Positions 1-64,000 of a stretch of 64,000 bases of DNA are shown one piece after another. Location: assembly GCA_005938025.2 (NCBI GenBank), contig VCCI02000001.1, positions 2,108,001 through 2,172,000 of the forward strand, written 5' to 3'. The notes beneath the pieces are model-generated. The model saw only the letters and a program-made list of their open reading frames with translations, ran no database searches and was not told the DNA's origin. Position numbers and translations under genes: made by a program. The stretch comes from Inquilinus sp. KBS0705. GTDB lineage: Bacteria > Bacteroidota > Bacteroidia > Sphingobacteriales > Sphingobacteriaceae. Within the stretch, counting starts at the first letter, position 1; each line of letters starts with the position of its first letter.

Positions 1-138
1 CGAGTTTTTTCCAAATAAAAGATCTGTTACCAATACCACAATAAACAACGCGGTCAAATAAAGCTCGGGCACAAAGTAGGGCAAGCTGCCTAAAACATCA
101 TTTAACTGGCTGGGTATGTTTGGGAACAGATCCTTCAT
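1..138 (-). CDS. nuoN: NADH-quinone oxidoreductase subunit N, N-terminal fragment
   Basis: The first 46 codons are in the window and the gene continues past its left edge. The start ATG is at 138, three bases after the stop of the MuiA-like gene, in line with the minus-strand operon. The visible peptide opens MKDLFPNIPSQLNDVLG and then becomes hydrophobic (LYLTALFIVVLVTDLLF), which fits the first membrane helix of NuoN, the antiporter-like proton-pumping subunit of complex I. Position after nuoM supports the call. Without the rest of the protein it rests on operon order and this helix. Confidence 0.8.
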   Translation of the reverse strand, partial: MKDLFPNIPSQLNDVLGSLPYFVPELYLTALFIVVLVTDLLFGKNS

Positions 139-141
139 TTA

Positions 142-2025
142 TTATTGAACTATGACTGATTGATTTTTAGGATATTTAACCTGGTACTTCAAATGCAGTT
201 GTTTTTCTGCCTGCGAATTTAATGTTAAATTCCATGAAATTTTGCCAGTAATTTTATCTGTTTGCGCGCCGCTTACCTCCTGAGCCTCTACCTCAATATC
301 CGAGTTAAGGGTTACGGGTATCTGGTCTTCTACTAACAGGTTTATAGCCTGGCTTTTCCGGTTCTTAACGGTTATCAACCAATCGCGGGTATCCTTTTTA
401 TTTGAGCCGAAGGTTTGTTTCTCGGTAAGATCCTTTTGCAGGGTGCGGGTAACCACAATGTTTTTATCAGTACCTAAGGATAGGCTAAGCGTATCGTTAG
501 TGGCGTGCGTATCAATCAGCGATTTGCCGATGAACGTACCCTCAAAAAACAAATTAGCCTCGCCCGAAAGAAAATTGTATTTATTCCAATCGGTAATGCG
601 GGCGGTTAGGAACACATCGGTACTTACCTTTGGTGCTACGTAGTACTGGTAAATCGCGTTGGTATTTACTTCGTTTATCTCTACCAGGTACTGCTTGCCA
701 TCGCTGGGTACTGTGTAGGGGTTGGCAATAGCAAACTCCACGTTGGTTTGGTTTTCGGTTTGTGCAACTTCAATAGGGGTTGAACTAAATTCAGATTTCC
801 CACGTAACCTTACTTGAGTTGCTTTATCAACCTGAACTCCTGCGGCACGTCCTTCTAAATATCCCGAAGAATAACCGGTTACCACCACCTCATTTAAAGC
901 ATTGTTAGCGACCTTTAAAGCCACATTCATTACTGGCATGTTAACTGCACGATCCACGCTTTCATAACCTATATAGCTGTATTCCAGCATAGGGTTACCG
1001 GCTGGTACCTGTAAAGAGTAATTGCCCGCCGCATCTGTCTGTGTACCTATTGATGTGCCTTTTACACGTATACTTACGCCCACAATTGCAGAATTATCAG
1101 CCGGGTCAAACACACGGCCGGTAACTTTGGTAATGGAGCCTTGCTGCCCTGCGTAATACATCCCGTAGTTTAAAAAGTATGGGGTCAATTCCGGCTTGCC
1201 GCCACTAACTGAGGGGTTGCCGGTAGATAGCGTAAGTTTTATATTTTTCCAGTCCTCGCCGCTTTGCTGGGTTACATTGGCTTTGTACGATATCGTTATA
1301 GGGCTGTTTACGTTCTTCGCTCTAATATCATAAGTGGGGTACCAGCTGGCATTATTTACCAAATAGGTTAACACAAATTGCGATTGCGTTGTAATTTTTG
1401 AGGATACCGTTACCAGTATATTGCTGGTGGCCGTGCTGCTGCCTTTTAATATATCGGCTATTTGTTTGTCGTATTTTTGTAGTTCAATATTCAAATCAGC
1501 AATTTGATTATTAATGGTCTGCTCCCGCTTTTTAATATCAGTAAGTCGCTGTGTTTGAAAATCGAGTGCTTGTTTTAGTTTAAGGATATCCAGCCCGGAG
1601 TTTTGGCCGGCTACTACCTGGTTTTTTACCAGCATATTATATTCTTCCTGGTTTATAGCAAGTGAGGCATTCAACAACGACTGCTTATCACGCAATATCT
1701 TTTGCTGCGCCTGCAGCTCGTTAATGCGGACCTGTTTAGCTTGCTCGTTCAGGTAATTAAGTTCGTGTTTTACCGATAGTATAGTAAAATCGCCATTGGC
1801 TTTTACCTGTATGCTTTGCACATCAAGCCCCGGCGATATATTTTCGAATACCAGCGTACTGGTACCCGGTGCAATGCTTACCGTTGAGGTGCGCGTTACC
1901 TGCGCGCCGTTTAAAAACAAAGTTACTTTTTCAACTTTTGATGATACTTTTTGGCTGTCGTCAGCTTTTAGGGTACCGTTTATGCACATGATAAGGCATA
2001 CTGCAAATAATAAAGATCTGGTCAT
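142..2025 (-). CDS. MuiA-like protein (DUF4140/DUF4139) with inserted carboxypeptidase-regulatory-like domain
   Basis: A secreted or periplasmic protein of about 627 residues. The start at 2025 gives a clean signal peptide (MTRSLLFAVCLIMCINGTLKA); a longer start at 2070 is possible. The N-terminal part (KVTLFLNGAQVTRT) matches the DUF4140 region of mucoidy-inhibitor-A family proteins and is followed by a coiled coil (about residues 90-190) and the DUF4139 beta-rich region. In the middle (about residues 305-390) lies a CarboxypepD_reg-like domain ending in NEVVVTGYSSG, the motif seen at the start of SusC-type TonB receptors. Family function is poorly defined. It sits between nuoM and nuoN, an unusual place for a non-respiratory gene. 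Confidence 0.8.
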   Translation of the reverse strand: MTRSLLFAVCLIMCINGTLKADDSQKVSSKVEKVTLFLNGAQVTRTSTVSIAPGTSTLVFENISPGLDVQSIQVKANGDFTILSVKHELNYLNEQAKQVRINELQAQQKILRDKQSLLNASLAINQEEYNMLVKNQVVAGQNSGLDILKLKQALDFQTQRLTDIKKREQTINNQIADLNIELQKYDKQIADILKGSSTATSNILVTVSSKITTQSQFVLTYLVNNASWYPTYDIRAKNVNSPITISYKANVTQQSGEDWKNIKLTLSTGNPSVSGGKPELTPYFLNYGMYYAGQQGSITKVTGRVFDPADNSAIVGVSIRVKGTSIGTQTDAAGNYSLQVPAGNPMLEYSYIGYESVDRAVNMPVMNVALKVANNALNEVVVTGYSSGYLEGRAAGVQVDKATQVRLRGKSEFSSTPIEVAQTENQTNVEFAIANPYTVPSDGKQYLVEINEVNTNAIYQYYVAPKVSTDVFLTARITDWNKYNFLSGEANLFFEGTFIGKSLIDTHATNDTLSLSLGTDKNIVVTRTLQKDLTEKQTFGSNKKDTRDWLITVKNRKSQAINLLVEDQIPVTLNSDIEVEAQEVSGAQTDKITGKISWNLTLNSQAEKQLHLKYQVKYPKNQSVIVQ

Positions 2026-2090
2026 GGTGGTTAATTTTATTACAGGATGCATGGCTGTCGCCATTTCCATAAACCACCGGCAAATAAATA

Positions 2091-3695
2091 TTATTTAATA
2101 TGCATAAACTGTATCAGCGCCAGCACCGAATCGTTTATTTTGCCCAGTACAAGGGATGGCATGATACCCAGGGCCAGGGCCATCAGAGCCAACGGCAACA
2201 GGGTAATAGTTTCGCGGAAGTTGATATCGCTTAAAGCGGTTTTCCAAACATCGCCGCCTTTTAGCGACAAGCCGCCGAAGAACATGCGTTGCAATGTCCA
2301 CAAAAAGTAGGCGGCGCTTAGTAAGATACCTACCGACCCGGCCAATGCAAACCAGTAAGGCAGCAGCCCGTTAACCGAGTGTGATTTAAACGCGCCGGCC
2401 AGTGTAAATGCTTCGGCTACGAATGCCGAGAAACCCGGCAAGCCTAACGAGGCAAAGAAAGCTACCATGATATATACCGTATACTTAGGCATTAATGTGC
2501 CCAAGCCGCGGAAGTTGTAGATGTCCCTGTCGTGTACGCGGTTGTATATTACCCCCACTAAAAAGAACAGCATGGTTGATAAAAAGCCGTGGCTTACCAT
2601 TTGCAGCACCGCGCCGCTTACACCTTCGGCAGTGCCCGAGGCTATGCCCAATAGCACAAAACCCATGTGCGATACCGACGAGTAGGCGATCATCCGTTTC
2701 AGGTCGCGCTGTGCCAGAGCGTTAAAGGCCCCGTATAATATAGATATTACCCCAAGCAGGCCCAGCCAGTAGGCACCGGAAAAAGCCACATCAGGGAATA
2801 TACCCATGCAGATACGAATAATACCGTAACCGCCAATTTTTAATAAGATACCCGCCAGTATGATAGATACCGGCGTTGGCGCTTCAACGTGCGCGTCGGG
2901 CAGCCAGGTATGTAGCGGCACTACCGGCACTTTAATAGCAAAGGCGATGAACAGCACCACAAAGCCCACCGTACGCGCAGGCATACCAAATATGGTTGCA
3001 TGGCCCAATACCGAAAATACAGAGCCTTCCACATAATTGGCCGGGTCCATCATATAAATGATATTAAAGGTATGGCTACCCGTAACCGGGTCTTTAACCG
3101 AAAGGTATAAACCCACCATCACCAGCAGCATAAACACCGAGCCGAACAAGGTGTACAAAAAGAATTTGATAGCCGCGTACTCGCGCCGTACGCCGCCCCA
3201 CATGCCTATTAAAAAGTATAGTGGCAGCAACATTAATTCGTAAAAGGTATAGAAGAGGAAAAAATCAAGCGCGCAGAATACGCCGATAACGGCCATATCC
3301 AGTAATAGAAATAGCGCGAAGAAACCTTTGAGGTTACTCTTTATCTCCCAGGACGCTATAGCGGCTATCACCATCACCAGCGAGGTCATGACTAATAAGG
3401 TTACCGATATACCGTCTATCCCTACAAAATATTCTATCTGCATTTTACCAACGCCACCTAAATCAAGACTTATCCAGGGTAGCTTTTGCACAAACTGAAA
3501 TTGGTCTTGCTGGTTAACACCCGCGTAGGCTGCCCCGGTTTTAAAGTTAAGGTATATATAAACCGCGAAGCATAATTGCAGCAGGGTAGCAAACAGGGTA
3601 ATGTATTTAAAACTTGCACGTACAGATGATGGCAGCAGCAAAATAATGAAGCCAAACAGTATGGGCGAAAATATGAGCAGGGTTAATATGTTCAT
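2091..3695 (-). CDS. nuoM: NADH-quinone oxidoreductase subunit M
   Basis: Antiporter-like membrane subunit of complex I, 534 residues, with the usual 14 or so hydrophobic helices. Recognisable family motifs include YELMLLPLYFLIGMWGG, the LHTWLPDAHVEAPTPVS stretch and LKRMIAYSSVSHMGFV, the conserved lysine and histidine region of proton channels. It helps couple quinone reduction to proton translocation. Its ATG shares one base with the TGA of nuoL, so the two are translationally coupled. The DUF4139 gene follows 21 bases downstream of its stop. Confidence 0.97.
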   Translation of the reverse strand: MNILTLLIFSPILFGFIILLLPSSVRASFKYITLFATLLQLCFAVYIYLNFKTGAAYAGVNQQDQFQFVQKLPWISLDLGGVGKMQIEYFVGIDGISVTLLVMTSLVMVIAAIASWEIKSNLKGFFALFLLLDMAVIGVFCALDFFLFYTFYELMLLPLYFLIGMWGGVRREYAAIKFFLYTLFGSVFMLLVMVGLYLSVKDPVTGSHTFNIIYMMDPANYVEGSVFSVLGHATIFGMPARTVGFVVLFIAFAIKVPVVPLHTWLPDAHVEAPTPVSIILAGILLKIGGYGIIRICMGIFPDVAFSGAYWLGLLGVISILYGAFNALAQRDLKRMIAYSSVSHMGFVLLGIASGTAEGVSGAVLQMVSHGFLSTMLFFLVGVIYNRVHDRDIYNFRGLGTLMPKYTVYIMVAFFASLGLPGFSAFVAEAFTLAGAFKSHSVNGLLPYWFALAGSVGILLSAAYFLWTLQRMFFGGLSLKGGDVWKTALSDINFRETITLLPLALMALALGIMPSLVLGKINDSVLALIQFMHIK

Positions 3696-5758
3696 CAGGT
3701 CCAGATCAGTTTTAAAATAAATACAGCAATTACCGCCAGCAGCATGCTAAATATATAGTATTGAATTTTACCACTTTGAAACCGGCGCGCAAAATTACCA
3801 ATATACTGCACTATACCGGCAAACAGGTGCAGCAAACCGTCTACAATGTATTTATCAAACCAGGCGGCACAACCGGCTATGCAACGGCCTATACGTTCTA
3901 ACAGGTTTACAAAACCATCTATCACCTTGCGGTCGAACCAATACAGGGCATTGCTCAATATCAGTATAAATTTAACAACTACACGGGTATAAAATGTATC
4001 GATATACCACTCGTGGAACGACAGGCGGTACAGCAGCCCCGTTTGCGGGAACGACCAGCTATTGCGTTTTACATAAATTGCGTACGCACCATACATTACC
4101 ACCACGCCCAAAATAGTTACCAGCACAGGGATGATGGTATGATACATATTGTAACGCGCCAAATAGTTAGCGGGGATAAATCCCTCAAATACCCAGGCAT
4201 GCTCGTAAAGAAAAGGATTCCATGAAAACAGGGGGAACAGGCAGCAAATGCTCAGCAGTACCAGCGGCAGTTTATACTGCCAGCCGCCATCGCCCATGTG
4301 TATGCTGATGTGCGGATTAACCTTTTGTAGGCGGAACTCGCCAAAAAATACTTTTACTATAAGCCTTGCCACATAAAAAGCCGTTAGCCAACTGGTTAAT
4401 AAAGCTAATGCAGGCACCAGTTTAAAAATGCCGCTCCTGCCGTCGCTCCAGTCGAAGGCCTGTATCAATATCCCATCTTTTGACAGGTAGCCCGATGTAA
4501 ACGGCAAGCCCACAAGGGCCAACCCACCTACCAAAGCTGCAATAAACGTTAAGGGCAGTTTTTTGCGCAGGCCGCCCATATGCAGAATGTTCTGCGGATC
4601 GATGTCGAGGTTATTATCGTCCTTAATATGCTTTACCTGGTGGATAACGATACCCGCTACCAAAAACAACAGACATTTAAAAAAGGCATGCGTAGCCAAA
4701 TGGAACAGCGATGATGAATAAGCGCCAACACCCATGGCCATTACCATAAACCCTAATTGCGATATGGTAGAGTAGGCCAGTATACGTTTCAGATCGTTTT
4801 GGGTAAGGGCTATTGTAGCCGCCATAAAGGCTGTAAAACAGCCGATGATAGCGAGGGTAGTTAGTTCGACATCGTTAAATAATGGATACACCCTGCCCAG
4901 TAAAAACACGCCAGCAGCCACCATAGTTGCCGCGTGTATGAGTGCCGATACAGATGTTGGGCCCTCCATGGCATCGGGCAGCCAGGTATGCAGCGGGAAC
5001 TGGGCCGATTTTGCCGCAACCCCTAAAAATATACCGCCAAAGGTAATGTATTGCCAAACAGCCGGGATATGATTGATGCCCGATACCCACTCGCCGTTTA
5101 CTATGGTGGAATTAACCACCAACCCGTGGCTGCCAAAAAGCGCATCAATATCAAAAGTGCCAAATTGGGTGTACAGGATAATGATGGCAGTCAATAAACC
5201 AATATCCCCTATCCTGTTCATGATAAAGGCTTTTTTGTTGGCTTGTACGGCGCTATCGCGGGTGTACCAAAAGCCAATGAGCAGGTAAGACGAAAAGCCC
5301 ACCAGTTCCCAAAAAGCGTAAAATAATATTAAGTTATCTACTACCACCAAAGCCAGCATGCTAAAGCAAAAAAAGCTAAGGTAACGGAAGTAACGGTGGT
5401 AGCCCTCGTCGCCCTTCATGTAGGCGGTAGAGTAAATATGCACCGGCAGCGCAATAACCGATACCAGTGCCAACAATAGTACCGAAAGGTTATTTAGCAA
5501 TATACCCGCCTGCACTTTGGTTGCCCCAATGGTAAACCACACCTGTTGCACGTGTATGGCAGGTTTGTTCCAAACCCTAAAAAATACGGTAATGGCTAAT
5601 ACAGTACTGATGAAAATAGCTATAGTAGATGCCCATGCCGCCCATTTACTTTTATTGAGGATAAAAAAGTTTTTTACAAACGCAGCAAAAGGCAATACCA
5701 CTGCTATAATAGCAAGGGTTATAGTTTGCGCGTCGGTATGGGAGATGGTTGGGGTCAA
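3695..5758 (-). CDS. nuoL: NADH-quinone oxidoreductase subunit L
   Basis: Largest antiporter-like subunit of complex I, 687 residues. Diagnostic segments are FYAFWELVGFSSYLLIGFW, PLHTWLPDAMEGPTSVSALIHAATMVAAGV and LKRILAYSTISQLGFMVMAMG; the long C-terminal region carries the lateral helix and last membrane segment. No ATG exists near the N-terminus. The likely start is TTG at 5758, and an in-frame stop lies four codons upstream, so initiation cannot be far away. A 200-base spacer with a large inverted repeat separates it from nuoK upstream, unlike the overlaps among the other nuo genes. Confidence 0.96.
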   Translation of the reverse strand: MTPTISHTDAQTITLAIIAVVLPFAAFVKNFFILNKSKWAAWASTIAIFISTVLAITVFFRVWNKPAIHVQQVWFTIGATKVQAGILLNNLSVLLLALVSVIALPVHIYSTAYMKGDEGYHRYFRYLSFFCFSMLALVVVDNLILFYAFWELVGFSSYLLIGFWYTRDSAVQANKKAFIMNRIGDIGLLTAIIILYTQFGTFDIDALFGSHGLVVNSTIVNGEWVSGINHIPAVWQYITFGGIFLGVAAKSAQFPLHTWLPDAMEGPTSVSALIHAATMVAAGVFLLGRVYPLFNDVELTTLAIIGCFTAFMAATIALTQNDLKRILAYSTISQLGFMVMAMGVGAYSSSLFHLATHAFFKCLLFLVAGIVIHQVKHIKDDNNLDIDPQNILHMGGLRKKLPLTFIAALVGGLALVGLPFTSGYLSKDGILIQAFDWSDGRSGIFKLVPALALLTSWLTAFYVARLIVKVFFGEFRLQKVNPHISIHMGDGGWQYKLPLVLLSICCLFPLFSWNPFLYEHAWVFEGFIPANYLARYNMYHTIIPVLVTILGVVVMYGAYAIYVKRNSWSFPQTGLLYRLSFHEWYIDTFYTRVVVKFILILSNALYWFDRKVIDGFVNLLERIGRCIAGCAAWFDKYIVDGLLHLFAGIVQYIGNFARRFQSGKIQYYIFSMLLAVIAVFILKLIWT

Positions 5759-5818
5759 TTTTTTGTTTTAGCTTTTTAGTGATAACAATTACATCATTTA
5801 AGATGGCATTTTGGTGTT

Positions 5819-5922
5819 TGTCATCTCGAGTGAGCGTAGCGACGAGAGATCTTGTTCGATTGACAGGTATACGATATTGCATAATGAACAGGATCTCTCC
5901 TCGTACCTCGTTCGAGATGACA
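5819..5922. repeat. Imperfect inverted repeat between nuoK and nuoL
   Basis: The terminal arms TGTCATCTCGA (5819-5829) and TCGAGATGACA (5912-5922) are perfect reverse complements, and pairing continues inward with CGAGAGATC against GGATCTCTC. It looks like one of the REP-like hairpin repeats dispersed between Bacteroidota genes. Its position inside an operon could stabilise or partly terminate the nuo transcript; that role is inference. Confidence 0.75.
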
Positions 5923-5958
5923 TTTTATTAATTGTTATGCAGGCCATTTTCCTCATCC

Positions 5959-6264
5959 CTAATCTTTTAACTGGTTAATTTTATCCGGGTTAATGGTTTT
6001 GTACCGGCGGTATACATTTAGTATAATAGCCAGTGCTACGGCGGTTGTTGCCGCGGCCAGTACTATGGCAAACAACGCGAACATTTGCCCGCTGTTGTTA
6101 ATACGGTCGTACTTACCAAAGGCCACCAGGTTTAAAATGGCGGCATTCAGCATCAATTCTATCCCTATCAGTATTTGTATGGCATTCTTTTTTGATACGA
6201 TGATGAACAGCCCCAGGCAAAACAGCATGGCGCTCACCAGCATAAAATCGTTTAAAGTGATCAT
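5959..6264 (-). CDS. nuoK: NADH-quinone oxidoreductase subunit K
   Basis: Small membrane subunit of complex I, 101 residues with three transmembrane helices, the normal NuoK length. The glutamate-containing helix IGIELMLNAAILNLVAF carries the conserved acidic residue used in proton transfer, and a second conserved region follows at MFALFAIVLAAATTAVALAI. Its ATG overlaps the nuoJ stop by four bases, indicating coupled translation. It is the last gene before the 200-base spacer in front of nuoL. Confidence 0.97.
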   Translation of the reverse strand: MITLNDFMLVSAMLFCLGLFIIVSKKNAIQILIGIELMLNAAILNLVAFGKYDRINNSGQMFALFAIVLAAATTAVALAIILNVYRRYKTINPDKINQLKD

Positions 6265-6812
6265 ACGCGGCTATCCTCCTTCCGGGATAAATGAGCGGCA
6301 CCTACCAAGGCTATCATCAGCAATACCGATATAGCCTCAAAGGGCAGCAAATACCTTGTCATTAAATTAATACCGATGTTGTTGATGCCCGTATCGTTAA
6401 CCCCTATTACATTATGGGCATGTATGGCGGTTTTTACCCAGGGCAGGTTATTTACATCGACTTTTAAAACCACGTTTAGCAGCACCACCAAAAACAGTCC
6501 GGATAATAAAAAAGCGGGCACATTCCCAAGGCTGATGAAACGGTTGGTTTGCTTACCTGCGGCTTCCAACGATTCTTTACCCGATAGCATAAAGGCAAAC
6601 AGTATCAGCACCAATATGCCGCCTACATATATCACTATCTGGGTAACGGCCACAAAATCGGCCAGGGCCAATACATATAAACCCGCCAGGCCAAATAAGG
6701 TGATAAAAAACATAAAAATGCTGCGCACCAGGTTTTTGCCAACAGCCACCAACACCGCCGAGCCAAGCGTAACAAAACTCATTAGGTAAAACAGCACCTG
6801 TATCAAGCTCAT
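6261..6812 (-). CDS. nuoJ: NADH-quinone oxidoreductase subunit J
   Basis: Membrane subunit of complex I, 183 residues. The first helices and the VAVTQIVIYVGGILVLILFAFML segment are typical of NuoJ/ND6, including the pi-bulge-type glycines after a conserved tyrosine. The C-terminus (LLMIALVGAAHLSRKED) is also familiar. Both ends overlap neighbours by four bases (nuoI upstream, nuoK downstream), so I-J-K form a tightly coupled translation unit. Confidence 0.96.
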   Translation of the reverse strand: MSLIQVLFYLMSFVTLGSAVLVAVGKNLVRSIFMFFITLFGLAGLYVLALADFVAVTQIVIYVGGILVLILFAFMLSGKESLEAAGKQTNRFISLGNVPAFLLSGLFLVVLLNVVLKVDVNNLPWVKTAIHAHNVIGVNDTGINNIGINLMTRYLLPFEAISVLLMIALVGAAHLSRKEDSRV

Positions 6813-7399
6813 GCCCCGCCCTCCTTAGCTTTTAGGGCGGCGGCTTTAGCGGCGGCCTTTTCGGCTTGTTGTTTTTCTAACAGCTCGCGTTTTTCGGCAG
6901 CAACCTCGGGCGCCATGTCCGAAAATTCGTAGTTCAGGTCCTTTAGTTCAAATACCGTTTTATCGTACTGGTTGGTCATTACAATACACTCGGTTGGGCA
7001 CACAATGGTACACAGGCCGCAGTACATGCACTTGGCCATATCAATATCAAACTTGGCCGCGTACAGCAGCTTTTTAGATCCGTCGGATGTTTCGCCTATC
7101 GAGCCCTCGGTAGATTTTATCGATTCGATATCGATACAGCTAACCGGGCATATTTTGGCACACAGGTCGCATACAATGCAATCGTCAATCTCTACATCCA
7201 ACTGGTAACGGCCCACTTCGGGCACAGGCAGTGCCTGGTGCGGGTATTGTATGGTGTTGGTGCTTTCCTTTTGTTTGAAGTAGTTATTATCGGTAACGGA
7301 TACAACAGGCCGCTTAGCGTTTGACGCAAAAAGCTGCTTTATGGTAAGGCTTAATCCTTTCCATGCAGTTGTAAAACCGTTTAATGTTCTCTTTATCAT
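6809..7399 (-). CDS. nuoI: NADH-quinone oxidoreductase subunit I (two 4Fe-4S clusters)
   Basis: Peripheral-arm ferredoxin-like subunit that passes electrons toward cluster N2. Two cluster motifs are visible: C74-x2-C77-x2-C80-x3-C84 and C124-x2-C127-x2-C130-x3-C134 of the 196-residue product, each followed by the usual proline and an additional cysteine. The C-terminus is an Ala/Lys/Glu-rich tail (about residues 165-196) that looks disordered. It starts 99 bases after nuoH and overlaps nuoJ by four bases. Confidence 0.96.
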   Translation of the reverse strand: MIKRTLNGFTTAWKGLSLTIKQLFASNAKRPVVSVTDNNYFKQKESTNTIQYPHQALPVPEVGRYQLDVEIDDCIVCDLCAKICPVSCIDIESIKSTEGSIGETSDGSKKLLYAAKFDIDMAKCMYCGLCTIVCPTECIVMTNQYDKTVFELKDLNYEFSDMAPEVAAEKRELLEKQQAEKAAAKAAALKAKEGGA

Positions 7400-7498
7400 A
7401 CTTGATTACACCGATGTTATTTTTTTGATTTCACCGACTACTATTCCTACCGTACCTATTGACCTTCGACTTTTAACTTTCGACTTTTAACTTCTTCA

Positions 7499-8590
7499 TC
7501 ACATTACCCACAAACGCCATACGCCCGATATCAGCATACATACAAATGCCAGTGGTGTAAGCACCTTCCAGCACAGGTTCATCAGCTGATCAACACGCAG
7601 GCGGGGCAGCGTCCACCTTATCCACATTTGCACCCCTACCAACGCAAGGGTTTTTATCAAAATCCATAAAATGCCCCAAATGGTGCCTGTTGTCCATGTA
7701 GCCAATGCCACCGACCCAATATTGGGTAAAGGCGTGTTCCAGGCACCTAAAAACAGTATGGCCCCAATCATCGAAACCAAAAACATCATCGAATACTCGG
7801 CTAAAAACACCAGCGCGAACTGTACCCCGGTAAACTCGGTATGAAAACCCGCTACCAGCTCCGATTCGGCCTCGGGGATATCAAATGGCGCGCGGTTACT
7901 TTCGGCCAGCGAGGCTATAAAGTATATCACAAAAGCAATAAGCAGGTGCGGGGCTTTAAATACATTCCATGCGAATATCCCCCCAATGTGCGATACATCC
8001 CATACCCCAAAAAACCTGTTAACTTCGGTTGCCAGGATACCCTGTTGTATAGCAATAACCTGCAGATCCAGGCTCTGCGCAATCATTACTACAGATATCA
8101 GGGCAAAACCGGCCGGTATCTCATATGATATGATCTGCGCCGCCGAGCGCATTGCGCCTAATATAGAATACTTATTGTTTGATCCCCAGCCGGCCATCAG
8201 TATGCCCAGCGTTTCGATAGATATAATAGCGAAAATGTAATACAAGCCAATATTGATCTTGGCAGGTACCAGGCCCGGCCCCCATGGCAGGGCGGCAAAA
8301 GCCATATATACGGCTAAAAATATAATTGCGGGTGCCAGCAAAAACAAAGTCTTATCTGCCGCCGCCGGGATGATAAGCTCTTTTTGGACCATCTTCATAA
8401 TATCGGCAGGCACTTGCAGCCAGCCGTATTTACCCGTTTCCATTGGGCCGAGGCGGTTTTGTATAAAGGCACTTACCTTACGCTCGGCATATACGCCCAC
8501 CATGGTAAATAAGCCTACAAAAGCAAATAAACCGGCGGCGATAATAAAATATGTAAGGTAAAAATTCAAGGGCGTTTGCTTTGGGTGCAA
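7499..8590 (-). CDS. nuoH: NADH-quinone oxidoreductase subunit H
   Basis: Membrane subunit at the quinone-binding junction, about 363 residues. The family signatures are clear: GVYAERKVSAFIQNRLGPMETG near the N-terminus, the AGWGSNNKYSILGAMRSAAQIISYEIP segment, and SNRAPFDIPEAESELVAGFHTEFTG. The apparent start is TTG at 8590; the frame stays open upstream without any ATG, so the exact start is uncertain. It is the first nuo gene here. No nuoA-G lies upstream, where instead there is a 270-base gap and murI. Confidence 0.95.
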   Translation of the reverse strand: MHPKQTPLNFYLTYFIIAAGLFAFVGLFTMVGVYAERKVSAFIQNRLGPMETGKYGWLQVPADIMKMVQKELIIPAAADKTLFLLAPAIIFLAVYMAFAALPWGPGLVPAKINIGLYYIFAIISIETLGILMAGWGSNNKYSILGAMRSAAQIISYEIPAGFALISVVMIAQSLDLQVIAIQQGILATEVNRFFGVWDVSHIGGIFAWNVFKAPHLLIAFVIYFIASLAESNRAPFDIPEAESELVAGFHTEFTGVQFALVFLAEYSMMFLVSMIGAILFLGAWNTPLPNIGSVALATWTTGTIWGILWILIKTLALVGVQMWIRWTLPRLRVDQLMNLCWKVLTPLAFVCMLISGVWRLWVM

Positions 8591-8750
8591 ACTTAATAAA
8601 TGCCGCCGATAGTTTGGCCGTTGCTGTATATTTAGTTGACCAGTTTAGTAGTTGATTTTTTGGAGGCGTCCCGCCCACCCCCGTTTCATTAGTAGGTAGT
8701 AGTGTCTTGAAATTTTACCCAATTGGCACTTTAAACTTTTTTATATCAAA

Positions 8751-8856
8751 AATAATACTATATTAGTTAACCGCACAAGTGCAAAAAAAAAGAAAAGTTT
8801 ATAGCTACCAATGCAAAAAAATGGAATGCGCCACAGCTAAGCGTGCAATAGCTGTG
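8751..8856 (+). pseudogene. Decayed relative of the 39-codon ORF at 23951
   Basis: In one frame this stretch reads NNTILVNRTSAKKKKSL followed by TAG at 8802; shifting frame, it continues YSYQCKKMECATAKRAIAV. Those two pieces line up in order with residues 3-18 and 19-36 of the intact small ORF at 23951 (YNFILVNQSGTKKKNRS, then HSNQKKWKALSKAV). The match at DNA level includes TATATTAGTTAACC and the A9 run. No start codon remains in position and a frameshift separates the halves, so this looks like a degraded copy in the nuoH-murI gap. Confidence 0.5.
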
Positions 8857-8864
8857 CACATCTA

Positions 8865-9707
8865 TTACTCGCAGCCTTCCCTTACATCAACAAAGCTGCT
8901 TTTAACCTCGTTACCAAAAAACATAGATGCATGGTGGTCAAACTGCGGGGTATCGTCTACAGTAGTAAAAAACTGCCTTTCGGCGGTTTTGGTAAGGTTA
9001 TTTTCAATTTCGGGATGCCGCTGCAGGTAGTCTACAAGGCTTTTGGCTACTATATCGCCCTGCGCCACAACGTTTACATTAGCAGGCAAATGTGCCTTTA
9101 TCTTATCCTGAAGCAAAGGGTAATGGGTGCAGGCCAGCAATATAGTATCAATATCTGCCGACTGTGCTATTAGCTCGTCCAGGTACATTTGTACATAGTA
9201 GTCGGCACCGGGCTTGTTGTATTCGCCGTTCTCTATCAGCGGTACCCATAGTGGGCAAGCCTGCTGGTAAACCTGTAATTCAGGGAAAAAGTGTGCTATC
9301 TCTATCAAATACGATTCGGATTGTACAGTGCCGGTTGTGCCTAATACGCCGATCTGTTTGGTTTTGGTATAATTGCCAATAACTTCGGCAGTAGGGCGTA
9401 TAACGCCTAATACACGCTTATCTGCATGCTGTTTGGGCAAATCCTGTTGTTGTATGGTGCGTAATGCCTTAGCTGACGCGGTGTTACAGGCCAAAATAAC
9501 TAACGGGCAACCCTGCTTAAACATCCACTGCACACATTCCCAGGTATACTGGTGTATAGTTTTAAAAGATCGGTTACCATACGGCGCCCGGCCGTTATCG
9601 CCCAGGTAGATGTAGTCGTAACCAGGCAATTGCTCAATAATTGAGCGAAAAACCGTTAGGCCGCCTATACCCGAATCAAATACCCCTATTGGTTTAGCAG
9701 ATGACAT
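8865..9707 (-). CDS. murI: Glutamate racemase
   Basis: Converts L-glutamate to D-glutamate for peptidoglycan synthesis. The N-terminal IGVFDSGIGGLTV motif and both catalytic cysteines are present: C74 in ILACNTASA and C193 in LLACTHYP (280-residue numbering). I chose the ATG at 9707 (MSSAKPIGVF) over an in-frame TTG at 9713. It lies downstream of bamA and the two Skp genes, as in other Bacteroidota, but a strong terminator separates it from them, so it likely has its own promoter in the short gap. Confidence 0.96.
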   Translation of the reverse strand: MSSAKPIGVFDSGIGGLTVFRSIIEQLPGYDYIYLGDNGRAPYGNRSFKTIHQYTWECVQWMFKQGCPLVILACNTASAKALRTIQQQDLPKQHADKRVLGVIRPTAEVIGNYTKTKQIGVLGTTGTVQSESYLIEIAHFFPELQVYQQACPLWVPLIENGEYNKPGADYYVQMYLDELIAQSADIDTILLACTHYPLLQDKIKAHLPANVNVVAQGDIVAKSLVDYLQRHPEIENNLTKTAERQFFTTVDDTPQFDHHASMFFGNEVKSSFVDVREGCE

Positions 9708-9720
9708 ATACAAACATAAA

Positions 9721-9748
9721 AAAAGCGCCCTGCAATGAGGGCGCTTTT
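9721..9748 (-). terminator. Rho-independent terminator after the skp genes
   Basis: Perfect 11-base stems AAAAGCGCCCT and AGGGCGCTTTT with a six-base loop. On the minus strand the hairpin is followed by a long T run. It closes the uppS-bamA-skp-skp transcript ahead of murI. Confidence 0.9.
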
Positions 9749-9770
9749 GTACATAATTAAATTTTTAGAA

Positions 9771-10283
9771 TTATTTTAAACCTAACTGCAATTTTACAGC
9801 CGGCATCAAATCGTCAGCTTCTGGTGCTACAACAAGGTAATCGCTTGTAGTATCTAACACGTAGGTATAACCTTTAGCTTTAGCTACCGATTGTACGGCG
9901 CCACGTGCTTTGTCTATAAGTGGTTTACCTAATTCGCGTTGTTTAGCTTCTACTTGTTGTTGAGAAGATGCCTGGTAATCTTGTAAACGTTTAGCAATAT
10001 CTTGCAATTCGTTTTCTGCAGCTGTACGTGCAGCATCGGTCATGGTAGCTCTTTTTGTTTGGTAAGCCTGGCCTTTAGTTTGATATTCAGTATTAATTGC
10101 TGTTAACTGATCAATAAATTGCTTTTGGTAAATTTCTAACTGAGACTTAACTGTTTTAGTTTCTGGCATCATATCAATCAACTGGCTAAAGTTTATATGA
10201 CCAATTTTAGACTGAGCCTGGGCAAAGTTGCCTGCAAATAACATTCCTGCTGCAACTAAAGCAACTTTAAATAATTTTTTCAT
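9771..10283 (-). CDS. OmpH/Skp-family periplasmic chaperone (second copy)
   Basis: A 170-residue exported protein with signal peptide MKKLFKVALVAAGMLFAGNFAQA. The mature part opens with KIGHINFSQLIDMMPE, the Skp N-terminal strand, then forms a long basic/acidic coiled coil (about residues 45-130) and a short C-terminal beta segment. Skp trimers hold unfolded outer-membrane proteins on their way to BamA, which is encoded two genes upstream. It is more highly charged and shorter than bamA-linked partners in Proteobacteria only in detail. A terminator follows directly. Confidence 0.92.
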   Translation of the reverse strand: MKKLFKVALVAAGMLFAGNFAQAQSKIGHINFSQLIDMMPETKTVKSQLEIYQKQFIDQLTAINTEYQTKGQAYQTKRATMTDAARTAAENELQDIAKRLQDYQASSQQQVEAKQRELGKPLIDKARGAVQSVAKAKGYTYVLDTTSDYLVVAPEADDLMPAVKLQLGLK

Positions 10284-10333
10284 TTTTCCTGTTCTGTGTT
10301 TAATAATAGTTCTGATTTTTTAAATATAAATTT

Positions 10334-10864
10334 TTATTTGGCAAATACACCAGGCTTAAGCCCTAAACGTGTTACTACATCATCGCTTTTGTTGTAACGT
10401 GGGTTAGCGTAAAGCATTATAACCTCGCCATTTTTGTCAAATATCATATCAAGGTTATCGCTTTCGGCAACTGCTTGTACAGCTTTAGACACTTTATCCT
10501 GTATTGGTTTAATTAGCGAATTACTTTTCTTTGAAAGCTCTCCATCAGGGCCAAATATACTGCGCTGATAATCTTTAGCTGCTTTTTCTTTGTCTACAAT
10601 TTCGGCTTCGCGGCGTTTACGCATATCAGCTGTCATCAGCACCTGGTCGGCCTGATAAGCTTTGTATAAACGGTCAATCTCCTGAAAACGGGCGTCAACA
10701 TCTTTTTGATATTGGTCTGATAATGCTGCCAGTTGCTTTTGCGATGAAGCATACTCGGGCATGTGTTTCAGGATGTAATCAGAGTCTACATAAGCAAAGC
10801 GCTGCGCTAATGCCGCTGTGAAAGCTGTAAACGTAAAAAACAGTATTAAAATTATTTTTTTCAT
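10334..10864 (-). CDS. OmpH/Skp-family periplasmic chaperone (first copy)
   Basis: A 176-residue paralogue of the next gene, with signal peptide MKKIILILFFTFTAFTAALA and the Skp-type start RFAYVDSDYILKHMPEY. A central coiled coil (about residues 40-110) is followed by LIKPIQDKVSKAVQAVAESDNLDMIFD, the conserved tip of the family. It begins 15 bases after bamA, so it is surely cotranscribed. Two tandem Skp genes after bamA is a common Bacteroidota arrangement. Confidence 0.92.
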   Translation of the reverse strand: MKKIILILFFTFTAFTAALAQRFAYVDSDYILKHMPEYASSQKQLAALSDQYQKDVDARFQEIDRLYKAYQADQVLMTADMRKRREAEIVDKEKAAKDYQRSIFGPDGELSKKSNSLIKPIQDKVSKAVQAVAESDNLDMIFDKNGEVIMLYANPRYNKSDDVVTRLGLKPGVFAK

Positions 10865-10879
10865 AAACGGTTAGCAAAA

Positions 10880-13435
10880 TTAATTAAATCCGCCATTTAA
10901 ACTCTGTGAAATTGTAAAATGGAAGTGACCTTTGTTTGCTGTAGGAGCCCCGGGTATTTGATCAAAGCCGTAACCATAATCAAGCCCAAGCAAGCCAAAT
11001 ATCGGTAAAAATATCCTCGCGCCAAAACCTACCGAGCGTCGAACGTTAAACGGATTAAACTGGTTTATATTATCCCAAACGTTACCACCTTCGGCAAAGG
11101 CCAGTAAGTATATTGTAGCCGACTGCCCTGTAATAACAGGGTGCCTTAACTCCATGGTAAACTTATCGTATATGGCGCTTCCCTGGTTGGTGTTTGCATT
11201 AAAGTTTGAACCAATTGGCACTATAGAGAAGTTTTCGTAACCCCTTAAACCAATGATATCTGTACCCTGTAAAAACTGGTAGCTTTGCATACCATCACCA
11301 CCCAGTTTAAACCTTTCGAACGGAGATGGACCAACCAGTGAATTATACTGGCCTAAATAACCAAAGCGTGCCTGCGACATTAATACCAACTTACCGGTTA
11401 TCCTTTCAAACCATTGCGCATCAAATTTCCATTTGTAGTATTCTACAAAGTGGTATCTTTCTTCGGGAGTGGCAACCTTGTAATTGAGGTTATTAAGCAA
11501 CGAGTACGGTGGCGTAGCCTGTATAGTTAACTTTATGTTTGAACCCGATGTAGGGTACAAAGGCATATCTATCGAGTTACGGCTCAGCTCCTGGGTTAGC
11601 TTAATGTTATATGATGTACCGTTTTGGAACAGGTAACCCGGATAGTTATCCAAATTATAGTGGTCGAAGTTAAGCGAGTAGTTTAACTGGAAATAGTTAT
11701 CCGGCCAGTTTAGCTTTTTACCCAATGTAACACCCACACCGTTTATACGCAGGTTGTTATAGTTAGGGCTTGTTTTTGGATAGTACTGCCCTGTTGAGCT
11801 ACCTTGTGTATAAGCTGATACCGCAAAGTAAATAGGTTTTTTACCACCTAACCATGGCTCGGAGAAAGTGAACGAGAAGTTTTGATACGTCCTGCCACTT
11901 GATTGACCCCTTAAGCTAAGTTTTTGTCCATCGCCTTTTGGCAGCGGGCGGTAAGCCTTACCATTAAATAAATTACGTAACGAGAAGTTGTTGAACGTTA
12001 AGCCTAAAGTACCCACTAACTGGCCACCACCAAAACCACCCGAAAGCTCGATCTGATCGGAAGGCTTTTCAACCACATTGTATACCAAATCAACCGTACC
12101 ATCACCCGGGTTAATATTTGTTGGCCTTGGTTCGGTTTTTTGCTCGTCGAAGTTACCTAACTGGCCAATTTCGCGCGCGCTGCGTATCAACAATTCCTTG
12201 TTGAATTTTTGGCCCGGTTTAGTACGTATCTCGCGCATTACTACCTTATCATTGGTAACATCGTTACCTTTTAATATAACACGGTTAATAGTGTACTGCG
12301 GCCCCTCGTAAATACGTATATCAAGGTCAACAGTATCATTATGTATCCTTGTTTGTACAGGGTCGGCATTAAAGGTTAAATAACCATCGTTTAAGTATAA
12401 TGAAGACACGTCATCATTATTAGGCGTTGGGCCTGTTAAACGCTTGCCTAATTCTTCTTCGCTAAATGCCTGCCCTTTTTCTATCTGCAGTACTCTGGTA
12501 AGCAACTCTGAACCAAACCTGGCATTACCCGAAAATTTGATATTACCAAAGTAGTATTTAGGGCCTTCGTAAACTTTTATCCTTACATCAACGGTATTAT
12601 CGGGGCGTTTGGTAACAGTATCGCTAACCACCTCAGCATCCCTGTAACCTTTAGCCTGCATTTTTTCAACCAGGGTTACTTTATCTTCGGCGTATTGCTC
12701 TTCTTTGAATTTTTTAGAACCAAATATGTTATAAAACTTACGCTCGCGTGTTTTTGGTAAAAACTTACGCAGTTTCGAACTCGAAAAAGCCTTGTTGCCT
12801 TCAAACGTTACGCTGTTTATTTTTACCTTCTTCTTCTTATCAACCGCAACATCCAGTATCACACTATTGGGGTCGCCGGGGTCTTTGGTTTGCTTGATAC
12901 TTACAGTTGCGTTGTAATAACCCTTTTCGTTAAAGTGCTTAATAATGATAGCGCTTGTAGTGCTTATCAAATTCTCGTTTACAATCTTACCTGTTTTATC
13001 GTTTAGCTTTTTGGTCACATCCTCAATTTCGCCTTTACGTATACCGGTGATGTGCAGGCGCGATAAACGCGGGCGCTCCACCACAGCAATTTCAAGGTAA
13101 ATGGTATCCATGTTTATGCGGGTAACGTTTAGCTGCACATCATCAAAAAGGCCTTGTTTGTACAAGTCCTTTATTACGTTGGCATTTTGCTCGCCGGGCA
13201 AGGATATCCTATCGCCTTTATTTAGCTTAGATATTTGCAATAAAACATCCTTATCTAAAAATTTGGCGCCTGTTATGGTAACATCACCAATGATATATTC
13301 TTTAGGATTAAGGTAGCTTAAAGTAGTATCAGCAGCAGCCCTCGTCAACGATGTAGGTTGCGCTGTACCCGTAACCTGAGCCATTGCGGCGGTGCTTATA
13401 ACGGAGAAAAGAATAGCAAAAAAAACTTTATTCAT
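10880..13435 (-). CDS. bamA: Outer membrane protein assembly factor BamA
   Basis: An Omp85 protein of 851 residues with an N-terminal signal peptide (MNKVFFAILFSVISTAAMA). Five POTRA domains are visible as repeated beta-alpha segments from about residue 45 to 455, for example ITGAKFLDKDVLLQI, VNSVTFEGNKAFSSSKLRKF and VILKGNDVTNDKVVMREI. The C-terminal half is a 16-strand barrel, with the conserved loop motif LRGYE near residue 750 and a family-like terminus FHFTISQSLNGGFN. It folds outer-membrane proteins delivered by the two Skp chaperones encoded just downstream. Confidence 0.96.
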   Translation of the reverse strand: MNKVFFAILFSVISTAAMAQVTGTAQPTSLTRAAADTTLSYLNPKEYIIGDVTITGAKFLDKDVLLQISKLNKGDRISLPGEQNANVIKDLYKQGLFDDVQLNVTRINMDTIYLEIAVVERPRLSRLHITGIRKGEIEDVTKKLNDKTGKIVNENLISTTSAIIIKHFNEKGYYNATVSIKQTKDPGDPNSVILDVAVDKKKKVKINSVTFEGNKAFSSSKLRKFLPKTRERKFYNIFGSKKFKEEQYAEDKVTLVEKMQAKGYRDAEVVSDTVTKRPDNTVDVRIKVYEGPKYYFGNIKFSGNARFGSELLTRVLQIEKGQAFSEEELGKRLTGPTPNNDDVSSLYLNDGYLTFNADPVQTRIHNDTVDLDIRIYEGPQYTINRVILKGNDVTNDKVVMREIRTKPGQKFNKELLIRSAREIGQLGNFDEQKTEPRPTNINPGDGTVDLVYNVVEKPSDQIELSGGFGGGQLVGTLGLTFNNFSLRNLFNGKAYRPLPKGDGQKLSLRGQSSGRTYQNFSFTFSEPWLGGKKPIYFAVSAYTQGSSTGQYYPKTSPNYNNLRINGVGVTLGKKLNWPDNYFQLNYSLNFDHYNLDNYPGYLFQNGTSYNIKLTQELSRNSIDMPLYPTSGSNIKLTIQATPPYSLLNNLNYKVATPEERYHFVEYYKWKFDAQWFERITGKLVLMSQARFGYLGQYNSLVGPSPFERFKLGGDGMQSYQFLQGTDIIGLRGYENFSIVPIGSNFNANTNQGSAIYDKFTMELRHPVITGQSATIYLLAFAEGGNVWDNINQFNPFNVRRSVGFGARIFLPIFGLLGLDYGYGFDQIPGAPTANKGHFHFTISQSLNGGFN

Positions 13436-13498
13436 TCGAATATTTTAGTGGGCTAAAAATAATTTATACAGTTGTTAAAAAGTGTTAAAAGAAAAAAT

Positions 13499-14281
13499 TT
13501 AGTTTACCTGCTCACTTGTCATACCAAAACGGCGTTCGCGTTTCTGGTAATCCAGTATAGCTTCAAACAAATCTTCGCGCCTGAAATCGGGCCATAGTTT
13601 TGATGTGAAATAAAGCTCGGCATAGGCAATTTGCCAAAGCAGATAGTTACTAATACGGTACTCGCCGCTCGTTCTGATCAACAGTTCGGGGTTTGGCATA
13701 CCGCCGGTATATAAATTATCTTCAAACATATTTTCATCAATATCGGCAAGTTGTACCTCCCCGCTTTGTACCTTGGCAGCCAGGCTTTTAGCAGCGTGCA
13801 CAATTTCGCGCCTCGAGCTGTAGCTTAACGCCAGTGTTAGCACCAGCCCTGTATTTACTGATGTTTTATTTATTGCATTGTTAAGTTCCTGGTGGCATTT
13901 GCCGGGCAACATGTTTAAATCGCCGATGGCATTTAAACGTACATTATTGCGCATTAGCTTATCAATCTCTTTATTTATTGTGCTGATAAGCAATTCCATT
14001 ATAGCAGTAACCTCAAATTTAGGCCTGTTCCAGTTTTCGGCGCTAAAGGTATATAAGGTTAAATATTGTATACCCAATTCGCCCGCGCCTTCTACAACGT
14101 CCCTAACAGAAAGCACACCATTGTGGTGGCCAAAAACCCTTAATTTGCCTTTACCTTTTGCCCACCTGCCATTGCCATCCATAATTACAGCTACATGGCG
14201 GGGCAATTTTTGCAAATCAATCTGATCTTTATAACTCATTTTATCATCGTTTTTAACCGCCTTTTTAGGGCTGTTAAACAC
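13499..14281 (-). CDS. uppS: Isoprenyl transferase (undecaprenyl diphosphate synthase)
   Basis: Makes the C55 lipid carrier for peptidoglycan and O-antigen from FPP and IPP. The catalytic Asp35 lies in HVAVIMDGNGRWAKGKG, and later blocks TLYTFSAENWNRP and ELLIRTSGEYRISNYLLWQIAYAELYF are the usual substrate-binding regions. The product is 260 residues; MSYKDQ at residue 15 is an alternative start. It precedes bamA by 63 bases, matching the conserved uppS-bamA-skp-skp order in Bacteroidota. Confidence 0.96.
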   Translation of the reverse strand: MFNSPKKAVKNDDKMSYKDQIDLQKLPRHVAVIMDGNGRWAKGKGKLRVFGHHNGVLSVRDVVEGAGELGIQYLTLYTFSAENWNRPKFEVTAIMELLISTINKEIDKLMRNNVRLNAIGDLNMLPGKCHQELNNAINKTSVNTGLVLTLALSYSSRREIVHAAKSLAAKVQSGEVQLADIDENMFEDNLYTGGMPNPELLIRTSGEYRISNYLLWQIAYAELYFTSKLWPDFRREDLFEAILDYQKRERRFGMTSEQVN

Positions 14282-14437
14282 ACGGCTTTGTTAAATTCAA
14301 ACACGTTTTTAGCAAAGCTTTCAATAACTTATGCTATTTTTTTCAGGTGACAAAGGTAAAACTTACTTTGTATTATTTTAGTATGCAGTGAAAAAGAAAT
14401 AAATCGGACTTTTTGAGAGAAATCCACGAGGAGAAGA

Positions 14438-14538
14438 AAAACACTGTCACCAAAACAACGGGGAATTTGCTATATATACCTGCAGCTTAACAATGTAAAT
14501 ATCGGTATAAATTTAAAAGCTTTTGGTGACAGTGTTTT
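14438..14538. repeat. 18-base perfect inverted repeat around a 65-base spacer, between exbD and uppS
   Basis: The left arm AAAACACTGTCACCAAAA (14438-14455) is the exact reverse complement of the right arm at 14521-14538. The spacer is AT-rich, and a TATATACC motif follows each half (14471-14480 and 14539-14547). It could be a long hairpin in the exbD-uppS transcript, a terminator variant, or a tiny non-coding mobile element. No coding potential is visible. Confidence 0.8.
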
Positions 14539-14549
14539 GTATATACCTA

Positions 14550-15071
14550 TTAATAGGCCTTATTCTGTTTTAACAAGTTGATATCTTTTGGGGCAATATC
14601 GGCAATGGCGTATTGCTGCACATCGGCTATATTCATTTCATCCAGTGTGTTTACCAGATCGCTGTAAATAGAGCTGTTAGACGGTTTGATGATCACCAGC
14701 ATACTTTTACCTGTTTCTTTCCTTACTTTTTGGCGGGTCTCGTTTATCGCCCTTCGCAAACCGTAGCGGGTGTAATTGGTAATTGTTGCCGGTATTATGG
14801 GTTTATCGGCTTCGCCTAAGTACCATATGGCCTGGTTATTTTTGCCCAGGCAAATGGTCATGCTGCGCGATGCGGCACTACCCGCGGGTTCGTCGCCCAC
14901 GGGCATGGCAATCTTCATTGCGCGTGGTTTGCTAAGCGTGGTAGTAAGCATAAAAAAGGTGATTAGTAGAAAAGCCAGGTCAACCATTGCCGTTAGGTCT
15001 ACACGTAACTGTGGCTTTTTAGCACGGGGTTTATTACCGCTTTTTTCGGGGGTTGAGTTTAATTCGGCCAT
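14550..15071 (-). CDS. ExbD/TolR-family biopolymer transport protein
   Basis: A 173-residue inner-membrane protein with one N-terminal helix. The motif RVDLTAMVDLAFLLITFFMLTTTL (residues 25-47) has the conserved Asp that binds protons in ExbD/TolR. The periplasmic part carries the usual C-terminal fold. ExbD works with ExbB and TonB to energise outer-membrane transport, but no exbB or tonB is adjacent. The gene is bracketed by two long inverted repeats (14438-14538 and 15134-15174) and sits between the PorG-like gene and uppS. Confidence 0.9.
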   Translation of the reverse strand: MAELNSTPEKSGNKPRAKKPQLRVDLTAMVDLAFLLITFFMLTTTLSKPRAMKIAMPVGDEPAGSAASRSMTICLGKNNQAIWYLGEADKPIIPATITNYTRYGLRRAINETRQKVRKETGKSMLVIIKPSNSSIYSDLVNTLDEMNIADVQQYAIADIAPKDINLLKQNKAY

Positions 15072-15133
15072 GGCATTACAGTTTAAGGTTAAACAATTGG
15101 TTTATTAATTATAAAACGTATAAATGTAATGCT

Positions 15134-15174
15134 TTGTTTCAATAGACAAAATTATATTTTGTCTATTGAAACAA
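15134..15174. repeat. Perfect 19-base palindrome upstream of exbD
   Basis: Arms at 15134-15152 (TTGTTTCAATAGACAAAAT) and 15156-15174 are exact reverse complements around the three bases TAT. It lies 63 bases upstream of the exbD start and 30 bases downstream of the PorG-like gene. No long T run follows on the minus strand, so it may be either a weak terminator or a protein-binding site in the exbD promoter. Confidence 0.8.
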
Positions 15175-15204
15175 ATAAGATATTATATTTTATATAACGG
15201 CTTT

Positions 15205-15993
15205 TTACTGCTCAAAATAACACTTCTCGGTAACAAAGGTGTATGATATGGTAAACCCGGCAAACATATAAATATCCTTAGCCCTAAAATCGCCGCGCTG
15301 GGAGCCCGGCGTACCTATATATACACCGGTTTTTTCGCCCGACCTATCTGCCAGCTTAACCGAGGGACCAAAAGGCAGCTTATCATGCGCGGCATAAACC
15401 CCGCTAACATCATCTAAAAAATCGGTATTGGTATAGCGGTAACCTACATCGGCGGCAACTGTCCATTTACCGCCCAGGTTGTATTTTATACCGGCGCCAT
15501 AAGGTATTACGATGGCATTTTTTGAGTACTCTTTAGTCTGCCCCTCGGTACGTAGCCAGCGCAGGTAAATGGTTTGTCCGTTAAAAATGGTACGTGGGTT
15601 ATATGAGGCAAGCCCGCCGCCTATATATACATAAGGTGTATATCTGTTATGGCCGGCATCGGGTATATACTTCATAAAGTTAAACTCCAGCAGTATGCTT
15701 AGCTCCTTTAAGGGGTCGGTGAAGCTTAAATTACGGTTACGGAACTGCTCTATAGAAGATTTGGCATCATCGGCACCAATTTGCCCTAAGGCGTAGTTGA
15801 GTTTTAAACCAAGGTATCCGTTAAAGTTACGTTTAACAAAAACCCCGCCCGATGCACCGCTTGGCTTTACCGGGTTGGCGTTTAAATCGCCTATGTAACC
15901 TGCCGCGCCTGCACCACCACCTATTTCCCAGGTTTGGGCGTTTGCGTTAAGGGCTATAAACAGTAATAATAATGCGGTTAAAAATTTGGGCAT
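15205..15993 (-). CDS. PorG-like outer-membrane beta-barrel (DUF6089 family)
   Basis: A 262-residue exported barrel with signal peptide MPKFLTALLLLFIALNANA and the mature start TWEIGGGAGAAGYIGDLN, the GxxxYxGDL pattern of the DUF6089 family. Alternating aromatic/polar strands run to the end (FAGFTISYTFVTEKCYFEQ). PorG belongs to the type IX secretion apparatus, and porT lies 4 kb away, which supports the link. Position 11 bases after NAD kinase is conserved in related genomes as I recall; family assignment is from sequence pattern only. Confidence 0.75.
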   Translation of the reverse strand: MPKFLTALLLLFIALNANAQTWEIGGGAGAAGYIGDLNANPVKPSGASGGVFVKRNFNGYLGLKLNYALGQIGADDAKSSIEQFRNRNLSFTDPLKELSILLEFNFMKYIPDAGHNRYTPYVYIGGGLASYNPRTIFNGQTIYLRWLRTEGQTKEYSKNAIVIPYGAGIKYNLGGKWTVAADVGYRYTNTDFLDDVSGVYAAHDKLPFGPSVKLADRSGEKTGVYIGTPGSQRGDFRAKDIYMFAGFTISYTFVTEKCYFEQ

Positions 15994-16003
15994 TAAGGCA
16001 AAT

Positions 16004-16885
16004 TTAATAATTACGGGCGTCTAATCCCCATAATAACTTGTTCCTTAACGTGGATAAGTAGCTTTCATTATTTAAGCGTACTAAATTGAGGGTAAAATCG
16101 GCTTTGTATACCTTAAACGTCATGCTTTTATCAATGATGGCGGTACGGCTATCGCACGATACCAGGTAATTGTTACCCCTGCACTCCACTTCAAACGATA
16201 ATGAGCTGGTGTCTGCCAATATAATGGGCCTTACATTAAGATTGTGCGGCGCTACCGGTGTGAGCGCTATACTGTTTGATTGCGGAAAGATAATGGGGCC
16301 GCCGCAGCTTAGCGAATAAGCTGTTGAACCTGTTGATGTTGATACGATGATACCATCGCCCCAGTAGGAGTTTAAAAATTCGCCGTTAAGCGATACATGT
16401 GTAGTGATCATGGCCGAGTCGTCGCGCTTGTGGATGGTTACATCATTAAGCGCGAAGTTATTATCGCCAAATATCTTTTGTTCAGAGTCTATCACCAGCA
16501 GCTCGCGGCTGTCCAGGGTAAATTCTTTATTTACCACCGCGTGTATGGCAGCGGCTATATCACTTTTGTTTATGCTGGCCAAAAAGCCCAGCCTGCCAAA
16601 GTTTATACCGATAACGGGGATGCCCGAATCGCGGATAACAGTGACCATATCCAGCAGTGTGCCGTCGCCGCCAAGGGTTATAAATACATCAATATGGTCT
16701 TGTATACTTTCGTTACACTCCAGTACATTATAGGCCGAGGTATCTATATTACCCTGCAAATAATCGTTTAACTGGTGATGGATGTAGATATCTACCTTAT
16801 GCGCCAAAAGGCTGTCGAACACCTGGCGGATGTATGGGAACACCGATGGGTCGTTAAACTGCCTGCCGTAAACTGCTATTTTCAT
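16004..16885 (-). CDS. nadK: NAD kinase
   Basis: Phosphorylates NAD to NADP. The diagnostic GGDGTLLDMV motif is at about residues 72-81, the ND motif at FALNDVTIHKRDD, and TGSTAYSLSCGGPIIFP is the conserved glycine-rich substrate site. The length of 293 residues is normal. It begins one base after the CBS-protein stop and ends 11 bases before the PorG-like gene, so the three form one operon. Confidence 0.96.
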   Translation of the reverse strand: MKIAVYGRQFNDPSVFPYIRQVFDSLLAHKVDIYIHHQLNDYLQGNIDTSAYNVLECNESIQDHIDVFITLGGDGTLLDMVTVIRDSGIPVIGINFGRLGFLASINKSDIAAAIHAVVNKEFTLDSRELLVIDSEQKIFGDNNFALNDVTIHKRDDSAMITTHVSLNGEFLNSYWGDGIIVSTSTGSTAYSLSCGGPIIFPQSNSIALTPVAPHNLNVRPIILADTSSLSFEVECRGNNYLVSCDSRTAIIDKSMTFKVYKADFTLNLVRLNNESYLSTLRNKLLWGLDARNY

Positions 16886-16886
16886 G

Positions 16887-17549
16887 CTACAAATTCAGGT
16901 AATTCATAAACGAATCAAACCGGTCCATCGAGTTGTCGTTATGGTCGGTGTAATTAAAGGTAGCCTTAACATCATACTCGTAGCGTAAAAAAGTAGCTAT
17001 AATATTAGATATATCCTGCTTGTTAACTTTAAGAGTAACCTCCATCCGGGTCGAATCGGGGAAGGTACGGGTATAGGAGCTTAGCACCTGCGCGTTATCC
17101 GATTCTACTATCTGGCTCATGTGCGCCAGTGAGTTGTTCTTATTATTGATCTCGAGCACAATGATACCACCCGGTTGCGATACCGATGTTAGCTTGGCAA
17201 AATACTCGTTCATGGTATTAATAGATATTAAGCCCTGGTAGTCCTTTTTAGCATTAAGTACCGGCACAACGCTTAATTGCTGCTCGTGAAACAAGCGTAT
17301 CACATCGTATATGTGCTGCTCTTCCAAAACATAAGGGTTAACCAGCGACAGTGCCAGCGAACCTATCTGCGCCTGGTAATCGGGCTCCTGTATAAGGTCA
17401 TCGTCAGATAAAAGGCCTAAAAACTGCTCTTCGTTTACAATTGGCAAATGGCGCACACGAAACTCCGCCATACGGTCAAACACTTTCTGTATGGTATCAG
17501 AAGTGTGTACAGGGGGTATCGCATCGCTTATCAGCTCAATTGCAAGCAT
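16887..17549 (-). CDS. CBS-domain protein
   Basis: A 220-residue protein with two tandem CBS domains (about residues 7-60 and 72-125), seen as AIPPVHTSDTIQKVFDRMAEFRVRHLPIV and YVLEEQHIYDVIRLFHEQQLSVVPVL. The C-terminal 90 residues resemble an ACT-like beta-alpha fold (GGIIVLEINNKNNSLAHMSQIVE). CBS pairs usually bind adenine nucleotides. The gene sits directly between the hydrolase and NAD kinase with one-base gaps, so a regulatory role linked to nucleotide level is plausible but unproven. Confidence 0.88.
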   Translation of the reverse strand: MLAIELISDAIPPVHTSDTIQKVFDRMAEFRVRHLPIVNEEQFLGLLSDDDLIQEPDYQAQIGSLALSLVNPYVLEEQHIYDVIRLFHEQQLSVVPVLNAKKDYQGLISINTMNEYFAKLTSVSQPGGIIVLEINNKNNSLAHMSQIVESDNAQVLSSYTRTFPDSTRMEVTLKVNKQDISNIIATFLRYEYDVKATFNYTDHNDNSMDRFDSFMNYLNL

Positions 17550-17550
17550 A

Positions 17551-18312
17551 TTATTTTTTTATTTTATCTAAAAACATCCCAAGGTACTTATTAAATTCTT
17601 CGGGGCGCTCCATCATTGGCGCATGCCCGCACTTATCTATCCAGTGCAATTCGGCATTTGGCAGCAATTCGTTAAACTCAACAGCCACTTCGGGTGGTGT
17701 AATTTTATCGTCGCGGCCCCATATTAACGATACCGGCATGGTTATTTTACGCAGGTCTTTTTTCATGTTATGGCGTATGGCCGATTTTGCCATGGCCAAT
17801 ATGCGTATTACCTTATGCCTGTCGTTAATGGTTGCAAATACCTCGTTAACCAGCTCATCAGTTGCTGTAGCGGGGTCGTAAAAGGTATAAGCCACTTTTT
17901 CGCGCACAAACTCTATACTCTCGCGTCGCGGGAACGAGCCGCCAAAAGCGTTCTCGTATAAGCCCGAACTGCCGGTTAAAACAAGGGCCTTTACATACCC
18001 CGGATGCGCCAATACATATATTAAGCCTACGTGCCCGCCTAACGAGTTACCCAACAGCACTACATTACTAAGCTTTTTAAACTTTATAAATTTATGTATA
18101 TACTTTGATAAAGCACGAACCCCGGTAGTTAGCAACGGCAGGTCATAAATAGGTAGCATTGGCAAAATAACGCGGTAATTTGGGCTAAATTCTTCAACAA
18201 CTCTTTCCCAGTTGCTAAGCGCGCCCATTAAACCGTGTAAAAGCAGCAGCGGCTGGCCTTCGCCTGCTTCAATGTAACTAAAACCTTGTTCTTCTTTAAG
18301 TGCCAGATCCAT
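17551..18312 (-). CDS. Alpha/beta-fold hydrolase
   Basis: A 253-residue cytoplasmic hydrolase. The oxyanion motif LLLHGLMGALSNW, nucleophile elbow GNSLGGHVG (Ser of the triad), acid WGRDDKITPP and histidine CGHAPMMERP are all present in order, so the enzyme should be active. Substrate cannot be read from sequence. It heads the hydrolase-CBS-nadK-PorG-like operon, and a pyridoxine synthase gene often found near it in relatives is absent here. Confidence 0.9.
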   Translation of the reverse strand: MDLALKEEQGFSYIEAGEGQPLLLLHGLMGALSNWERVVEEFSPNYRVILPMLPIYDLPLLTTGVRALSKYIHKFIKFKKLSNVVLLGNSLGGHVGLIYVLAHPGYVKALVLTGSSGLYENAFGGSFPRRESIEFVREKVAYTFYDPATATDELVNEVFATINDRHKVIRILAMAKSAIRHNMKKDLRKITMPVSLIWGRDDKITPPEVAVEFNELLPNAELHWIDKCGHAPMMERPEEFNKYLGMFLDKIKK

Positions 18313-18435
18313 ATATACTTGATATCTTTTTTATGTGTAAATATATCAGACCGTTTTTAACATCAGTCTAAAATTTGTGAAATATCGATATAAAATTAGT
18401 TTAATACCGATAGCTTGCAATATAATACTAATAAA

Positions 18436-18885
18436 TTATCCTAACAGTTGCTTTACCACTTCCGATACTGTTTTACCATCGGCCTGGCCGGCAAGTTCTT
18501 TATTAGCAACCCCCATCACGCGGCCCATATCCTTAACAGAGGTTACGCCAAGGCGCTCTATCAACTGTTGTATATAGCCTTCAATTTCAAAACGGCTCAT
18601 TTGCTGCGGCAAGTAGGGCTCTATTACATACATTTCGGCCATCTCTATCTCGTACAGATCCTCGCGGTTTTGCGTCTTGTAAATATCTGCCGACTCTTTA
18701 CGCTGCTTTATCAGCTTTTGCAAAACTTTTATTTCGGCCTCCTGGGTTAATTCGTCAGCGGCGCCTTTTTCGGTTTTTGCTACTAATAATGCCGATTTAA
18801 TGGCACGCAAGCCCCTAAGCCTGTCGGGTTGTTTGGCCAGCATAGCTTGTTTAATATCCTGGTCTATTTGAGTGATAAGAGACAT
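18436..18885 (-). CDS. GatB/YqeY domain protein
   Basis: A 149-residue protein of the YqeY family, with the helical start SLITQIDQDIKQAMLAKQPDRLRGLRAIKSALL, the conserved centre LQKLIKQRKESADIYK and the C-terminal GKxVSEVVKQLLG ending. The family shares the tail domain of the GatB amidotransferase subunit and probably contacts tRNA; its cellular role is not firmly known. It stands alone, with a 123-base gap downstream and a pair of hairpin repeats upstream. Confidence 0.93.
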   Translation of the reverse strand: MSLITQIDQDIKQAMLAKQPDRLRGLRAIKSALLVAKTEKGAADELTQEAEIKVLQKLIKQRKESADIYKTQNREDLYEIEMAEMYVIEPYLPQQMSRFEIEGYIQQLIERLGVTSVKDMGRVMGVANKELAGQADGKTVSEVVKQLLG

Positions 18886-18940
18886 CCTGTTTGTGATTTT
18901 AGATTTACGATCTTAGATTTTATTCTTATTTATGATTTCC

Positions 18941-19077
18941 ACTTGTCAGTCTGAGCCCGTCGAAGACCTATCCAGTTATGCTTCGACAAGCTCAGCATGA
19001 CATATATATTTTCACTTGTCAGTCTGAGCCCGTCGAGGACCTATCTAATTGTGCTTCGACAAGCTCAGCATGACATA
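18941..19077. repeat. Two tandem REP-like hairpins
   Basis: Two near-identical 64-base copies start at 18941 and 19014 (period 73). In each, TGTCAGTCTGAGCCCGTCGA pairs with a later segment containing TTCGACAAGCTCAGCATGACA, giving a long imperfect hairpin. The copies differ by about five substitutions. They fill the gap between the SDR gene and yqeY. Confidence 0.9.
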
Positions 19078-19119
19078 CTTTTTTTCATCTGCACATCTGT
19101 AATCTGCACATCTGCAAAT

Positions 19120-19878
19120 CTACTTCCTGTTTATTACAGTTGCAGCCGCTTGCGCGGTAGGCATTATAGTTAGTTCGTTTATATTAACATGTGCCGGGCG
19201 CGATGCTGCAAACCAAATGGTTTCGGCTACATCCTGTGCTACTAATGGCTCAAACCCGTCGTATACCTTTTTTGCTCTGTCTTTATCGCCCTTAAAGCGC
19301 ACTTCCGAAAATTCGGTTTCTACAGCGCCCGGGTGTACAGCGGTAACCCGTATGCCGTGGTTTACCAAATCAAGCCGCATACCTTTATTAAGCGCATCAA
19401 CCGCATGCTTGGTGGCGCAATATACGTTGCCGTTAGGGTAAACCTCTTTCCCGGCTATCGACCCTAAATTAATAATGTGGCCAAAGCCATTATCTATCAT
19501 CCAGTTGCTTACCACTTTGCTTACGTATAATAAACCCTTTATGTTGGTATCTATCATTGTTTCCCAATCGTCAATATCGCCCTTATCAATGGGGTCGAGC
19601 CCCTGGCTAAGGCCCGCGTTGTTTACCAAAACGTTTACCTGTTTCCATTCGGCGGGCAGGTTGTTAAGGTTATCAATAACGGCCTGGCGGCTGCGTACAT
19701 CAAAGCAGCAAATCGCTATCTCTACATTGTACTTATCGTTTAGTTGCTGGGCAAGGCGTTCAAGCCGTTGCATACGGCGGCCGGTAAGTATTAAGTTAAA
19801 ACCCTCGCGGGCAAAGGTATGTGCGCAGGCCTCGCCTATCCCGGCGGTAGCTCCTGTTATCAATGCAATTTTAGCCAT
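19120..19878 (-). CDS. YdfG-like short-chain dehydrogenase
   Basis: A 252-residue classical SDR. Cofactor motif TGATAGIGEACA is at residues 8-19, NNAG follows beta-4, and the catalytic Ser, Tyr and Lys appear in NLGSIAG and YCATKHA. The segment AVETEFSEVRFKGD strongly resembles YdfG-type NADP-dependent 3-hydroxy-acid (allo-threonine) dehydrogenases, so an NADP-linked hydroxy-acid or amino-acid substrate is likely. It is a single-gene unit downstream of porT, with repeats after its stop. Confidence 0.9.
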   Translation of the reverse strand: MAKIALITGATAGIGEACAHTFAREGFNLILTGRRMQRLERLAQQLNDKYNVEIAICCFDVRSRQAVIDNLNNLPAEWKQVNVLVNNAGLSQGLDPIDKGDIDDWETMIDTNIKGLLYVSKVVSNWMIDNGFGHIINLGSIAGKEVYPNGNVYCATKHAVDALNKGMRLDLVNHGIRVTAVHPGAVETEFSEVRFKGDKDRAKKVYDGFEPLVAQDVAETIWFAASRPAHVNINELTIMPTAQAAATVINRK

Positions 19879-19958
19879 AGGTATAATAACTATCCGCAGC
19901 GAAATTATGTTTTTTATTTTGTTGTACCCGATAAAAGAATGTAAAGCTTAGGTAACCA

Positions 19959-20687
19959 TTACTCAAAGTAAAGGCTAAACATAATGGTATGCAGGCCAAG
20001 CGAGCTTATAGGGGTTGAATAGGGGTGATTTTCGGGAACCAGCATATTGGTAAAGCTGTTACTTAATTTTACTTCGGGCGATAGCTTAAAGTATTCAAAA
20101 TAAATGTCAAAGCCAAAACCAGCCTCATACGATGAGTAGCTCTTTACATTTTTAACCGCTTTTTCAAGCGGACTTGCATTGGCATCGCTGTTTTTTTTGG
20201 AACCGATAGCATTCGAAAATTTGGCCCCACCTATTAAATAAGCCCTAACGTTACCCACACGATCAGACTTCAGCTTTAGCTGCAGCGGGAAATCAACTGT
20301 GGTGGTTTGTACCGATTTATCTACATCCTGCGATGGGGTTTTATAGGCATAACTAAGCGACCGGTCGGCAAACACCAAAGCCGGGGTAATACGTGCCTCT
20401 AAATGGTCGGTAAGGCGGTAGCGGGTTATAAACCCCACTGCAAAGCCGGGTAGTGTTTTTGAGCTGATGCTGTTTAACGAGTCGGTAATGTTTCGGTTCA
20501 CATCAGCATCAAAATATGGTTTGCGCCAATCGGGCTTTTTTACAATTTTAAAACTGCTTTGTACAAACGAGAATGTAAAACCAAAACTCAGGTCGTTTTG
20601 GTCGGCGCCGCCACCGTATGCCTGCGCAAATAGCAAATTGCTGCAGCCCATCAATAAAATAAAGATGAAGTAGCGGGTTTTGATCAT
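19959..20687 (-). CDS. porT: PorT family outer-membrane protein (type IX secretion)
   Basis: A 242-residue barrel with signal peptide MIKTRYFIFILLMGCSNLLFA. The mature protein shows the PorT/OMP_b-brl pattern of short amphipathic strands, including FSFGFTFSFVQSSFKIVKKPDW and the end SSLGLHTIMFSLYFE. PorT is needed for type IX secretion and gliding in related bacteria. The ATG overlaps the ubiE stop by four bases; ubiE-porT adjacency is recurrent in Bacteroidota, which raises confidence above the sequence alone. Confidence 0.85.
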   Translation of the reverse strand: MIKTRYFIFILLMGCSNLLFAQAYGGGADQNDLSFGFTFSFVQSSFKIVKKPDWRKPYFDADVNRNITDSLNSISSKTLPGFAVGFITRYRLTDHLEARITPALVFADRSLSYAYKTPSQDVDKSVQTTTVDFPLQLKLKSDRVGNVRAYLIGGAKFSNAIGSKKNSDANASPLEKAVKNVKSYSSYEAGFGFDIYFEYFKLSPEVKLSNSFTNMLVPENHPYSTPISSLGLHTIMFSLYFE

Positions 20688-21415
20688 TTAATACCGGTAT
20701 ATATTGAACAGATACCAAACGCTAAAGGCCTGCTTTTGGTATGTTTAAAGCCTGCCTTATCCATTATAGCGGTAAAAGCCGCTCCATCAGGGAAGGCCGC
20801 TACCGACTCGGGCAGGTAAGTATAAGCCCTGGCATCCTTTGAAAAAAGCTTGCCAATACCCGGGGTAATATAATTAAAGTAGAATTGATAAAGCTGCTTT
20901 ACGGGGAAGCCCTTTGGTTTTGAAAACTCAAGCACCACTGCTTTACCACCGGGTTTTAACACCCTGTATATATCGGTAAGGCCTTTTTCAAGGTCCTCAA
21001 AATTGCGTACGCCATAAGCCACAGTTACGGCATCAAACTCATCAGCCTCAAAGGGCAGCTTTTCCGAATCGCCGAGCCTTACTTCAAACTTATCAGATAG
21101 TTTGCGTTTCAATATCTTTTGGTCGGCAATATCCAGCATGCCCCGGGAGATATCTACACCGATGATCTTTTTAGGCTTAAGTATGGATAAAGCTTCAAAG
21201 GCAAAATCGCCGGTGCCGGTAGCCACGTCCAATATCAGCTGTGGTTTAAGTTCCTTCAGCTCGTTAATTGCTATTTTGCGCCAGATGATATCAATACCCA
21301 GCGACATAAAGTGGTTCAAAAAATCGTAGGTTTTTGATATATTGTTAAACATATCGGCCACCTGCTCTTTTTTGGTGCCCTGCTTGTCCTGGTACGGTGT
21401 TACAGTTTTGCTCAT
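20684..21415 (-). CDS. ubiE: Demethylmenaquinone methyltransferase UbiE/MenG
   Basis: SAM-dependent enzyme that makes menaquinone, the electron acceptor of the complex I encoded at the window's left end. The SAM motif LDVATGTGDFAFEAL and the family signature GVRNFEDLEKGLTDIYRVLKPGGKAVVLEFSKP (split here by context) are present. I place the start at the ATG at 21415 (MSKTVTPYQDK), giving 243 residues, the normal length; an open frame reaches 21535 but adds an atypical N-terminus. Its stop overlaps porT. Confidence 0.95.
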   Translation of the reverse strand: MSKTVTPYQDKQGTKKEQVADMFNNISKTYDFLNHFMSLGIDIIWRKIAINELKELKPQLILDVATGTGDFAFEALSILKPKKIIGVDISRGMLDIADQKILKRKLSDKFEVRLGDSEKLPFEADEFDAVTVAYGVRNFEDLEKGLTDIYRVLKPGGKAVVLEFSKPKGFPVKQLYQFYFNYITPGIGKLFSKDARAYTYLPESVAAFPDGAAFTAIMDKAGFKHTKSRPLAFGICSIYTGIK

Positions 21416-21684
21416 GTGTTGTGGCGGCAAAGATAACGGTTTTGGTTTAGTTGAAGTCACACCGTTGTAACTTGAGATTATTAAGTCCCTGTTTTTTAAA
21501 CTTGGCATCGCAAGTTGCAGCATCAACATTAGCATAAAAAGGCTAATTTCAGCTAAATTAGTCTAAAAAGGCTAATCGTTAATGCTACTTACTTCACTAT
21601 AAACCCTCAAATACGAACTCAATTATGAAATATTACGGGAAACCTATATCTTCACCGTACAACAAACCTAATGCTAATTCCATC

Positions 21685-23061
21685 ATGAAAGAAGAAAACC
21701 CGGAAGCATCCCGCAGGGGCTTTATTAAAAAGCTGGCCACTACTGCCGCGGCAGTAACAGCAGGCAGCAGCTTAATTGCAGCAGATAAAAATCAAGGCAG
21801 TTTTCATTATCTGAAACAACAGTATAACCGCATTGGCGCTAACGACCAGGTGAACATTGCCCTGATAGGTGCCGGCGGTATGGGCTCGTCGGATACTAAC
21901 ACCGCCCTGCAAATACCCGGCGTAAAACTGGTTGCCGTATGCGATTTATACGATGGCCGCTTAAAAGACGCCAAAACCAAATGGGGTGCAGATATTTATA
22001 CCACCAAAGTTTACAAGGAGATACTTAACCGTAAAGATGTAGATGCGGTAATTATAGCCACGCCCGACCACTGGCACCAGCAAATTTCTGTTGATGCTAT
22101 GCATGCAGGCAAGCACGTTTATTGCGAAAAGCCGATGGTACACTCGGTAATGGAAGGCCCTGCAGTAATAAAAGCGCAGCAGGAAACCGGCAAGGTTTTC
22201 CAGGTTGGCAGCCAGGGTGTTTCCAGCTTAGGTAACGAGAAAGCCCGCGAACTGCTAAAATCAGGCGCCATAGGCGAATTAAACTACGCCGAAGGCTTTT
22301 GGGCACGCCGCGGCGCGGTAGAAGTTTGGCAATACCCTATACCCGATGATGCTTCAACACAAACGGTTGATTGGGAAACCTATATCAGCAACGCGCCAAA
22401 ACGCCCGTTTGATTCAAAAAGGTTCTTCCGCTGGAGGAATTATACCGATTACGGTACCGGTATGGCAGGCGACTTATTTGTGCACCTGTTTAGCAGCCTG
22501 CACTTTATAACCGGCTCAATGGGCCCTAATAAAATATACGCGTCAGGCGGTTTACGCTACTGGAACGATGGCCGCGAAGTACCTGATGTTTTGCTGGGTA
22601 CATTTGATTATGCTAAAGCTGCCGCACACCCGGCGTTTAACCTAAGCCTGCGCTGTAACTTTGTTGATGGCACCAGTGGCACTACCTACCTGCGCTTAGT
22701 GGGCAGCGAAGGTGCTATGGATGTTGAATGGGACAGGGTTACCCTTAAACGTAACAAGGTAATTGATAACACCGACCCTTTCTATATCGAAAAAATGAAA
22801 CAAATGGGCCAGGCTACCAGCGGGCGCAAGCAAATGCTGCCACCCGAGCAAATAACCTTCGACGCTGAAAAAGGTTATTTGGGCGGCCCTTACGACCACA
22901 TGAACAACTTTATAACCGCTATACGTACCAACGGCAAAGTAACCGAGGATGCTATTTTTGGCTATCGCGCGGCTGCCCCTGCCCTGCTATGTAACGATAG
23001 TTACTTTAAAAACGCCCCAATGTTTTGGGATCCTGAAAAAATGAAAATGGTGAAATCATAA
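21685..23061 (+). CDS. Tat-exported Gfo/Idh/MocA family oxidoreductase
   Basis: A 458-residue NAD(P)-dependent oxidoreductase. The N-terminus holds a twin-arginine signal (SRRGFIKKLATTAAAVTAG), so the enzyme folds in the cytoplasm and is exported. The Rossmann motif IALIGAGGMGSSD and the conserved EKPMVHS lysine-proline motif follow. A longer start at 21625 is possible. The DUF1080 gene begins eight bases downstream, a pairing often seen in sugar or glycoside catabolism by redox chemistry; the substrate here is unknown. Confidence 0.92.
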   Translation: MKEENPEASRRGFIKKLATTAAAVTAGSSLIAADKNQGSFHYLKQQYNRIGANDQVNIALIGAGGMGSSDTNTALQIPGVKLVAVCDLYDGRLKDAKTKWGADIYTTKVYKEILNRKDVDAVIIATPDHWHQQISVDAMHAGKHVYCEKPMVHSVMEGPAVIKAQQETGKVFQVGSQGVSSLGNEKARELLKSGAIGELNYAEGFWARRGAVEVWQYPIPDDASTQTVDWETYISNAPKRPFDSKRFFRWRNYTDYGTGMAGDLFVHLFSSLHFITGSMGPNKIYASGGLRYWNDGREVPDVLLGTFDYAKAAAHPAFNLSLRCNFVDGTSGTTYLRLVGSEGAMDVEWDRVTLKRNKVIDNTDPFYIEKMKQMGQATSGRKQMLPPEQITFDAEKGYLGGPYDHMNNFITAIRTNGKVTEDAIFGYRAAAPALLCNDSYFKNAPMFWDPEKMKMVKS

Positions 23062-23068
23062 TATTTAT

Positions 23069-23773
23069 ATGCAGCATAAATTAAAAACCTTAAGCCTTGC
23101 AGCAGCTATGGCTTTTACCTTTGCGCAAAGCTTTGCACAGGCAAAAAAGGGCCAGTGGGTAAGCTTGTTTAATGGTAAGGACCTTACCGGCTGGCACAGC
23201 TTTAATAAGACCACGCCGGTACAAAACTGGGAAATTGAAGATGGCGCCCTGGTTTGCCTTGGCGCGGTAAAAGGCACCGATACCGGCGGCGACATTATTA
23301 GCGATGGCCAGTACGATAACTTTGAACTTACCTGGCAATGGAAGATTGACAAAGCCAGCAACAGTGGCGTTTTATACCATGTTGTTGAAGACAAAAAGTA
23401 CAATGCCAGTTATGTGACCGGCCCCGAGTACCAGATAATTGATGATATTGGCTGGGTACCTGATGTTTTAGAAGAGTGGCAAAAAACTGGTGCCGATTAT
23501 GCCATGCACATCCCCAACGATCAAAAAAAGATAATGCCCGTTGGCCAATGGAACACCAGTAAAATTGTATTTGACCACGGCCATGTAGAGCACTGGCTAA
23601 ACGGCAAAAAGATACTAGAGTTTACTGCCTGGGATGCCGACTGGCAAAAGAAAAAAGCCGAAGGCAAGTGGAAAGACCACCCCGAATACGGCCTGGCCAA
23701 AATAGGCCACATTGCCCTGCAAGACCACGGGCATAAGGCCTACTTTAAAAACATAATGCTAAAGCAATTGTAA
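23069..23773 (+). CDS. DUF1080 (3-keto-disaccharide hydrolase family) secreted protein
   Basis: A 234-residue exported protein with signal peptide ending FAQSFAQA and the family opening WVSLFNGKDLTGWHSF. Core motifs include NFELTWQWKI, NSGVLYHV and GPEYQIIDD, from a concanavalin-like jelly roll. Members hydrolyse 3-keto-glycosides produced by Gfo/Idh oxidoreductases, so with the preceding gene it may form a two-step extracytoplasmic glycoside cleavage route (inference from family knowledge). A strong terminator follows at 23788. Confidence 0.92.
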   Translation: MQHKLKTLSLAAAMAFTFAQSFAQAKKGQWVSLFNGKDLTGWHSFNKTTPVQNWEIEDGALVCLGAVKGTDTGGDIISDGQYDNFELTWQWKIDKASNSGVLYHVVEDKKYNASYVTGPEYQIIDDIGWVPDVLEEWQKTGADYAMHIPNDQKKIMPVGQWNTSKIVFDHGHVEHWLNGKKILEFTAWDADWQKKKAEGKWKDHPEYGLAKIGHIALQDHGHKAYFKNIMLKQL

Positions 23774-23787
23774 CAATTAAAATTACA

Positions 23788-23821
23788 GCATTGACAACTT
23801 TTTAAAAGAAGTTGTCAATGC
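23788..23821 (+). terminator. Terminator after the DUF1080 gene
   Basis: Perfect 13-base stems GCATTGACAACTT and AAGTTGTCAATGC with an eight-base loop, 15 bases after the stop codon. A T-rich stretch follows about ten bases later. Confidence 0.8.
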
Positions 23822-23950
23822 TTGGTTATCGTTATTTTTTCCGTGAACTTTTTGGTCACTTAAATTGTAAAATACGCCTCCAAAATAGGCCGAAAATCTC
23901 ATCATGAAAAATCACCCCGCCTGGCTTTTTCTTTTTTAGTACTTGTATTA

Positions 23951-24070
23951 ATGGAATATAATTTTATATTAGTTAACCAATCAGGGACAAAAAAAAAGAA
24001 TAGATCTCCCCATAGCAACCAAAAAAAGTGGAAAGCTTTAAGTAAGGCTGTGGAATACAAAGAGGGATAA
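23951..24070 (+). CDS. Candidate small basic protein, 39 residues
   Basis: ATG at 23951 to TAA at 24070. The peptide opens MEYNFILVNQSGTKKKNRSP and ends HSNQKKWKALSKAVEYKEG: a hydrophobic start, a lysine cluster and a basic helix. I do not recognise the family. Two points argue that it is real: a bidirectional terminator begins at the base after its stop, and a decayed but colinear relative lies at 8751-8856. The opposite-strand gene downstream is convergent. Function unknown; nucleic-acid binding would fit the charge but is speculation. Confidence 0.5.
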   Translation: MEYNFILVNQSGTKKKNRSPHSNQKKWKALSKAVEYKEG

Positions 24071-24104
24071 AAAAAGAGGCTACCTTTAAAGATAGCCTCT
24101 TTTT
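24071..24104. terminator. Bidirectional terminator
   Basis: Stems AAAAAGAGGCTA (24071-24082) and TAGCCTCTTTTT (24093-24104), perfectly paired, with A and T runs at both outer edges. It serves the small ORF on the plus strand and the aldo/keto reductase on the minus strand, whose stop codon begins two bases further on. Confidence 0.9.
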
Positions 24105-24105
24105 A

Positions 24106-25137
24106 TTAATAAAATTTTGGTAGTGGGTTTAGCTTAGTATCCTGCCTTTGATGCCAGTATGGGTATATTGGCGGCACCTCACTTGCCGCATCCAGCTTCT
24201 TAATTTGGTCGATAGTAAGGCTCCATCCTACTGCGCCAAGGTTTTGCTTTAGCTGCTCTTCGTTACGGGCCCCAATAACAATATTAGCTACTGTCGGCCT
24301 CTTTATCAGCCAGTTAATGGCCACTTGCGCTACCGATTTGCCGGTTTCTTCGGCTACCTCGTCTAATACATCCACAATCTTATAAAGGCGCTCAAAATCA
24401 GTTTCGGGGCCATGGCTGCCACCCTGGCTACGTCGGTTATCCTGCGGTATAGGCTGCCCCCTGCGGAACTTACCTCCCAACTGGCCGGATGCCAGTGGGC
24501 TCCATACAATGGTGCTCACTTTTTGGTCGATACCTAAAGGCATAAGTTCCCATTCAAATTCCCTGTCTAACAGCGAGTAATATGCCTGGTGGCCTATATA
24601 TTTGGCCCAGCCATAACGCTCGGATACAGAAAGTGATTTCATTAAATGCCAGCCCGAAAAGTTGGAACAGGCAATGTAACGTACTTTACCGCTGCTAATT
24701 AGGTCATCTAAAGCACGCAGGGTTTCCTCAACAGGTGTGTTACCGTCAAAGCCATGCATGTGGTAAATATCTATATGATCTGTTTGCAAGCGGCGCAGGC
24801 TATTCTCGGCCGATTTAATAAGATGAAACCTTGATGAGCCTACATCATTGGCATCGTCACTCATCCTAAAAGTAGCCTTGGTAGATATTAAAACCCTGTC
24901 GCGCAGGCCTTCCAGCGCCTGGCCTAATATCTCTTCAGATGTGCCGTTTGAGTAAACATCCGCCGTATCAAACATGTTTACGCCCGCGTCGAGGCAAAGG
25001 CCTACCATCTTCTTAGCGTCGTCCAGTTGGGTATTGCCCCAGGCTTTAAAAAACTTGTTAGTGCCGCCAAATGTAGCAGTACCAAAACTAAGCACAGGCA
25101 CCTGTAAACCCGAGCCGCCTAATTGTCTGTATTCCAT
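24106..25137 (-). CDS. Aldo/keto reductase
   Basis: A 343-residue NADPH-dependent TIM-barrel enzyme. The start MEYRQLGGSGLQVPVLSFGTATFG, the catalytic Asp/Tyr in NMFDTADVYSNGTSE, Lys in LISTKATFRM and His in DIYHMHGFD form the usual tetrad, and VANIVIGARNEEQLKQNLGAV is the cofactor-binding end. It resembles the YajO/Kv-beta-like branch. It is transcribed alone; the sugar or aldehyde substrate cannot be inferred. Confidence 0.94.
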   Translation of the reverse strand: MEYRQLGGSGLQVPVLSFGTATFGGTNKFFKAWGNTQLDDAKKMVGLCLDAGVNMFDTADVYSNGTSEEILGQALEGLRDRVLISTKATFRMSDDANDVGSSRFHLIKSAENSLRRLQTDHIDIYHMHGFDGNTPVEETLRALDDLISSGKVRYIACSNFSGWHLMKSLSVSERYGWAKYIGHQAYYSLLDREFEWELMPLGIDQKVSTIVWSPLASGQLGGKFRRGQPIPQDNRRSQGGSHGPETDFERLYKIVDVLDEVAEETGKSVAQVAINWLIKRPTVANIVIGARNEEQLKQNLGAVGWSLTIDQIKKLDAASEVPPIYPYWHQRQDTKLNPLPKFY

Positions 25138-25243
25138 AGTGTATGAATTTTGATGTAAGCAGTATTTTTCATCCCTACAAGTTCAAATCTAGCTGATAGC
25201 GACCAAACTTATATCATATAAAAACCATAAAGAAAATTAACCC

Positions 25244-25744
25244 TTATAGTCGTTTCTCGTAAACATAAAAACTTAATCCGGGCCTAAACGCAAGGGTTAT
25301 TTCGCCGCCAAATGTGTAACCCACCTTGGGGAAAAGCCTTTGGGTTGCAGCATTTTGGCTATTAGTATCAACACGTACTAAATTAATGCCACGCTCTGCA
25401 GCCACCTTATCTGCCTGTAACAGTAAAGCCTCTGCAATGCCCTTACCCCTATGCCGCGGACTAACCGCCAGCCTGTGTGTAACAATAGCCGTTTCGCTAG
25501 TATCCCAGCCAACCTGCTCATATTCGGGATATTGCTCGGTAGTGATAGCCGTAACCCCGGCTATATCTCCCTCAATATCAGCTACCCATAGTTGGCCAAG
25601 CTCAATATCCTGCCTAAAAACATCAGGGTTAGGGTAAGTGCTATCCCACTGCATATTGCCTGCAGCACGCATTAAAGGCACCACCTCGGCTATGATCTGC
25701 ATTATCTGAGGTATATCTGTTAGGGTTGCAAGTCGTATGACCAT
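25244..25744 (-). CDS. GNAT family N-acetyltransferase
   Basis: A 166-residue acetyltransferase. The acetyl-CoA loop motif is RHRGKGIAEALL within LAVSPRHRGKGIAEALLLQA, followed by GINLVRVDTNSQNAATQRLFPKVGYTFGG, typical of motif B. I chose the ATG at 25744 (MVIRLATLTDIPQIM): this leaves a normal 25-base gap after the upstream gene, while the longer frame would overlap it. Acceptor unknown. It may share a transcript with the S24 repressor gene. Confidence 0.88.
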   Translation of the reverse strand: MVIRLATLTDIPQIMQIIAEVVPLMRAAGNMQWDSTYPNPDVFRQDIELGQLWVADIEGDIAGVTAITTEQYPEYEQVGWDTSETAIVTHRLAVSPRHRGKGIAEALLLQADKVAAERGINLVRVDTNSQNAATQRLFPKVGYTFGGEITLAFRPGLSFYVYEKRL

Positions 25745-25769
25745 ATATAACTGATTATCTGCACATCTA

Positions 25770-26465
25770 TTAATGATTATGCTTTTTATGAATGTCCTTA
25801 ACCAGGCAAAGCTTCTTAATTTCATCTATACGGATAGAGAACGGCGCGTACTTTAAACGGTTACCCACCATCTCGGTAACATTATCCGAATGGGCTATAA
25901 CCTCCTCGGGGTTATCGCTGGCTAACAGGCGTTTATACATGCGGTAATCGCCCCATTCAATATAGTAAACCTCGCCGGGAAGTATCTTTTTATCAGATAT
26001 TATCTTTAAAGCCACCCAACAGCCGTTTTCTAAGTAAGGATACATAGAATGCCCCCAAACCGGCAAGGCAAAATCACATTCCTCAATACCCGGAAAATTC
26101 ATACGCCCTACCGGGTGAGCATCATTAATATCGTTGTAAACCTCAACACCCGAGGCAGTTGCAGTTATCTCATACATCGGTATACCTTCCTCACGCAACA
26201 CAGAAACTACAGGCTTCTCCGTATATTTTTTACCACCTAATAAATCTCTGTATTTTTCTTTAAAAACTCTTAATTTCTCAGGATCAATATTTTGCCTGCT
26301 CTTAATAATTTCGGTAATAGAACTTGCCGAATTAAAGCCAAGCGTCTCGGCCAGCTCCGAATTATTGCTAAAAGCTTTCCCCCGTAATTGATTATATAAA
26401 ATTATAAACTCCAGCGTTTCAGGGCGTACCGTTTTAATTTTATTAGGCTTTAATGAGTCTTCCAT
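25770..26465 (-). CDS. HTH transcriptional repressor with S24 (LexA-like) peptidase domain
   Basis: A 231-residue protein with an N-terminal helix-turn-helix (about residues 17-70, including LAETLGFNSASSITEIIK) and a C-terminal S24 domain. The presumed Ser140 lies in PVWGHSMYPYLENGCWV and the Lys178 partner in EWGDYRMYKRLL, so self-cleavage is possible. Such proteins act as phage CI-type or SOS-type repressors. It is divergent from two small genes and a palindrome sits in the shared promoter region. The phage cluster begins 4.5 kb away, so a functional link is open. Confidence 0.88.
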   Translation of the reverse strand: MEDSLKPNKIKTVRPETLEFIILYNQLRGKAFSNNSELAETLGFNSASSITEIIKSRQNIDPEKLRVFKEKYRDLLGGKKYTEKPVVSVLREEGIPMYEITATASGVEVYNDINDAHPVGRMNFPGIEECDFALPVWGHSMYPYLENGCWVALKIISDKKILPGEVYYIEWGDYRMYKRLLASDNPEEVIAHSDNVTEMVGNRLKYAPFSIRIDEIKKLCLVKDIHKKHNH

Positions 26466-26494
26466 ATCACACAGAATTATTTTACAATTTTTTC

Positions 26495-26526
26495 TTGATT
26501 ATAATAAAGATATTTCTTTATATTTG
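26495..26526 (+). promoter_or_regulatory. Divergent promoter with palindromic operator candidate
   Basis: TATATTTG at 26519-26526 matches the Bacteroidota -7 box TAnnTTTG, with TTG at 26495-26497 as the -33 element 21 bases upstream. The palindrome ATAAAGA-N4-TCTTTAT (26504-26521) lies between them. On the other strand TATCTTTA gives a seven-of-eight -7 box toward the S24 gene. A repressor bound here could control both directions. Confidence 0.6.
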
Positions 26527-26613
26527 TCCCGTTATACAATGCTAATGTAACACAAAATATTTACAAAGCAAATTATTACTTAAAGAAATTAAAGAAAAAA
26601 TAAATAAAAAATT

Positions 26614-26796
26614 ATGTACATCGCTTACTCCGCCCTTCGCCCCCAAACCAAAAATGGTAAAATCAAAAACCTCGATCAGAATTTACAACACCGCATCCGG
26701 GCCTACCAGGCCACCTGCCAAAAATATAAGCAGCAGATAATCGAAATACAAAAATACATGCCCGGCTGGTTGCCGCCTTTTGAGGCCAAGGGATAA
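26614..26796 (+). CDS. Small hypothetical protein, 60 residues
   Basis: Starts at ATG 26614 about 88 bases after the divergent promoter. The protein is basic and helical, with QHRIRAYQATCQKYKQQIIEIQKYMPGWLPPFE; the proline/tryptophan-rich end is distinctive. I do not recognise it. The location, first gene opposite the S24 repressor, suggests it is a target of that repressor. Confidence 0.55.
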   Translation: MYIAYSALRPQTKNGKIKNLDQNLQHRIRAYQATCQKYKQQIIEIQKYMPGWLPPFEAKG

Positions 26797-26870
26797 AGCC
26801 CAAACGCAACTCCACAACAACTATCAACGCAACCGACCAATAAACAAACAAACAGTAAAAAAATAAACTC

Positions 26871-27272
26871 ATGAAACTATCTCAAAAACTAAAAGACCAG
26901 CTATGGTGGCTCATCATATCTGTTGATTACGACTACAGCCGCATAAGCATTGCCGAACACGACCTGGCCGACGATACCCTAACCCTTTGGCTGGAAGACA
27001 AACACGATTTTAAGAACTCTCTTGACGAATGCCTGTTACTTACCCTAACCGCCAAACAGTTTGCCAAAGTAATTAAAGACGAAAACCTGAACAGCTACGA
27101 GGGTAACAGACTACACCCTAACAAACAGTTTGTTTACAAAACACGCGTACAGATAAGCGAAGCCCTTACCTGGTACCGCGACGACGCCAGCCCTACCGAG
27201 CAAACCTGGGCCCGCGAAGCAGCCCTGCGCAATGTGCTTACCTACCTGGTAGAGAACGAAACCTTTGATTAA
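26871..27272 (+). CDS. Hypothetical protein, 133 residues
   Basis: An acidic, soluble protein with no signal peptide or membrane segment. It starts MKLSQKLKDQLWWLIISVDYDY and ends in a helical region (WAREAALRNVLTYLVENETFD). It lies 74 bases after the 60-residue gene and is probably cotranscribed from the S24-controlled promoter. No family is recognised. A hairpin resembling the phage-cluster operator (TATGCC-ATAT-AGCATA, 27276-27291) begins four bases past its stop. Confidence 0.65.
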   Translation: MKLSQKLKDQLWWLIISVDYDYSRISIAEHDLADDTLTLWLEDKHDFKNSLDECLLLTLTAKQFAKVIKDENLNSYEGNRLHPNKQFVYKTRVQISEALTWYRDDASPTEQTWAREAALRNVLTYLVENETFD

Positions 27273-27367
27273 TATTATGCCATATAGCATATATAGCATA
27301 AACTGGAATTGCTTTAGATGTTCAGATGATTTAGTGCCAAAAATGACGGTATTGAAAATGGGAGTGT

Positions 27368-27706
27368 TTACTTACTCTTCACCAGCCTGTCTATCTCCTG
27401 CTCAACCTCAACAAGTTCCTCGGTTTCGCTAAGGGCTTCGGAAGGTTTGGTGGCGTAGCTTAGCTTGCGGAAACGCCAGATGGCAAAGGCAGGCTCCTGG
27501 TAACGGTTTATAAGTTTAAAGAATTTGGGAAAGTTGTGTACCTCATCCAACAATACACCGGTTACAATACCATTGTTGTCCAGTATCTCGCGGATGGTAT
27601 ACTCCTTGTCCCTGGTTATCCATATTTCAAAATCGCGGCGTATTTCCTCGCTTTTGTCTGGATCAATTTTATCGTTTATGCAAATTACCTTATCACCCGG
27701 TTTCAT
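27368..27706 (-). CDS. Hypothetical protein, 112 residues
   Basis: A soluble protein with KPGDKVICINDKI at the start, reminiscent of small SH3-like beta folds (KGDxVxCI), followed by KEYTIREILDNNGIVTGVLLDEVHNF and an acidic helical C-terminus. No family name can be given. It is encoded alone on the minus strand, convergent with the S24-linked gene pair. Codon use looks like the host's. Confidence 0.7.
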   Translation of the reverse strand: MKPGDKVICINDKIDPDKSEEIRRDFEIWITRDKEYTIREILDNNGIVTGVLLDEVHNFPKFFKLINRYQEPAFAIWRFRKLSYATKPSEALSETEELVEVEQEIDRLVKSK

Positions 27707-27870
27707 AACAGCAAAGTTAAAAAGCTTATTTTAACAAACGGTCATAAAGGCGTTATTGTTTGCAAATATGGTGTATCGGTTGCTATTCAAAGATGATCAC
27801 CGTATCACAGTATCCTTAGCATTAGTTAAAGTGATCCGGAGACTTTTGACTTTAAACTTTTAACTTCCAC

Positions 27871-29201
27871 CTATCCCGCCGGCATCGATACATAAAACAC
27901 AGTACCCCCATCGGGGTGGCTTTCAAGCCATATGCGGCCGCCTTGCAGCTCAGTAAACTCTTTACATAGTAGCAGGCCCAGGCCCACACCACGCTCGTTG
28001 TTAGTACCAAAGGTTGATTGTGCCCTTAACGAGAATAGCTCGGCCTGTTTTTCGGCAGATATGCCGATGCCGTTATCCCGGATGATCAGCCAGCACTCGG
28101 CACCAATTTGTTTGGCTTTAAAAGTTACCTGGCCACCCTCTGGTGTAAACTTAATGGCGTTGCTAAGCAGGTTGCGTATAACCATCTGCAGCATATCGTT
28201 ATCGGCTATAATTTTAACATCCCAGTTTAGCTGGGCGGTTAGGGTGATGTTCTTTTTAAGCGCGATGGCTTTTTCAAGCTCGATGGTGTTATACAGGGCG
28301 TCGCGCAGGGTAATGTAGCCCAGCTTAACGTTTACACCATCCATTTGCGCCTTTGACCATACCAGCAGTTTGCCCAGCATATCAATGGTGCTGCGAGTAA
28401 CTTTTAACAAGTCGCCCTCTACCATTTGCCTTTCGGTGGTATCCAGTTCATATTCTGTAACCAGTTCCAGGTAGTTTTGAATATTGCTTAAAGGCGAGCG
28501 CAGGTCATGCGCTATGATAGACATAAGCTTATTACGCTCGGAGTTGATGCGTTCCAATTCCTGGTTTTGCTGTACTATCTGGTGGTTTTTTAACTCAATG
28601 GCTGCGGCCTTATCGGCTGCCGACCGCTTTTCAACCTCGTAGTTATGCCTTAAATAGTTTACGGTGTAATACAACACAATCACTACCACCGCATAAGCGG
28701 ATGAAATATCCCAGTAACGCGCCTGGCGGCTGCTGTATGTATCGGGTATAAAATGCGGGTAATAATACTCTATAAAATGCAGGCTCAGCATAATAAAGAT
28801 GTTGATGGCTATCCACACCTTTTGCTGATTTTTGGGCACCACGCAAAGTATCAGAAATATGCAAAGCCCCATTAGCAAATCCGACGGGCCCAGCGTGCCC
28901 GAATTGAGTACAAAGTTGGTGATGAAAAGCAGGTTGCCCAGCGCCGTGAAAATAATAATGGTAGATTGTATTTTACCTAAAAGCGCGAACGATAGTAAAG
29001 TGCAGTAAACCCAATACAGGCTACTAAACTAAGCAGCCCAACAGTAGGTAACCCAATAAGGTAATTAAACGGAACGTTATAGGCAAGTGCCAGTACGGCA
29101 ATTATACACAACGAGTGAAATATCCTGTATTCTAACGGAAAATCTGACGAAGACCCGGTTAACCTGATCCATCGGCGTTTTATACTTCCAATAAAGCCCA
29201 A
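27871..29201 (-). pseudogene. Membrane sensor histidine kinase broken by a -1 frameshift
   Basis: Two frames together encode one kinase. The first (29201 to TAG at 28977) has the N-terminus and two membrane helices and ends FTALYYRSRF; the second continues directly with LGKIQSTIIIFTALGNLLF, further helices, a coiled coil, H-box IIAHDLRSPLSNIQ, N-box NLLSNAIKF, and G boxes DNGIGIS and GVGLGLLL. The break is in a TTTT run (28979-28982 on this strand); one more T would restore a full protein of about 443 residues. It is either a real mutation or a homopolymer sequencing error. No response regulator is adjacent. Confidence 0.8.
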
Positions 29202-29332
29202 TTTTTATCAATAGCATTGTAGTGCTACACAAGCTTACAAAGAAAAAACCAAAAAAATGGCTATTAGGGCAGGAAAGGAGTTAATTTACTATTATATAAC
29301 TATTAGTAAACCAAAAATTAACTGAAATTAAA

Positions 29333-29358
29333 AAAGCCCGGGCTTTTGCCAGGGCTTT
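29333..29358 (-). terminator. Terminator of the RRM gene
   Basis: Stem AAAGCCC/GGGCTTT followed on the minus strand by TTTTTT, 24 bases after the RRM stop codon. Confidence 0.75.
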
Positions 29359-29381
29359 AAAAATATTGTAGCGCTTTTGTA

Positions 29382-29672
29382 TTAGTTGCGGCTAAAACCT
29401 CTGTTATTACCGCCACTGTTAAACCCCGGGCCTTTATCCTCGGCTATGTTAACAGTAATACGTTTGCCGTAATAGCTTTGACCGTTCATGCACCTTATTG
29501 CTTCCTTAGCTTCATCTTCGTTCACCATCTCAACAAACCCAAAACCCCTACTCTCTTTTGTTTCACGGTCTTTAACTATTCTGAGCGACTTAACCGGCCC
29601 AAAATCACCAAAAACCGCATTTAGTTCGGCCTCACTTACTTCCAGTGGAAGGCCTCCAATAAATACTTTCAT
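29382..29672 (-). CDS. RRM-type RNA-binding protein
   Basis: A 96-residue single-RRM protein. RNP2 is VFIGGL (residues 3-8) and RNP1 is SRGFGFVEM (about residues 41-49), with the aromatic residues that stack on RNA. A short glycine/asparagine-rich tail (GPGFNSGGNNRGFSRN) follows the fold. Proteins of this kind are abundant in Bacteroidota and cyanobacteria and are often cold- or stress-induced. It is monocistronic with its own terminator. Confidence 0.94.
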   Translation of the reverse strand: MKVFIGGLPLEVSEAELNAVFGDFGPVKSLRIVKDRETKESRGFGFVEMVNEDEAKEAIRCMNGQSYYGKRITVNIAEDKGPGFNSGGNNRGFSRN

Positions 29673-29789
29673 TAATCTCCTTTATTTTTGTGTAAAGGTA
29701 CGTAAAAAAGGCGGTTTTTTAAAGGATGGCGGTAGGATTGATGGGCTTGTAAGATGTTTTTTACAATGCAGTGTCAATATATAAGCTTG

Positions 29790-30377
29790 CTATTTTATCA
29801 GTAGTTCAAAGCTGCCCTCAACAGGGTAAAGGGTAGAATTTTCTTTACCGTTTTTAGAAAAGTAAGTGCTGAAAGTACCCTTGGCCAATACCTTTTTTTG
29901 CCGGTATACCGATAGTTTTATCTTGCCGGCATCATCTGCTTCTGCATAAGGTGTTAGGGTAAATTGCTCGGCATGCAATTCATCAGGCTTAAATAAAAGC
30001 TGTGCTCCTGCAACATTTTTTTTAACCCTAGATGCTGCTGAACCCTTAGAGCTAATACCAAAGCTTAGCGTATGCGCCTTGTTAATGGCTGTTATACCAA
30101 AATAGCGTTCTTTATTTATCACCATGTTTACAAACGCAACCGAATCTGTAGTGGCATCAAAGGTGTAAGTACTGTCTTGCAGCTTAAAGGTTACCTTTCC
30201 CGAGTCGGCCAGGAAGTTATCCGGAGCGCCAACGTCGCTGATAGCACTATCGGCGTTCATGGCAGATTTACGCTTATCCAGCTCCTTTTCGCCGGTATCT
30301 TTTTGGCATGAGGTAGCCATAACCGTGAGGAGCATAACAAGATAAATACACCAGCTTGTAAACCTTTTTGCTTGCAT
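29790..30377 (-). CDS. Putative lipoprotein, 195 residues
   Basis: Signal peptide with a lipobox ending VMATSC (Cys24), followed by a charged linker (KDTGEKELDKRKS). The rest is a beta-rich domain with strands such as GKVTFKLQDSTYTFDAT and NSTLYPVEGSFELLIK. No family is recognised. It lies next to the repeat-rich gap that precedes the phage cluster and is transcribed away from it. Confidence 0.8.
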   Translation of the reverse strand: MQAKRFTSWCIYLVMLLTVMATSCQKDTGEKELDKRKSAMNADSAISDVGAPDNFLADSGKVTFKLQDSTYTFDATTDSVAFVNMVINKERYFGITAINKAHTLSFGISSKGSAASRVKKNVAGAQLLFKPDELHAEQFTLTPYAEADDAGKIKLSVYRQKKVLAKGTFSTYFSKNGKENSTLYPVEGSFELLIK

Positions 30378-30570
30378 AGGTATAATAATGTTATAAAATT
30401 ATGAAAATTTACCGATTGCAACAACCCCGGCGAATCCAAACAACTGTTATTTTAACATTTTTTAACGTTATATATTAAACGGAAGCCGGGCATAAAAGGT
30501 TTGCTGCCGAAAAAGTAAAAATGTAGCGTATCAAACTTATTACATGCACGGCGGCACATCAGCTTTACAA

Positions 30571-30836
30571 GTTAACTCAACCCCTGCCCCCTTTCTATTG
30601 GGCAGAGAGGGGAACTTCTTTTATATTACCCCTCTTTCCGCGCAGCGGAGAGAGGGGTAACAAGCGCAGCGATGTCGGGGTGAGACAACGGCGCGGCATA
30701 TCCGCCCGGCGAGTTAACTCACCCCCTGCCCCCTCTTTACGCAGTAGAGAGGGGAGCTTTAGTTTCTTAACCCTCTTTCCGCAAAGCGGAGAGAGGGTCG
30801 ACGAGCGCAGCGATGTCGGGGTGAGTCAACGGCACG
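30571..30836. repeat. Two copies of a 125-130-base intergenic repeat in a 630-base gap
   Basis: Copies at 30571-30699 and 30713-30836 share GTTAACTCA-CCCCTGCCCCCT, GAGAGGGG, CCTCTTTCCGC, CGGAGAGAGGG and GCGCAGCGATGTCGGGGTGAG in the same order. The outer segments (TTAACTCACCCC and GGGGTGAGTCAA) and the inner CTCTTTCCGC/GCGGAGAGAG pair with each other, so each copy folds into a long hairpin. The rest of 30378-31005 holds no gene that I can support, apart from the terminase promoter at its right end. Confidence 0.85.
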
Positions 30837-30950
30837 TAGGACAAGCGGCATATATCGCCGGGAGATTGTTACTATGTTAATCAACGGATCGCTATAACTA
30901 TTATACAAAAAATAAATCTAAAAATATTAGCAATTCTAAAATATATTCAC

Positions 30951-30983
30951 TACATTTGTATATACTTTATGCCAATCGGCATA
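30951..30983 (+). promoter_or_regulatory. Promoter and operator of the terminase genes
   Basis: TACATTTG (30951-30958) fits the -7 consensus TAnnTTTG exactly. Nine bases downstream, at the expected transcription start, is the inverted repeat TATGCC-AATC-GGCATA (30968-30983). The same TATGCC-N4-GGCATA element occurs before the tape-measure gene and before the protease gene. The terminase ATG is 22 bases further on. Binding by a repressor is inferred. Confidence 0.7.
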
Positions 30984-31005
30984 TTATACATAAACTAACC
31001 ATTTT

Positions 31006-31428
31006 ATGAAACACTACTTAACAGCAAGGGATTGCACAGCCCTTATTGATGCCTATTTTGTGCGCATTAAAGGCAAATACTATAATCTTAAAGGCAAAAA
31101 AGTTTACACTATAACACCCGAACCGCCAACCTTTACCGGCCTGGCCGCGGCACTTGGCTTTAATAGCCTCGCCGATTTTGAAGAATACCTAATTAAAGGC
31201 GCAAACGCCGACATTGTGAAACGGGCTAAGTTAAAAGTGGAGATCGAATACGAAAAACGCCTGCACCAGCCATCGGCCACTGCCGCAATTTTTGCCTTAA
31301 AAACCATGGGCTGGAAAGAGAAGGCTGCAGATACCCCTGAACAATTAACAGACAACCCACAAATAGAGATAGTGATATCGGGCCCCCACCCTGCCGCTAC
31401 CGAAAAGGATGTACTGATAGATGAATAA
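31006..31428 (+). CDS. Phage terminase small subunit
   Basis: A 140-residue protein with an N-terminal helix-turn-helix-like part (TFTGLAAALGFNSLADFEEYLIKG) and a later segment SATAAIFALKTMGWKEKA, a hallmark of terminase small subunits in Bacteroidota prophages. It would recognise the packaging site and stimulate the large subunit, which starts 31 bases downstream. It is the first gene after the promoter/operator at 30951, so it opens the late cluster. Confidence 0.85.
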   Translation: MKHYLTARDCTALIDAYFVRIKGKYYNLKGKKVYTITPEPPTFTGLAAALGFNSLADFEEYLIKGANADIVKRAKLKVEIEYEKRLHQPSATAAIFALKTMGWKEKAADTPEQLTDNPQIEIVISGPHPAATEKDVLIDE

Positions 31429-31459
31429 GCACGCTATTGCCCATTAAATTACTACCAAT

Positions 31460-32689
31460 ATGTCTACCTTATTTTACAAACAAACAGCCGCCCTGTTTAA
31501 ATACAATTATGATGCAAGCGCGCAGGTTGTTGTTAACCAGGGTGGTACCAGCTCAGGTAAAACATACGCCATACAGCAGGTATTGTTTTGCCTGGCCTAC
31601 GAGACCCCCAAACAGGTTATTACCGTTGTTGGGCAGGATATACCTAACCTTAAAAGCGGTGTACTGCGCGATGCTAAAAGCATACTGGCCGAATCGCCTT
31701 CACTGCAACGCGCCATCAAAAAATTTAACAGTACCGATAGGGTATTTGAATTTTGGAACGGCAGCATTATAGAGTACAAGAGCTATGCCGATGCGCAGGA
31801 TGCCAAATCGGGCAAGCGCGATCACCTGTTTATAAACGAAGCCAACGGCATTAAATGGGGCGTGTACCACGAATTGGCCCTGCGCACCCGTAAGCGTATT
31901 TTTATTGATTATAACCCTAACAGCAGCTTTTGGGTACATAACAAGCTGATAGGGAATGATGGCGTACAGCTTTTTATATCGGACCATAGGCACAACCCCT
32001 TTATTACCGACGAGCTACGCCAAAAGATAGAAGCACTTAAATACGAAGATATAGAATTATGGAAGGTTTATGCCCGCGGGCTTACGGGCAAAATAACCGG
32101 CCTTGTATTTAAAAACTGGTACGTGTGCGATGCCATACCACCCGATGCCAAATTATTGGCTGCAGGGCTTGATTTTGGCTTTACTAACGACGAAACCGGA
32201 TGCCTGCTGGTTTATAAGCAAAACGGCGAGCTATGGGTTGATGAAGTGCTGTATAAAACAGGCCTAACCAATACCGATATATCAAAAAAGCTTTTAAAGG
32301 CAGGCATAAGCCAAAGTACCGAAATTATTGCCGATAGCGCCGAACCAAAATCGATAGAGGAGCTTAAGCGATTGGGCTGGTACATAACCGGCGCAAAAAA
32401 AGGTGCCGATAGTATTAACAACTCTATAGATATTTTAAAACGATACCGCATTAACGTAACCCGTGGCAGTGTTAACCTGCGTAAAGAATTGGACAAGTAT
32501 AAATGGAAAACCGACGCAACCGGTAAAAGCCTTAACACGCCCATAGATACCTGCAACCACCTGATAGACCCCCTGCGTTATGTAGCACTGGGCAAACTAA
32601 AAATAAAGGCCGGTAAAGGCATCAAAAGCAGGCTGCCCGCCCCCCCGCCCCCTGAAGGGGGAGTTTTTGAAGAACTAATTTCTTATTAA
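31460..32689 (+). CDS. Phage terminase large subunit
   Basis: Packaging motor of the Terminase_3 (PBSX-like) type, 409 residues. ATPase: Walker A GGTSSGKT (28-35) and Walker B region DHLFINEAN (121-129). Nuclease: Asp238 in AGLDFGFTND, Asp292 in IIADSAEP and Asp363/370 in DTCNHLIDPLRY. All look intact. The last 17 or so residues (PPPPEGGVFEELISY and neighbours) are encoded by a host-type hairpin repeat that has replaced the natural C-terminus. The next gene starts 58 bases after the stop. Confidence 0.93.
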   Translation: MSTLFYKQTAALFKYNYDASAQVVVNQGGTSSGKTYAIQQVLFCLAYETPKQVITVVGQDIPNLKSGVLRDAKSILAESPSLQRAIKKFNSTDRVFEFWNGSIIEYKSYADAQDAKSGKRDHLFINEANGIKWGVYHELALRTRKRIFIDYNPNSSFWVHNKLIGNDGVQLFISDHRHNPFITDELRQKIEALKYEDIELWKVYARGLTGKITGLVFKNWYVCDAIPPDAKLLAAGLDFGFTNDETGCLLVYKQNGELWVDEVLYKTGLTNTDISKKLLKAGISQSTEIIADSAEPKSIEELKRLGWYITGAKKGADSINNSIDILKRYRINVTRGSVNLRKELDKYKWKTDATGKSLNTPIDTCNHLIDPLRYVALGKLKIKAGKGIKSRLPAPPPPEGGVFEELISY

Positions 32690-32735
32690 TTGATATAAAA
32701 AACCATTCCCGTGGATAACTCCCCCTTCAGGGGGC
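32647..32735. repeat. Hairpin repeat overlapping the terminase 3' end
   Basis: Arms GCCCCCTGAAGGGGGAGTT (32647-32665) and its exact reverse complement (32717-32735). The left arm is inside the terminase reading frame; the right arm is in the gap. Related sequence recurs at 33578-33670. Confidence 0.85.
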
Positions 32736-32747
32736 AGGGGGCAGCAT

Positions 32748-33586
32748 ATGATAGAAAAAACACTTAAAACCATTGATGATAAATTGCCTGTGCGCATACC
32801 ATCGGCCTTGCACGAGGTTACGCTGGGGCAAATGATGGCCCTGCAGGATAGTGCGTTGCTTACCGACCTGGATGCTATAAGCATACTATCGGGCATACCA
32901 CTTACCGATCTGCAAAACGTGCGTGATGCAAACGATTTCGCGGTATTTGCCGATGCGGTGCTGGGCTTATCGCAGCAGATAAAATATTTGTACAATAGCG
33001 ATACCATCCCAAAAAAGATAACGCTGCGTATAGATGGCAAGCCGGTAACAGTAAGCGTTATAAAAAACTTAGCAGTAGAGCCCGCGGGTGCCTTTATGGC
33101 CGCTAAAGACATTATAGCCGACGAGATAGCCGAACACATTAAACAAACCGGCGAAGACAACTGGCAGAAGCATTTTAACCCATCGCTTAAGGCTTGCTGC
33201 AAGGTATTGGGCTATTATTTTTATTGCCGCGCCACAGGCAACCGATACGACGAATATGCCGCCGCCGCTTTTACCGAAACCATTAAAACACTTGGGGTAA
33301 CGGAGGCACTGCCCATAGCCAAACATTTTTTTATGAACTATCCCGCCTTATCGAAACCGAGAACAAGCTGCTGGCATCGGCTGCTACAGCTCTGGAAAAG
33401 CGGGCGGGCATACAAGCTTTCGAAAAGTTTAAATACATCAACACCATTAACGCCTTAGCCGGCGGCGATGTAACCAAATGGGCCGCCGTACTTGCACTAC
33501 CCTACGAGCGCGTACTCACCAAGCTACTGCTCAACAAAACCGAAGCGGAATATCAGCGGAAATATAGCGAGGTGGTAGCCCCCTAA
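32748..33586 (+). CDS. Putative tail assembly chaperone with -1 programmed frameshift
   Basis: The zero frame gives 236 residues (stop at 33458), but its last 41 residues look non-coding. At T7 (33326-33332), read CAT TTT TTT ATG, slipping back one base gives TAT GAA CTA and a further 84 codons of good coding quality (ELSRLIETENKLLASAATAL through YQRKYSEVVAP) to TAA at 33584-33586, for a product of about 279 residues. A U-UUU-UUU site is a classic slippery heptamer, and tail chaperones of long-tailed phages commonly use it. The N-terminal part contains DAISILSGIPLTDLQNV. A plain frameshift mutation is the alternative. Confidence 0.7.
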
Positions 33587-33670
33587 CCCCCCAAAGGGGA
33601 ACTTAATATTTAACATAACATCCCTGTAACTGATAACCTTAATTGCTCCCCCTTCAGGGGGTTGGGGGGC
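33578..33670. repeat. Inverted pair of C-rich repeats between tail genes
   Basis: GCCCCCTAACCCCCCAAAGGGG (split by a T/C change) at 33578-33602 and an inverted relative at 33645-33670 (CTCCCCCTTCAGGGGGTTGG). Same family as the repeat at 32647. The left arm begins inside the -1 frame of the tail chaperone. Confidence 0.75.
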
Positions 33671-33682
33671 CAAAACAACACC

Positions 33683-34126
33683 ATGCGTAACCAAATAAAC
33701 GCCATTGCGGATAGCCTGAGCGCCTCGCCATCCTTTTTATACGGCACCGAAAATGAATTGAACACCCTGGCAGATGATGCCGCCTTTCCCTGTGTAATGC
33801 TTTACCCTTTGCAGCCCATAGTGGTATCGCCGCAGGTAAATGGCTCGGTAAATAACGTATTTAGCCTGTACCTGGAGTTTTTGTACAAAACCGAATTTGG
33901 CCAATACACCGCCGAAAACGAAACCTATGTGCAGCAGGCCCTGCAAATGGCCAACGAGTTTATGGTAAAGGCGGCCAAATACCGCGACGGCGATGGCCGT
34001 TACTTCCGCGTTAAGGCAGGCGAAAAGGCCAAATGTGTGCCAGTTTACAACAAGTTTGATGTAAACACCACCGGTATTGGCCTCACCATCACCCTAACCA
34101 CCATGTATTCCGATCTGATCAGCTAA
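33683..34126 (+). CDS. Phage virion-associated protein, 147 residues
   Basis: Start taken at ATG 33683 (MRNQINAIADSLSASPSFLYG); an in-frame TTG at 33662 lies inside a repeat. The protein has alternating helices and strands (FSLYLEFLYKTEFGQYTAENETYV) and ends GLTITLTTMYSDLIS. Size and position between the chaperone and the large tail protein suggest a tail-completion or neck protein, but I recognise no named family. Confidence 0.65.
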   Translation: MRNQINAIADSLSASPSFLYGTENELNTLADDAAFPCVMLYPLQPIVVSPQVNGSVNNVFSLYLEFLYKTEFGQYTAENETYVQQALQMANEFMVKAAKYRDGDGRYFRVKAGEKAKCVPVYNKFDVNTTGIGLTITLTTMYSDLIS

Positions 34127-34152
34127 AATCAACTAAACCATTAATTACCACC

Positions 34153-36210
34153 ATGGCATTAATCCCCAGAATAAACATCAAATACCTGTCTACAACCGGC
34201 ACCGGCTTTTTTGGCATTGTTAGCATACAAATTTACGACAGCAATACCGGCCAGTTTGCCAATGGCAACGGCATAGCGGTTACCTATCAGCAAACCATTA
34301 ATTCGTACATCGATAGCTATACGGTATACATATCGGGCGAGAGTTTGAGTATCTACAACGGCAAACTGGACGACAGCGACCCCTTAAACCCTTATTACAC
34401 CGATTTTAAAATAACCGGCTTTAACACCAGCCCCCCACCTGATACCAACCCCGAGCCCGCTGCACCCAATTGCGACCTGGCTATACAAAAGGTGACCATT
34501 AACCAGGCCGAATCGGCACCGGGCGCAAATAATGCGCGGATAACCGTACAGGCTACATCAAGCAACGGCCCCATCACTTATAGTTTGGATGATGATAACT
34601 ACCAATCGTCGGCCACATTTACCGGCCTTAGCGCGGGTTTTATAACCGTATACGCCAAAGATGGCGACGGCTGCAAAACACAAACGTACGTTACGGTACC
34701 GGTGGTAAAAAACTTGTTGCTTAGCGGTCCTTCGGTAACCCTGCACGGCAACACCTCGCGCTGGAACGCGGCGTTTAACCCGGTGATTTTTACCTATCAG
34801 CGGAAAGATTTTAGCATAAGCGCCGCAGCTTTAGATAGCGTTACCCAAAAAGTGCGTTTAACTGTAAATACCAATGTTAGCACGGTAGTAAGCGGCGATA
34901 TGGTATACGTAGAAACTAATAAATATACCGGCACCTACAAAGTTTTGGGCAATAACGGATCCACAGGGCTTATTATTGATGCAGCTTATACCGGTACGGC
35001 TACGGGTTTTATCAACATTAACCGCCTTAGACCATATTACAGTGTGGCTACAAAAATCACCTTTACCGATAAAATAATAGGCATACAAAGCAGCATTACG
35101 GCCACCAACCGCCCCGATGGCAAAGGCATTACCCGGGCAGATATCTCAAACTTTTTGCAAAGCCTTTTACGCGCTGCCGATGCCAGCGATTATACCCAGC
35201 CCTACTATAACGATAGTAACCTGTGCGCCGGTTATACAATAGCCTACGCCGAGCAATGGGACGAGGGCGGCGAAACGCAAACATCGGGCTTTGTAAACAT
35301 ACCCGACCCTTACTACGTAGTTTATGCCGCCCGACAATTAGGGCAGGCCAACGGCGGTAATTTGCTGGAGTATGTGCCCTTTTTAACTACAGTAACCGGC
35401 ACCCCTAAAGCCAAATGGCTAAGCGACTTTACCGAACCGGCCTACAGCAACGGCTACCCTTTTGATATCGGCTTTATTTACAGCGATGAACTGGACGGCA
35501 ACAACGTATACTGCGAAATTGTACCGCTTGATATTAACCGCAAGCCCCTGGCCCTGCCCGCCGGCGACAGCCATTATTTAAACAACAGTGGATCATGGTT
35601 ATTAAGCGAGGATGGCAGCAAGCTGGTATTGGCGCGCAACACCATACAAAACCTGCCCATCTCCGGCAGCGCGGGCCTAAACCGCATGCTGATAGATACA
35701 AGCTTTGGCGATGAGGTATATTTTATCAACATCACCCTTAAATATAACGATGGTGGCACTGTACGCGCTATCACCCAAACCCAAACCATACGGGTAGACG
35801 ATGCCATTGACGACCAGTCGGTTTACTTGCGGTGGGTGGGTTTAACAGGAAGTTGGAACTACTATCGCTTTGTTTTTAACCAGGAGGTTAGCCTCGATGT
35901 CCAAAACGCTACCATCATTAAAAGCTACGTACTGGATTGGGAGAACCAGGAAGGCATTGAAGAGGTAATCAGCAAAACGGCGGGGCAAAAAATGAAGGTG
36001 ATAGCCGAAGACCTCTCCGTAGCCGATATTAAGGGGCTGCAGTCTATCAAGTACTCGCCCAAGGTGCAAATAATGGTGAACAAAAACCCGGTAAAGTGGC
36101 AAACCATCGTCATTAATACAGCCACCTACAGCGAGTACGAAACCCGCAACGGCCGGGCACCTTTTAGTGTAACGTTTAATTTACCGGCTATAAATGTGCA
36201 GGGGCAGTAG
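34153..36210 (+). CDS. Large phage tail protein with SprB-like Ig domain
   Basis: A 685-residue beta-rich protein. The N-terminal 85 residues (IPRINIKYLSTTGTG) form a small domain, then a proline-rich hinge (SPPPDTNPEPAAPN). Residues about 108-185 carry an SprB-type Ig-like repeat (GPITYSLDDDNYQSSATFTGLSAG), a motif better known from Bacteroidota adhesins. The C-terminal half (AIDDQSVYLRWVGLTGSWNYYRFVF) resembles structural proteins of Bacteroidota prophages. Likely a tail-associated protein; exact role unknown. No signal peptide. Confidence 0.65.
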   Translation: MALIPRINIKYLSTTGTGFFGIVSIQIYDSNTGQFANGNGIAVTYQQTINSYIDSYTVYISGESLSIYNGKLDDSDPLNPYYTDFKITGFNTSPPPDTNPEPAAPNCDLAIQKVTINQAESAPGANNARITVQATSSNGPITYSLDDDNYQSSATFTGLSAGFITVYAKDGDGCKTQTYVTVPVVKNLLLSGPSVTLHGNTSRWNAAFNPVIFTYQRKDFSISAAALDSVTQKVRLTVNTNVSTVVSGDMVYVETNKYTGTYKVLGNNGSTGLIIDAAYTGTATGFININRLRPYYSVATKITFTDKIIGIQSSITATNRPDGKGITRADISNFLQSLLRAADASDYTQPYYNDSNLCAGYTIAYAEQWDEGGETQTSGFVNIPDPYYVVYAARQLGQANGGNLLEYVPFLTTVTGTPKAKWLSDFTEPAYSNGYPFDIGFIYSDELDGNNVYCEIVPLDINRKPLALPAGDSHYLNNSGSWLLSEDGSKLVLARNTIQNLPISGSAGLNRMLIDTSFGDEVYFINITLKYNDGGTVRAITQTQTIRVDDAIDDQSVYLRWVGLTGSWNYYRFVFNQEVSLDVQNATIIKSYVLDWENQEGIEEVISKTAGQKMKVIAEDLSVADIKGLQSIKYSPKVQIMVNKNPVKWQTIVINTATYSEYETRNGRAPFSVTFNLPAINVQGQ

Positions 36211-36224
36211 GAAGTAGTTTGTAA

Positions 36225-36641
36225 TTACTTAAATCTATTGTAATGACGATCTTCCACAAAACGTTGGCCCTCGAACGGCACATCCCAATGTAATATCATT
36301 TCAGCATCAGATATTTTAGCAATGGTAAAAGTATCCCTTTCCATGTAAGCGTTATCAATAAGCCTTTCAAGCATTAGCTTATTATTGACTATTTTATAAT
36401 TAAATGGAATTCGCTGAGAATACTTACCGCTCCCATCACTATTAAAAGTTAAATAAATATATGCTGGCTCGGAAAAAACAAATGTAGAATCATATGTAGT
36501 GACACCATTCTTAACTAACTGTCTCCTTGTATCACCAGGACTCCAATTGCCCACTATTTTTTTTGGATAACTGTCCTCCTTTTTACAGGCAGCAAAACCA
36601 AAAGTTATTAAGCAGATGAATATTAGGTATTTGTATTTCAT
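36225..36641 (-). CDS. Lipocalin-like lipoprotein (accessory gene, copy 1)
   Basis: A 138-residue lipoprotein with lipobox FGFAAC (Cys19) followed by KKEDSYPKKIVGNW, the entry of a lipocalin-like barrel. It is a clear paralogue of the next gene: the lipobox-to-KKI region is nearly identical at DNA level. It lies on the opposite strand to the phage genes on either side and is AT-richer than them, so it is a cargo gene inserted between tail genes. A role in surface modification or superinfection exclusion is speculative. Confidence 0.8.
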   Translation of the reverse strand: MKYKYLIFICLITFGFAACKKEDSYPKKIVGNWSPGDTRRQLVKNGVTTYDSTFVFSEPAYIYLTFNSDGSGKYSQRIPFNYKIVNNKLMLERLIDNAYMERDTFTIAKISDAEMILHWDVPFEGQRFVEDRHYNRFK

Positions 36642-36668
36642 GTAAAAAGGTTAACTGGTTCTAAAGGT

Positions 36669-37112
36669 TTATTTTTTCCAGGTAACGTCTACCACCCAAT
36701 GACGCTTAGGATTAATATAATCTTCACCATGACTTAAAGTCATTTCCGCGCTGCTTAATTTTAATATAATATAAGTATCTTCATAAGGTGTCCCTGATTC
36801 AGTGGTATGTAACATAAGGTTTAAGTTATTGCCTTCAATTTTGTAAGTAAAGTCATTTTTTGCAGCACCAATCCCATCCGCAGGATGCTTTTCGCCGGTT
36901 CCGTCAGCATTAAATAGAAAGTAATTTCCAGCACTGGCTCCGGCAATTACAACTGTATCACTAATCTTAACTCCGGTAGTGTCAAATACCTGGCGTCTAA
37001 TTTCTTTTATACGCCATTTGCCAATTATTTTTTTTGGATAACTGTCCTCCTTTTTACAGGCAGCAAAGCCTAAAGCTAACAAGCAAATAAACAGCAAGTA
37101 CTTGCTTTTCAT
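36669..37112 (-). CDS. Lipocalin-like lipoprotein (accessory gene, copy 2)
   Basis: A 147-residue lipoprotein (lipobox LGFAAC, then KKEDSYPKKIIGKWRIKEIRRQ). It aligns with copy 1 throughout, including the C-terminal SSAEMTLS and SDAEMILH segments, which indicates a tandem duplication. The two are 27 bases apart and transcribed together, against the direction of the tail genes. Its promoter should lie in the 72 bases before the hub gene. Confidence 0.8.
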   Translation of the reverse strand: MKSKYLLFICLLALGFAACKKEDSYPKKIIGKWRIKEIRRQVFDTTGVKISDTVVIAGASAGNYFLFNADGTGEKHPADGIGAAKNDFTYKIEGNNLNLMLHTTESGTPYEDTYIILKLSSAEMTLSHGEDYINPKRHWVVDVTWKK

Positions 37113-37184
37113 CTATAATGATCTGGTTAATAATTTACGCTAACATAATCAATTTCTTAAAGAATTATCGCCCCAAATAAAAAA

Positions 37185-39200
37185 ATGAACACCCTCCAAC
37201 TATACCTAAACGACCAACTGGTTGATACCGCCGACGATAGCCCTATTGCCCTTACCTTCCAGATCAACAACCTGGCCGAGGTAAAAAATCAGCAGGGCAA
37301 TACCAGCAACCAGTTTAGGCTGCCTTTAACACAGCGCAACCGGCAAATACTGGGTTTCCCGGATGATGTGGCCTTTACCACCAACCTGCCCTATACTAAC
37401 TACCAGGCCAAAATTGTGCAGGACGGTTTAGAAATAGTGCCTTATGGCATAGCCGTTTTAAACGAGGTGGAGCAGGATAGCGCGGCCATTACCGTACTAA
37501 GCGGCAATGTAGATTTTTTTGATGCCATTAGCGGCAGTATTTACAATATGGGCGATAAAACAACGCCCTATGGAGCTAAACAACCCTTTTTGCCCTACCA
37601 GCATACCTGGAATGTAGATAATGTAGTTAAATCGCAAACACATACCGAAGGCTGGATATGGCCCGTGGTTGATTATGGCAACCTGGTATATAATTTTGCC
37701 GGCGATTGCGAGGTAGATGTGCGCCACCTGCGCCCCGGCTTTTTTATTAAAACCGCTATCGACCTGATGCTGGCTACCAATGGCTACAAAGGCACCGGTT
37801 GGTTACTAAGCAACCCTTTATACCCCCTGCTAATAGCCCAGTTTAGCAATAGCAGTTTTGAGCATGGCAGCGATTACCAAAACCAGCCTAACCAAAACGG
37901 TCTGCAAACGGCTATTGCGCTCAACTATGCAGTAAGCCATATCCCAAAGGAAGACAACATTCGCGTTATACCCTTCCCGGCGGTAAATGCCGACCCGGCC
38001 GGCCAGTTTTCGGGCACGGTGTTTACGGCAAAGCAAATAAGCACAGTTGATGTAAAGGTAACCATACCTAAAATACGTTTCCAGGGGCGGGTAAATAGTA
38101 AGGACCCGTCGGCACTACGTATTTTTATTAAAGTAAATACTACCGGTAGCGAAGTAACCCTAACCGAATCCCGATTTGACCTTGCCGACCCTTATGAACG
38201 GCTGAGTGGCACGGGCGGTGGTATTGTGGGCTACAAAGACACTCAGAATACCGTTATATCGGCCACGGTTGACCTATCCATTGGCGACCAGCTAAGCGTT
38301 TGGTATGAATTTACCGGCGACCGCCCCGCCTACTTTACCATTTACGCGGGGGCTACTTTAGAGGTTACCCCCACTAAACAGGGCGTGCTTTACGGCCAGG
38401 AGGTACAGTGCGAGCGCATTTTCCCCGATATCAGTCAGAAGGATTTGCTGAAGGATGTGTTGCAGCGCTTTGGCATTATTTGCCAAACCGATACCAATAC
38501 CCGCACCATTAACTTCGCGTCGTTTCGCGATATTGTGAATAATATACCGGTAGCCAACAACTGGACAAAAAAATGCATCGATCAGGGTAAGACCGTCAGC
38601 TTTCAGCTGGGTAATTACGCACAGGTAAATTACCTAAAGTATAAAGAGGATGATGCCGTGCTGCCCAAAGGCTTTGCCGATGCGCAGATAAACGTAGCCG
38701 ATAAAACCCTGCCCGCCACTGCCGACCTACTGGAGAGCCAGTTTGCCCCCACCCTAAATCGCCCTTATATTGGCGGCAGCATTGCCCAAATAAAAATGGC
38801 CGACGAGAACGGCGATTTTAACACCGGCGTATCGCCCCGTATACTGATAGACCAAAAGCTAAAACTGCCCGAGTTTAAAACCATTAAATTTACCGACGGC
38901 AATGCCGCTAATGATATACCGGTAAACGATTGGATATCTGTACCCTATTTTGCCAAAACCGGCGGCCAGTATAGCCTGCTATGGGATGAGCTGCGCAAAC
39001 AATACTACCCCGAACTGGAGAAGATATTACAGCAAACCAAAAAAGTGGTGCGCTACTTTATGCTAAGCCCCCGCGATATTTTAGAGCTGGACCTGCTGAT
39101 ACCCATTTACCTGCAGCAGGATGGCGCCTACTACTACATTAATAAAATAGACAGCTGGCGTAAGGGCCAGCCGGTAAAGGTAGAGCTGATGAGGTTGTAG
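37185..39200 (+). CDS. Phage tail hub or tip protein
   Basis: A 671-residue protein with the start MNTLQLYLNDQLVDTADD and the segment GNTSNQFRLPLTQRNRQILGF, a pattern seen at the N-terminus of hub/tip proteins in Bacteroidota phages. The middle (about residues 265-400) is beta-sandwich-like, and the end returns to a mixed fold with YYYINKIDSWRKGQPVKVELMRL, where the protein may bind the tape measure. It precedes the tape measure here, reversed from lambda-like order. No lysozyme-type domain is visible. Confidence 0.65.
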   Translation: MNTLQLYLNDQLVDTADDSPIALTFQINNLAEVKNQQGNTSNQFRLPLTQRNRQILGFPDDVAFTTNLPYTNYQAKIVQDGLEIVPYGIAVLNEVEQDSAAITVLSGNVDFFDAISGSIYNMGDKTTPYGAKQPFLPYQHTWNVDNVVKSQTHTEGWIWPVVDYGNLVYNFAGDCEVDVRHLRPGFFIKTAIDLMLATNGYKGTGWLLSNPLYPLLIAQFSNSSFEHGSDYQNQPNQNGLQTAIALNYAVSHIPKEDNIRVIPFPAVNADPAGQFSGTVFTAKQISTVDVKVTIPKIRFQGRVNSKDPSALRIFIKVNTTGSEVTLTESRFDLADPYERLSGTGGGIVGYKDTQNTVISATVDLSIGDQLSVWYEFTGDRPAYFTIYAGATLEVTPTKQGVLYGQEVQCERIFPDISQKDLLKDVLQRFGIICQTDTNTRTINFASFRDIVNNIPVANNWTKKCIDQGKTVSFQLGNYAQVNYLKYKEDDAVLPKGFADAQINVADKTLPATADLLESQFAPTLNRPYIGGSIAQIKMADENGDFNTGVSPRILIDQKLKLPEFKTIKFTDGNAANDIPVNDWISVPYFAKTGGQYSLLWDELRKQYYPELEKILQQTKKVVRYFMLSPRDILELDLLIPIYLQQDGAYYYINKIDSWRKGQPVKVELMRL

Positions 39201-39283
39201 GGTGGTGATTGGAGGTTGGTGATTGGGGGTTAAGGGTTTAGGGGCTATTTTGAAACTGCTCAAATGAGCTTAAAGTTTTTAAC

Positions 39284-39338
39284 AACCACTTGCTTTTAAC
39301 AAACCAGTTTTTTATATTTACCAATAATATTAGCAAAC
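39284..39338 (+). promoter_or_regulatory. 55-base repeat acting as promoter, copy 1
   Basis: Identical over 55 bases to 40203-40257. It holds TTG (39290-39292) and TATATTTA (39313-39320) separated by 20 bases, a good match to the Bacteroidota promoter form. The next ATG is at 39356. Confidence 0.7.
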
Positions 39339-39355
39339 CTAAATTAATCGTTATT

Positions 39356-39976
39356 ATGTCAATCATGAACAACCCGGCTACCAAAAAAAAGAAGGGTTCC
39401 AGAGTTACTTTAGCTGTACTAGCTGTTTTAATTGTAACAATATGTACAGGTTATTACTATCGTGATTATCTACTTTTAAAATATTATGACTTTAAAACTA
39501 ACCCTTTCACATCTAATTCTAACGTTTATGCGCCCGGCGGAATGGTCAATTCCATCGGGAAATATGGCTCTTTCAAGATAACTTTTTACCGGATTATTCG
39601 TCCTATAGGCCCAAATGAAATTGATAGGTTGCCATTATCTGCAGATCAAAAAGCGTTAGCTATACAAAGTATTAAAACCAACAGAAAATCTTATATTATT
39701 AGGTCTAATTGTTATATAAGTACCGATAGTCTTTGCAAATATAAAACGGCATGTATTGGCAAATATAAAGGAAGTAATATTTTACTCGAAAACGAAAACG
39801 AAGACTATTACCCAAATACATTCTATGAGATATTACCAAATAAAAAAGCGCTCATACAAGGTGATCTTAAAATCAATGACTTACCTATCGGTTATGTTTG
39901 GGCTGACAATAAGTATTACATCCCCCCCTTTGATGTAACTAATCAGGAATTAAAAAAATTCAGAACGATCAAATAA
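39356..39976 (+). CDS. Single-pass membrane protein (accessory gene, copy 1)
   Basis: A 206-residue protein with a lysine-rich N-terminus, one membrane helix (VTLAVLAVLIVTICTGYYY) and an extracytoplasmic domain. It aligns with the next intact gene through YYDF...VYAPGG...FYRIIRP and the GYVWADNKYYI end. The gene is AT-rich compared with flanking phage genes and has its own promoter. It is a moron-like insertion between hub and tape measure; function unknown. Start taken at 39356, although the frame is open from 39290. Confidence 0.7.
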   Translation: MSIMNNPATKKKKGSRVTLAVLAVLIVTICTGYYYRDYLLLKYYDFKTNPFTSNSNVYAPGGMVNSIGKYGSFKITFYRIIRPIGPNEIDRLPLSADQKALAIQSIKTNRKSYIIRSNCYISTDSLCKYKTACIGKYKGSNILLENENEDYYPNTFYEILPNKKALIQGDLKINDLPIGYVWADNKYYIPPFDVTNQELKKFRTIK

Positions 39977-40047
39977 ATAAAATAGTAGTAAAATATACAT
40001 TCAAATTAATCATGCATATTCCAATTAACATATAAAACATAATAACT

Positions 40048-40155
40048 ACTGCAGAACAAACAAACGCCGGTATTACCGGCGGCAACATTAAAAAAGCACA
40101 GGAGTATAAAACCGCGCTCAACGAATTACAAAAAGCAGTTATGGATAAGTATTAA
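40048..40155 (+). pseudogene. Truncated duplicate of the tape-measure N-terminus
   Basis: Reads AEQTNAGITGGNIKKAQEYK and then TALNELQKAVMDKY, stop. It aligns with residues 2-35 of the tape measure (ADQTNNPITDDNIKKAKDYK, DALDNLK). The ATG is replaced by ACT. The 25 bases upstream (ACATATAAAACATAATAA) also match those before the tape-measure ATG, with a degraded version of the TATGCC palindrome. It is the leftover of a tandem duplication. Confidence 0.85.
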
Positions 40156-40202
40156 TTACTTACAGCATAAAGTCGTTTTATACCGCACCTCAATTATTTA
40201 AG

Positions 40203-40257
40203 AACCACTTGCTTTTAACAAACCAGTTTTTTATATTTACCAATAATATTAGCAAAC
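40203..40257 (+). promoter_or_regulatory. 55-base repeat acting as promoter, copy 2
   Basis: Exact copy of 39284-39338, nine bases before the ATG of the second membrane-protein gene. It marks the duplication unit of 919 bases. Confidence 0.7.
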
Positions 40258-40265
40258 GTAAATCA

Positions 40266-40841
40266 ATGTTAACAGATAGTAGCTCTTATCCCAAAAAAAA
40301 ATATTTCTTATATATCTTTATCGCTATAGTTTTTCTTGCAGCTATTGGCTGGATAAATAAGGATTTGGTAATGCGTTATTATCATTATTCTAAAATCCAT
40401 CACTTTGGTACGGGCGATAGTGTTTACGCACGAGACAAGGTTTTTAAAGACACATCTTTTAAAGCCATTACGCTATACAGATTGTTAAGGCCCCTTACAG
40501 ACAAAGATATAGATGAAGCTAATTTGGATAACGGCAAAAAAATGTTAGCCAGGCAAGGCCTGAATAACTCTTCTGATCTGAAAATAGTTTCATCAGGTGC
40601 TGTTATATTATTAGATAATTTACGGAAAAATAAAAATCGTTTACTTGGCATATTTAAGGATAAGGTTTTTATTACAGATATCGCTCATACAGGCGAAAAA
40701 CTAACGTTACTTTTGTATAGCACAGAACCGGTAAAAAATATTTTAGCGGAAAAATACCTTATTCCCGGAGATGTACCTCCCGGCTATATTTATGCCGATA
40801 AAAATTATTATATCATGTACTGGGATACCTCGGACAAATAA
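40266..40841 (+). CDS. Single-pass membrane protein (accessory gene, copy 2)
   Basis: A 191-residue paralogue of the gene at 39356, with membrane helix FLYIFIAIVFLAAIGWI and the shared segments MRYYHYSK, DSVYARD, ITLYRLLRPL and GYIYADKNYYI. Sequence divergence is high outside these blocks, so the duplication is old or selected to diversify, although the promoter repeat remains identical. AT-rich; function unknown. Confidence 0.7.
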   Translation: MLTDSSSYPKKKYFLYIFIAIVFLAAIGWINKDLVMRYYHYSKIHHFGTGDSVYARDKVFKDTSFKAITLYRLLRPLTDKDIDEANLDNGKKMLARQGLNNSSDLKIVSSGAVILLDNLRKNKNRLLGIFKDKVFITDIAHTGEKLTLLLYSTEPVKNILAEKYLIPGDVPPGYIYADKNYYIMYWDTSDK

Positions 40842-40873
40842 AACCGAAAAATAAAACATAATTAACAAAACGA

Positions 40874-40895
40874 TAATTTTATGCCAAATGGCATA
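40874..40895 (+). promoter_or_regulatory. Operator candidate before the tape-measure gene
   Basis: TATGCC-AAAT-GGCATA at 40880-40895, overlapping a -7-like TAATTTTA (40874-40881). Second intact copy of the element found before the terminase; the ATG is 15 bases downstream. Confidence 0.65.
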
Positions 40896-40909
40896 TAAAA
40901 CATTTAAAC

Positions 40910-43285
40910 ATGGCAGACCAAACTAATAACCCGATTACAGACGATAACATCAAAAAAGCTAAAGATTATAAAGATGCTTTAGATAATTTAAAAGGATCCA
41001 TAAACGGATTAAATAGTAAACTACCGGAATTTGCTGATGGTATAAAAAGTGGTTTAAAAGCGATTGGTGAAAAGTTGCCGGATGTAGTAGATTCATTAAT
41101 AAAACTTAACGCACAAAATAAAGAGCTGGCCGAATCCGGTCAGAAGCCAAAGAGCATTTTAAAAGAATTAGCTTCATCCATGTTTTCGTGGAACGCCATA
41201 ATTTCCGTTGGGGTTACTTTATTAGCGTCTTACAGCGGGGCAATTATAGATTGGGTAAGCAATCTTTTAAAGGGCGAGACGCGGTTAAGTTCTTTTGGCA
41301 AGGCTATGAAAGATAATGCTATCATTACAGATGGTATAATACAAACAAGAATAAAAGGAACACAATCTGCACAGGCCGAACTCACCGCTCTGAATAGTTT
41401 ATACCGGGCTACACAAAATCACAACTTATCTTTGGAAGATAGAAAAAAAGTAATAGGAGCGTTAAGAGAGCAGTGGCCGCAATCATTCAAAAATACCAGC
41501 GATGAAACTATAATTGCCGGTAAAGCAGGCGATGCCTACAAATATCTAAAAGAACAAATATTAGCTACTGCGTATGCTGAAGCATATAAAAATAAAATTA
41601 CTGCAAATGCAACACGCTCTATAGATAATGAACAAAAAATAACGACCGAAAGAGCAAATAATTTAACCTTATTAAGTAAGCGAGAAAGTCTCGAGAAGGA
41701 AATAGATGAGCGAAAAGTAAAAATAAAAAATGAACTTGATAAAAAAATGTTTGACAAATCTTCTCGAGTATTGTATGGTGATATATATAAGCTTAACGAA
41801 CAAATTGAGGCAAGTGATAAAATTATTTACAATTTGTTTACCGATAATGACTTGTTGAATAAACAAAATCGAAAATTTGAGCAAGGAATTGATACGATGG
41901 TGGAAAAGTACGGTACAAATACCCTCACGGATAACAAAAGCACCAATACTACTACATCAACTACTAAAACGGGCAATAGCCCTGACGCTGTACAAAATTT
42001 CCGCGGGAAAAGTGATTCGCATCAGAATAGCCAGCCGGGCATGGAGCTTATTAAAATTTCAGATTTTATTAGCGCAAAATTTGAATTGCAAATCAATAGT
42101 TATAAAAAAGAAACGGATGAGCTCAAAAAACAGCGGGAGCAAAAAATAATAAGCCAGGATGAATATTATACTGAAAGTCGCAAACTCGAAGAAAAATATC
42201 GCCTTGGCATTGGCGAACTTGTAAAAATATGGAACGAGGATGACCTGGAAAAAACCTTACAACACCAGCAAGATCTTGTAGAAGCACAAAAACAAAGTGA
42301 ACTCATCAGCAGTGACGAAAAAGCTATAAATAATGCCTTGGTGCCCGGAAGTAAGCTTGAAGCAGAAAAGAAACTAATTACAGATAAGTACAATTTTGAG
42401 ATACAGAAAGCTGCCGAAGCAGGGCAAGACACAGCTGAGATAAGAAAGCAATATGAACAAGAAATTACAGCCACTATCCAACAATACGAGCAGCAGCGTA
42501 AGGAGTTTGCCTTAAACACGGCGCAGCAGGTGTCTGATAAGGCCTTCTCTATCATCAGCAATAACATTAAAAGCCAGAGTGATGCCAAAATAAAGGGCCT
42601 GGAGGCACAAAAAACCAGCGAGCTAAGCAACACCAGCCTTACCGCCACACAACGCAAAGCCATTGAGGATAAGTACAAGCAAAAAGAGGCGCAGGAGAAA
42701 GTGAAGGCCTTTAAAGCCGAGCAGCGTGCTTCGGTACTGCAGGCCATTGTAAACGGCGCGCTGGCCATTACCAAGGCAACATCGCAAACAGGCATACTGG
42801 CGCCATTTGTTATACCGGGCATTATTGCATCTACCGCTCTGCAGGTAGCCACCATAGTGGCCCAAAAACCACCTGCTTATGCCAGGGGCGGGCACTTCGT
42901 GTCCGACGGTCGCGGGGCGGTTTTGCCCGGCTATAGTCGTACCGATAATACCAATGCCTTTTTGCGAAGCGGCGAGGCGGTGGTGGTGTCTGAAGCCATG
43001 CGCAACCCCTGGGCCCGCAACCTGGTAAGTGCCATAAACGTGGCCCACGGCGGCAGGGATTTTTCGGTACCCAATACCGGTAGGGGCTATGCCATAGGCG
43101 GTATTTACACCGATGGCGGTAACGCCAACCGCTACTACAACCAGACTGTTAACGATATACAGGACATGGCCAACACCCTGGCCTACCAGATGATCAACAA
43201 CTTCCCCCCTATTTATGTGGACGTGAAGGACGTAAACAACCAGCAAAACATACTGGCCCAAACGGTTAACAGGGTGAACCTGTAA
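40910..43285 (+). CDS. Phage tail tape measure protein
   Basis: A 791-residue protein of long helices and coiled coils (about residues 10-120, 150-340 and 390-600), rich in Lys/Glu/Gln, with hydrophobic stretches near residues 105-120 and 620-665 (GILAPFVIPGIIASTALQVATIVAQ). The C-terminal quarter (YARGGHFVSDGRGAVLPGY and later) is typical of tape measures from Bacteroidota prophages. At about 1.5 angstrom per residue it implies a tail near 120 nm. The 5' half is AT-rich and the 3' half GC-richer, suggesting mosaic origin. Confidence 0.85.
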   Translation: MADQTNNPITDDNIKKAKDYKDALDNLKGSINGLNSKLPEFADGIKSGLKAIGEKLPDVVDSLIKLNAQNKELAESGQKPKSILKELASSMFSWNAIISVGVTLLASYSGAIIDWVSNLLKGETRLSSFGKAMKDNAIITDGIIQTRIKGTQSAQAELTALNSLYRATQNHNLSLEDRKKVIGALREQWPQSFKNTSDETIIAGKAGDAYKYLKEQILATAYAEAYKNKITANATRSIDNEQKITTERANNLTLLSKRESLEKEIDERKVKIKNELDKKMFDKSSRVLYGDIYKLNEQIEASDKIIYNLFTDNDLLNKQNRKFEQGIDTMVEKYGTNTLTDNKSTNTTTSTTKTGNSPDAVQNFRGKSDSHQNSQPGMELIKISDFISAKFELQINSYKKETDELKKQREQKIISQDEYYTESRKLEEKYRLGIGELVKIWNEDDLEKTLQHQQDLVEAQKQSELISSDEKAINNALVPGSKLEAEKKLITDKYNFEIQKAAEAGQDTAEIRKQYEQEITATIQQYEQQRKEFALNTAQQVSDKAFSIISNNIKSQSDAKIKGLEAQKTSELSNTSLTATQRKAIEDKYKQKEAQEKVKAFKAEQRASVLQAIVNGALAITKATSQTGILAPFVIPGIIASTALQVATIVAQKPPAYARGGHFVSDGRGAVLPGYSRTDNTNAFLRSGEAVVVSEAMRNPWARNLVSAINVAHGGRDFSVPNTGRGYAIGGIYTDGGNANRYYNQTVNDIQDMANTLAYQMINNFPPIYVDVKDVNNQQNILAQTVNRVNL

Positions 43286-43341
43286 GGTGCAGAGGTAAGA
43301 GGTAAGAGGTAAAAGGTGAAAGCTAAAAGGTAGCTGCAATT

Positions 43342-43426
43342 GTTCATAGATCATAGTTGATGGTTCATGTCAATTGCCGATTCAACTAAAGAAGCTACCA
43401 TGATCTATAAACCATCAACTATGAAC
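43342..43426. repeat. Imperfect inverted repeat after the tape-measure gene
   Basis: GTTCATAG and CATAGTTGATGGTT (43342-43365) pair with AACCATCAACTATGAAC (43410-43426). The preceding 43286-43330 is low-complexity AGGTAAGAGGTAAAAGG. Confidence 0.7.
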
Positions 43427-43442
43427 TTATAAACACCAACAC

Positions 43443-43676
43443 ATGAACATCCAACTTGCCAACACCCTGTTTGATGAAGGGGTATTTTCGGCCATGTATA
43501 AGGCCGGTTTTATTACTACCAAGGTTTTTTTGTACCGCGAGATATTTTTATGGATAAACGCGCAAATGCAAACCCGCGGCCTAACCAAGTACCAGGCCGT
43601 ATTAGAAGCCGAACTAAAATTTGATAAAGATAAACGCACTATTTGGCGCGCTTTGGATAGTTTCGACGGCATGTGA
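43443..43676 (+). CDS. Small HTH-like phage protein, 77 residues
   Basis: ATG at 43443. The C-terminal half, TRGLTKYQAVLEAELKFDKDKRTIWRALDSF, looks like a helix-turn-helix in which KRTIWRAL would be the recognition helix. Similar small proteins occur near head genes of Bacteroidota prophages. It is the only DNA-binding candidate inside the cluster and lies just before a duplicated regulatory region, so it could control the TATGCC operator; no direct evidence. The stop codon lies inside a hairpin. Confidence 0.6.
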   Translation: MNIQLANTLFDEGVFSAMYKAGFITTKVFLYREIFLWINAQMQTRGLTKYQAVLEAELKFDKDKRTIWRALDSFDGM

Positions 43677-44012
43677 CAAAATAGTGTCACGAACTATTTG
43701 AGAACTTATCCCGACATTTGTTATATACCAGTTGTCTGAACCATGATTTACTTGATTTAAAGATTACAGGATGTAAGGATTTCACTCAAGGGCATCAGGA
43801 TAATCCCATAAATCAAGGTTCAGACAAAAACCAACCATGTGACAAAATAGTGTCACGAACTATTTAAAACATTATCCCGACCTTTGATTTATGCCAATCG
43901 GCATACAAAACCAATAGCTATCTCAACCTTGATTTTCCTGATTAAAGGAGGCAAGGATTTCAAATCAAGCGCATCAGGATAATCCCATAATCACCGTTCA
44001 AGCGAACCAACA
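43671..44012. repeat. Tandem duplication of a regulatory segment, 166-base period
   Basis: Copies begin at 43671 and 43837 and are identical for 29 bases (ATGTGACAAAATAGTGTCAC and the next nine), including the hairpin GTGACA-N6-TGTCAC. Each continues TATCCCGAC-TTTG, a T-rich start region, and a segment with CAAGGATTTCA and GCATCAGGATAATCCCATAA. Copy 1 also carries TTGTCTGAACC...GGTTCAGACAA arms, a common Bacteroidota hairpin. Only copy 2 has the intact TATGCC palindrome. The 403-base gap 43677-44079 holds no gene. Confidence 0.8.
43890..43905 (+). promoter_or_regulatory. Operator candidate before the head genes
   Basis: TATGCC-AATC-GGCATA, identical to the terminase copy at 30968. ACCTTTG at 43882-43887 lies where a -7 box would be. 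The protease ATG is 175 bases downstream, so a long leader is expected. Confidence 0.6.
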
Positions 44013-44079
44013 AGGTAAATCAGTGAGGTCATCCAATCGGTGAAATCATCGTAATCAAAGTAATCACAAAAAAACAAAC

Positions 44080-45255
44080 ATGAAACTATACCTATACGAT
44101 ACCGAAAAGGATTGCATTGGCTCGGGCAGCCTGTCGTCCGCCTATATCCAAACCCAGTTGCAGGCAGCAGCGGGCGCGGATGTCGAGGTACACATCAGCT
44201 CGGTTGGCGGCAGTGCCTTTGATGCCATTACCATATACGACCTGCTAAAGAAATACACCGGCCATGTAACCACTTACATAGATGCCCTGGCAGCGTCGGC
44301 AGCATCAATAGTAGCCATGGCAGGCAACAAAATAGTAATGAGTAAATACGCCCTGCTAATGATACACAAGCCCATGGTAGGCAGCGGCGGCAATGCCGAT
44401 GAGTTGCTGAAAGATGTGCAGATGCTGAATGTAGTGCAATCGCGCCTGGCGCAGATATACATGGACAAAAGCGGCCTTGACGGAGTAACGGTTAACAGCC
44501 TGATCAACTCCGTTACCTGGATGACAGCCGACCAGGCCCTAAACCTGGGCTTTGTAGATGCCATTGAGGATTATACAGATACCATAATCAACAGTGCCTT
44601 AATTAAAAAATATACCGATACAGCGCCCGCGGTTTACCAGCGCTGTATCAACAAAATCTTAACCAACAAAAGCAATATGAACACGGACAACAAAGACCTG
44701 ATCGAACGGACCACATCGGTTTTAGACAAGATCATGAATTTCTTTAAAAAAGTAATGCACAAGCAAACCATTACAGACAAAATCACCCTGCACCACAGCG
44801 GCGAGCTTTGCACCGGTGCCGAGGTTTACCAGGACGAAGACCTTACGTCGCCCGCCATTACCGACACCTACACCACCGCCGATGGACAGCAATTAGCCGT
44901 AAAAGAAGGCAAGGTACAAAGTGTAATACCTGCGGATGATAAGGAAGATGAAGATGGCGTACCAGTAGCAAAAACCAAATCGCTACAAAAACCCGCCGCC
45001 ATACAAAACCGCCTGCAGGAAGTAAAGGCCCGCCTGCATGCCCAAAACGCCTTACTAACCGAGGCCAAAGCCGCGCTTGAGGATGCACAAAACCGCCTGA
45101 AACAAACCCGCGAGGAAGTGAAAAACGAGATAAAAAGCGACTTTACGCCCGAAGGATCAAAACGCAGCAGCAAGGCCAAAACTGAAACCCAGCCCTTTTT
45201 TGCCCCGCAAAGTCCGCTGGCCAAAAGCGCGGTTAAAAAGGCGGTAGCAAAATGA
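44080..45255 (+). CDS. ClpP-type head maturation protease with scaffold domain
   Basis: A 391-residue fusion. Residues 1-190 form a ClpP/S14 protease: Ser73 in ALAASAASIVAMAG, His96 in LLMIHKPM, and the GGSAFDAITIYDLL segment. The C-terminal half has a charged coiled coil (about residues 310-360) and an Ala/Lys end, as expected for an internal scaffold cut away by the protease during head assembly. The capsid gene follows. Protease-scaffold fusion ahead of the capsid gene is normal for HK97-like heads. Confidence 0.88.
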   Translation: MKLYLYDTEKDCIGSGSLSSAYIQTQLQAAAGADVEVHISSVGGSAFDAITIYDLLKKYTGHVTTYIDALAASAASIVAMAGNKIVMSKYALLMIHKPMVGSGGNADELLKDVQMLNVVQSRLAQIYMDKSGLDGVTVNSLINSVTWMTADQALNLGFVDAIEDYTDTIINSALIKKYTDTAPAVYQRCINKILTNKSNMNTDNKDLIERTTSVLDKIMNFFKKVMHKQTITDKITLHHSGELCTGAEVYQDEDLTSPAITDTYTTADGQQLAVKEGKVQSVIPADDKEDEDGVPVAKTKSLQKPAAIQNRLQEVKARLHAQNALLTEAKAALEDAQNRLKQTREEVKNEIKSDFTPEGSKRSSKAKTETQPFFAPQSPLAKSAVKKAVAK

Positions 45256-45363
45256 TGTTGTAAGGTTGGAAAGTTAGAATGTTGTAAGGTTTGCCCTTAC
45301 TATCCCATTCTTACCTACCATACATCAACATTACAACCTTAGAACATTTAAACATTACAACAA
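45256..45363. repeat. AT-rich imperfect hairpin repeat before the capsid gene
   Basis: GTTGTAAGGTTGGAAAG and GTTGTAAGGTT on the left face ATTACAACCTTAGAAC and ACATTACAACA on the right. Likely folds in the late transcript between protease and capsid genes. Confidence 0.6.
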
Positions 45364-45368
45364 CAAAC

Positions 45369-46577
45369 ATGGCTCAATTTACATTTACAAACAACACCTA
45401 TGCCGGCGAAGCGCTGGCGGGTTTTATGGCAAGCACGCTGCTGGAGGCCGACTCCGTAAAGCGTGGACTGCTCACCGTTATTAACGACGTTAAGGCACGC
45501 AAGGCAATACTTGATGTTGACGATGATGTGGTACTGCAAGACCCATCGGGCACCTTTACAGACCAGGCCACCACCGCCGCCCAGCACGAAAGCTACCTTG
45601 ACCCTGTAGTTTACGAATTTATGAAACAGGAACAATGGGACAAGCTGGTACAATCGTGGGAAACCCAGCAGCTTAAACCCGGTGCTTTCCAGGATTACGA
45701 AGGCGTAGTAGACCTTAGCGACTTTATGGTGCAGCGCTACTTAACCAAAATACAAATAGCTAATGAGCGTTTGTACTGGCTGGGCAAAAGTGCCACCAAA
45801 GAAGCAGCTTTTACCGCGCCCTTCACCGGTTTATTACCAACTATTGCAGCGGCAAGCGGCGTATATAAAGTAGGTCTGGGTAAATCAAACACCTCTATGG
45901 CGGCTACCGCCATCAGTGCATCGGGCGTAGTAACCGTAAGCTCTACCGCTACTTTAAAAGATGGCGATGTGGTAACCGTTACGGCAGTAACCGGCACCAG
46001 CAAAGACACCACCAACGGCGGCGCAGGTATCGATGTGCAGGGGCAGTCGTACTTTATACAAGTACTAAGTGCAACCACCTTTAAGCTGGTGCGCAACTAC
46101 AACGACGTAAACACCCGCAAACCGGCCACATTCAGCAGTACATCAAGCGGGGCAACCATCAGCTACATTAACAGCAGCAACGTACTGGATGTGTTAACCG
46201 GCATCTATGCCCAGCTTGATCCTGCCGACCGCAGTCAGGAAGATTTTAATCTGCAGATACCCTTACATGTTGGCTATGCTTATGCACAGGCCCAGGCCGA
46301 TAAAGCAGTAAACGTGCTAAACGCCTTCACCGATCCTAAAAAGATGGATTACCTGGGTGTACCTTTACAACTAATGAACCACTGGCAGGCCAATACTATA
46401 TTGGGTGCGCGGTCGTCAAACCTGTTCTTGGGTGTCGATCTGTTAGGTGATGCATCAGAACTATCAACCGTTTACATGAAGCCTTACACCAACGATAACG
46501 TGGTACGTATGAAAGCCCGCATGAAAGCAGCAGTTAACTACAAATTTGCTAACGAGTTATTCTATTTAAGCGCGTAA
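45369..46577 (+). CDS. Major capsid protein
   Basis: A 402-residue product from ATG 45369 (MAQFTFTNNTYAGEALAGFM); upstream codons of the open frame are encoded by a repeat. HK97-type folding is inferred from position after the protease and from ANTILGARSSNLFLGVDLLGD and the end RMKARMKAAVNYKFANELFYLSA, common in Bacteroidota capsids. Residues 171-268 are a threonine/serine/valine-rich, Ig-like insertion (VVTVTAV, FKLVRNYNDV) that would sit on the capsid surface. No obvious N-terminal scaffold. Confidence 0.8.
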   Translation: MAQFTFTNNTYAGEALAGFMASTLLEADSVKRGLLTVINDVKARKAILDVDDDVVLQDPSGTFTDQATTAAQHESYLDPVVYEFMKQEQWDKLVQSWETQQLKPGAFQDYEGVVDLSDFMVQRYLTKIQIANERLYWLGKSATKEAAFTAPFTGLLPTIAAASGVYKVGLGKSNTSMAATAISASGVVTVSSTATLKDGDVVTVTAVTGTSKDTTNGGAGIDVQGQSYFIQVLSATTFKLVRNYNDVNTRKPATFSSTSSGATISYINSSNVLDVLTGIYAQLDPADRSQEDFNLQIPLHVGYAYAQAQADKAVNVLNAFTDPKKMDYLGVPLQLMNHWQANTILGARSSNLFLGVDLLGDASELSTVYMKPYTNDNVVRMKARMKAAVNYKFANELFYLSA

Positions 46578-46701
46578 ACTCACTCATTGAGTTATTGAAT
46601 TAACTGATTTAGTGAATTAACCTAAAAATGGTAATCCAGCTTCTTTATTAATCAATAACTCAATCACTAATTCTTTAAATCACTAATTTAATAATTAACA
46701 A
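46578..46701. repeat. AT-rich imperfect hairpin repeat after the capsid gene
   Basis: GAGTTATTGAATTAACTGATTT on the left (split by one base) faces AATCAATAACTCAATCACTAA on the right. No gene in the gap. Confidence 0.6.
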
Positions 46702-47286
46702 ATGTCAATTTACAACAAAATAAATGCAGGGTTCGCCCTTGGAACAGGCGCGCCAATTACAGCCGGTATAGAAGATGCGATATACATTTTTAACCAGGAT
46801 GATATCACCTTTACCTACGACACTACAAATCCGCTGATAATTAAAGGCCTAACGGCCGTCAGCGCAGCTAAAATTTACAAATTCGAGGGTACCAACAACA
46901 GCTTTAACACCATGAGCAAGCTGGCCAAAACACAGGTTGGCCCACGTTACACCGAAGAAATTGATTTTAACATAGCAGGTATATCAACCGACGTAAAGGC
47001 ACAATTAATGGCAATGGGCTATGGCCGTGTATGCGCAATAGCAGTAAACAACCATAAACAAGGCGATTCGGCTATTGAGTTATTCGGAGCAGTAAACGGC
47101 CTTATTGTATCTGAAGCTGAGCGTAGCGCAGCCGAAGAAACAGTAGACGGTGGTTACAAAATAAAATTAACCAACCCCGATAAGCTAAAAGAGCCTTACC
47201 CACCACGTGCTGTTTTAATACCACCAACAAGCGGTACCGCAACTTATGCCAGCACTATTGCTGCAATTGAAGCACTGGTAGATTAA
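46702..47286 (+). CDS. Probable major tail (tube) protein
   Basis: A 194-residue beta-rich protein with no signal peptide. The segment KIYKFEGTNNSFNTMSKLA, followed by GPRYTEEIDFNIAGISTDVKAQLM and GYGRVCAIAVNN, has the look of tail-tube proteins in Bacteroidota siphophages. It lies between the capsid and a small connector gene, separated on both sides by hairpin repeats. A head-decoration protein is the main alternative. Confidence 0.65.
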   Translation: MSIYNKINAGFALGTGAPITAGIEDAIYIFNQDDITFTYDTTNPLIIKGLTAVSAAKIYKFEGTNNSFNTMSKLAKTQVGPRYTEEIDFNIAGISTDVKAQLMAMGYGRVCAIAVNNHKQGDSAIELFGAVNGLIVSEAERSAAEETVDGGYKIKLTNPDKLKEPYPPRAVLIPPTSGTATYASTIAAIEALVD

Positions 47287-47292
47287 TTGTTT

Positions 47293-47350
47293 CATAGTTG
47301 ATGGTTCATGATCAGCACTGATCATGAACCATCATAACCCATCAACTATA
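47293..47350. repeat. Strong hairpin after the tail-tube gene
   Basis: Perfect 17-base stems TGATGGTTCATGATCAG (47299-47315) and CTGATCATGAACCATCA (47318-47334) with a two-base spacer, related to the repeat at 43342. Probably a terminator or RNA-stability element. Confidence 0.75.
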
Positions 47351-47373
47351 AACTATTAGCCATTAACCAAACC

Positions 47374-47640
47374 ATGAAAAAATACATATTAAAACCAGGC
47401 CTGCATCAGTTTGTCCCCGGTTCGCCGGCGGTACATAGTAATGATAACCTGACCGATGAAGAAGCCGAATGGTACCTGGAACGATACCCGCATATAGCTG
47501 GGTTGTTTGAAGCGAGTCCAGAAGAAGGTAAAGTCGAAAGTCAGGAAGTAACTACACCTAAGCGAAGAGCTAAACGAATCAGGATATCCGCGCAAAAAGA
47601 ACCTGTGCAATCATCAACAATCAGTGTAATCTCCCAATAA
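47374..47640 (+). CDS. Small phage head-tail region protein, 88 residues
   Basis: Starts KKYILKPGLHQFVPGSPAVHSND, then NLTDEEAEWYLERYPHIAGLF, a pattern repeated in small proteins beside the portal genes of Bacteroidota prophages. The rest is a basic, low-complexity tail (TPKRRAKRIRISAQK). Function unknown. It ends one base before the portal ATG, so the two are cotranslated. Confidence 0.7.
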   Translation: MKKYILKPGLHQFVPGSPAVHSNDNLTDEEAEWYLERYPHIAGLFEASPEEGKVESQEVTTPKRRAKRIRISAQKEPVQSSTISVISQ

Positions 47641-47641
47641 T

Positions 47642-48919
47642 ATGAAAACCTACTTACCACAAATTGAACCGCGTATACTGGTAAGGCCCAACCAAACTTT
47701 CGGCATATTAAATTACGATTCGGATAATGCCTATCCGCAGCGTATGCTGGAACTGGTAGCACAATCGCCCACCGCCAAAGATTGCTGGAACAAGCGGGCT
47801 AAATTTATTGCCGGTAACGGATTCGAAGATGGCGGGTTGGGCAAAACAGCTATCAATAACAAGGGCCTTACCCTGGCTAAATTATTAAAAGTAATAGCAA
47901 CGGATAAAGCATTGTTTAGCGGCTTTGGTATCCATAAAAATTACAACGCTAACTTTAAAATAGCATCGGTAAACTATGTAAAGTTCGAGGACATCCGCAT
48001 GGGTGATACCGATAACGCAGATACTGCCTGCAAGTTTGCCATTTACAATGATTGGGGCCGCAAAACCTGGAAAAATATCATGCGCAGCAAAATCACCTTT
48101 CTGGAGCCCTACAATCCTGATGAAGAAATAATTAGGCAGCAGGTAAAAGCCGTTGGCGGATGGGAAAAATACAAAGGGCAATTACTTTACTTTAACCCCG
48201 AAGTTGATGATTACCCCTTGATAGAAGCTGATTCGGTTTGGGAAGATTTTGAGACCGAGGCCGGTATCAAAATATTTAACAACCGCGAAGTAACCACCGG
48301 CTTTTTGCCATCAACCATGTTGTTTATGCAGGCGCGCCGCGAGGAAGCTGATAATAGTAGCGATTATGGCGATACGGCGAACAGGCCTTCGCAATTAGAG
48401 AAAGACCTGGGCAGTTTCCAGGGCACCAAAAGCGCTCAAAAAATAATTGTGATTGAATATGAAGACGAAAGTGCCAAACCCGAATTTCAGCCGTATGCAA
48501 TTCAAAACAACGACAAGCTTTTTGAAACAACAGAAAGATCAGTAGAGGCCAGAATTATAAAAGGGTTTTCGGTACCTAAGGAATTGGTAAACGCCGAAAA
48601 ATCATCGGGATTAAGCAATGGCGGCGAAAAAGCAGAAGCCATAAGGCAATTTAACGACAACACCGCACCCGACAGGTTGGAGTTAGCTGAAACATTAAAA
48701 GAACTGTTTAGTCACTTTTATACCAACCTTAACCCAACTGATAACTGGAACATTATCCCTATACCAGCCGATGTATCCGATGATTTGGCTGGTATAAAAG
48801 CCGGACCGGCAATTAACCAATTGTTACAGTCTACCATACCTGCCCAAAGCAAAATTGCTACACTAATGTATGCTTATGGCTTTAAACAGGAAGAGGCTAC
48901 GGCAATGTGCGCTATTTAA
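47642..48919 (+). CDS. Phage portal protein
   Basis: A 425-residue portal. The N-terminal part has the wing fold start (YDSDNAYPQRMLELVAQSPTAKDCWNKRAKFIAGNGF), and the central helix region RSVEARIIKGFSVPKELVNAEKSSGLSNGGEKAEAIRQF matches the crown/stem of Bacteroidota portals. It forms the ring through which the terminase pumps DNA. Unusually it lies downstream of the capsid and tail-tube genes and 15 kb from the terminase. Confidence 0.85.
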   Translation: MKTYLPQIEPRILVRPNQTFGILNYDSDNAYPQRMLELVAQSPTAKDCWNKRAKFIAGNGFEDGGLGKTAINNKGLTLAKLLKVIATDKALFSGFGIHKNYNANFKIASVNYVKFEDIRMGDTDNADTACKFAIYNDWGRKTWKNIMRSKITFLEPYNPDEEIIRQQVKAVGGWEKYKGQLLYFNPEVDDYPLIEADSVWEDFETEAGIKIFNNREVTTGFLPSTMLFMQARREEADNSSDYGDTANRPSQLEKDLGSFQGTKSAQKIIVIEYEDESAKPEFQPYAIQNNDKLFETTERSVEARIIKGFSVPKELVNAEKSSGLSNGGEKAEAIRQFNDNTAPDRLELAETLKELFSHFYTNLNPTDNWNIIPIPADVSDDLAGIKAGPAINQLLQSTIPAQSKIATLMYAYGFKQEEATAMCAI

Positions 48920-48956
48920 ATCCGAGGGGATTATTAACCTCATTATATCCACAAAC

Positions 48957-49019
48957 ATGAACAAAACTTTAAATATTCCGCTGCCAGCCGGCGGAAGTTG
49001 GGGGGCTTCGATATGCTAA
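48957..49019 (+). CDS. Possible 20-codon leader ORF overlapping the next start
   Basis: ATG at 48957 reads [20 protein letters not shown] and ends TAA at 49017-49019, four bases past the start ATG of the next gene (49013). The arrangement is typical of translational coupling, but the peptide could simply be a translated intergenic repeat. Confidence 0.3.
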   Translation: MNKTLNIPLPAGGSWGASIC

Positions 49020-49627
49020 ACCTGATTATACCTGCCACACTGCAACGATACGAGGATATCGCGGCAAACATAAAACCCGGGCGCATAAAAGTATTTATAC
49101 AAAAAGCGCAGGAATTAGATATTAAACCATTTTTAGGCTATGCCTTGTATTACGACCTTATTAAATACCTGGATACAGATGCCACCTTAAAAGATGATGC
49201 TCCACAACACTACAAAGATTTATTAAATGGCACTGAGTATTTAGATGAGCACGGACATATTGTTTTATACCAAGGTTTACAACCCGTACTGGCCTACTTC
49301 ACCTTCGCACGCTTTATTGAAGCGGATGCTGTACACTATACCGCAACCGGCCCGGTTATCAAACGTTACGATAATGCCAATGCAATTGCCATAAAAGATA
49401 TTGTAAAATTGGTACAACAACAACGCAGTACAGCAAATGCCTATGCTAACGAAACCGAAAGGTTTTTAGCGGATCATCAGGAAAACTTTCCGGCATGGCA
49501 TTACAATCAAAAAAACAAAAGTAGCAGGCAAGCCGGCCCACGCATAAGGGGTATCGATCGGTCTGACTTTAACTATACCGGCTATAACCGCTGCAACTAT
49601 CAATTACTAACTGAATTTTTAAACTAA
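49013..49627 (+). CDS. Probable head-tail connector (DUF6712-like)
   Basis: A 204-residue mostly helical protein from ATG 49013 ([24 protein letters not shown]). The segments [19 protein letters not shown] and [21 protein letters not shown] are characteristic of a Bacteroidota phage connector family (DUF6712 as I recall). It lies immediately after the portal, as expected for an adaptor, and its stop shares a base with the next ATG. Earlier in-frame TTG at 48998 is less likely. Confidence 0.7.
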
Positions 49628-50664
49628 TGGCTACTGACAAAAAAATAAGTGAGCTGCCCATAGCTACAAGCATAGCGTCTACCGATATATCTGTTTTGGT
49701 TAAAAGTGGCGTAGATTATCAATTTTCAGTTAATCTGCTACTGCAATATCTTGCTGCCAATTTATCTACAGGTTCAAGCATCACATTTGGCACTGTTTTG
49801 CCACAAAACAGTTCGGGCAAAAACGGAGATGTATTTTTAAAAACTAATTCCGGCCAGTTCGCTCAAAAAATATCGGGTGCGTGGGCCGTTGTTTTCACTC
49901 TCCCCGCAATTGATGACCCAGCCGATGGAACAACCTTATATGGGCCCGGCACACCTACAACAGCAACCGGCAAAAACGGCGATACCTACATTGATACCGA
50001 AGCGGGTATTTTTTACAAAAAAGCAAGCGGTACATGGTCTCAGGAATTTTCAATGCAAACCGGTCCGCAAGGCCCAAAGGGTGCAAAAGGAGATACAGGT
50101 AGTGCAGGCATAGCCGGAAGGACCATTTTGAATGGAGCAGGCAATCCGCCAAACACTACCGGTGCCAACGGCGATTTCTATCTTAATACTACTGCTTATC
50201 GGTTCTTCGGCCCAAAAACAGCGGGCGCATGGGGCACGGGAATACAAGTTGTAGGCCCGCAAGGCGAACAAGGCGAAACCGGTTTAACCGGCCCCACAGG
50301 TGTCACTGGCGCAACCGGAGCTACAGGGCCAACCGGCCCAACAGGCAGCACCGGCCCGGGAGTAGCTACAGGCGGGACAGCCGGCCAGGTGCTAAAAAAA
50401 GCATCAAATAGTAATTTTGATACTGAGTGGGCTGAAATACCTGACACATTTGATTTGTTGGCTGCTATTCATAGTGCCCCAATACATGAAAATGAAGAAG
50501 AAGCAATAATAGCTAACATTGATACATATACCATGTATAGAACATCAACAGGTGAATTAAGGTATAAATTACCAACGCCTCCCTTGCCACCAACGGCTGG
50601 GGTGGTTGATAATAACGAAGATACATTCACTTTTATTGGTGGGGAATATACATTTTTACCTTAA
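49627..50664 (+). CDS. Collagen-like phage tail fibre protein
   Basis: A 345-residue fibre. The N-terminus ([24 protein letters not shown]) is the usual attachment domain of Bacteroidota phage fibres. Two collagen-like Gly-X-Y runs follow at about residues 147-160 and 209-245 ([19 protein letters not shown]), with a beta domain between. The C-terminus YTFIGG-like region is the receptor end. Trimeric fold is expected. Next gene starts five bases later and encodes a second fibre-type protein. Confidence 0.85.
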
Positions 50665-50669
50665 AACAT

Positions 50670-52319
50670 ATGGCAATTAGAATTTTAACAGATCACGAAT
50701 ATCAAATCAACGATGGTTTATGGATAGCATGTAATACTGGAAACACTTTAAATAATAGCGATGGATCTTATACTATTACCCAAGGGTTAAACGTGGATAT
50801 TCCTATAGATCAATTAAAGGTACGTGTAAAAGCAATTGGAGATACCCCGGCAAGTGCTGCACTTAAAAATGCTGTAGCCTTTAACGCCCCATTAGCTCCC
50901 AAAAAAATACAAGCATTTTTTATAGGTGATAGTTTGACTGCGGGAATTGGTACAACCGGTGTTGGTACAAGCGCAAGCGGCAACTATTTTGGCGTTAATT
51001 CTTATCCAGTTAAAACTATATCAAAATTAACAGGCTTGGATATTGATGGCTATAATATGGCATACCCCGGCAGGAGGGCTGTCGATTTTAACCCAAACTA
51101 TTTAATTCCAACTATTGGTCGTTTTAACAAAGAGCTTTATACTGATATCTACTGTATCGTCTTTTTTGGCGCTAATGATCTTTGCACAATGGACTCAACA
51201 GCTTTTGTTACAGCAATTACTGAAACATGCGGTACCTTAAAAGATGCAGGCGCTAAAGTTATACTTGTACCTGTGCTTTCTAGAAAAGACACATATGCAG
51301 CATCCATTAGCTATAATAATATTTCCAGACGAAATACTTTTAACGCGTGGCTAGCATCTAATTATGCTACTATTTGTGATGCTTATGTTGACCTTTCGGA
51401 GCATCCAGAAATATTTGCAGACAATGCCCCGGATAATACTACTTATTTTAAAGACCCTGACTCGGACGGTTACAATAAGGTCCATTTAACAGATGCAGGA
51501 GCTGATATATTAGCCATTGCTGTAGCTGATACTATAACTGCTTTGGCGGGAACTGGTTCTATACCCATAATCCCTGTTGATTATGCATCTAATTTTATAG
51601 ATGCAGCCGGAATTACAGACGCCACACAAATATCAGCTATACAAACATTAGTATCTGATTTAATAGAAGCGAATATTTGGCATAAATTACCTGCTATTTA
51701 TCCATTTGTTGGTGCCACCGAAACATCCAATAAATTAAATCTTAGAGATCCAAGGGATTTAGACGTTGCATATCGTTTGGATTTTATCGGAAGCCCATTT
51801 TATAGTCTAAATGGCGTCACATGGCATAGTGGTTCATATGCTGATACCCATTTTGGAGGCATTGGTGCCGATGTTTTTAATTACTTAAATTGTAGCTTAC
51901 ATTATTATTCTGGAGCGGTAACATCAGCGGGTATTGACATAGGGGTTTACAGCACCAGTCCTTTTTGGTTAGGTATAAAACTTGGAGGTAATAGTTACAC
52001 ATCAATTGGTGATAGTACAGGAACTGGAGTTTCTGAATCATATTCTGATTTGGGATTCTTTACAACTAGTCGGGTGAACTATAATAAACGAAGTTTATAT
52101 AAAAATGGCACTTTAGTCCGAGATACTAATGTAAACATAAGTGGTGCCTCTGGAAATAATATCTGGATTGGTTGTCTTAACAATGGCGATAGCGTGCAAT
52201 ATGCCTCAGAGAGGCTATGTTCTTATGCAGCAATAGGTTATGGACTAACAGCGACAGAGGAAGCCGCTCATTATGCAGCAATTCAAGCTTTTCAAACAAC
52301 TTTAGGTAGAGCAATCTAA
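50670..52319 (+). CDS. SGNH-hydrolase tail fibre or tailspike
   Basis: A 549-residue protein. An N-terminal domain (1-75) is followed by an SGNH esterase: Ser88 in FFIGDSLTAG, Asn169 in FFGANDL and His272 in NKVHLTDAG. The C-terminal part (about 310-549) is a beta-sandwich with lectin/LamG-like style ending ATEEAAHYAAIQAFQTTLG. It probably deacetylates surface sugar during adsorption. It is more AT-rich than the upstream late genes. Its stop overlaps by four bases a convergent acyltransferase gene. Confidence 0.85.
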   Translation: MAIRILTDHEYQINDGLWIACNTGNTLNNSDGSYTITQGLNVDIPIDQLKVRVKAIGDTPASAALKNAVAFNAPLAPKKIQAFFIGDSLTAGIGTTGVGTSASGNYFGVNSYPVKTISKLTGLDIDGYNMAYPGRRAVDFNPNYLIPTIGRFNKELYTDIYCIVFFGANDLCTMDSTAFVTAITETCGTLKDAGAKVILVPVLSRKDTYAASISYNNISRRNTFNAWLASNYATICDAYVDLSEHPEIFADNAPDNTTYFKDPDSDGYNKVHLTDAGADILAIAVADTITALAGTGSIPIIPVDYASNFIDAAGITDATQISAIQTLVSDLIEANIWHKLPAIYPFVGATETSNKLNLRDPRDLDVAYRLDFIGSPFYSLNGVTWHSGSYADTHFGGIGADVFNYLNCSLHYYSGAVTSAGIDIGVYSTSPFWLGIKLGGNSYTSIGDSTGTGVSESYSDLGFFTTSRVNYNKRSLYKNGTLVRDTNVNISGASGNNIWIGCLNNGDSVQYASERLCSYAAIGYGLTATEEAAHYAAIQAFQTTLGRAI

Positions 52320-53416
52320 CAAATTTTCTCAGAGGTGTGATTAATGATTTTTTTGCCAAATTTTTGCAAGGGCTCTTCAATAAAGTAATTTAGAATACAC
52401 GAAAAAAATAAACTTATTGATAATACTATTAAATAATTTATTATTAAATTAATAATTGCAAATGGTTCATTTACTTTCTCGAAAAAGTTGATAAGCCTGA
52501 ATTTATTCAAAAAATAAATTGCTGCCCAATGTGTTAAATAAAGTGTATAACTAACCTTCCCTATGTACAAAAATGCTTGATTGAATAATATCTTAGGATG
52601 ATATTTCTGTAAAGCAATTACTAATAATATAAAGGATAGCCCGAAGAGAAATAAATTATATATTAACAATTGCTGCTCAAGAGAAAATCCCACAAGCAAA
52701 AAAATCGCCCCCAATAAAAGGGATTTTAAATTAATTTCATACGTTTCACTATATATGAGAAAATATAAGATAATACCTAATGCAAAAATGGGCAATTGAT
52801 TTGGGAAATATAAAAAGAGGTACTCGTTCCATAAACGATTTTCGGGTATTAAAATTATATGTTGGAAAATTAAGAGTAAAATAAACCTAATTGCCAACGT
52901 GACTAATAAAAAATTATATGCTTGTTGGATATTTTTGATTCTATAATATAAAAAAGGGACTAAGCAGTAAAATGCAACTTCGATTGCTACCGACCACCCG
53001 CCAGGCACCAAGCTTGCTATCCAATATGGACTAAAGCCATGGGTAAAAGTGAAGTTTGATATTATATTCCCTAATGAAATACTGGGATCATTCCCCAACC
53101 AATAGCGAGGTCCAAAGCCATCCTGCCATAAATAATAAACTATTGCTATATAATACAAAGGTGCTATCCTAAAAAATCTCCTAATAAAATAGTTCCTTAC
53201 AGTCTTTTTTTCATTTACCCTATTGCTAAAAGAAAGAAATAACGTAAAAGCACTTAGTAAATAAAATAATTGTACACCACGTGCTCCGTTATTTATTATG
53301 GCAATTATGTAAGGGTGTATCTTTTCAATATTAATTGATTGCAGACTCACATGAACAATTAGTACACCTAGAATAGCTATGGCCCGTAGCACGGTTATAT
53401 AATCCAACTTCTTCAC
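52316..53416 (-). CDS. Acyltransferase_3 family O-acyltransferase
   Basis: A 366-residue inner-membrane protein with about ten helices. The family motif LDYITVLRAIAILGVLIVHV contains the catalytic His, and RRFFRIAPLYYIAIVYYL is the conserved RFxRxxP block. Such enzymes O-acetylate O-antigen or other surface sugars. It is strongly AT-rich and faces the other way from the phage genes, so it is a late acquisition. It is convergent with and overlaps the esterase fibre by four bases. Confidence 0.92.
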   Translation of the reverse strand: MKKLDYITVLRAIAILGVLIVHVSLQSINIEKIHPYIIAIINNGARGVQLFYLLSAFTLFLSFSNRVNEKKTVRNYFIRRFFRIAPLYYIAIVYYLWQDGFGPRYWLGNDPSISLGNIISNFTFTHGFSPYWIASLVPGGWSVAIEVAFYCLVPFLYYRIKNIQQAYNFLLVTLAIRFILLLIFQHIILIPENRLWNEYLFLYFPNQLPIFALGIILYFLIYSETYEINLKSLLLGAIFLLVGFSLEQQLLIYNLFLFGLSFILLVIALQKYHPKILFNQAFLYIGKVSYTLYLTHWAAIYFLNKFRLINFFEKVNEPFAIINLIINYLIVLSISLFFSCILNYFIEEPLQKFGKKIINHTSEKIC

Positions 53417-53441
53417 TGTTTACAAAGTAAACAATTTCACA

Positions 53442-53681
53442 ATGAAAAAAAAATTAAGCTTAGGCAAGCGCCTGTTAAGCGCTACACCTGCATTTTTTAA
53501 ACGGGCGCAATTATTTGGTGTCAGCCTGGCTGGGTTGGGTACTTCTCTTACCCAAGTAATAGGTATACCTGTAAAACTTTGTACTATTTTAATAACTGCA
53601 GGTACAACAATAACAGTAATCAGTCAATTCGCAGTTGAACAATATGAACCCATCAACCATGAAAAAAATGAAGTTAAGTGA
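53442..53681 (+). CDS. Small membrane protein, possible holin
   Basis: A 79-residue protein with a basic N-terminus (MKKKLSLGKRLL) and two weak hydrophobic segments (VSLAGLGTSLTQVIGIPV and KLCTILITAGTTITVISQF). It overlaps the lysozyme start and heads the lysis cassette, which is where a holin is expected. Sequence similarity to a named holin family is not apparent. Confidence 0.55.
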   Translation: MKKKLSLGKRLLSATPAFFKRAQLFGVSLAGLGTSLTQVIGIPVKLCTILITAGTTITVISQFAVEQYEPINHEKNEVK

Positions 53682-54129
53682 TCACGGTATAGCGGTAATC
53701 AAAAACTTTGAAGGGTTGAGGCTAAACGCCTACCGCGACGTTGCCGGCATTTGGACCATCGGTTATGGGTCTACTAAGTACCACGATGACAAAGCCATTA
53801 AACCTGGCGATAAATTGACCGGCGAGGAACAAGCCGATGCCCTGTTTAAAAATACGTTAGGCAAATATGTTGATGCGGTTAATAACGGGGTTAAAGTTCC
53901 GCTTAATCAAAATCAATTTGATGCGCTGGTATCGTTCACCTACAATTTAGGCACGGGAGTAATGGCAACATCTACATTAGTTAAAATGCTTAACAAAGGC
54001 GATTATACCGCTGCCGCAGATCAATTCCTTTTATGGGATAAAATAACAGACCAACAAAATGGCAAAAAAATAATTTGCAAAACACTTTCTAAACGCCGCG
54101 AACAGGAGCGCGCATTATTTTTATCATGA
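53659..54129 (+). CDS. T4-type lysozyme (GH24 endolysin)
   Basis: A 156-residue muramidase from ATG 53659 (MKKMKLSDHGIAVIKNFEG); ATGs at 53644 and 53668 are alternatives. The catalytic triad is intact with T4-like spacing: Glu18 in NFEGLRL, Asp27 in YRDVAG and Thr33 in WTIGYGS. The C-terminal VSFTYNLGTGVMATSTLVKMLNKG segment is typical. No signal peptide, so export depends on the holin. The gene overlaps the holin-like gene upstream and the next gene downstream by four bases. Confidence 0.93.
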   Translation: MKKMKLSDHGIAVIKNFEGLRLNAYRDVAGIWTIGYGSTKYHDDKAIKPGDKLTGEEQADALFKNTLGKYVDAVNNGVKVPLNQNQFDALVSFTYNLGTGVMATSTLVKMLNKGDYTAAADQFLLWDKITDQQNGKKIICKTLSKRREQERALFLS

Positions 54130-54374
54130 CATCAATAGAACACAGGCAACTAAAAGGTATAACTATCAAAAATATTGTAGTAACTATTATTAGTACCGCC
54201 AGTATAGTAGTATCGGTAATGACGACCTATTTTGAATTGAAGGGCGCAATACGCGACGTTCAGGTAACCCAGGATGCCCAAAATAGGGTAAACGAAATCA
54301 GATTAAAGGTTTTGGAGGGCCAGGTAGCCTTATTACAGCGCGAAGTAGAAAACATTAAAACTAAAAAATATTAA
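54126..54374 (+). CDS. Small coiled-coil membrane protein of the lysis cassette
   Basis: An 82-residue protein with one membrane helix (IVVTIISTASIVVSVMTTY) and a C-terminal coiled coil (NEIRLKVLEGQVALLQREVENIK), the layout of an inner-membrane spanin or accessory holin. It overlaps the lysozyme stop by four bases. Role is inferred from topology and position. Confidence 0.6.
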   Translation: MTSIEHRQLKGITIKNIVVTIISTASIVVSVMTTYFELKGAIRDVQVTQDAQNRVNEIRLKVLEGQVALLQREVENIKTKKY

Positions 54375-54384
54375 CCATTCTATT

Positions 54385-54852
54385 ATGAGTTTAACATCAC
54401 TTATCTACAAAATATGGAACAGCATTCGGTTATTGTTTAATCACTTTCCTGCCGATCTTAAAAAAGCGGTACACATTGGCGTTGTTATAACAGAGAATAT
54501 TAAAACTATTGTCGAATCACCTTTTACTGATATGCTTACTTTAATAATACCGGGTGATATCGACGATAAAATAAAGCAAGTCTTACGCGCTGGTATCCCG
54601 CTCATATTAACCAATTTAAAATTAACGGACAAATGCAGTGATTTAAACGACCCACAGGAAATTACCAGATGCACTATTCGAATAATACAAAATTTAGATG
54701 GCGATATTAAAAGCGCGACTTTACATAACCTTTCTGTACTTATATCAAAACTGGCTGCCGACGGGCAATTAACGTGGAGCGACGGAGTATGTATCGTTGA
54801 ATGGTATTACCAAAATAACTTTAAGCACAATGCCAGGCTCATTGCAACTTAA
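54385..54852 (+). CDS. Hypothetical phage protein, 155 residues
   Basis: A mostly helical, soluble protein with a weakly hydrophobic start (LIYKIWNSIRLLFNHFP). Similar proteins often close the lysis region of Bacteroidota prophages. The C-terminus includes LAADGQLTWSDGVCIVEWYYQN. It lies ten bases after the coiled-coil gene. Function unknown; it may mark the right end of the phage cluster, because the next genes look like host genes. Confidence 0.6.
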   Translation: MSLTSLIYKIWNSIRLLFNHFPADLKKAVHIGVVITENIKTIVESPFTDMLTLIIPGDIDDKIKQVLRAGIPLILTNLKLTDKCSDLNDPQEITRCTIRIIQNLDGDIKSATLHNLSVLISKLAADGQLTWSDGVCIVEWYYQNNFKHNARLIAT

Positions 54853-54907
54853 TATCACGGTTATTTATATATTGCACCAGTATAATGCAATAGATAAATA
54901 ACAACTA

Positions 54908-55510
54908 ATGAAATACGCATTAAGTTTATTGTTAATATTAAGCACCGCCCTTAGTAGTTTAGCCCAAACCTACCAGGCTCAAATCGCCAGCTATCGGCAA
55001 GGCTATATGAATGATTTTTTGGAAGATAAACGTTCTCCGCTAAAAAAGGAAGACCTGTCCTACCTGCGCTTTTATGATGCAGATAGTACATATAAAGTGG
55101 AGGCAAAATCAGCGCTAATGTTAAATAATCAATCGTTTATTATGCCTGTATTTAGCGGCACAGGCAGCGAGTATGTGCCTTATGCATTACTTAAATTTAC
55201 GCTTAAAGGCCAACCGATGCAACTTACTGTTTATCGTAGTGTAGCATTGGCTAAAACCCAGGCTTATAAAGATTATTTATTTTTACCATTTACCGATGAA
55301 ACCAACGGTAAAGAAACGTATGCCGGCGGTCGTTACATAGATTTACGCGAAGGAGATATTAAAGATGGCACAGTAATCATTGATTTTAACAAAGCTTACA
55401 ATCCGTATTGTGCTTTTGGTAGCGGTTATGCCTGCCCTAAACCACCAGATGGCAACCATTTAACCATTGCCCTGCAAGCAGGAGAAAAAGCTTTTGGTAA
55501 AGAACATTGA
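54908..55510 (+). CDS. DUF1684 family exported protein
   Basis: A 200-residue protein with signal peptide ending TALSSLAQ. DUF1684 hallmarks are the LSYLRFYDADSTYKV segment, RSPLKKEDL, ETYAGGRYIDL and YNPYCAFGSGYACPKPPDGNHLTIALQAGEKAF with the C-terminal cysteine pair. Family function is unknown. This appears to be host rather than phage, in which case the right edge of the phage cluster lies in the 55 bases upstream. Confidence 0.88.
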   Translation: MKYALSLLLILSTALSSLAQTYQAQIASYRQGYMNDFLEDKRSPLKKEDLSYLRFYDADSTYKVEAKSALMLNNQSFIMPVFSGTGSEYVPYALLKFTLKGQPMQLTVYRSVALAKTQAYKDYLFLPFTDETNGKETYAGGRYIDLREGDIKDGTVIIDFNKAYNPYCAFGSGYACPKPPDGNHLTIALQAGEKAFGKEH

Positions 55511-55608
55511 TCTGATAACGATTCCCGAAATGGTGTAAATTGTGTAGGGCAATATATTTCTCCCATTATTCCTGTAAATATCACAAGCTGGTTCATTACC
55601 TTTATGGT

Positions 55609-56544
55609 ATGAGCACATCTACCAATTCTGCCTGGCCAATACTCGATTACCATTATATAAAAGACACAGTTGCGACCGTACATATGTGGGCGCAGATGAT
55701 AGGCAAGGTACGCCTTGCCAAAACACCCTGGATAAACCATAGTTGGCATGTAACACTATATGTGAGCGCCAACGGTTTAACCACTGGTAGCATTCCATAT
55801 GCTGATGGTGTTTTCGAGATAAACCTCGATCTTATTGATCATCAATTGCATATTATTACCAGTACAGGTAATAAACGCTCGGTACCGCTGGGAGCCAAAA
55901 CTATAGCTGCTTTTTATATTGATTTAATGGATAACCTAAAAGCCACGGGTATTGATGTTGAAATTTATGCAGTACCTAACGAGGTTGACCCAGCCATACC
56001 TTTTGCTGATAACCATACGGCTTGTACTTATAATGCTGATGCGATGCATAACTTATGGCAGGCATTGGTGAAGATAAATAATGTGTTTACAATTTTTAGA
56101 GCCGGGTTTACAGGTAAATGTAGCCCGGTACACTTTTTTTGGGGCGCGTTCGATCTGGCAGTTACACGTTTTAGCGGCCGTACCGCCCCACTGCATCCCG
56201 GTGGTGCACCCAATATACCATTGGAGATAATGCAGGAGGCTTATTCTCACGAGGTAAGCTCATGTGGCTTTTGGCCCGGTAGCGATACTTTCCCGCAACC
56301 GGCTTTTTATTCGTACTGCTACCCAACTCCACAAACATTTGGACTACAGCAAGTGAGCCCGCCTGAGGCATTTTACAGCGCCGAAATGGGCGAATTTTTT
56401 TTAACCTACGAAGTGGTACAACAATCAGCCCATCCCGAAGAAACATTATTAAAGTTCCTTCAATCTACTTACAACGCCGCGGCAGTTACAGGCAATTGGG
56501 ATAATAGTTTACAATGCGATTTACAGGCTTTAAAAAATAGGTAA
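55609..56544 (+). CDS. DUF5996 family protein
   Basis: A 311-residue cytoplasmic protein from ATG 55609 (MSTSTNSAWPILDYHYIKDTV). The body fits DUF5996: WINHSWHVTLYVSANGLTTGSIPY near the start, CSPVHFFWGAFDLAVTRFSGR in the middle, and a tryptophan-rich second half. Biochemical role is unknown. The frame is open from 55540 but the upstream part lacks coding character. Confidence 0.85.
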   Translation: MSTSTNSAWPILDYHYIKDTVATVHMWAQMIGKVRLAKTPWINHSWHVTLYVSANGLTTGSIPYADGVFEINLDLIDHQLHIITSTGNKRSVPLGAKTIAAFYIDLMDNLKATGIDVEIYAVPNEVDPAIPFADNHTACTYNADAMHNLWQALVKINNVFTIFRAGFTGKCSPVHFFWGAFDLAVTRFSGRTAPLHPGGAPNIPLEIMQEAYSHEVSSCGFWPGSDTFPQPAFYSYCYPTPQTFGLQQVSPPEAFYSAEMGEFFLTYEVVQQSAHPEETLLKFLQSTYNAAAVTGNWDNSLQCDLQALKNR

Positions 56545-56581
56545 TAGCAGTAATCCCAATCTTAAAATACAATTTAGGGTG

Positions 56582-57193
56582 CTATTTTTTCCGTACGCAC
56601 CAGGTTGTCATACATCTTAAATTTTGTACGTTGGTAGTTTTAAGTGGTTCAAAAAGCTCTCCGCCTAAAACATCGGTATAAGCGAGTAGCATTTGTTCGT
56701 TCACCAAAAAGCGTTCAGATCCGTCGGGCAAAATATAGCGGCGGTCGCTAAGCAGTGTCACCTGTTCCTCAATACCTATGTCTGATGCCAGGCGGGCAAA
56801 AAAGTAACCGCCTGGTTTAAGCACCCTAAATATCGAGCGCAGCATGGCATCAAAATGCCCGGTATTTTCGGCAAAATGCAACACAGCGCTTGCAATCACC
56901 AAATCGAATGTTTCATTATCAAATGGCATATCTTCGGCGATACCTGTTACAAAATTTTTAACGGGGTTAAATGGAGCAAGTGTTTGCGATAATACCTTCA
57001 CTGCTGTTATCGCTTCGGGATTCGGGTCGATGCCAAATACTTCAAAACCATTCTTTAAAAAATAAATAAGATTGCGTCCACCGCCACATCCGGCATCAAG
57101 CACCTTTCTGCAATCGTCGAAACGGCCTTTTAAAAGCTGATCGAACAGGTATATATCAATGTTACCGTAAAGTTGCTGTAACGTATTTTCCAT
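56582..57193 (-). CDS. Class I SAM-dependent methyltransferase
   Basis: A 203-residue methyltransferase. Motif I is VLDAGCGGGRNLIYF (residues 32-46), with the acidic end of beta-2 in GIDPNP, and the post-motif region ALVIASAVLHFAENTG and FRVLKPGGYFFARLAS follow. The fold resembles the UbiE/TehB-like group. The acceptor cannot be inferred. It is convergent with DUF5996 and its promoter lies in the 240-base gap upstream. Confidence 0.93.
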   Translation of the reverse strand: MENTLQQLYGNIDIYLFDQLLKGRFDDCRKVLDAGCGGGRNLIYFLKNGFEVFGIDPNPEAITAVKVLSQTLAPFNPVKNFVTGIAEDMPFDNETFDLVIASAVLHFAENTGHFDAMLRSIFRVLKPGGYFFARLASDIGIEEQVTLLSDRRYILPDGSERFLVNEQMLLAYTDVLGGELFEPLKTTNVQNLRCMTTWCVRKK

Positions 57194-57320
57194 ATGGTAT
57201 CTAGTGTGTTTTTGCTAAGATAAAAGGTTAAGACGCAGTGTTTGCCAAATAGTGTCTGCTACATGCAAATTTATTAAGCATTTACTGTCAACCGCAATAT
57301 AATCTTAAGAAGCAAAAACA

Positions 57321-57341
57321 AGGCCCATTAACGGGCTTTTT
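57321..57341 (+). terminator. Weak terminator-like hairpin
   Basis: GCCC-ATTAAC-GGGC followed by TTTTT, within the 57194-57433 gap. No obvious plus-strand transcript ends here, so a leader attenuator for the downstream DUF5916 gene is also possible. Nothing else was seen in this gap. Confidence 0.4.
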
Positions 57342-57433
57342 GTATTAATAGTGTTATGCATTTATAATATGGGTTTTAATCCATATTATTGTTTTTATAT
57401 ACCCCTGATATAATTTTATAACCTATTTCAACA

Positions 57434-59614
57434 TTGTCAACAGCTAAACTCACCTTACTACTGCTATGCTTGTGCCTGTTTTGCGGCACCTTGTTTGGCC
57501 AACAAAAAAAGAATGCCAATTACCGGCTGCATATAAAAAAAACTACCGGTCCTATAAAAATTGATGGTGTAGCCGACGAAGCCGACTGGACACGCGCCGA
57601 CTCGGCTGCTGATTTCTTTTTGGTATTGCCCATGGATACCAGTTTTGCCAAAGTAAAAACCGCCGTACGTATGGCTTATGATAAAGACAACCTTTATTTA
57701 GTGGCTACGTGTTATACACCCAACCCGGGGCCATATATGGTCGAGTCGCTTAAGCGCGATTTTAGCTTTGTAAAAAATGATAACTTTTTGCTGTTTATGG
57801 ACCCCTTTGATGCCCGTACCGATGGCTTTAGCTTTGGCGCTAACGCTGCCGGCGCACAATGGGACGGAACGATGTACGAAGGTGGGAAGGTTGACCTTAG
57901 CTGGGATAACAAGTGGTACTCACAGGTAAAAAACTACCCCGATAAATGGGTACTGGAAGCGGCCATTCCCTTTAAAAGTATCCGTTATAAAAAGGGCATA
58001 CGCGAGTGGGGTATCAACTTTAGCCGCAATGACCTTGTCACTACCGAAAAATCGAGCTGGGCACCTGTGCCAAGGCAGTTCCCTACGGCATCACTGGCCT
58101 ATACCGGCACCCTGGTTTGGGACGAAGAGCCACCCGTTGCCAGTAGCAATGTATCGGTTATACCCTACGTATTGGGCGGTGTTACCAAAGATTTTGAGAA
58201 CGGGGGCAAGCCTGCCGTTTGGCGTAAAGATATCGGAGGCGATGTAAAAGTGGCCCTCAACTCGTCGCTTAACCTAGACATGACGGTTAACCCCGATTTT
58301 TCGCAGGTAGATGTAGACCAGCAGGTAATTAACCTTAACAGGTACGAGCTTTTCTTTCCCGAAAAGCGTCAGTTTTTTTTAGAGAACGGCGATTTGTTCG
58401 CCAACTTTGGCTATAGTGATATCCGTCCTTTCTTTTCGCGCAGAATAGGTTTAAATGCACCCATACGCTTTGGCACAAGACTTACCGGGAAAATAGATAA
58501 AGACTGGCGTGTAGGCGTAATGGATGTGCAAACCGGGCAATCCGGCACAGCTAACTTGCCGGGGCAAAACTTTGGCATTGTTACCCTGCAAAGGCGTGTA
58601 TTATCGCGATCAAACATCGCCTTTATGTTTGTGAATAAGGACGCTACGGGTAGTGCTCCCGCTGCAGGTAACACAGCACCGGGTTATAATCGTAATATTG
58701 GGGCCGAATTTAACCTTGCATCGTCAAACAATTTAATAACGGGTAAGCTTATGGGGATGAAATCTTTCAGCCCCGGCGTAAGCGGCCATGATTACGTTGG
58801 CGCCGGCCACGTACAATACCTTAGTAAATACTGGACGGCATATATACAGCAAGAGTATGTGGGCCGTAACTACAATGCCGAAGTAGGCTACGTACCGCGC
58901 ACAGGGTATAATAAGCTTAGCCCTTTGCTGCTGCATAATTTTTTTCCTAAGAGTGGCGGTGTACTATCGCATGGCTTACAATACTCTGGCGTATACTTTT
59001 TTGATGAAAGCTTTAAACGTACCGATAACGAAAGCATCCTATCTTACATAATCACTCTACGCAGCCGCGCTACCTTCACTGTTTCGGGCCTTGATGATTA
59101 TGTAAAGCTACTGCGCCCTTTTGACCCTACCAATACCGGCAAAGGTATGCTACCAACCGGCAGCGTAAATCACTGGCAAACCATTGATGTGCAATTTGCA
59201 TCAAAACCACAAAGTGTATTTACTTATCTGTTTGATGTAGCCCGCGGCGGATATTATCAAAATGGCGACAGGTTTAGCGTTACCGGGCAAATAGGCTATC
59301 GCTTTCAGCCTTATGTAAATTTGATACTGAACACCACCTATACCAATTTGAACCTGCCTGCCCCCTATGGTCGTAACAAATTTTGGCTGATAGGACCACG
59401 GGCTGATGTTACATTTACCAACACCCTGTACTTTACCACTTTTGTGCAGTACAACGAACAGGCTAAAAACATGAATATTAACAGCCGTTTGCAATGGCGC
59501 TACAAACCAGCATCCGACTTTTTTATAGTTTATGGCGACAACTCCATACCATCGCCCTTTACAGTCAAAAACCGGCAGCTAACCGTTAAGTGGACGTATT
59601 GGTGGAACATATAA
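57434..59614 (+). CDS. DUF5916 outer-membrane protein with CBM9-like domain
   Basis: A 726-residue exported protein with signal peptide ending FCGTLFG. The N-terminal domain (about residues 30-230) is CBM9-like (IKIDGVADEADWTRADSAADF), and the remainder is a DUF5916 beta-barrel with LNLDMTVNPDFSQVDVDQQVINLNRYELFFPEKRQFFLENG, the family signature. Expected in the outer membrane; substrate unknown. Start appears to be TTG at 57434 with no ATG upstream. Confidence 0.9.
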   Translation: MSTAKLTLLLLCLCLFCGTLFGQQKKNANYRLHIKKTTGPIKIDGVADEADWTRADSAADFFLVLPMDTSFAKVKTAVRMAYDKDNLYLVATCYTPNPGPYMVESLKRDFSFVKNDNFLLFMDPFDARTDGFSFGANAAGAQWDGTMYEGGKVDLSWDNKWYSQVKNYPDKWVLEAAIPFKSIRYKKGIREWGINFSRNDLVTTEKSSWAPVPRQFPTASLAYTGTLVWDEEPPVASSNVSVIPYVLGGVTKDFENGGKPAVWRKDIGGDVKVALNSSLNLDMTVNPDFSQVDVDQQVINLNRYELFFPEKRQFFLENGDLFANFGYSDIRPFFSRRIGLNAPIRFGTRLTGKIDKDWRVGVMDVQTGQSGTANLPGQNFGIVTLQRRVLSRSNIAFMFVNKDATGSAPAAGNTAPGYNRNIGAEFNLASSNNLITGKLMGMKSFSPGVSGHDYVGAGHVQYLSKYWTAYIQQEYVGRNYNAEVGYVPRTGYNKLSPLLLHNFFPKSGGVLSHGLQYSGVYFFDESFKRTDNESILSYIITLRSRATFTVSGLDDYVKLLRPFDPTNTGKGMLPTGSVNHWQTIDVQFASKPQSVFTYLFDVARGGYYQNGDRFSVTGQIGYRFQPYVNLILNTTYTNLNLPAPYGRNKFWLIGPRADVTFTNTLYFTTFVQYNEQAKNMNINSRLQWRYKPASDFFIVYGDNSIPSPFTVKNRQLTVKWTYWWNI

Positions 59615-59640
59615 TTATTAAAAAATTTTATTGTAAACCA

Positions 59641-59668
59641 AAAAAGGCGGGATCACTCCCGCCTTTTT
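59641..59668. terminator. Bidirectional terminator
   Basis: Perfect 12-base stems AAAAAGGCGGGA and TCCCGCCTTTTT around a four-base loop, between the convergent DUF5916 and OmpA-family genes. Confidence 0.93.
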
Positions 59669-59683
59669 GGTTTAAATGCTTTG

Positions 59684-61615
59684 TTATTTAACCGGTATAA
59701 TATCTATAATAACGGTACGGTTGTAAAAGCGCTCTTCGGGAACGGTGTTTTCAAATGGTGCATGGCTGGTATCCTCGCCAAATCCCAAGGTTTCAAACTT
59801 AACATTGTTTTTACCGGCTGCAGTTAATGCACGGGATAATGTAGTTTGTACATCATTGGCACGTTGCTGCGATAATTTCATGTTATATTCTTCTTCGCCT
59901 ATCACATCAGTATGCCCATGTATAATAACTGTCGAGCCATCGGCAATAGCAGGAGCTACCACATTGGTTAAAAATTTATCATACGATGCTGTTGAATTTG
60001 AGCTATCAAAATCGTACAAAATGCTGTAGCGTAAAGCCTTTCCTATAGTTTCGGTTTGGCGTGTCAGATGAACAGTACTTTCCTTACGTATGGGTTGGCC
60101 TTTACGTGTTTCGCCGGTCATTACCACTTTGTAATCACCCTGGGTGTTATTGCCTAATATAGCCGAACCGGGTATACTTTCCTGGTTACGTGTGTAAGGG
60201 CCGTAGTGTTGAACAGTGCCGGCATTATCGGCAACATCTACTGACCATGATTTAAGCAACTGCTGCGCGCTATCAACCGTTAAAACTACGCGGCTGTCAA
60301 GCGGATCGGGCTGTATGGTTGTAAAGTTAACCGGCTTCATCATGCCGCCACCAACTTCCATTAGTAGCTCGGGTGATGCACTTGTAATATCAACTCGTCG
60401 GTCGCCTTCACGTAAAAGCAAAAGCTCTTTGCTGCCGCCCGGCTGTTCTGAAGAGATAAGCGGCTTAGTCCGGCCAACAACTGCTATCCGTGAACCATCA
60501 ATGGCATATGCTGTAACCAGGTATTGCTTTACCGATTGGGCAAGCATTTCGCCTTCGGCAGGGCCACGTAACGATGCACCGGTAAGGGTGATCACCGCGC
60601 TTGGGTTTGACCGTAAACGATCACCTAGTATATTCAGAATGTTGTGGTAAACATTTAATTGCCTTGCAGATCGGCCTCTCATGCTTTCTTCTGATGCGGT
60701 TTGCAATTTGGTTTCTTTAAAAGCAGCAGCATTAGCTGTGGTCAGGGTTACATATCGTGGCGAAATCTGGGTTGACCCTTCATCAAAAAATACCGAATTA
60801 CGCAACGGCAGGGTTTCGCTTACCTCGCGTTTTACAGGGATGTTTTTTGGTGCTTGAACCGTAAAAAGGAAATCGCGGTAGGCCGGTGTAATTGTTACTT
60901 CAGAAATCGTCTTTTTAGACTTGCCAAACTTTAATGCTATACCTGCGCGAACGGTAGTTACCGACCAGCTTTCGATACTGCGCGGATCCTGTCCAAAATA
61001 AGGGTGGAACGAAACAAACGGCGATATGCTCATTTGTGTGCTGCTTGCAGGTGATGTGGTCATGATATCGTAGCCAACACCCACCTGGCCCGAAAGCAGG
61101 GACTTGCGCATATCGCTAAGATCACCGTTAGCATCGGGTTGTTTAAGCTGTGTGTAAGCATAACTTTTGCTAACATTAAAAGCTACACGCGGACCTGCAA
61201 AAAAGTATAGGCCAGACTGTGGTATACCTAAACGTATGCTGGGCTCAATAGCAACATAGCTGGTATTGGTACTCAATGTAGCGGGGCAGTTACATGGCGC
61301 TACAACATCTTTAAATTTACCACCACGCCCATCATAAGCCACATTTAACATAAGGCCTACAACACTTTTAGGGCGGTACTCTAATAATATTGACCCGTAA
61401 GGGCGTACACCATTACCTTTATGGAAAGCAGTTGGCGCAATAAGGCCATTGCTTAATACTTGTGTTGTACCGGTGTAAAAGTTAAAATTTGCAGCGCCCG
61501 AAAGGCCATACCACCAGGTAGGCTGTGTAGTTTGCGCATGCACTGTAGTGCAGGCAAAAAGCACCATCGTTAACAGGATGGAAAACTTTTGTTTTAAATT
61601 ATTAATGGATGACAT
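59684..61615 (-). CDS. OmpA-family protein with N-terminal barrel
   Basis: A 643-residue exported protein (signal peptide ending ACTTVHAQ). Residues about 30-235 look like an outer-membrane barrel, followed by a periplasmic mixed region and a C-terminal OmpA-like peptidoglycan-binding domain (about 520-643): DFDSSNSTASYDKFL, IIHGHTDVIGEEEYNMKLSQQRANDVQ and the terminal ERFYNRTVIIDI. A second OmpA-like segment with LTGASLRGPAEGEMLAQSVKQYL is found near 345-385. It is downstream of the ice-binding-like gene. Confidence 0.88.
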   Translation of the reverse strand: MSSINNLKQKFSILLTMVLFACTTVHAQTTQPTWWYGLSGAANFNFYTGTTQVLSNGLIAPTAFHKGNGVRPYGSILLEYRPKSVVGLMLNVAYDGRGGKFKDVVAPCNCPATLSTNTSYVAIEPSIRLGIPQSGLYFFAGPRVAFNVSKSYAYTQLKQPDANGDLSDMRKSLLSGQVGVGYDIMTTSPASSTQMSISPFVSFHPYFGQDPRSIESWSVTTVRAGIALKFGKSKKTISEVTITPAYRDFLFTVQAPKNIPVKREVSETLPLRNSVFFDEGSTQISPRYVTLTTANAAAFKETKLQTASEESMRGRSARQLNVYHNILNILGDRLRSNPSAVITLTGASLRGPAEGEMLAQSVKQYLVTAYAIDGSRIAVVGRTKPLISSEQPGGSKELLLLREGDRRVDITSASPELLMEVGGGMMKPVNFTTIQPDPLDSRVVLTVDSAQQLLKSWSVDVADNAGTVQHYGPYTRNQESIPGSAILGNNTQGDYKVVMTGETRKGQPIRKESTVHLTRQTETIGKALRYSILYDFDSSNSTASYDKFLTNVVAPAIADGSTVIIHGHTDVIGEEEYNMKLSQQRANDVQTTLSRALTAAGKNNVKFETLGFGEDTSHAPFENTVPEERFYNRTVIIDIIPVK

Positions 61616-61648
61616 GATATAATATTTTTTAAGTGATTAAAGGGGTAA

Positions 61649-61678
61649 AGGCCGGCCGTCAACATAACGGGCCGGCCT
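61649..61678 (-). terminator. GC-rich hairpin after the DUF3494 gene
   Basis: Nine-base stems AGGCCGGCC and GGCCGGCCT with a 12-base loop. T-rich sequence on the minus strand is interrupted by CCCC, so termination may be partial and allow read-through into the OmpA-family gene. Confidence 0.65.
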
Positions 61679-61692
61679 GATATATTTGAATA

Positions 61693-63969
61693 TTATGGCG
61701 TTGTAACTGTAGCTGCGTTTAAGGTAACTGCTGTTTGCGCCAGTAGTTTACCATTAACCCTTGCGCCTGTGTTTAACGATATCAGCGTTTTGCTTAATAT
61801 AATACCGCTAAAGTTTACATTGGTCCCCAATGTTGCCTGGCCTGCTACTACCCAAAATATGTTTTTAGCTTGTGCACCACCCAACAGGGTAATTTTCGCA
61901 CTACCATTTACAGTAAGGTTTTGAGATATCTGGAAAACCCAGGTATCATTCGGGCCACCCGTTAGTGTAACCCCGGCGTTTGTAATTAAAACGCCTGTAT
62001 TATACTTATATAACCCTGGAGGCAATATTCTGCCGCTAATGTTACCTGCATATAAGTCTACAATAGGTGCTGGTGTTACCAGGCCCATGCCGGTTGTATA
62101 TGCGGTTTGCATATCATTAACAGCGGTGGTCATCTTAGCTGGTGTAGGGGCAGCGTAATCTGCTGCAAATACTTTACCTGTAACAATCGGCGTGTGCGAA
62201 GATTGCCCGTTGGCATCCATAATTAACCCAAATCCGGTGATAGATGTAGCCGATATAGGGCTTACACCAATGTTACCTACTATAGATGTTACACCTGTTG
62301 TAGATATGCCTGATTTAGTCAATGCTGTAAAGTTGCCGGCTGTACCTAAATTTATTGGCGGCGGGCCAATAGGTGGGATAAGTGTAAAGTTAGCCACTAA
62401 CGTTCTGTTGGCAAGTAACGCGAATTTATAACTGGCAGCTATTGAGGCAACCACACCGTTATCTGTCCAATTTGTAAAGGTATAACCTATATTAGCTGTT
62501 GCCGTAGCAGTTACTAATGTGCCCGAAGCAAACGAACCGGAACCTACAGTTTTACCACCGGCAAACGGGCTGGATGAAAGATTAAGCGCAAAGTTACCTG
62601 CTACAACTTTAGTAAAGTTGGCCACAAGTGTGGTATTAGCAGTCATTACAACCTGATAGCTGGTACTGGTAGATACGATATTGCCGGCACGTGTCCAGTT
62701 AGTAAAACTATAGCCTGTGTTGGCTTTAGCAGTAGCGGTGGCCGTAGTACCTATAACGTACGAGCCTGAGCCGGTAGTTGTACCGCCAATAGCAGGGTTT
62801 GATGATAGGTTAAGCGCCACATTGCCTGGTGTAACCTTTACAAAGTTGGCTACAAGCGTAACATCGCTGTTCATTACAACCTGGTAGCTGGTACTGGCAG
62901 ATACAATTGCGCCATTATTGGTCCAATTTTTAAAGTTATAACCTGCATTAGCCTTGGCTGTTGCAGTTGCAGTTGCACCGGAGGTATAAGGCCCCGAACC
63001 AGTTGTAGTGCCACCGGCGGTAGGGCTTGATGATAAATTTAAAGCGAAGCTACCCGCGGCAACTTTTGTGAAGTGTGCTACAAGGCTGCGGTTGCCGGTT
63101 ATTTTAAACGGATAACTGGTACTGGTAGAAGCTACCGTTCCGGCTTGTGTCCAATTGGTAAAGGTGTAACCTGAGCTAGCCTTAGCTGTTACCGTTACAG
63201 TTGTACCTGCAGTAAATGAGCCTGCACCCGTAGTTGTACCGCCTGCTACCGGGCTTGACGATAAATTAACCGCGAATTTGCCGGCGGGTACTGCCGCGTA
63301 GTTAGCTACCAAAGCAGCGTTACCGGCCATTTTAAACAAATAGTCCGAACTGGTAGAAACAATTACTTTGTTCTTTGTCCAGTTGGTAAAGGTGTAACCT
63401 GTGTTTGGTGTAGCGGTTACGGTAACATCCGAACCTTGGGCAAATAAACCGGCACCTGTAGATACACCCCCTGCTACAGGGTTTGATGTTAGGGTTACCT
63501 GCGGTATGGTAGTAAACGACCATGTATAGTTGCTTACCATCGCTGTGCGTAAGCTATCAGTGGCACCCGTTGTAATAGTACCGTTATATAACACAAATGG
63601 CAAAAGGGGTTGGTCTGGTGTAAAAGTAAATACTTTAGCATCGGCAGTTGCGGCTACTTTTCCGCTAACAATATTACTTCCCTGTTTAATCAGAAAAGTC
63701 TTATCGTTAATGCTTGCAGCAGCCATATTAGTATTGAAGGTTGCCGTTATTACTTTATTAAGCACAACGTCGATAGCTTTATCCGTAGGATCAGTCGAAA
63801 CCACTACAGGGCAGTTACCGGTTATTTCGCCTTTGTAGTTGTCTTTTTTACAAGCAGTTATAATGGTCAGGAGCAGTGCGATTGACCAGATGGCTTTAAT
63901 TACTCCGGTGTACTCTATGCTTTTACGCATATAAGAGCCATCCGTAGTAGGGGTAGTTTTTTTGTTCAT
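61693..63969 (-). CDS. DUF3494 (ice-binding-like) lipoprotein with Big_5 and five InlB-type repeats
   Basis: A 758-residue surface lipoprotein (lipobox LTIITAC, near Cys40). A Big_5 Ig domain (about 55-155) begins PVVVSTDPTDKAIDVVLNKVI. Five repeats of about 75 residues follow (about 155-530), each with NLSSSP-AGGTTTGSG, YTFTNWT and LVANF. The C-terminal 220 residues form DUF3494: LGTAGNFTALTKSGISTTG, VTGKVFAADY and LPPGLYKYNTGVLI. This beta-helix is known as an ice-binding fold in some members and as an adhesive domain in others. The start could also be the ATG at 63930. Confidence 0.88.
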   Translation of the reverse strand: MNKKTTPTTDGSYMRKSIEYTGVIKAIWSIALLLTIITACKKDNYKGEITGNCPVVVSTDPTDKAIDVVLNKVITATFNTNMAAASINDKTFLIKQGSNIVSGKVAATADAKVFTFTPDQPLLPFVLYNGTITTGATDSLRTAMVSNYTWSFTTIPQVTLTSNPVAGGVSTGAGLFAQGSDVTVTATPNTGYTFTNWTKNKVIVSTSSDYLFKMAGNAALVANYAAVPAGKFAVNLSSSPVAGGTTTGAGSFTAGTTVTVTAKASSGYTFTNWTQAGTVASTSTSYPFKITGNRSLVAHFTKVAAGSFALNLSSSPTAGGTTTGSGPYTSGATATATAKANAGYNFKNWTNNGAIVSASTSYQVVMNSDVTLVANFVKVTPGNVALNLSSNPAIGGTTTGSGSYVIGTTATATAKANTGYSFTNWTRAGNIVSTSTSYQVVMTANTTLVANFTKVVAGNFALNLSSSPFAGGKTVGSGSFASGTLVTATATANIGYTFTNWTDNGVVASIAASYKFALLANRTLVANFTLIPPIGPPPINLGTAGNFTALTKSGISTTGVTSIVGNIGVSPISATSITGFGLIMDANGQSSHTPIVTGKVFAADYAAPTPAKMTTAVNDMQTAYTTGMGLVTPAPIVDLYAGNISGRILPPGLYKYNTGVLITNAGVTLTGGPNDTWVFQISQNLTVNGSAKITLLGGAQAKNIFWVVAGQATLGTNVNFSGIILSKTLISLNTGARVNGKLLAQTAVTLNAATVTTP

Positions 63970-64000
63970 GTAGGTTGATTTTAAAATTGTTAGTGTATTA

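Follow-up and report, generated by a model that had tools for sequence, protein, structure and literature searches.

The 64,000-nucleotide stretch of the KBS0705 genome analyzed here (termed the window, the numbering of which is used throughout) harbors an intact phage late-gene cluster at 31.0-54.9 kb, confirmed as real by the open reading frame list and profile searches. This ~24 kb locus is not a transient prophage. It is probably a domesticated, vertically inherited prophage remnant working as a maker of particles resembling gene transfer agents (GTAs), with virus-like particles carrying bacterial DNA being its most likely purpose; host DNA would thereby be packaged and transferred. The original prediction of a domesticated prophage or GTA-like locus is thus supported, namely by the common site, the intact genes, the lack of an integrase, the congruence with rpoB, and the remnants in related genomes.

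Gene content of the late cluster

TerS, TerL, tape measure, hub, protease, portal, connector, fibers, and lysozyme are each encoded once. Open reading frames and profile matches bore out that the late genes are intact and follow the order initially read from the letters, i.e., terminases, tail, tape measure, protease, capsid, tail tube, portal, fiber, and lysis. All genes described below are located on the forward strand unless indicated otherwise, and the chaperone, capsid, and tail tube labels were assigned from gene position.

The cluster opens with the terminase small subunit TerS (31006-31428; PF16677, E = 3e-6; phrog_606, E = 2e-9), followed by the large subunit TerL with an SPP1-type nuclease (31460-32689; Terminase_3C, E = 2e-14; PDB 2wbn, E = 5e-10), which also matched Terminase_3 and phrog_2 in the profile searches. 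The TerL Walker A motif GGTSSGKT and residues E127, D238, D292, and D370 are near-invariant across 17 species, and the catalytic residues are intact. The SPP1-type terminase is the only feature suggestive of packaging of random host DNA. Downstream, a conserved late protein in the position of a tail assembly chaperone (32748-33458; in order in 17 of 19 loci) and a small late protein in the position of a tail completion protein (33662-34126; conserved among the compared loci) precede a large tail or virion structural protein (34153-36210; phrog_26672 virion structural, E = 2e-8), a tail hub or baseplate-like protein (37185-39200; phrog_33698, E = 5e-22; phrog_19401 virion structural, E = 0.004), and the tape measure protein (40910-43285; phrog_14295, E = 9e-26; phrog_14476 virion structural, E = 1e-24). 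The PHROG matches of tape measure and hub represent weak or unknown structural families. The small conserved late protein s15 (43443-43676) shares 58-78% identity with its counterparts in relatives. Cargo genes are interspersed, comprising two duplicated lipoprotein genes on the reverse strand (36225-37112, i.e., 36225-36641 and 36669-37112; 108-bp repeat, 81% identical) of patchy presence in relatives, and a further duplicated pair (39290-40841, i.e., 39290-39976 and 40209-40841), variable across relatives, of which the 76-bp leader is also duplicated.

The head module consists of a ClpP-type maturation protease with a scaffold-like C-terminus (44080-45255; PF00574, E = 9e-25; phrog_94, E = 2e-59), a putative major capsid protein (45369-46577), which contains an inserted beta domain and is encoded between protease and portal, a conserved protein assigned as head-tail adaptor or tail tube (46702-47286; phrog_21217), for which the gene in the matching position of phage BS-TP3 is annotated as head-tail adaptor, the portal protein (47642-48919; phrog_11226, E = 2e-79), and a DUF6712 connector protein (48998-49627; PF20459, E = 7e-37). 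No other protein of the cluster is as conserved as the putative capsid (83-92% identity), which matches the unknown PHROG family phrog_11320 in 19 of 19 members, with a weak match to the major head protein family phrog_283 in two. Two AlphaFold runs gave models with mean pLDDT values of 44 and 51, and structure searches, matching mainly the inserted beta domain, did not confirm a capsid fold. A collagen-like tail fiber (49627-50664; phrog_5073, E = 3e-13) is followed by a species-variable fiber or GDSL-esterase protein (50670-52319; PF13472, E = 6e-15), a homologue of which was found in only one of 18 relatives, and by an O-acyltransferase cargo gene on the reverse strand (52316-53416; PF01757, E = 1e-24; phrog_3333 O-acetyltransferase, E = 4e-43). 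The lysis module is formed by a small membrane protein as holin candidate (53442-53681; 9 of 19 loci), for which no profile match was found, a phage lysozyme acting as endolysin (53635-54129; PF00959, E = 2e-42; phrog_7, E = 7e-60), the small protein lysC (54126-54374; 14 of 19 loci), and lysE (54385-54852), the last gene of the cluster, which is retained in several deletion remnants.

Edges of the locus and search for mobility genes

The right end of the cluster adjoins a tRNA-Leu gene, and in relatives the distance from the end of lysE to tRNA-Leu(gag) is 6-60 bp, making this tRNA a probable ancient attachment site. The proposed check for direct repeats was run and revealed none of at least 16 bp common to both cluster edges; likewise, the 3' end of tRNA-Leu does not recur on the left side. 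The repeats reported initially are present, in the form of a 141-bp tandem repeat at 30570-30833 and short inverted repeats.

The claim that the cluster contains neither integrase nor replication genes held in Pfam and PHROGs searches and after all 11 tyrosine integrases of the genome had been located, none of them within the window. None of the 16 complete clusters contains an integrase. In about 14 loci, integrases are found to the right of the cluster, among them one in KBS0705 that has defence-like genes as neighbors (70957-72261, window numbering extended). These right-hand integrases, of at least four unrelated groups, are separated from the cluster by the host gene F22 and a tRNA-Lys. 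They accordingly resemble parts of tRNA-Lys islands and were rejected as retained prophage integrases. An active temperate prophage with integrase and att repeats at its edges was also rejected, the tRNA-Leu edge being a relic, and so was a tailocin, i.e., a tail module devoid of capsid, portal, and terminase, since portal, protease, and terminase are present and conserved.

Regulatory elements

Regarding the stated absence of a phage repressor, none is encoded inside the interval, but a conserved S24-peptidase (LexA/CI-like) transcriptional repressor is located 4.5 kb to its left on the reverse strand (25770-26465; PF00717, E = 4e-8; phrog_4 transcriptional repressor, E = 3e-10), which we propose as master repressor of the locus. 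Its Ser140, Lys178, and Gly106 of a cleavage-like T-A-(S/T)-G are invariant in 15 species. It is present in 134 of 150 congeners, with only sporadic matches of 45-54% in three other genera. A putative operator palindrome, TAAAGATATTTCTTTA (26505-26520; consensus TAMAGANNNNTCTKTA), overlaps the -7 box of a rightward promoter. This palindrome was found upstream of the repressor in all 17 loci (one with a single mismatch) and also upstream of terS in genomes G049, G064, G145, and G013, as well as in G023 with one mismatch. About zero exact matches are expected by chance per 64 kb, and the KBS0705 genome contains three sites compared with none for the reversed control. No clear repressor operator was found at terS of KBS0705. 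Operator matches near xerC in several genomes would sit within the xerC coding sequence and were dismissed as probably due to chance.

Divergent from the repressor, the conserved small gene L2 (26871-27272, forward strand; 17 of 19 loci) gave no Pfam match. Immediately 3' of it follows a degenerate copy, TATGCCATATAGCATA (27276-27291, forward strand), of a 26-bp element with the pattern TATGCC-N4-GGCATW-N5-CATAA. Further forward-strand copies mark the 5' end of the terS unit (30968-30991), precede the tape measure gene (40880-40903), and lie at the head operon promoter ahead of the protease gene (43890-43913). In total, 46 sites were detected across 16 loci, and three of the four exact palindromes of this element in the whole KBS0705 genome are within the cluster. 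Its stem variants include G-U-compatible changes as well as C-A mismatches, leaving an RNA hairpin or a DNA operator as candidates.

Distribution and inheritance in Mucilaginibacter

The portal gene was detected without stop codons in 75 of 150 genomes of Mucilaginibacter, a genus of soil bacteria (71-85% identity), as a single copy except for one split case, and TerS in 127 of the 150. Gene order is identical in 16 of 19 loci, and the cluster is found no more than 35 kb from the same S24/CI-like repressor in 57 of the 61 genomes that allowed this test. Laboratory isolates in which the locus is intact include M. rigui and M. lappiensis. The expectation that related genomes share cluster and site therefore applies to many Mucilaginibacter, but not to Sphingobacteriaceae generally, as only this one of 25 sampled genera contains the capsid gene.

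Head-gene trees share 10 of 26 splits with rpoB (shuffled mean 0.25, maximum 2), and the Mantel correlation of 0.75 was reached by none of 2000 permutations. The locus is mostly vertically inherited and co-diversifies with its host. pN/pS values of 0.14-0.41 overall and dN/dS values of 0.02-0.11 for the head genes of close pairs point to purifying selection on the cluster. All 10 portal-lacking genomes examined carry remnants at the same site, indicating that the common ancestor of most of the genus already had the cluster, which was then repeatedly lost; this loss proceeded by internal deletion. Deletions, frameshifts, or insertions were observed in G055, G147, G123, G025, G075, and G062, and the absence of the portal from about half of the genus shows the locus to be dispensable. 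TerS and the last gene may outlive the particle because of a separate use to the host, e.g., by disturbing the packaging of infecting phages.

The locus is fully endogenised in the host chromosome, occupying one fixed site and lacking an integrase. Kogay et al. (2022; PMC9662315) define a gene transfer agent by six features, namely caudoviricete-derived proteins, particles holding mostly random host DNA, full endogenisation of the genome, a head too small to take up that whole genome, mostly vertical inheritance with host co-diversification, and delivery of the packaged DNA to other cells. Caudoviricete-derived proteins are found here in the strong phage family matches of TerL, protease, portal, and lysozyme. 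The common site corresponds to full endogenisation, and the rpoB congruence, the single copy, and the same-site remnants correspond to vertical inheritance.

Comparison with known systems

Like the Rhodobacter capsulatus GTA and the alphaproteobacterial type I GTAs, the locus combines Caudoviricete-derived head-tail genes with a fixed site. Further features in common with these GTAs are vertical transmission along with the host, losses from some lineages, the lack of an integrase and of a recognisable replication module, and the presence of tail fibers and lysis genes. In contrast, it belongs to another phylum, differs in gene set as far as tested, has its tail module before the head module, and is concentrated in one main locus, equipped with an S24 repressor of its own and a cluster-specific element. 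The Bartonella GTA, which uses run-off replication, and Brachyspira VSH-1 are independently domesticated phage loci that make host-DNA particles. Both belong to other phyla and show other gene orders. An independent domestication is the best reading of the Mucilaginibacter locus.

The tail-before-head order, initially considered unusual, turned out to be ordinary for this phage lineage and was ruled out as a sign of domestication. Elizabethkingia phage TCUEAP1 (MN732896) has the same order from TerS and TerL via tape measure, protease, capsid, and portal to fiber and lysis genes, as do Cellulophaga phage phi46:1 (KC821611), in circularly permuted form, and divergent relatives. Unlike the locus, both named phages are free and encode replication genes, and phi46:1 has an integrase as well; their portals are about 26-27% identical to that of the locus. 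As even the closest isolated relatives reach at most about 30% portal identity, their lifestyle provides no guide by analogy.

Competing explanations and proposed mechanism

PBSX of Bacillus subtilis is a fixed defective prophage under repressor control with intact packaging and lysis genes; it belongs to a different phylum, has a contractile tail, and kills rather than transfers. The locus likewise occupies a fixed site, is accompanied by a repressor, and has packaging and lysis genes that are intact. A PBSX-type particle domesticated for killing or as a decoy, under SOS-type control, possibly containing host DNA and benefiting its host by killing competitors via adaptable fibers rather than by gene transfer, is a rather unlikely explanation. 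It would agree with the S24-type repressor, the lysis module, and the fiber and esterase genes, which vary more than any other part of the locus, whereas terL, portal, protease, and putative capsid rank among the best conserved genes and the TerL catalytic residues are intact, which is not decisive as PBSX-like elements could match.

Much less probable, and disfavoured here, is an ordinary temperate prophage lineage that infects Mucilaginibacter, invariably enters this one tRNA-Leu, and relies on integrase and replication functions encoded elsewhere. The tRNA-Leu edge as a classic attachment site, the many copies stored as viruses in IMG/VR, and the right-hand integrases would fit such a lineage. 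Its tree, however, follows the host, the portal-lacking genomes are deletion remnants rather than clean empty sites, the integrases lie in the unrelated islands described above, and neither recognisable replication genes, by Pfam and PHROGs in the KBS0705 cluster, nor att repeats of at least 16 bp were found. We regard a dead prophage decaying slowly without current function as the least probable of these explanations: the damage in several species and the portal loss in about half of the genus speak for it, but frames stay open across a genus in which synonymous sites are nearly saturated, dN/dS is well below 1, and the regulatory palindromes are conserved against a chance expectation near zero.

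For the preferred reading of a GTA-like particle maker, we propose that, in an ancestor of most Mucilaginibacter, a temperate phage of the siphovirus type inserted itself into the 3' end of tRNA-Leu(GAG) and, after loss of integrase and replication genes, would have become a vertically inherited particle-producing locus. In a few cells, the repressor would be relieved, probably by DNA damage or starvation, turning on the terS-terL, tail, and head units together with the lysis genes. The SPP1-like headful terminase would then fill the heads, mostly with host chromosome, and upon cell lysis fiber-guided particles could carry this DNA to relatives.

Significance

Few GTAs of known genetic basis exist, and in the 2022 classification (PMC9662315) alphaproteobacteria and spirochaetes account for all three of the independent lineages recognised. 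We see about an even chance that the locus represents a fourth independent functional GTA lineage and the first in Bacteroidota, being genus-specific, repressed by a LexA/CI-like S24 protein, and coordinated by 26-bp leaders. If confirmed, it would be, as far as could be found, the first such system described for this phylum. IMG/VR lists copies of the locus under viruses, and genome papers have probably included such copies among proviruses; many proviral sequences have been reported in strains E4BP6 and X4EP1 (PMC12074574), both of which carry it. If the reading is true, the locus would account for many virus database entries. A culturable, genus-wide Bacteroidota GTA that has stayed conserved while species diverged would moreover allow the selective causes of such particles to be tested independently, with species carrying intact, partial, and deleted loci at hand for comparison.

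Gene content and module order

As originally predicted, the late gene set is complete and intact at 31006-54852 of the window, comprising TerS, TerL, tail genes, tape measure, head protease, putative capsid, adaptor, portal, connector, fibres and lysis genes, split up by a few cargo genes. Profile searches gave strong support for TerL, protease, portal, DUF6712 and lysozyme, with moderate or positional support only for tail genes and capsid. The expected absence of an integrase was confirmed as well, with none of the genome's eleven tyrosine integrases, all of which were located, lying within the window. Most relatives lack the beta domain inserted in the putative capsid (45880-46170; residues about 172-268), whose fold matches are to the ubiquitin-E1 FCCH-type domain known in other phage structural proteins. 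The right flank encodes an ice-binding-like protein with InlB-type repeats (61693-63969).

The module order had been regarded as unusual, which did not hold: it is identical in TCUEAP1, permuted in the integrase-bearing phi46:1, and kept by more distant relatives, both in Mucilaginibacter and in other families. The tail-before-head arrangement is a trait of the phage lineage and older than domestication.

Chromosomal site and inheritance

Comparison of 60-kb loci from 18 congeners (Mucilaginibacter; 19 loci including the window) revealed the whole cluster in essentially the same order in 16 of 19, with the tape-measure gene relocated in genome G036. No more than 35 kb separates the portal from the S24 repressor gene in 57 of the 61 genomes having both on one contig, bearing out the predicted common site in relatives. 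The right edge is equally conserved, consisting of lysE (54385-54852, forward strand), tRNA-Leu(gag), tRNA-Leu(cag), the YCF48/BNR-type host gene F22 and tRNA-Lys. In three species, about 6, 10 and 13 bp separate the lysE end from the tRNA-Leu(gag) 3' end, which is the geometry of a tRNA-integrated prophage. Within the window's own genome, ~14 kb of other genes intervene, placing tRNA-Leu at 68713, outside the window. The tRNA-Lys immediately to the right of F22 is an island hotspot, and the tyrosine integrases of these islands are unrelated (loci L447, at 70957-72261 in extended window numbering, L406, L071, L061, L075, L080, L416, L052, L064, L065, L054 and L079); the own-genome island carries ATPase and methyltransferase-like genes, defence-like in appearance.

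A head-gene tree (portal, adaptor and connector; 29 species) shared 10 of 26 splits with rpoB, compared with a mean of 0.25 and a maximum of 2 after label shuffling (Mantel r 0.75; 0 of 2000 permutations equally high). This is near the ceiling, as rpoB protein and DNA trees share just 14. Some exchange may have occurred, since four pairs of well-supported splits conflict. The portal, adaptor and capsid genes had pN/pS values of 0.14-0.16, while those of tail genes reached up to 0.41; dN/dS of head genes was 0.02-0.11 between close pairs, few pairs being close enough.

Distribution and loss

The portal occurs at 71-85% identity in 75 of 150 congeneric genomes, single-copy except for one second partial match. 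Portal-detected loci in named genomes come only from Mucilaginibacter and from MAGs of unclassified Bacteroidetes, bar one 31% Flavobacterium match. The capsid gene was found in one of 25 genera sampled within the family and had no match in the phage database, where the best portal match is ~30% identical. IMG/VR holds many 77-93% copies, some out of isolate genomes; the locus is therefore filed there as virus. Five of the 150 genomes have a 34-39% relative instead. In a few deep Mucilaginibacter genomes (G028, G058, G050, G029; loci L219-L226), a 34-39% relative shows the same gene order, with no tRNA-Leu in the 40 kb fetched; G050 has an S24 repressor close by, and also a palindrome resembling the operator. 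This is possibly a second domestication.

Absence of the cluster reflects loss, not original absence. Nine of ten portal-lacking genomes examined still have pieces of the cluster next to the repressor, namely terS, a portion of terL, lysE and sometimes tail genes. In the tenth, G122, a terS interrupted by a stop codon lies ~10 kb from the repressor, on its opposite side. Carriers in decay were also found (G055, G147, G123, G025, G075, G062). Several remnants are down to terS and lysE alone; examples of remnants are G149, G042, G004 and G124 (L252, L236, L238, L254). TerS is present in 127 of 150 genomes (106 of 118 good ones), and in 52 it is kept without portal, the frame being intact in 49 and broken by stop codons in only three. 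That the two end genes were kept independently suggests that they bring a benefit of their own, which may be to interfere with phages that infect the cell.

Regulatory elements

In the repressor (25770-26465, reverse strand), the catalytic Ser and Lys of the S24 type are invariant, and a T-A-(S/T)-G resembling the cleavage sites of LexA/CI is conserved. It is genus-typical (134 of 150 congeners), with sporadic relatives elsewhere in the family. The palindrome TAMAGANNNNTCTKTA, with about zero exact matches expected per 64 kb, precedes the repressor in every repressor-bearing locus (one copy with one mismatch). In four species it also stands 19-100 bp ahead of terS, and in a fifth it does so with one mismatch. 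It overlaps the -7 box in G145 and G013, and exact sites number only 3-9 per genome; at the window's own terS, no clear copy was found. It is likely the operator of the S24 repressor.

Another element, TATGCCAATYGGCATTtaaaaCATAA, is directional and stands at the head of the terS, tape-measure and protease units, with 46 sites among 16 loci; in many loci it comes immediately after a Bacteroidota-type -7 box at terS and the protease gene. Of the four exact copies of its palindrome in the window's own 4.4-Mb genome, three belong to the cluster. We read the element as a candidate coordinating operator or leader. Upstream of the head operon lies a duplicated 61-bp promoter-like segment (43670-43730 and 43836-43896) containing TGTGACAAAATAGTGTCAC, its TGTCACC-like part being conserved in relatives.

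Proposed function

Of the six GTA features set out by Kogay et al. (PMC9662315), which include packaging, head size and delivery, the three that genomic data can address were found here. No paper on a GTA in Bacteroidota was found in the open-licence literature; a 2026 gut survey reported lateral transduction in Bacteroides, not GTAs. The cluster combines a fixed site and conserved genes under selection with a repressor and its likely operator. A PBSX-like particle, which would kill and not transfer, is the main rival to a GTA-like function. On genomic evidence the cluster would work like a GTA, to which we assign it provisionally: the repressor would be relieved in a minority of cells, followed by coordinated late gene expression and headful packaging via an SPP1-type terminase, the TerL nuclease domain matching 2wbn with intact catalytic residues. 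The cells would then lyse, and host DNA would be carried to sister cells.

Follow-up and report, generated by a model that had tools for sequence, protein, structure and literature searches.

Frameshifting is a familiar device of phage tail genes. In phage lambda, as in other dsDNA phages, one gene in the tail-gene neighbourhood gives two products (gpG and gpGT) by a -1 shift on a heptamer late in the first frame, and the lambda heptamer is G GGA AAG. The two lambda products are reported at a ratio of 30:1 (PMC5009743), and HK97-like chaperone genes showed 6-7% shifting in the tests described in PMC3711429. Other -1 signals, such as those of dnaX and IS911, carry a purine-rich SD-like stimulator upstream of the slip site. 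According to PMC4066793, the SD stimulators proven so far are located 6-17 nt ahead of the second motif base, and downstream structure is absent from some bacterial -1 signals. Phage-derived particle clusters can also persist in chromosomes, as in the gene transfer agents (GTAs) of alphaproteobacteria such as RcGTA, which occupy one chromosomal locus and descend vertically.

Herein, we analyzed a window of 64,000 nucleotides (positions 2108001-2172000 of contig 1) from the genome deposited as Inquilinus sp. KBS0705, the genus of which we judged from the names of the closest loci to be Mucilaginibacter, a soil bacterium. One gene of the window can be compared with all three systems. Like the lambda gene, it appears to yield two products by a -1 shift near the end of the first frame among tail genes, but it has no detectable sequence or fold match to gpG/gpGT, its slippery heptamer is U UUU UUU, its C-terminal part has 84 residues, its zero-frame tail of ~39 residues is under selection, and it does not adjoin the tape measure gene. 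Like dnaX and IS911, it has a purine-rich GGAGG upstream of the slip site, but at a spacing of 19-20 nt rather than 6-17 nt, with no conserved downstream structure and in a phylum reported not to use SD pairing. Like RcGTA, it belongs to a phage-derived particle cluster with one chromosomal locus and signs of vertical descent, but in another phylum. The gene is a clean case of a frameshift kept throughout a genus of Bacteroidota, and its family has no usable match in PHROGs, Pfam, or NCBIfam. Here both frames are protected by selection, and a new finding is a conserved block just upstream of the T-run in the T7/T8 clade, absent from nearly all T9/T10 relatives. In literature searches on Mucilaginibacter GTAs and prophages and on frameshifts in Bacteroidota phages, no title or opening of an abstract described this locus.

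The T-run and the frame relation are conserved in homologues

The letters of the window were read directly. The zero frame runs through CAT (33324-33326), TTT (33327-33329), TTT (33330-33332), and ATG (33333-33335), with a T-run of exactly 7 T, as the original prediction had it. According to the ORF list, the zero-frame ORF (32748-33458) encodes 236 aa. The -1 frame from 33332 translates into 84 residues up to the stop at 33586, and a slip at the second TTT would join 195 and 84 residues into the predicted 279-residue fusion, in line with the length that had been proposed. The features are listed in Table 1.

Table 1. Features of the recoded gene and of the surrounding cluster in the window
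Feature	Position	Strand	Basis
Phage-derived particle cluster, 24 kb, same locus in relatives	31006..54852	+	
Terminase small subunit (TerS)	31006..31428	+	PHROG 606
Terminase large subunit (TerL)	31460..32689	+	PHROG 2, Pfam Terminase_3C
N-terminal part in the zero frame (195 residues), shared by both products	32748..33332	+	ORF list, homologues
Block GGGTAACGGAGGCxCTGCCC with frozen synonymous sites, 11 nt ahead of the T-run	33295..33314	+	Synonymous constraint, codon counts
GGAGG, 19 nt before the T-run	33302..33306	+	69/69 T7/T8 homologues, 1/27 T9/T10
T7 slippery run, zero-frame CAT TTT TTT, U UUU UUU heptamer in register	33326..33332	+	Letters; 96/96 distinct intact homologues
-1 frame C-terminal part, 84 residues + stop	33332..33586	+	Conserved in -1 in homologues
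Zero-frame tail, 41 residues + stop, overlapping the -1 frame, open, partly conserved [YF]PxLSKP...	33333..33458	+	
Next gene downstream, without family match	33686..34126	+	ORF list, library searches
Tape-measure-like virion protein, 791 aa (tape-measure label inferred)	40910..43285	+	PHROGs 14295/14476

The N-terminal part was searched for in 399 genomes of the family, 87 of which matched (83 of the same genus, its own included, and 4 of other genera). A profile search matched 90 of 400 genomes in the order. In the phylum it matched 6 of 395, of which five belong to the same genus and one gave a weak match. A total of 105 loci were gathered, including 15 viral contigs. We excluded a copy of the window (L001), four loci with a deleted C-terminal part (L008, L053, L078, and L082), two with upstream indels in which T-run and C-terminal part are present (L046 and L073), and L100, which was missed by tblastn. 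L100, a second copy in genome G300, has only T6 and no C-terminal part. After these exclusions 97 loci remained, 96 of them distinct, with the window's own copy counted in.

In all 96 distinct intact homologues, with identity down to ~21%, an in-register T TTT TTT stood ahead of the same C-terminal part, which lies in the -1 frame. The heptamer stood at the predicted place in 93 of them; in the three distant others (L103-L105) the projected register fell one codon late, yet the T9 run contains an in-register T TTT TTT. The runs were T7 in 61 homologues, T8 in 8, T9 in 22, and T10 in 5, and no slippery heptamer other than T-runs of 7-10 was found among the homologues. One homologue of the 96 (L062) has a -1 part that ends early, after 41 codons. 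The codon before TTT TTT ended in T in every case (CAT 71, TAT 13, TTT 10, and TGT 2), against background ratios in these genes of 215:162 for CAT:CAC, 341:303 for TAT:TAC, and 62:212 for TGT:TGC. Three more distant loci (L189-L191) also have T9 with the C-terminal part in -1. Of another 27 loci, 25 again had the C-terminal part in -1, and the other two are a deleted form (L204) and a cut contig (L219); many of these loci share their species with loci counted before or are copies of them.

The original prediction held that homologues with the two parts in one frame would point to a mutation or sequencing error; such homologues were looked for, and none was found among the 96. In the 85 near homologues, the mean column entropies at the three zero-frame codon positions were 0.70, 0.50, and 1.30 upstream of the T-run and, in the same numbering, 0.33, 1.24, and 0.61 downstream. 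The most variable position thus moves from the third to the second, indicating that the wobble position changes frame exactly at the T-run. Comparison of the homologues also indicated purifying selection on the -1 frame C-terminal part. Considering the in-register T-run in 96/96 homologues, the lack of a one-frame homologue, and the wobble switch, recoding of this gene is very well supported by comparative sequence evidence. The suggested comparison of homologues has thus found T-run, register, and both frames conserved.

Alternative explanations and mechanism of recoding

One rival reading is a sequencing error, for which a homopolymer is a typical site, or a recent frameshift mutation (pseudogene) in this one genome. 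This reading was rejected and has a negligible probability: the same arrangement is repeated in 96/96 distinct intact homologues from many assemblies, and the -1 frame is under purifying selection. It is also very improbable that the C-terminal part is a separate, unfused protein with its own start. Upstream of the slip, the -1 frame is indeed open for 3 to 58 codons, but in 82/95 homologues the stretch from the last -1 stop to the slip contains no ATG, GTG, or TTG, no downstream start position is common to all homologues, and a separate protein would leave the frozen T-run unexplained. Transcriptional slippage, in which RNA polymerase would insert an extra U at the T-run and the long product would come from ordinary translation of the longer mRNA, is a more substantial rival, though still improbable for this gene. 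Since the homologues contain only T-run heptamers, their comparison cannot separate ribosomal from transcriptional slippage. Only T-runs (7-10) occur at the site, and 27/96 homologues have T9 or T10. Runs of T9/T10 are within the range known for slippage of RNA polymerase, the threshold for bacterial polymerases being about 9. Against it, 61/96 homologues have only T7, which is short for that threshold, and the full ribosomal heptamer is in register in 96/96, down to the third base of the codon ahead of TTT TTT. Transcriptional slippage is possible above all for the T9/T10 relatives.

Programmed -1 ribosomal frameshifting on U UUU UUU most probably yields two proteins from this gene. The -1 frameshifting proposed in the original prediction has strong support from the conservation of the T-run, its register, and both frames, and a ribosomal slip is the likeliest mechanism. 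Most ribosomes would probably pass U UUU UUU in the zero frame and terminate at the stop at 33458, giving 236 residues. Some would shift back by one base while tRNA-Phe pairs anew in the P and A sites, and would continue to the stop at 33586, giving 279 residues. The short form would probably be in the majority, and the lambda ratio and the shifting level of HK97-like genes indicate the kind of ratio to expect for the two products. In E. coli, A_AAA_AAG is reported to be much more shift-prone than U_UUU_UUU (PMC5009743), and F. johnsoniae is reported to shift poorly at prfB (PMC12421855). Downstream folding of the window's sequence gave a z-score of -1.40. Consensus folding of the homologues, weak evidence where alifold runs gave zero energy throughout, revealed no conserved downstream RNA structure, also when repeated, and a downstream pseudoknot or stem gained no support.

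The overlap is selected in both frames

The zero frame had been regarded as non-coding after the T-run, but the homologues contradict this. In the 85 near homologues, the open zero-frame tail had a median length of 39 codons, compared with ~6 when the -1 codons were swapped for random synonyms. The tail had 39 codons in 49 homologues, 36 in 11, 42 in 6, and 47 in 12; it was shorter in 6 and had 54 codons in one. At tail codons 3, 6, 7, 14, and 18, where 35, 44, 18, 19.5, and 10 zero-frame stops were expected, none was observed, and at codons 36, 39, and 47 there were 11, 56, and 23 stops against 25, 45, and 30.5 expected. The tail residues [YF], P, and L (or F, W, M) were kept in 86, 85, and 85 of 86 sequences, compared with 9, 5, and 17 in simulation; these motif and stop counts are inflated by relatedness, although the excess is nonetheless very large. 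In 6/10 distant relatives, the zero frame stops directly past Y/F-P-x-L.

The missing stops and the kept motif indicate that the overlap is dual-coding for at least its first 20 codons; as judged from these codon patterns, the -1 frame uses those synonymous codons that leave the zero frame open and preserve its [YF]Px[L] motif. With both frames under selection, the short product would be more than a truncated by-product, and both products look functional.

A frozen block precedes the slip site

The ratio of observed to expected synonymous variation was 1.00 for codons -90 to -31, fell to 0.26-0.39 around codons -15 to -6, was near 0.45 at the slip, and was back to about 1 by codon 18. Within the block, 70 near homologues had ACG in 65/65 (0.10 expected), GAG in 70/70 (0.30), CTG in 66/69 (0.23), and CCC in 67/70 (0.28). 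GGAGG was located exactly 19 nt before the T-run in 61/61 T7 and 8/8 T8 homologues, compared with 1/22 with T9 and 0/5 with T10. In the tree, the carriers of GGAGG form one clade (100/99), which points to one evolutionary change rather than many. In the window's genome, GGAGG-N19-T7 occurs a single time, at the recoding site. The same-genus loci L056, L059, L064, L075, L076, L081, L084, L085, and L087-L092 have TTT TTT TTG (T9) without the GGAGG block and provide a natural comparison between ribosomal and transcriptional slippage.

Folding suggested that the block could pair GGGUA with UGCCC, leaving GGAGG in the loop. The individual folds gave -7.4 kcal/mol for group A and -1.4 kcal/mol for group B. 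Among 32 distinct 22-mers of the block, 95.6% of the cells were paired, and the outermost pair was broken in 5/32; the fourth stem pair was kept through four changes (T-A three times, C-G once), none of which changed both sides. Because the hairpin of the window was no better than shuffles (z 0.35 and -0.37) and no stem change was two-sided, the hairpin is only a possibility. SD pairing of GGAGG was rejected on its spacing and phylum: it lies 20 nt before the second motif base, outside the 6-17 nt of SD stimulators, and Bacteroidia ribosomes are reported in PMC9976891 not to recognise SD sequences. Pairing of GGGTA with a conserved downstream TATCC was also rejected, by eye, as TATCC is kept in the clade without GGGTA.

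The block may modulate frameshifting, by raising or lowering it; in a 70S system, upstream hairpins next to the E site are reported to attenuate -1 shifting (PMC6321510). There is somewhat less than an even chance that it is unrelated to frameshifting and serves instead as, say, a promoter, another DNA site, or a regulatory RNA element, which would be compatible with the frameshift explanation. The reported disuse of SD sequences by Bacteroidia ribosomes (PMC9976891), the hairpin being no better than shuffles, and a deletion in six genomes that starts a few nt past the block favor such a role, whereas the constant 19-nt distance from the T-run in 70/70 and the restriction of the block to T7/T8, with one T9 exception, oppose it. 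A more specific proposal for a modulating role, which we consider doubtful, is that the 20-nt element, as a hairpin with GGAGG in its loop at the mRNA exit of the ribosome, replaces SD pairing as modulator of the U7 slip site, possibly sensing ribosomes that lack bS21 and have an exposed anti-SD; relatives without it use T9/T10 and may have switched to or from transcriptional slippage. The presence of the block with T7/T8 and its absence with T9/T10 allow a direct test of frameshift tuning in bacteria without SD pairing.

Identity of the protein pair

The best guess for the protein pair, by analogy with lambda gpG/gpGT, is a tail assembly chaperone pair. The chaperone assignment of the original prediction is plausible from the recoding and the gene order TerS-TerL-X-tail, but gained no library or fold match. 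The gene comes after the terminase genes in the window and in two prophage-like contigs. The gene does not directly precede the tape measure: the tape-measure-like ORF lies 7.3 kb downstream, beyond several other ORFs. Searches of PHROGs, Pfam, and NCBIfam yielded nothing usable for the gene, NCBIfam pointing to an unrelated radical SAM model (E 7.8e-6, 25 bits against a cut-off of 425). Fold searches were made with the model of the N-terminal part (pLDDT 74), that of the C-terminal part (pLDDT 61) being too poor for searching. The best matches in BFVD were unnamed phage proteins (E 3e-5), and named chaperones reached only E 0.6 to 1.1; the PDB search gave no match at Z 5 or more. A tblastn search of a phage collection gave no match, and of the two scans of viral contigs with distant homologues, one found only the query's own locus and the other nothing.

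The surrounding cluster is a candidate gene transfer agent

The cluster contains terminase, tail, protease, capsid-like, portal, fibre, lipase, and lysozyme genes, and no integrase was recognized among its ORFs (31006-54852). Homology to GTA genes was limited to a general lysozyme match to the BaGTA endolysin model, at E 2.4e-38 but with only 132 bits where the model's cut-off is 315. As judged from shared flanks (L107-L126 and L157-L175), the cluster occupies the same chromosomal locus in most relatives examined. An XRE/S24 regulator gene lies near this locus across Mucilaginibacter. In Mantel tests, protein distances of the N-terminal part tracked those of the host genes on its flanks (r 0.65 with n=11, r 0.79 with n=10), and the correlation between TerL and the N-terminal part was weak (r 0.27, p 0.09). 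The shared locus and the distances that track host genes fit a vertically inherited domesticated prophage or gene transfer agent. The cluster is thus a candidate gene transfer agent of Mucilaginibacter, in Bacteroidota. Two related small lipoprotein-like genes lie on the minus strand amid the tail genes (36225-36641 and 36669-37112).

Repeated, near-identical deletion junctions were found in the cluster of several genomes, and the sequences suggest that the cluster is decaying in some lineages. In six genomes (L107, L108, L111, L112, L157, and L159), a deletion of ~21 kb on the scale of the window starts a few nt past the block (CTGCCCAT); the cut falls just before the T-run, at the same position, and is joined to the small gene preceding a holin-like gene. 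The flanks of L107 match intact relatives on both sides, the left side being 93% identical to L033, so this deletion probably arose more than once. Spread of the deletion alleles by recombination was unsupported, the sides of the junctions being mostly nearest to intact relatives rather than to each other. In L117 (G036) the capsid-to-fibre genes are absent, and in L122/L123 (G285) no genes were found downstream of the recoded gene within the stretch fetched. No synonymous constraint was detected at TerL codon 102, a repeated breakpoint, which makes a conserved DNA site there unlikely. In eight loci, TerL breaks off after one and the same codon (about 102) and continues, almost without shared bases, at one of three repeated acceptor points: the capsid gene (L162, L164, and L168), the small gene (L166 and L167), and the end of the tape-measure-like gene (L170, L172, and L173).
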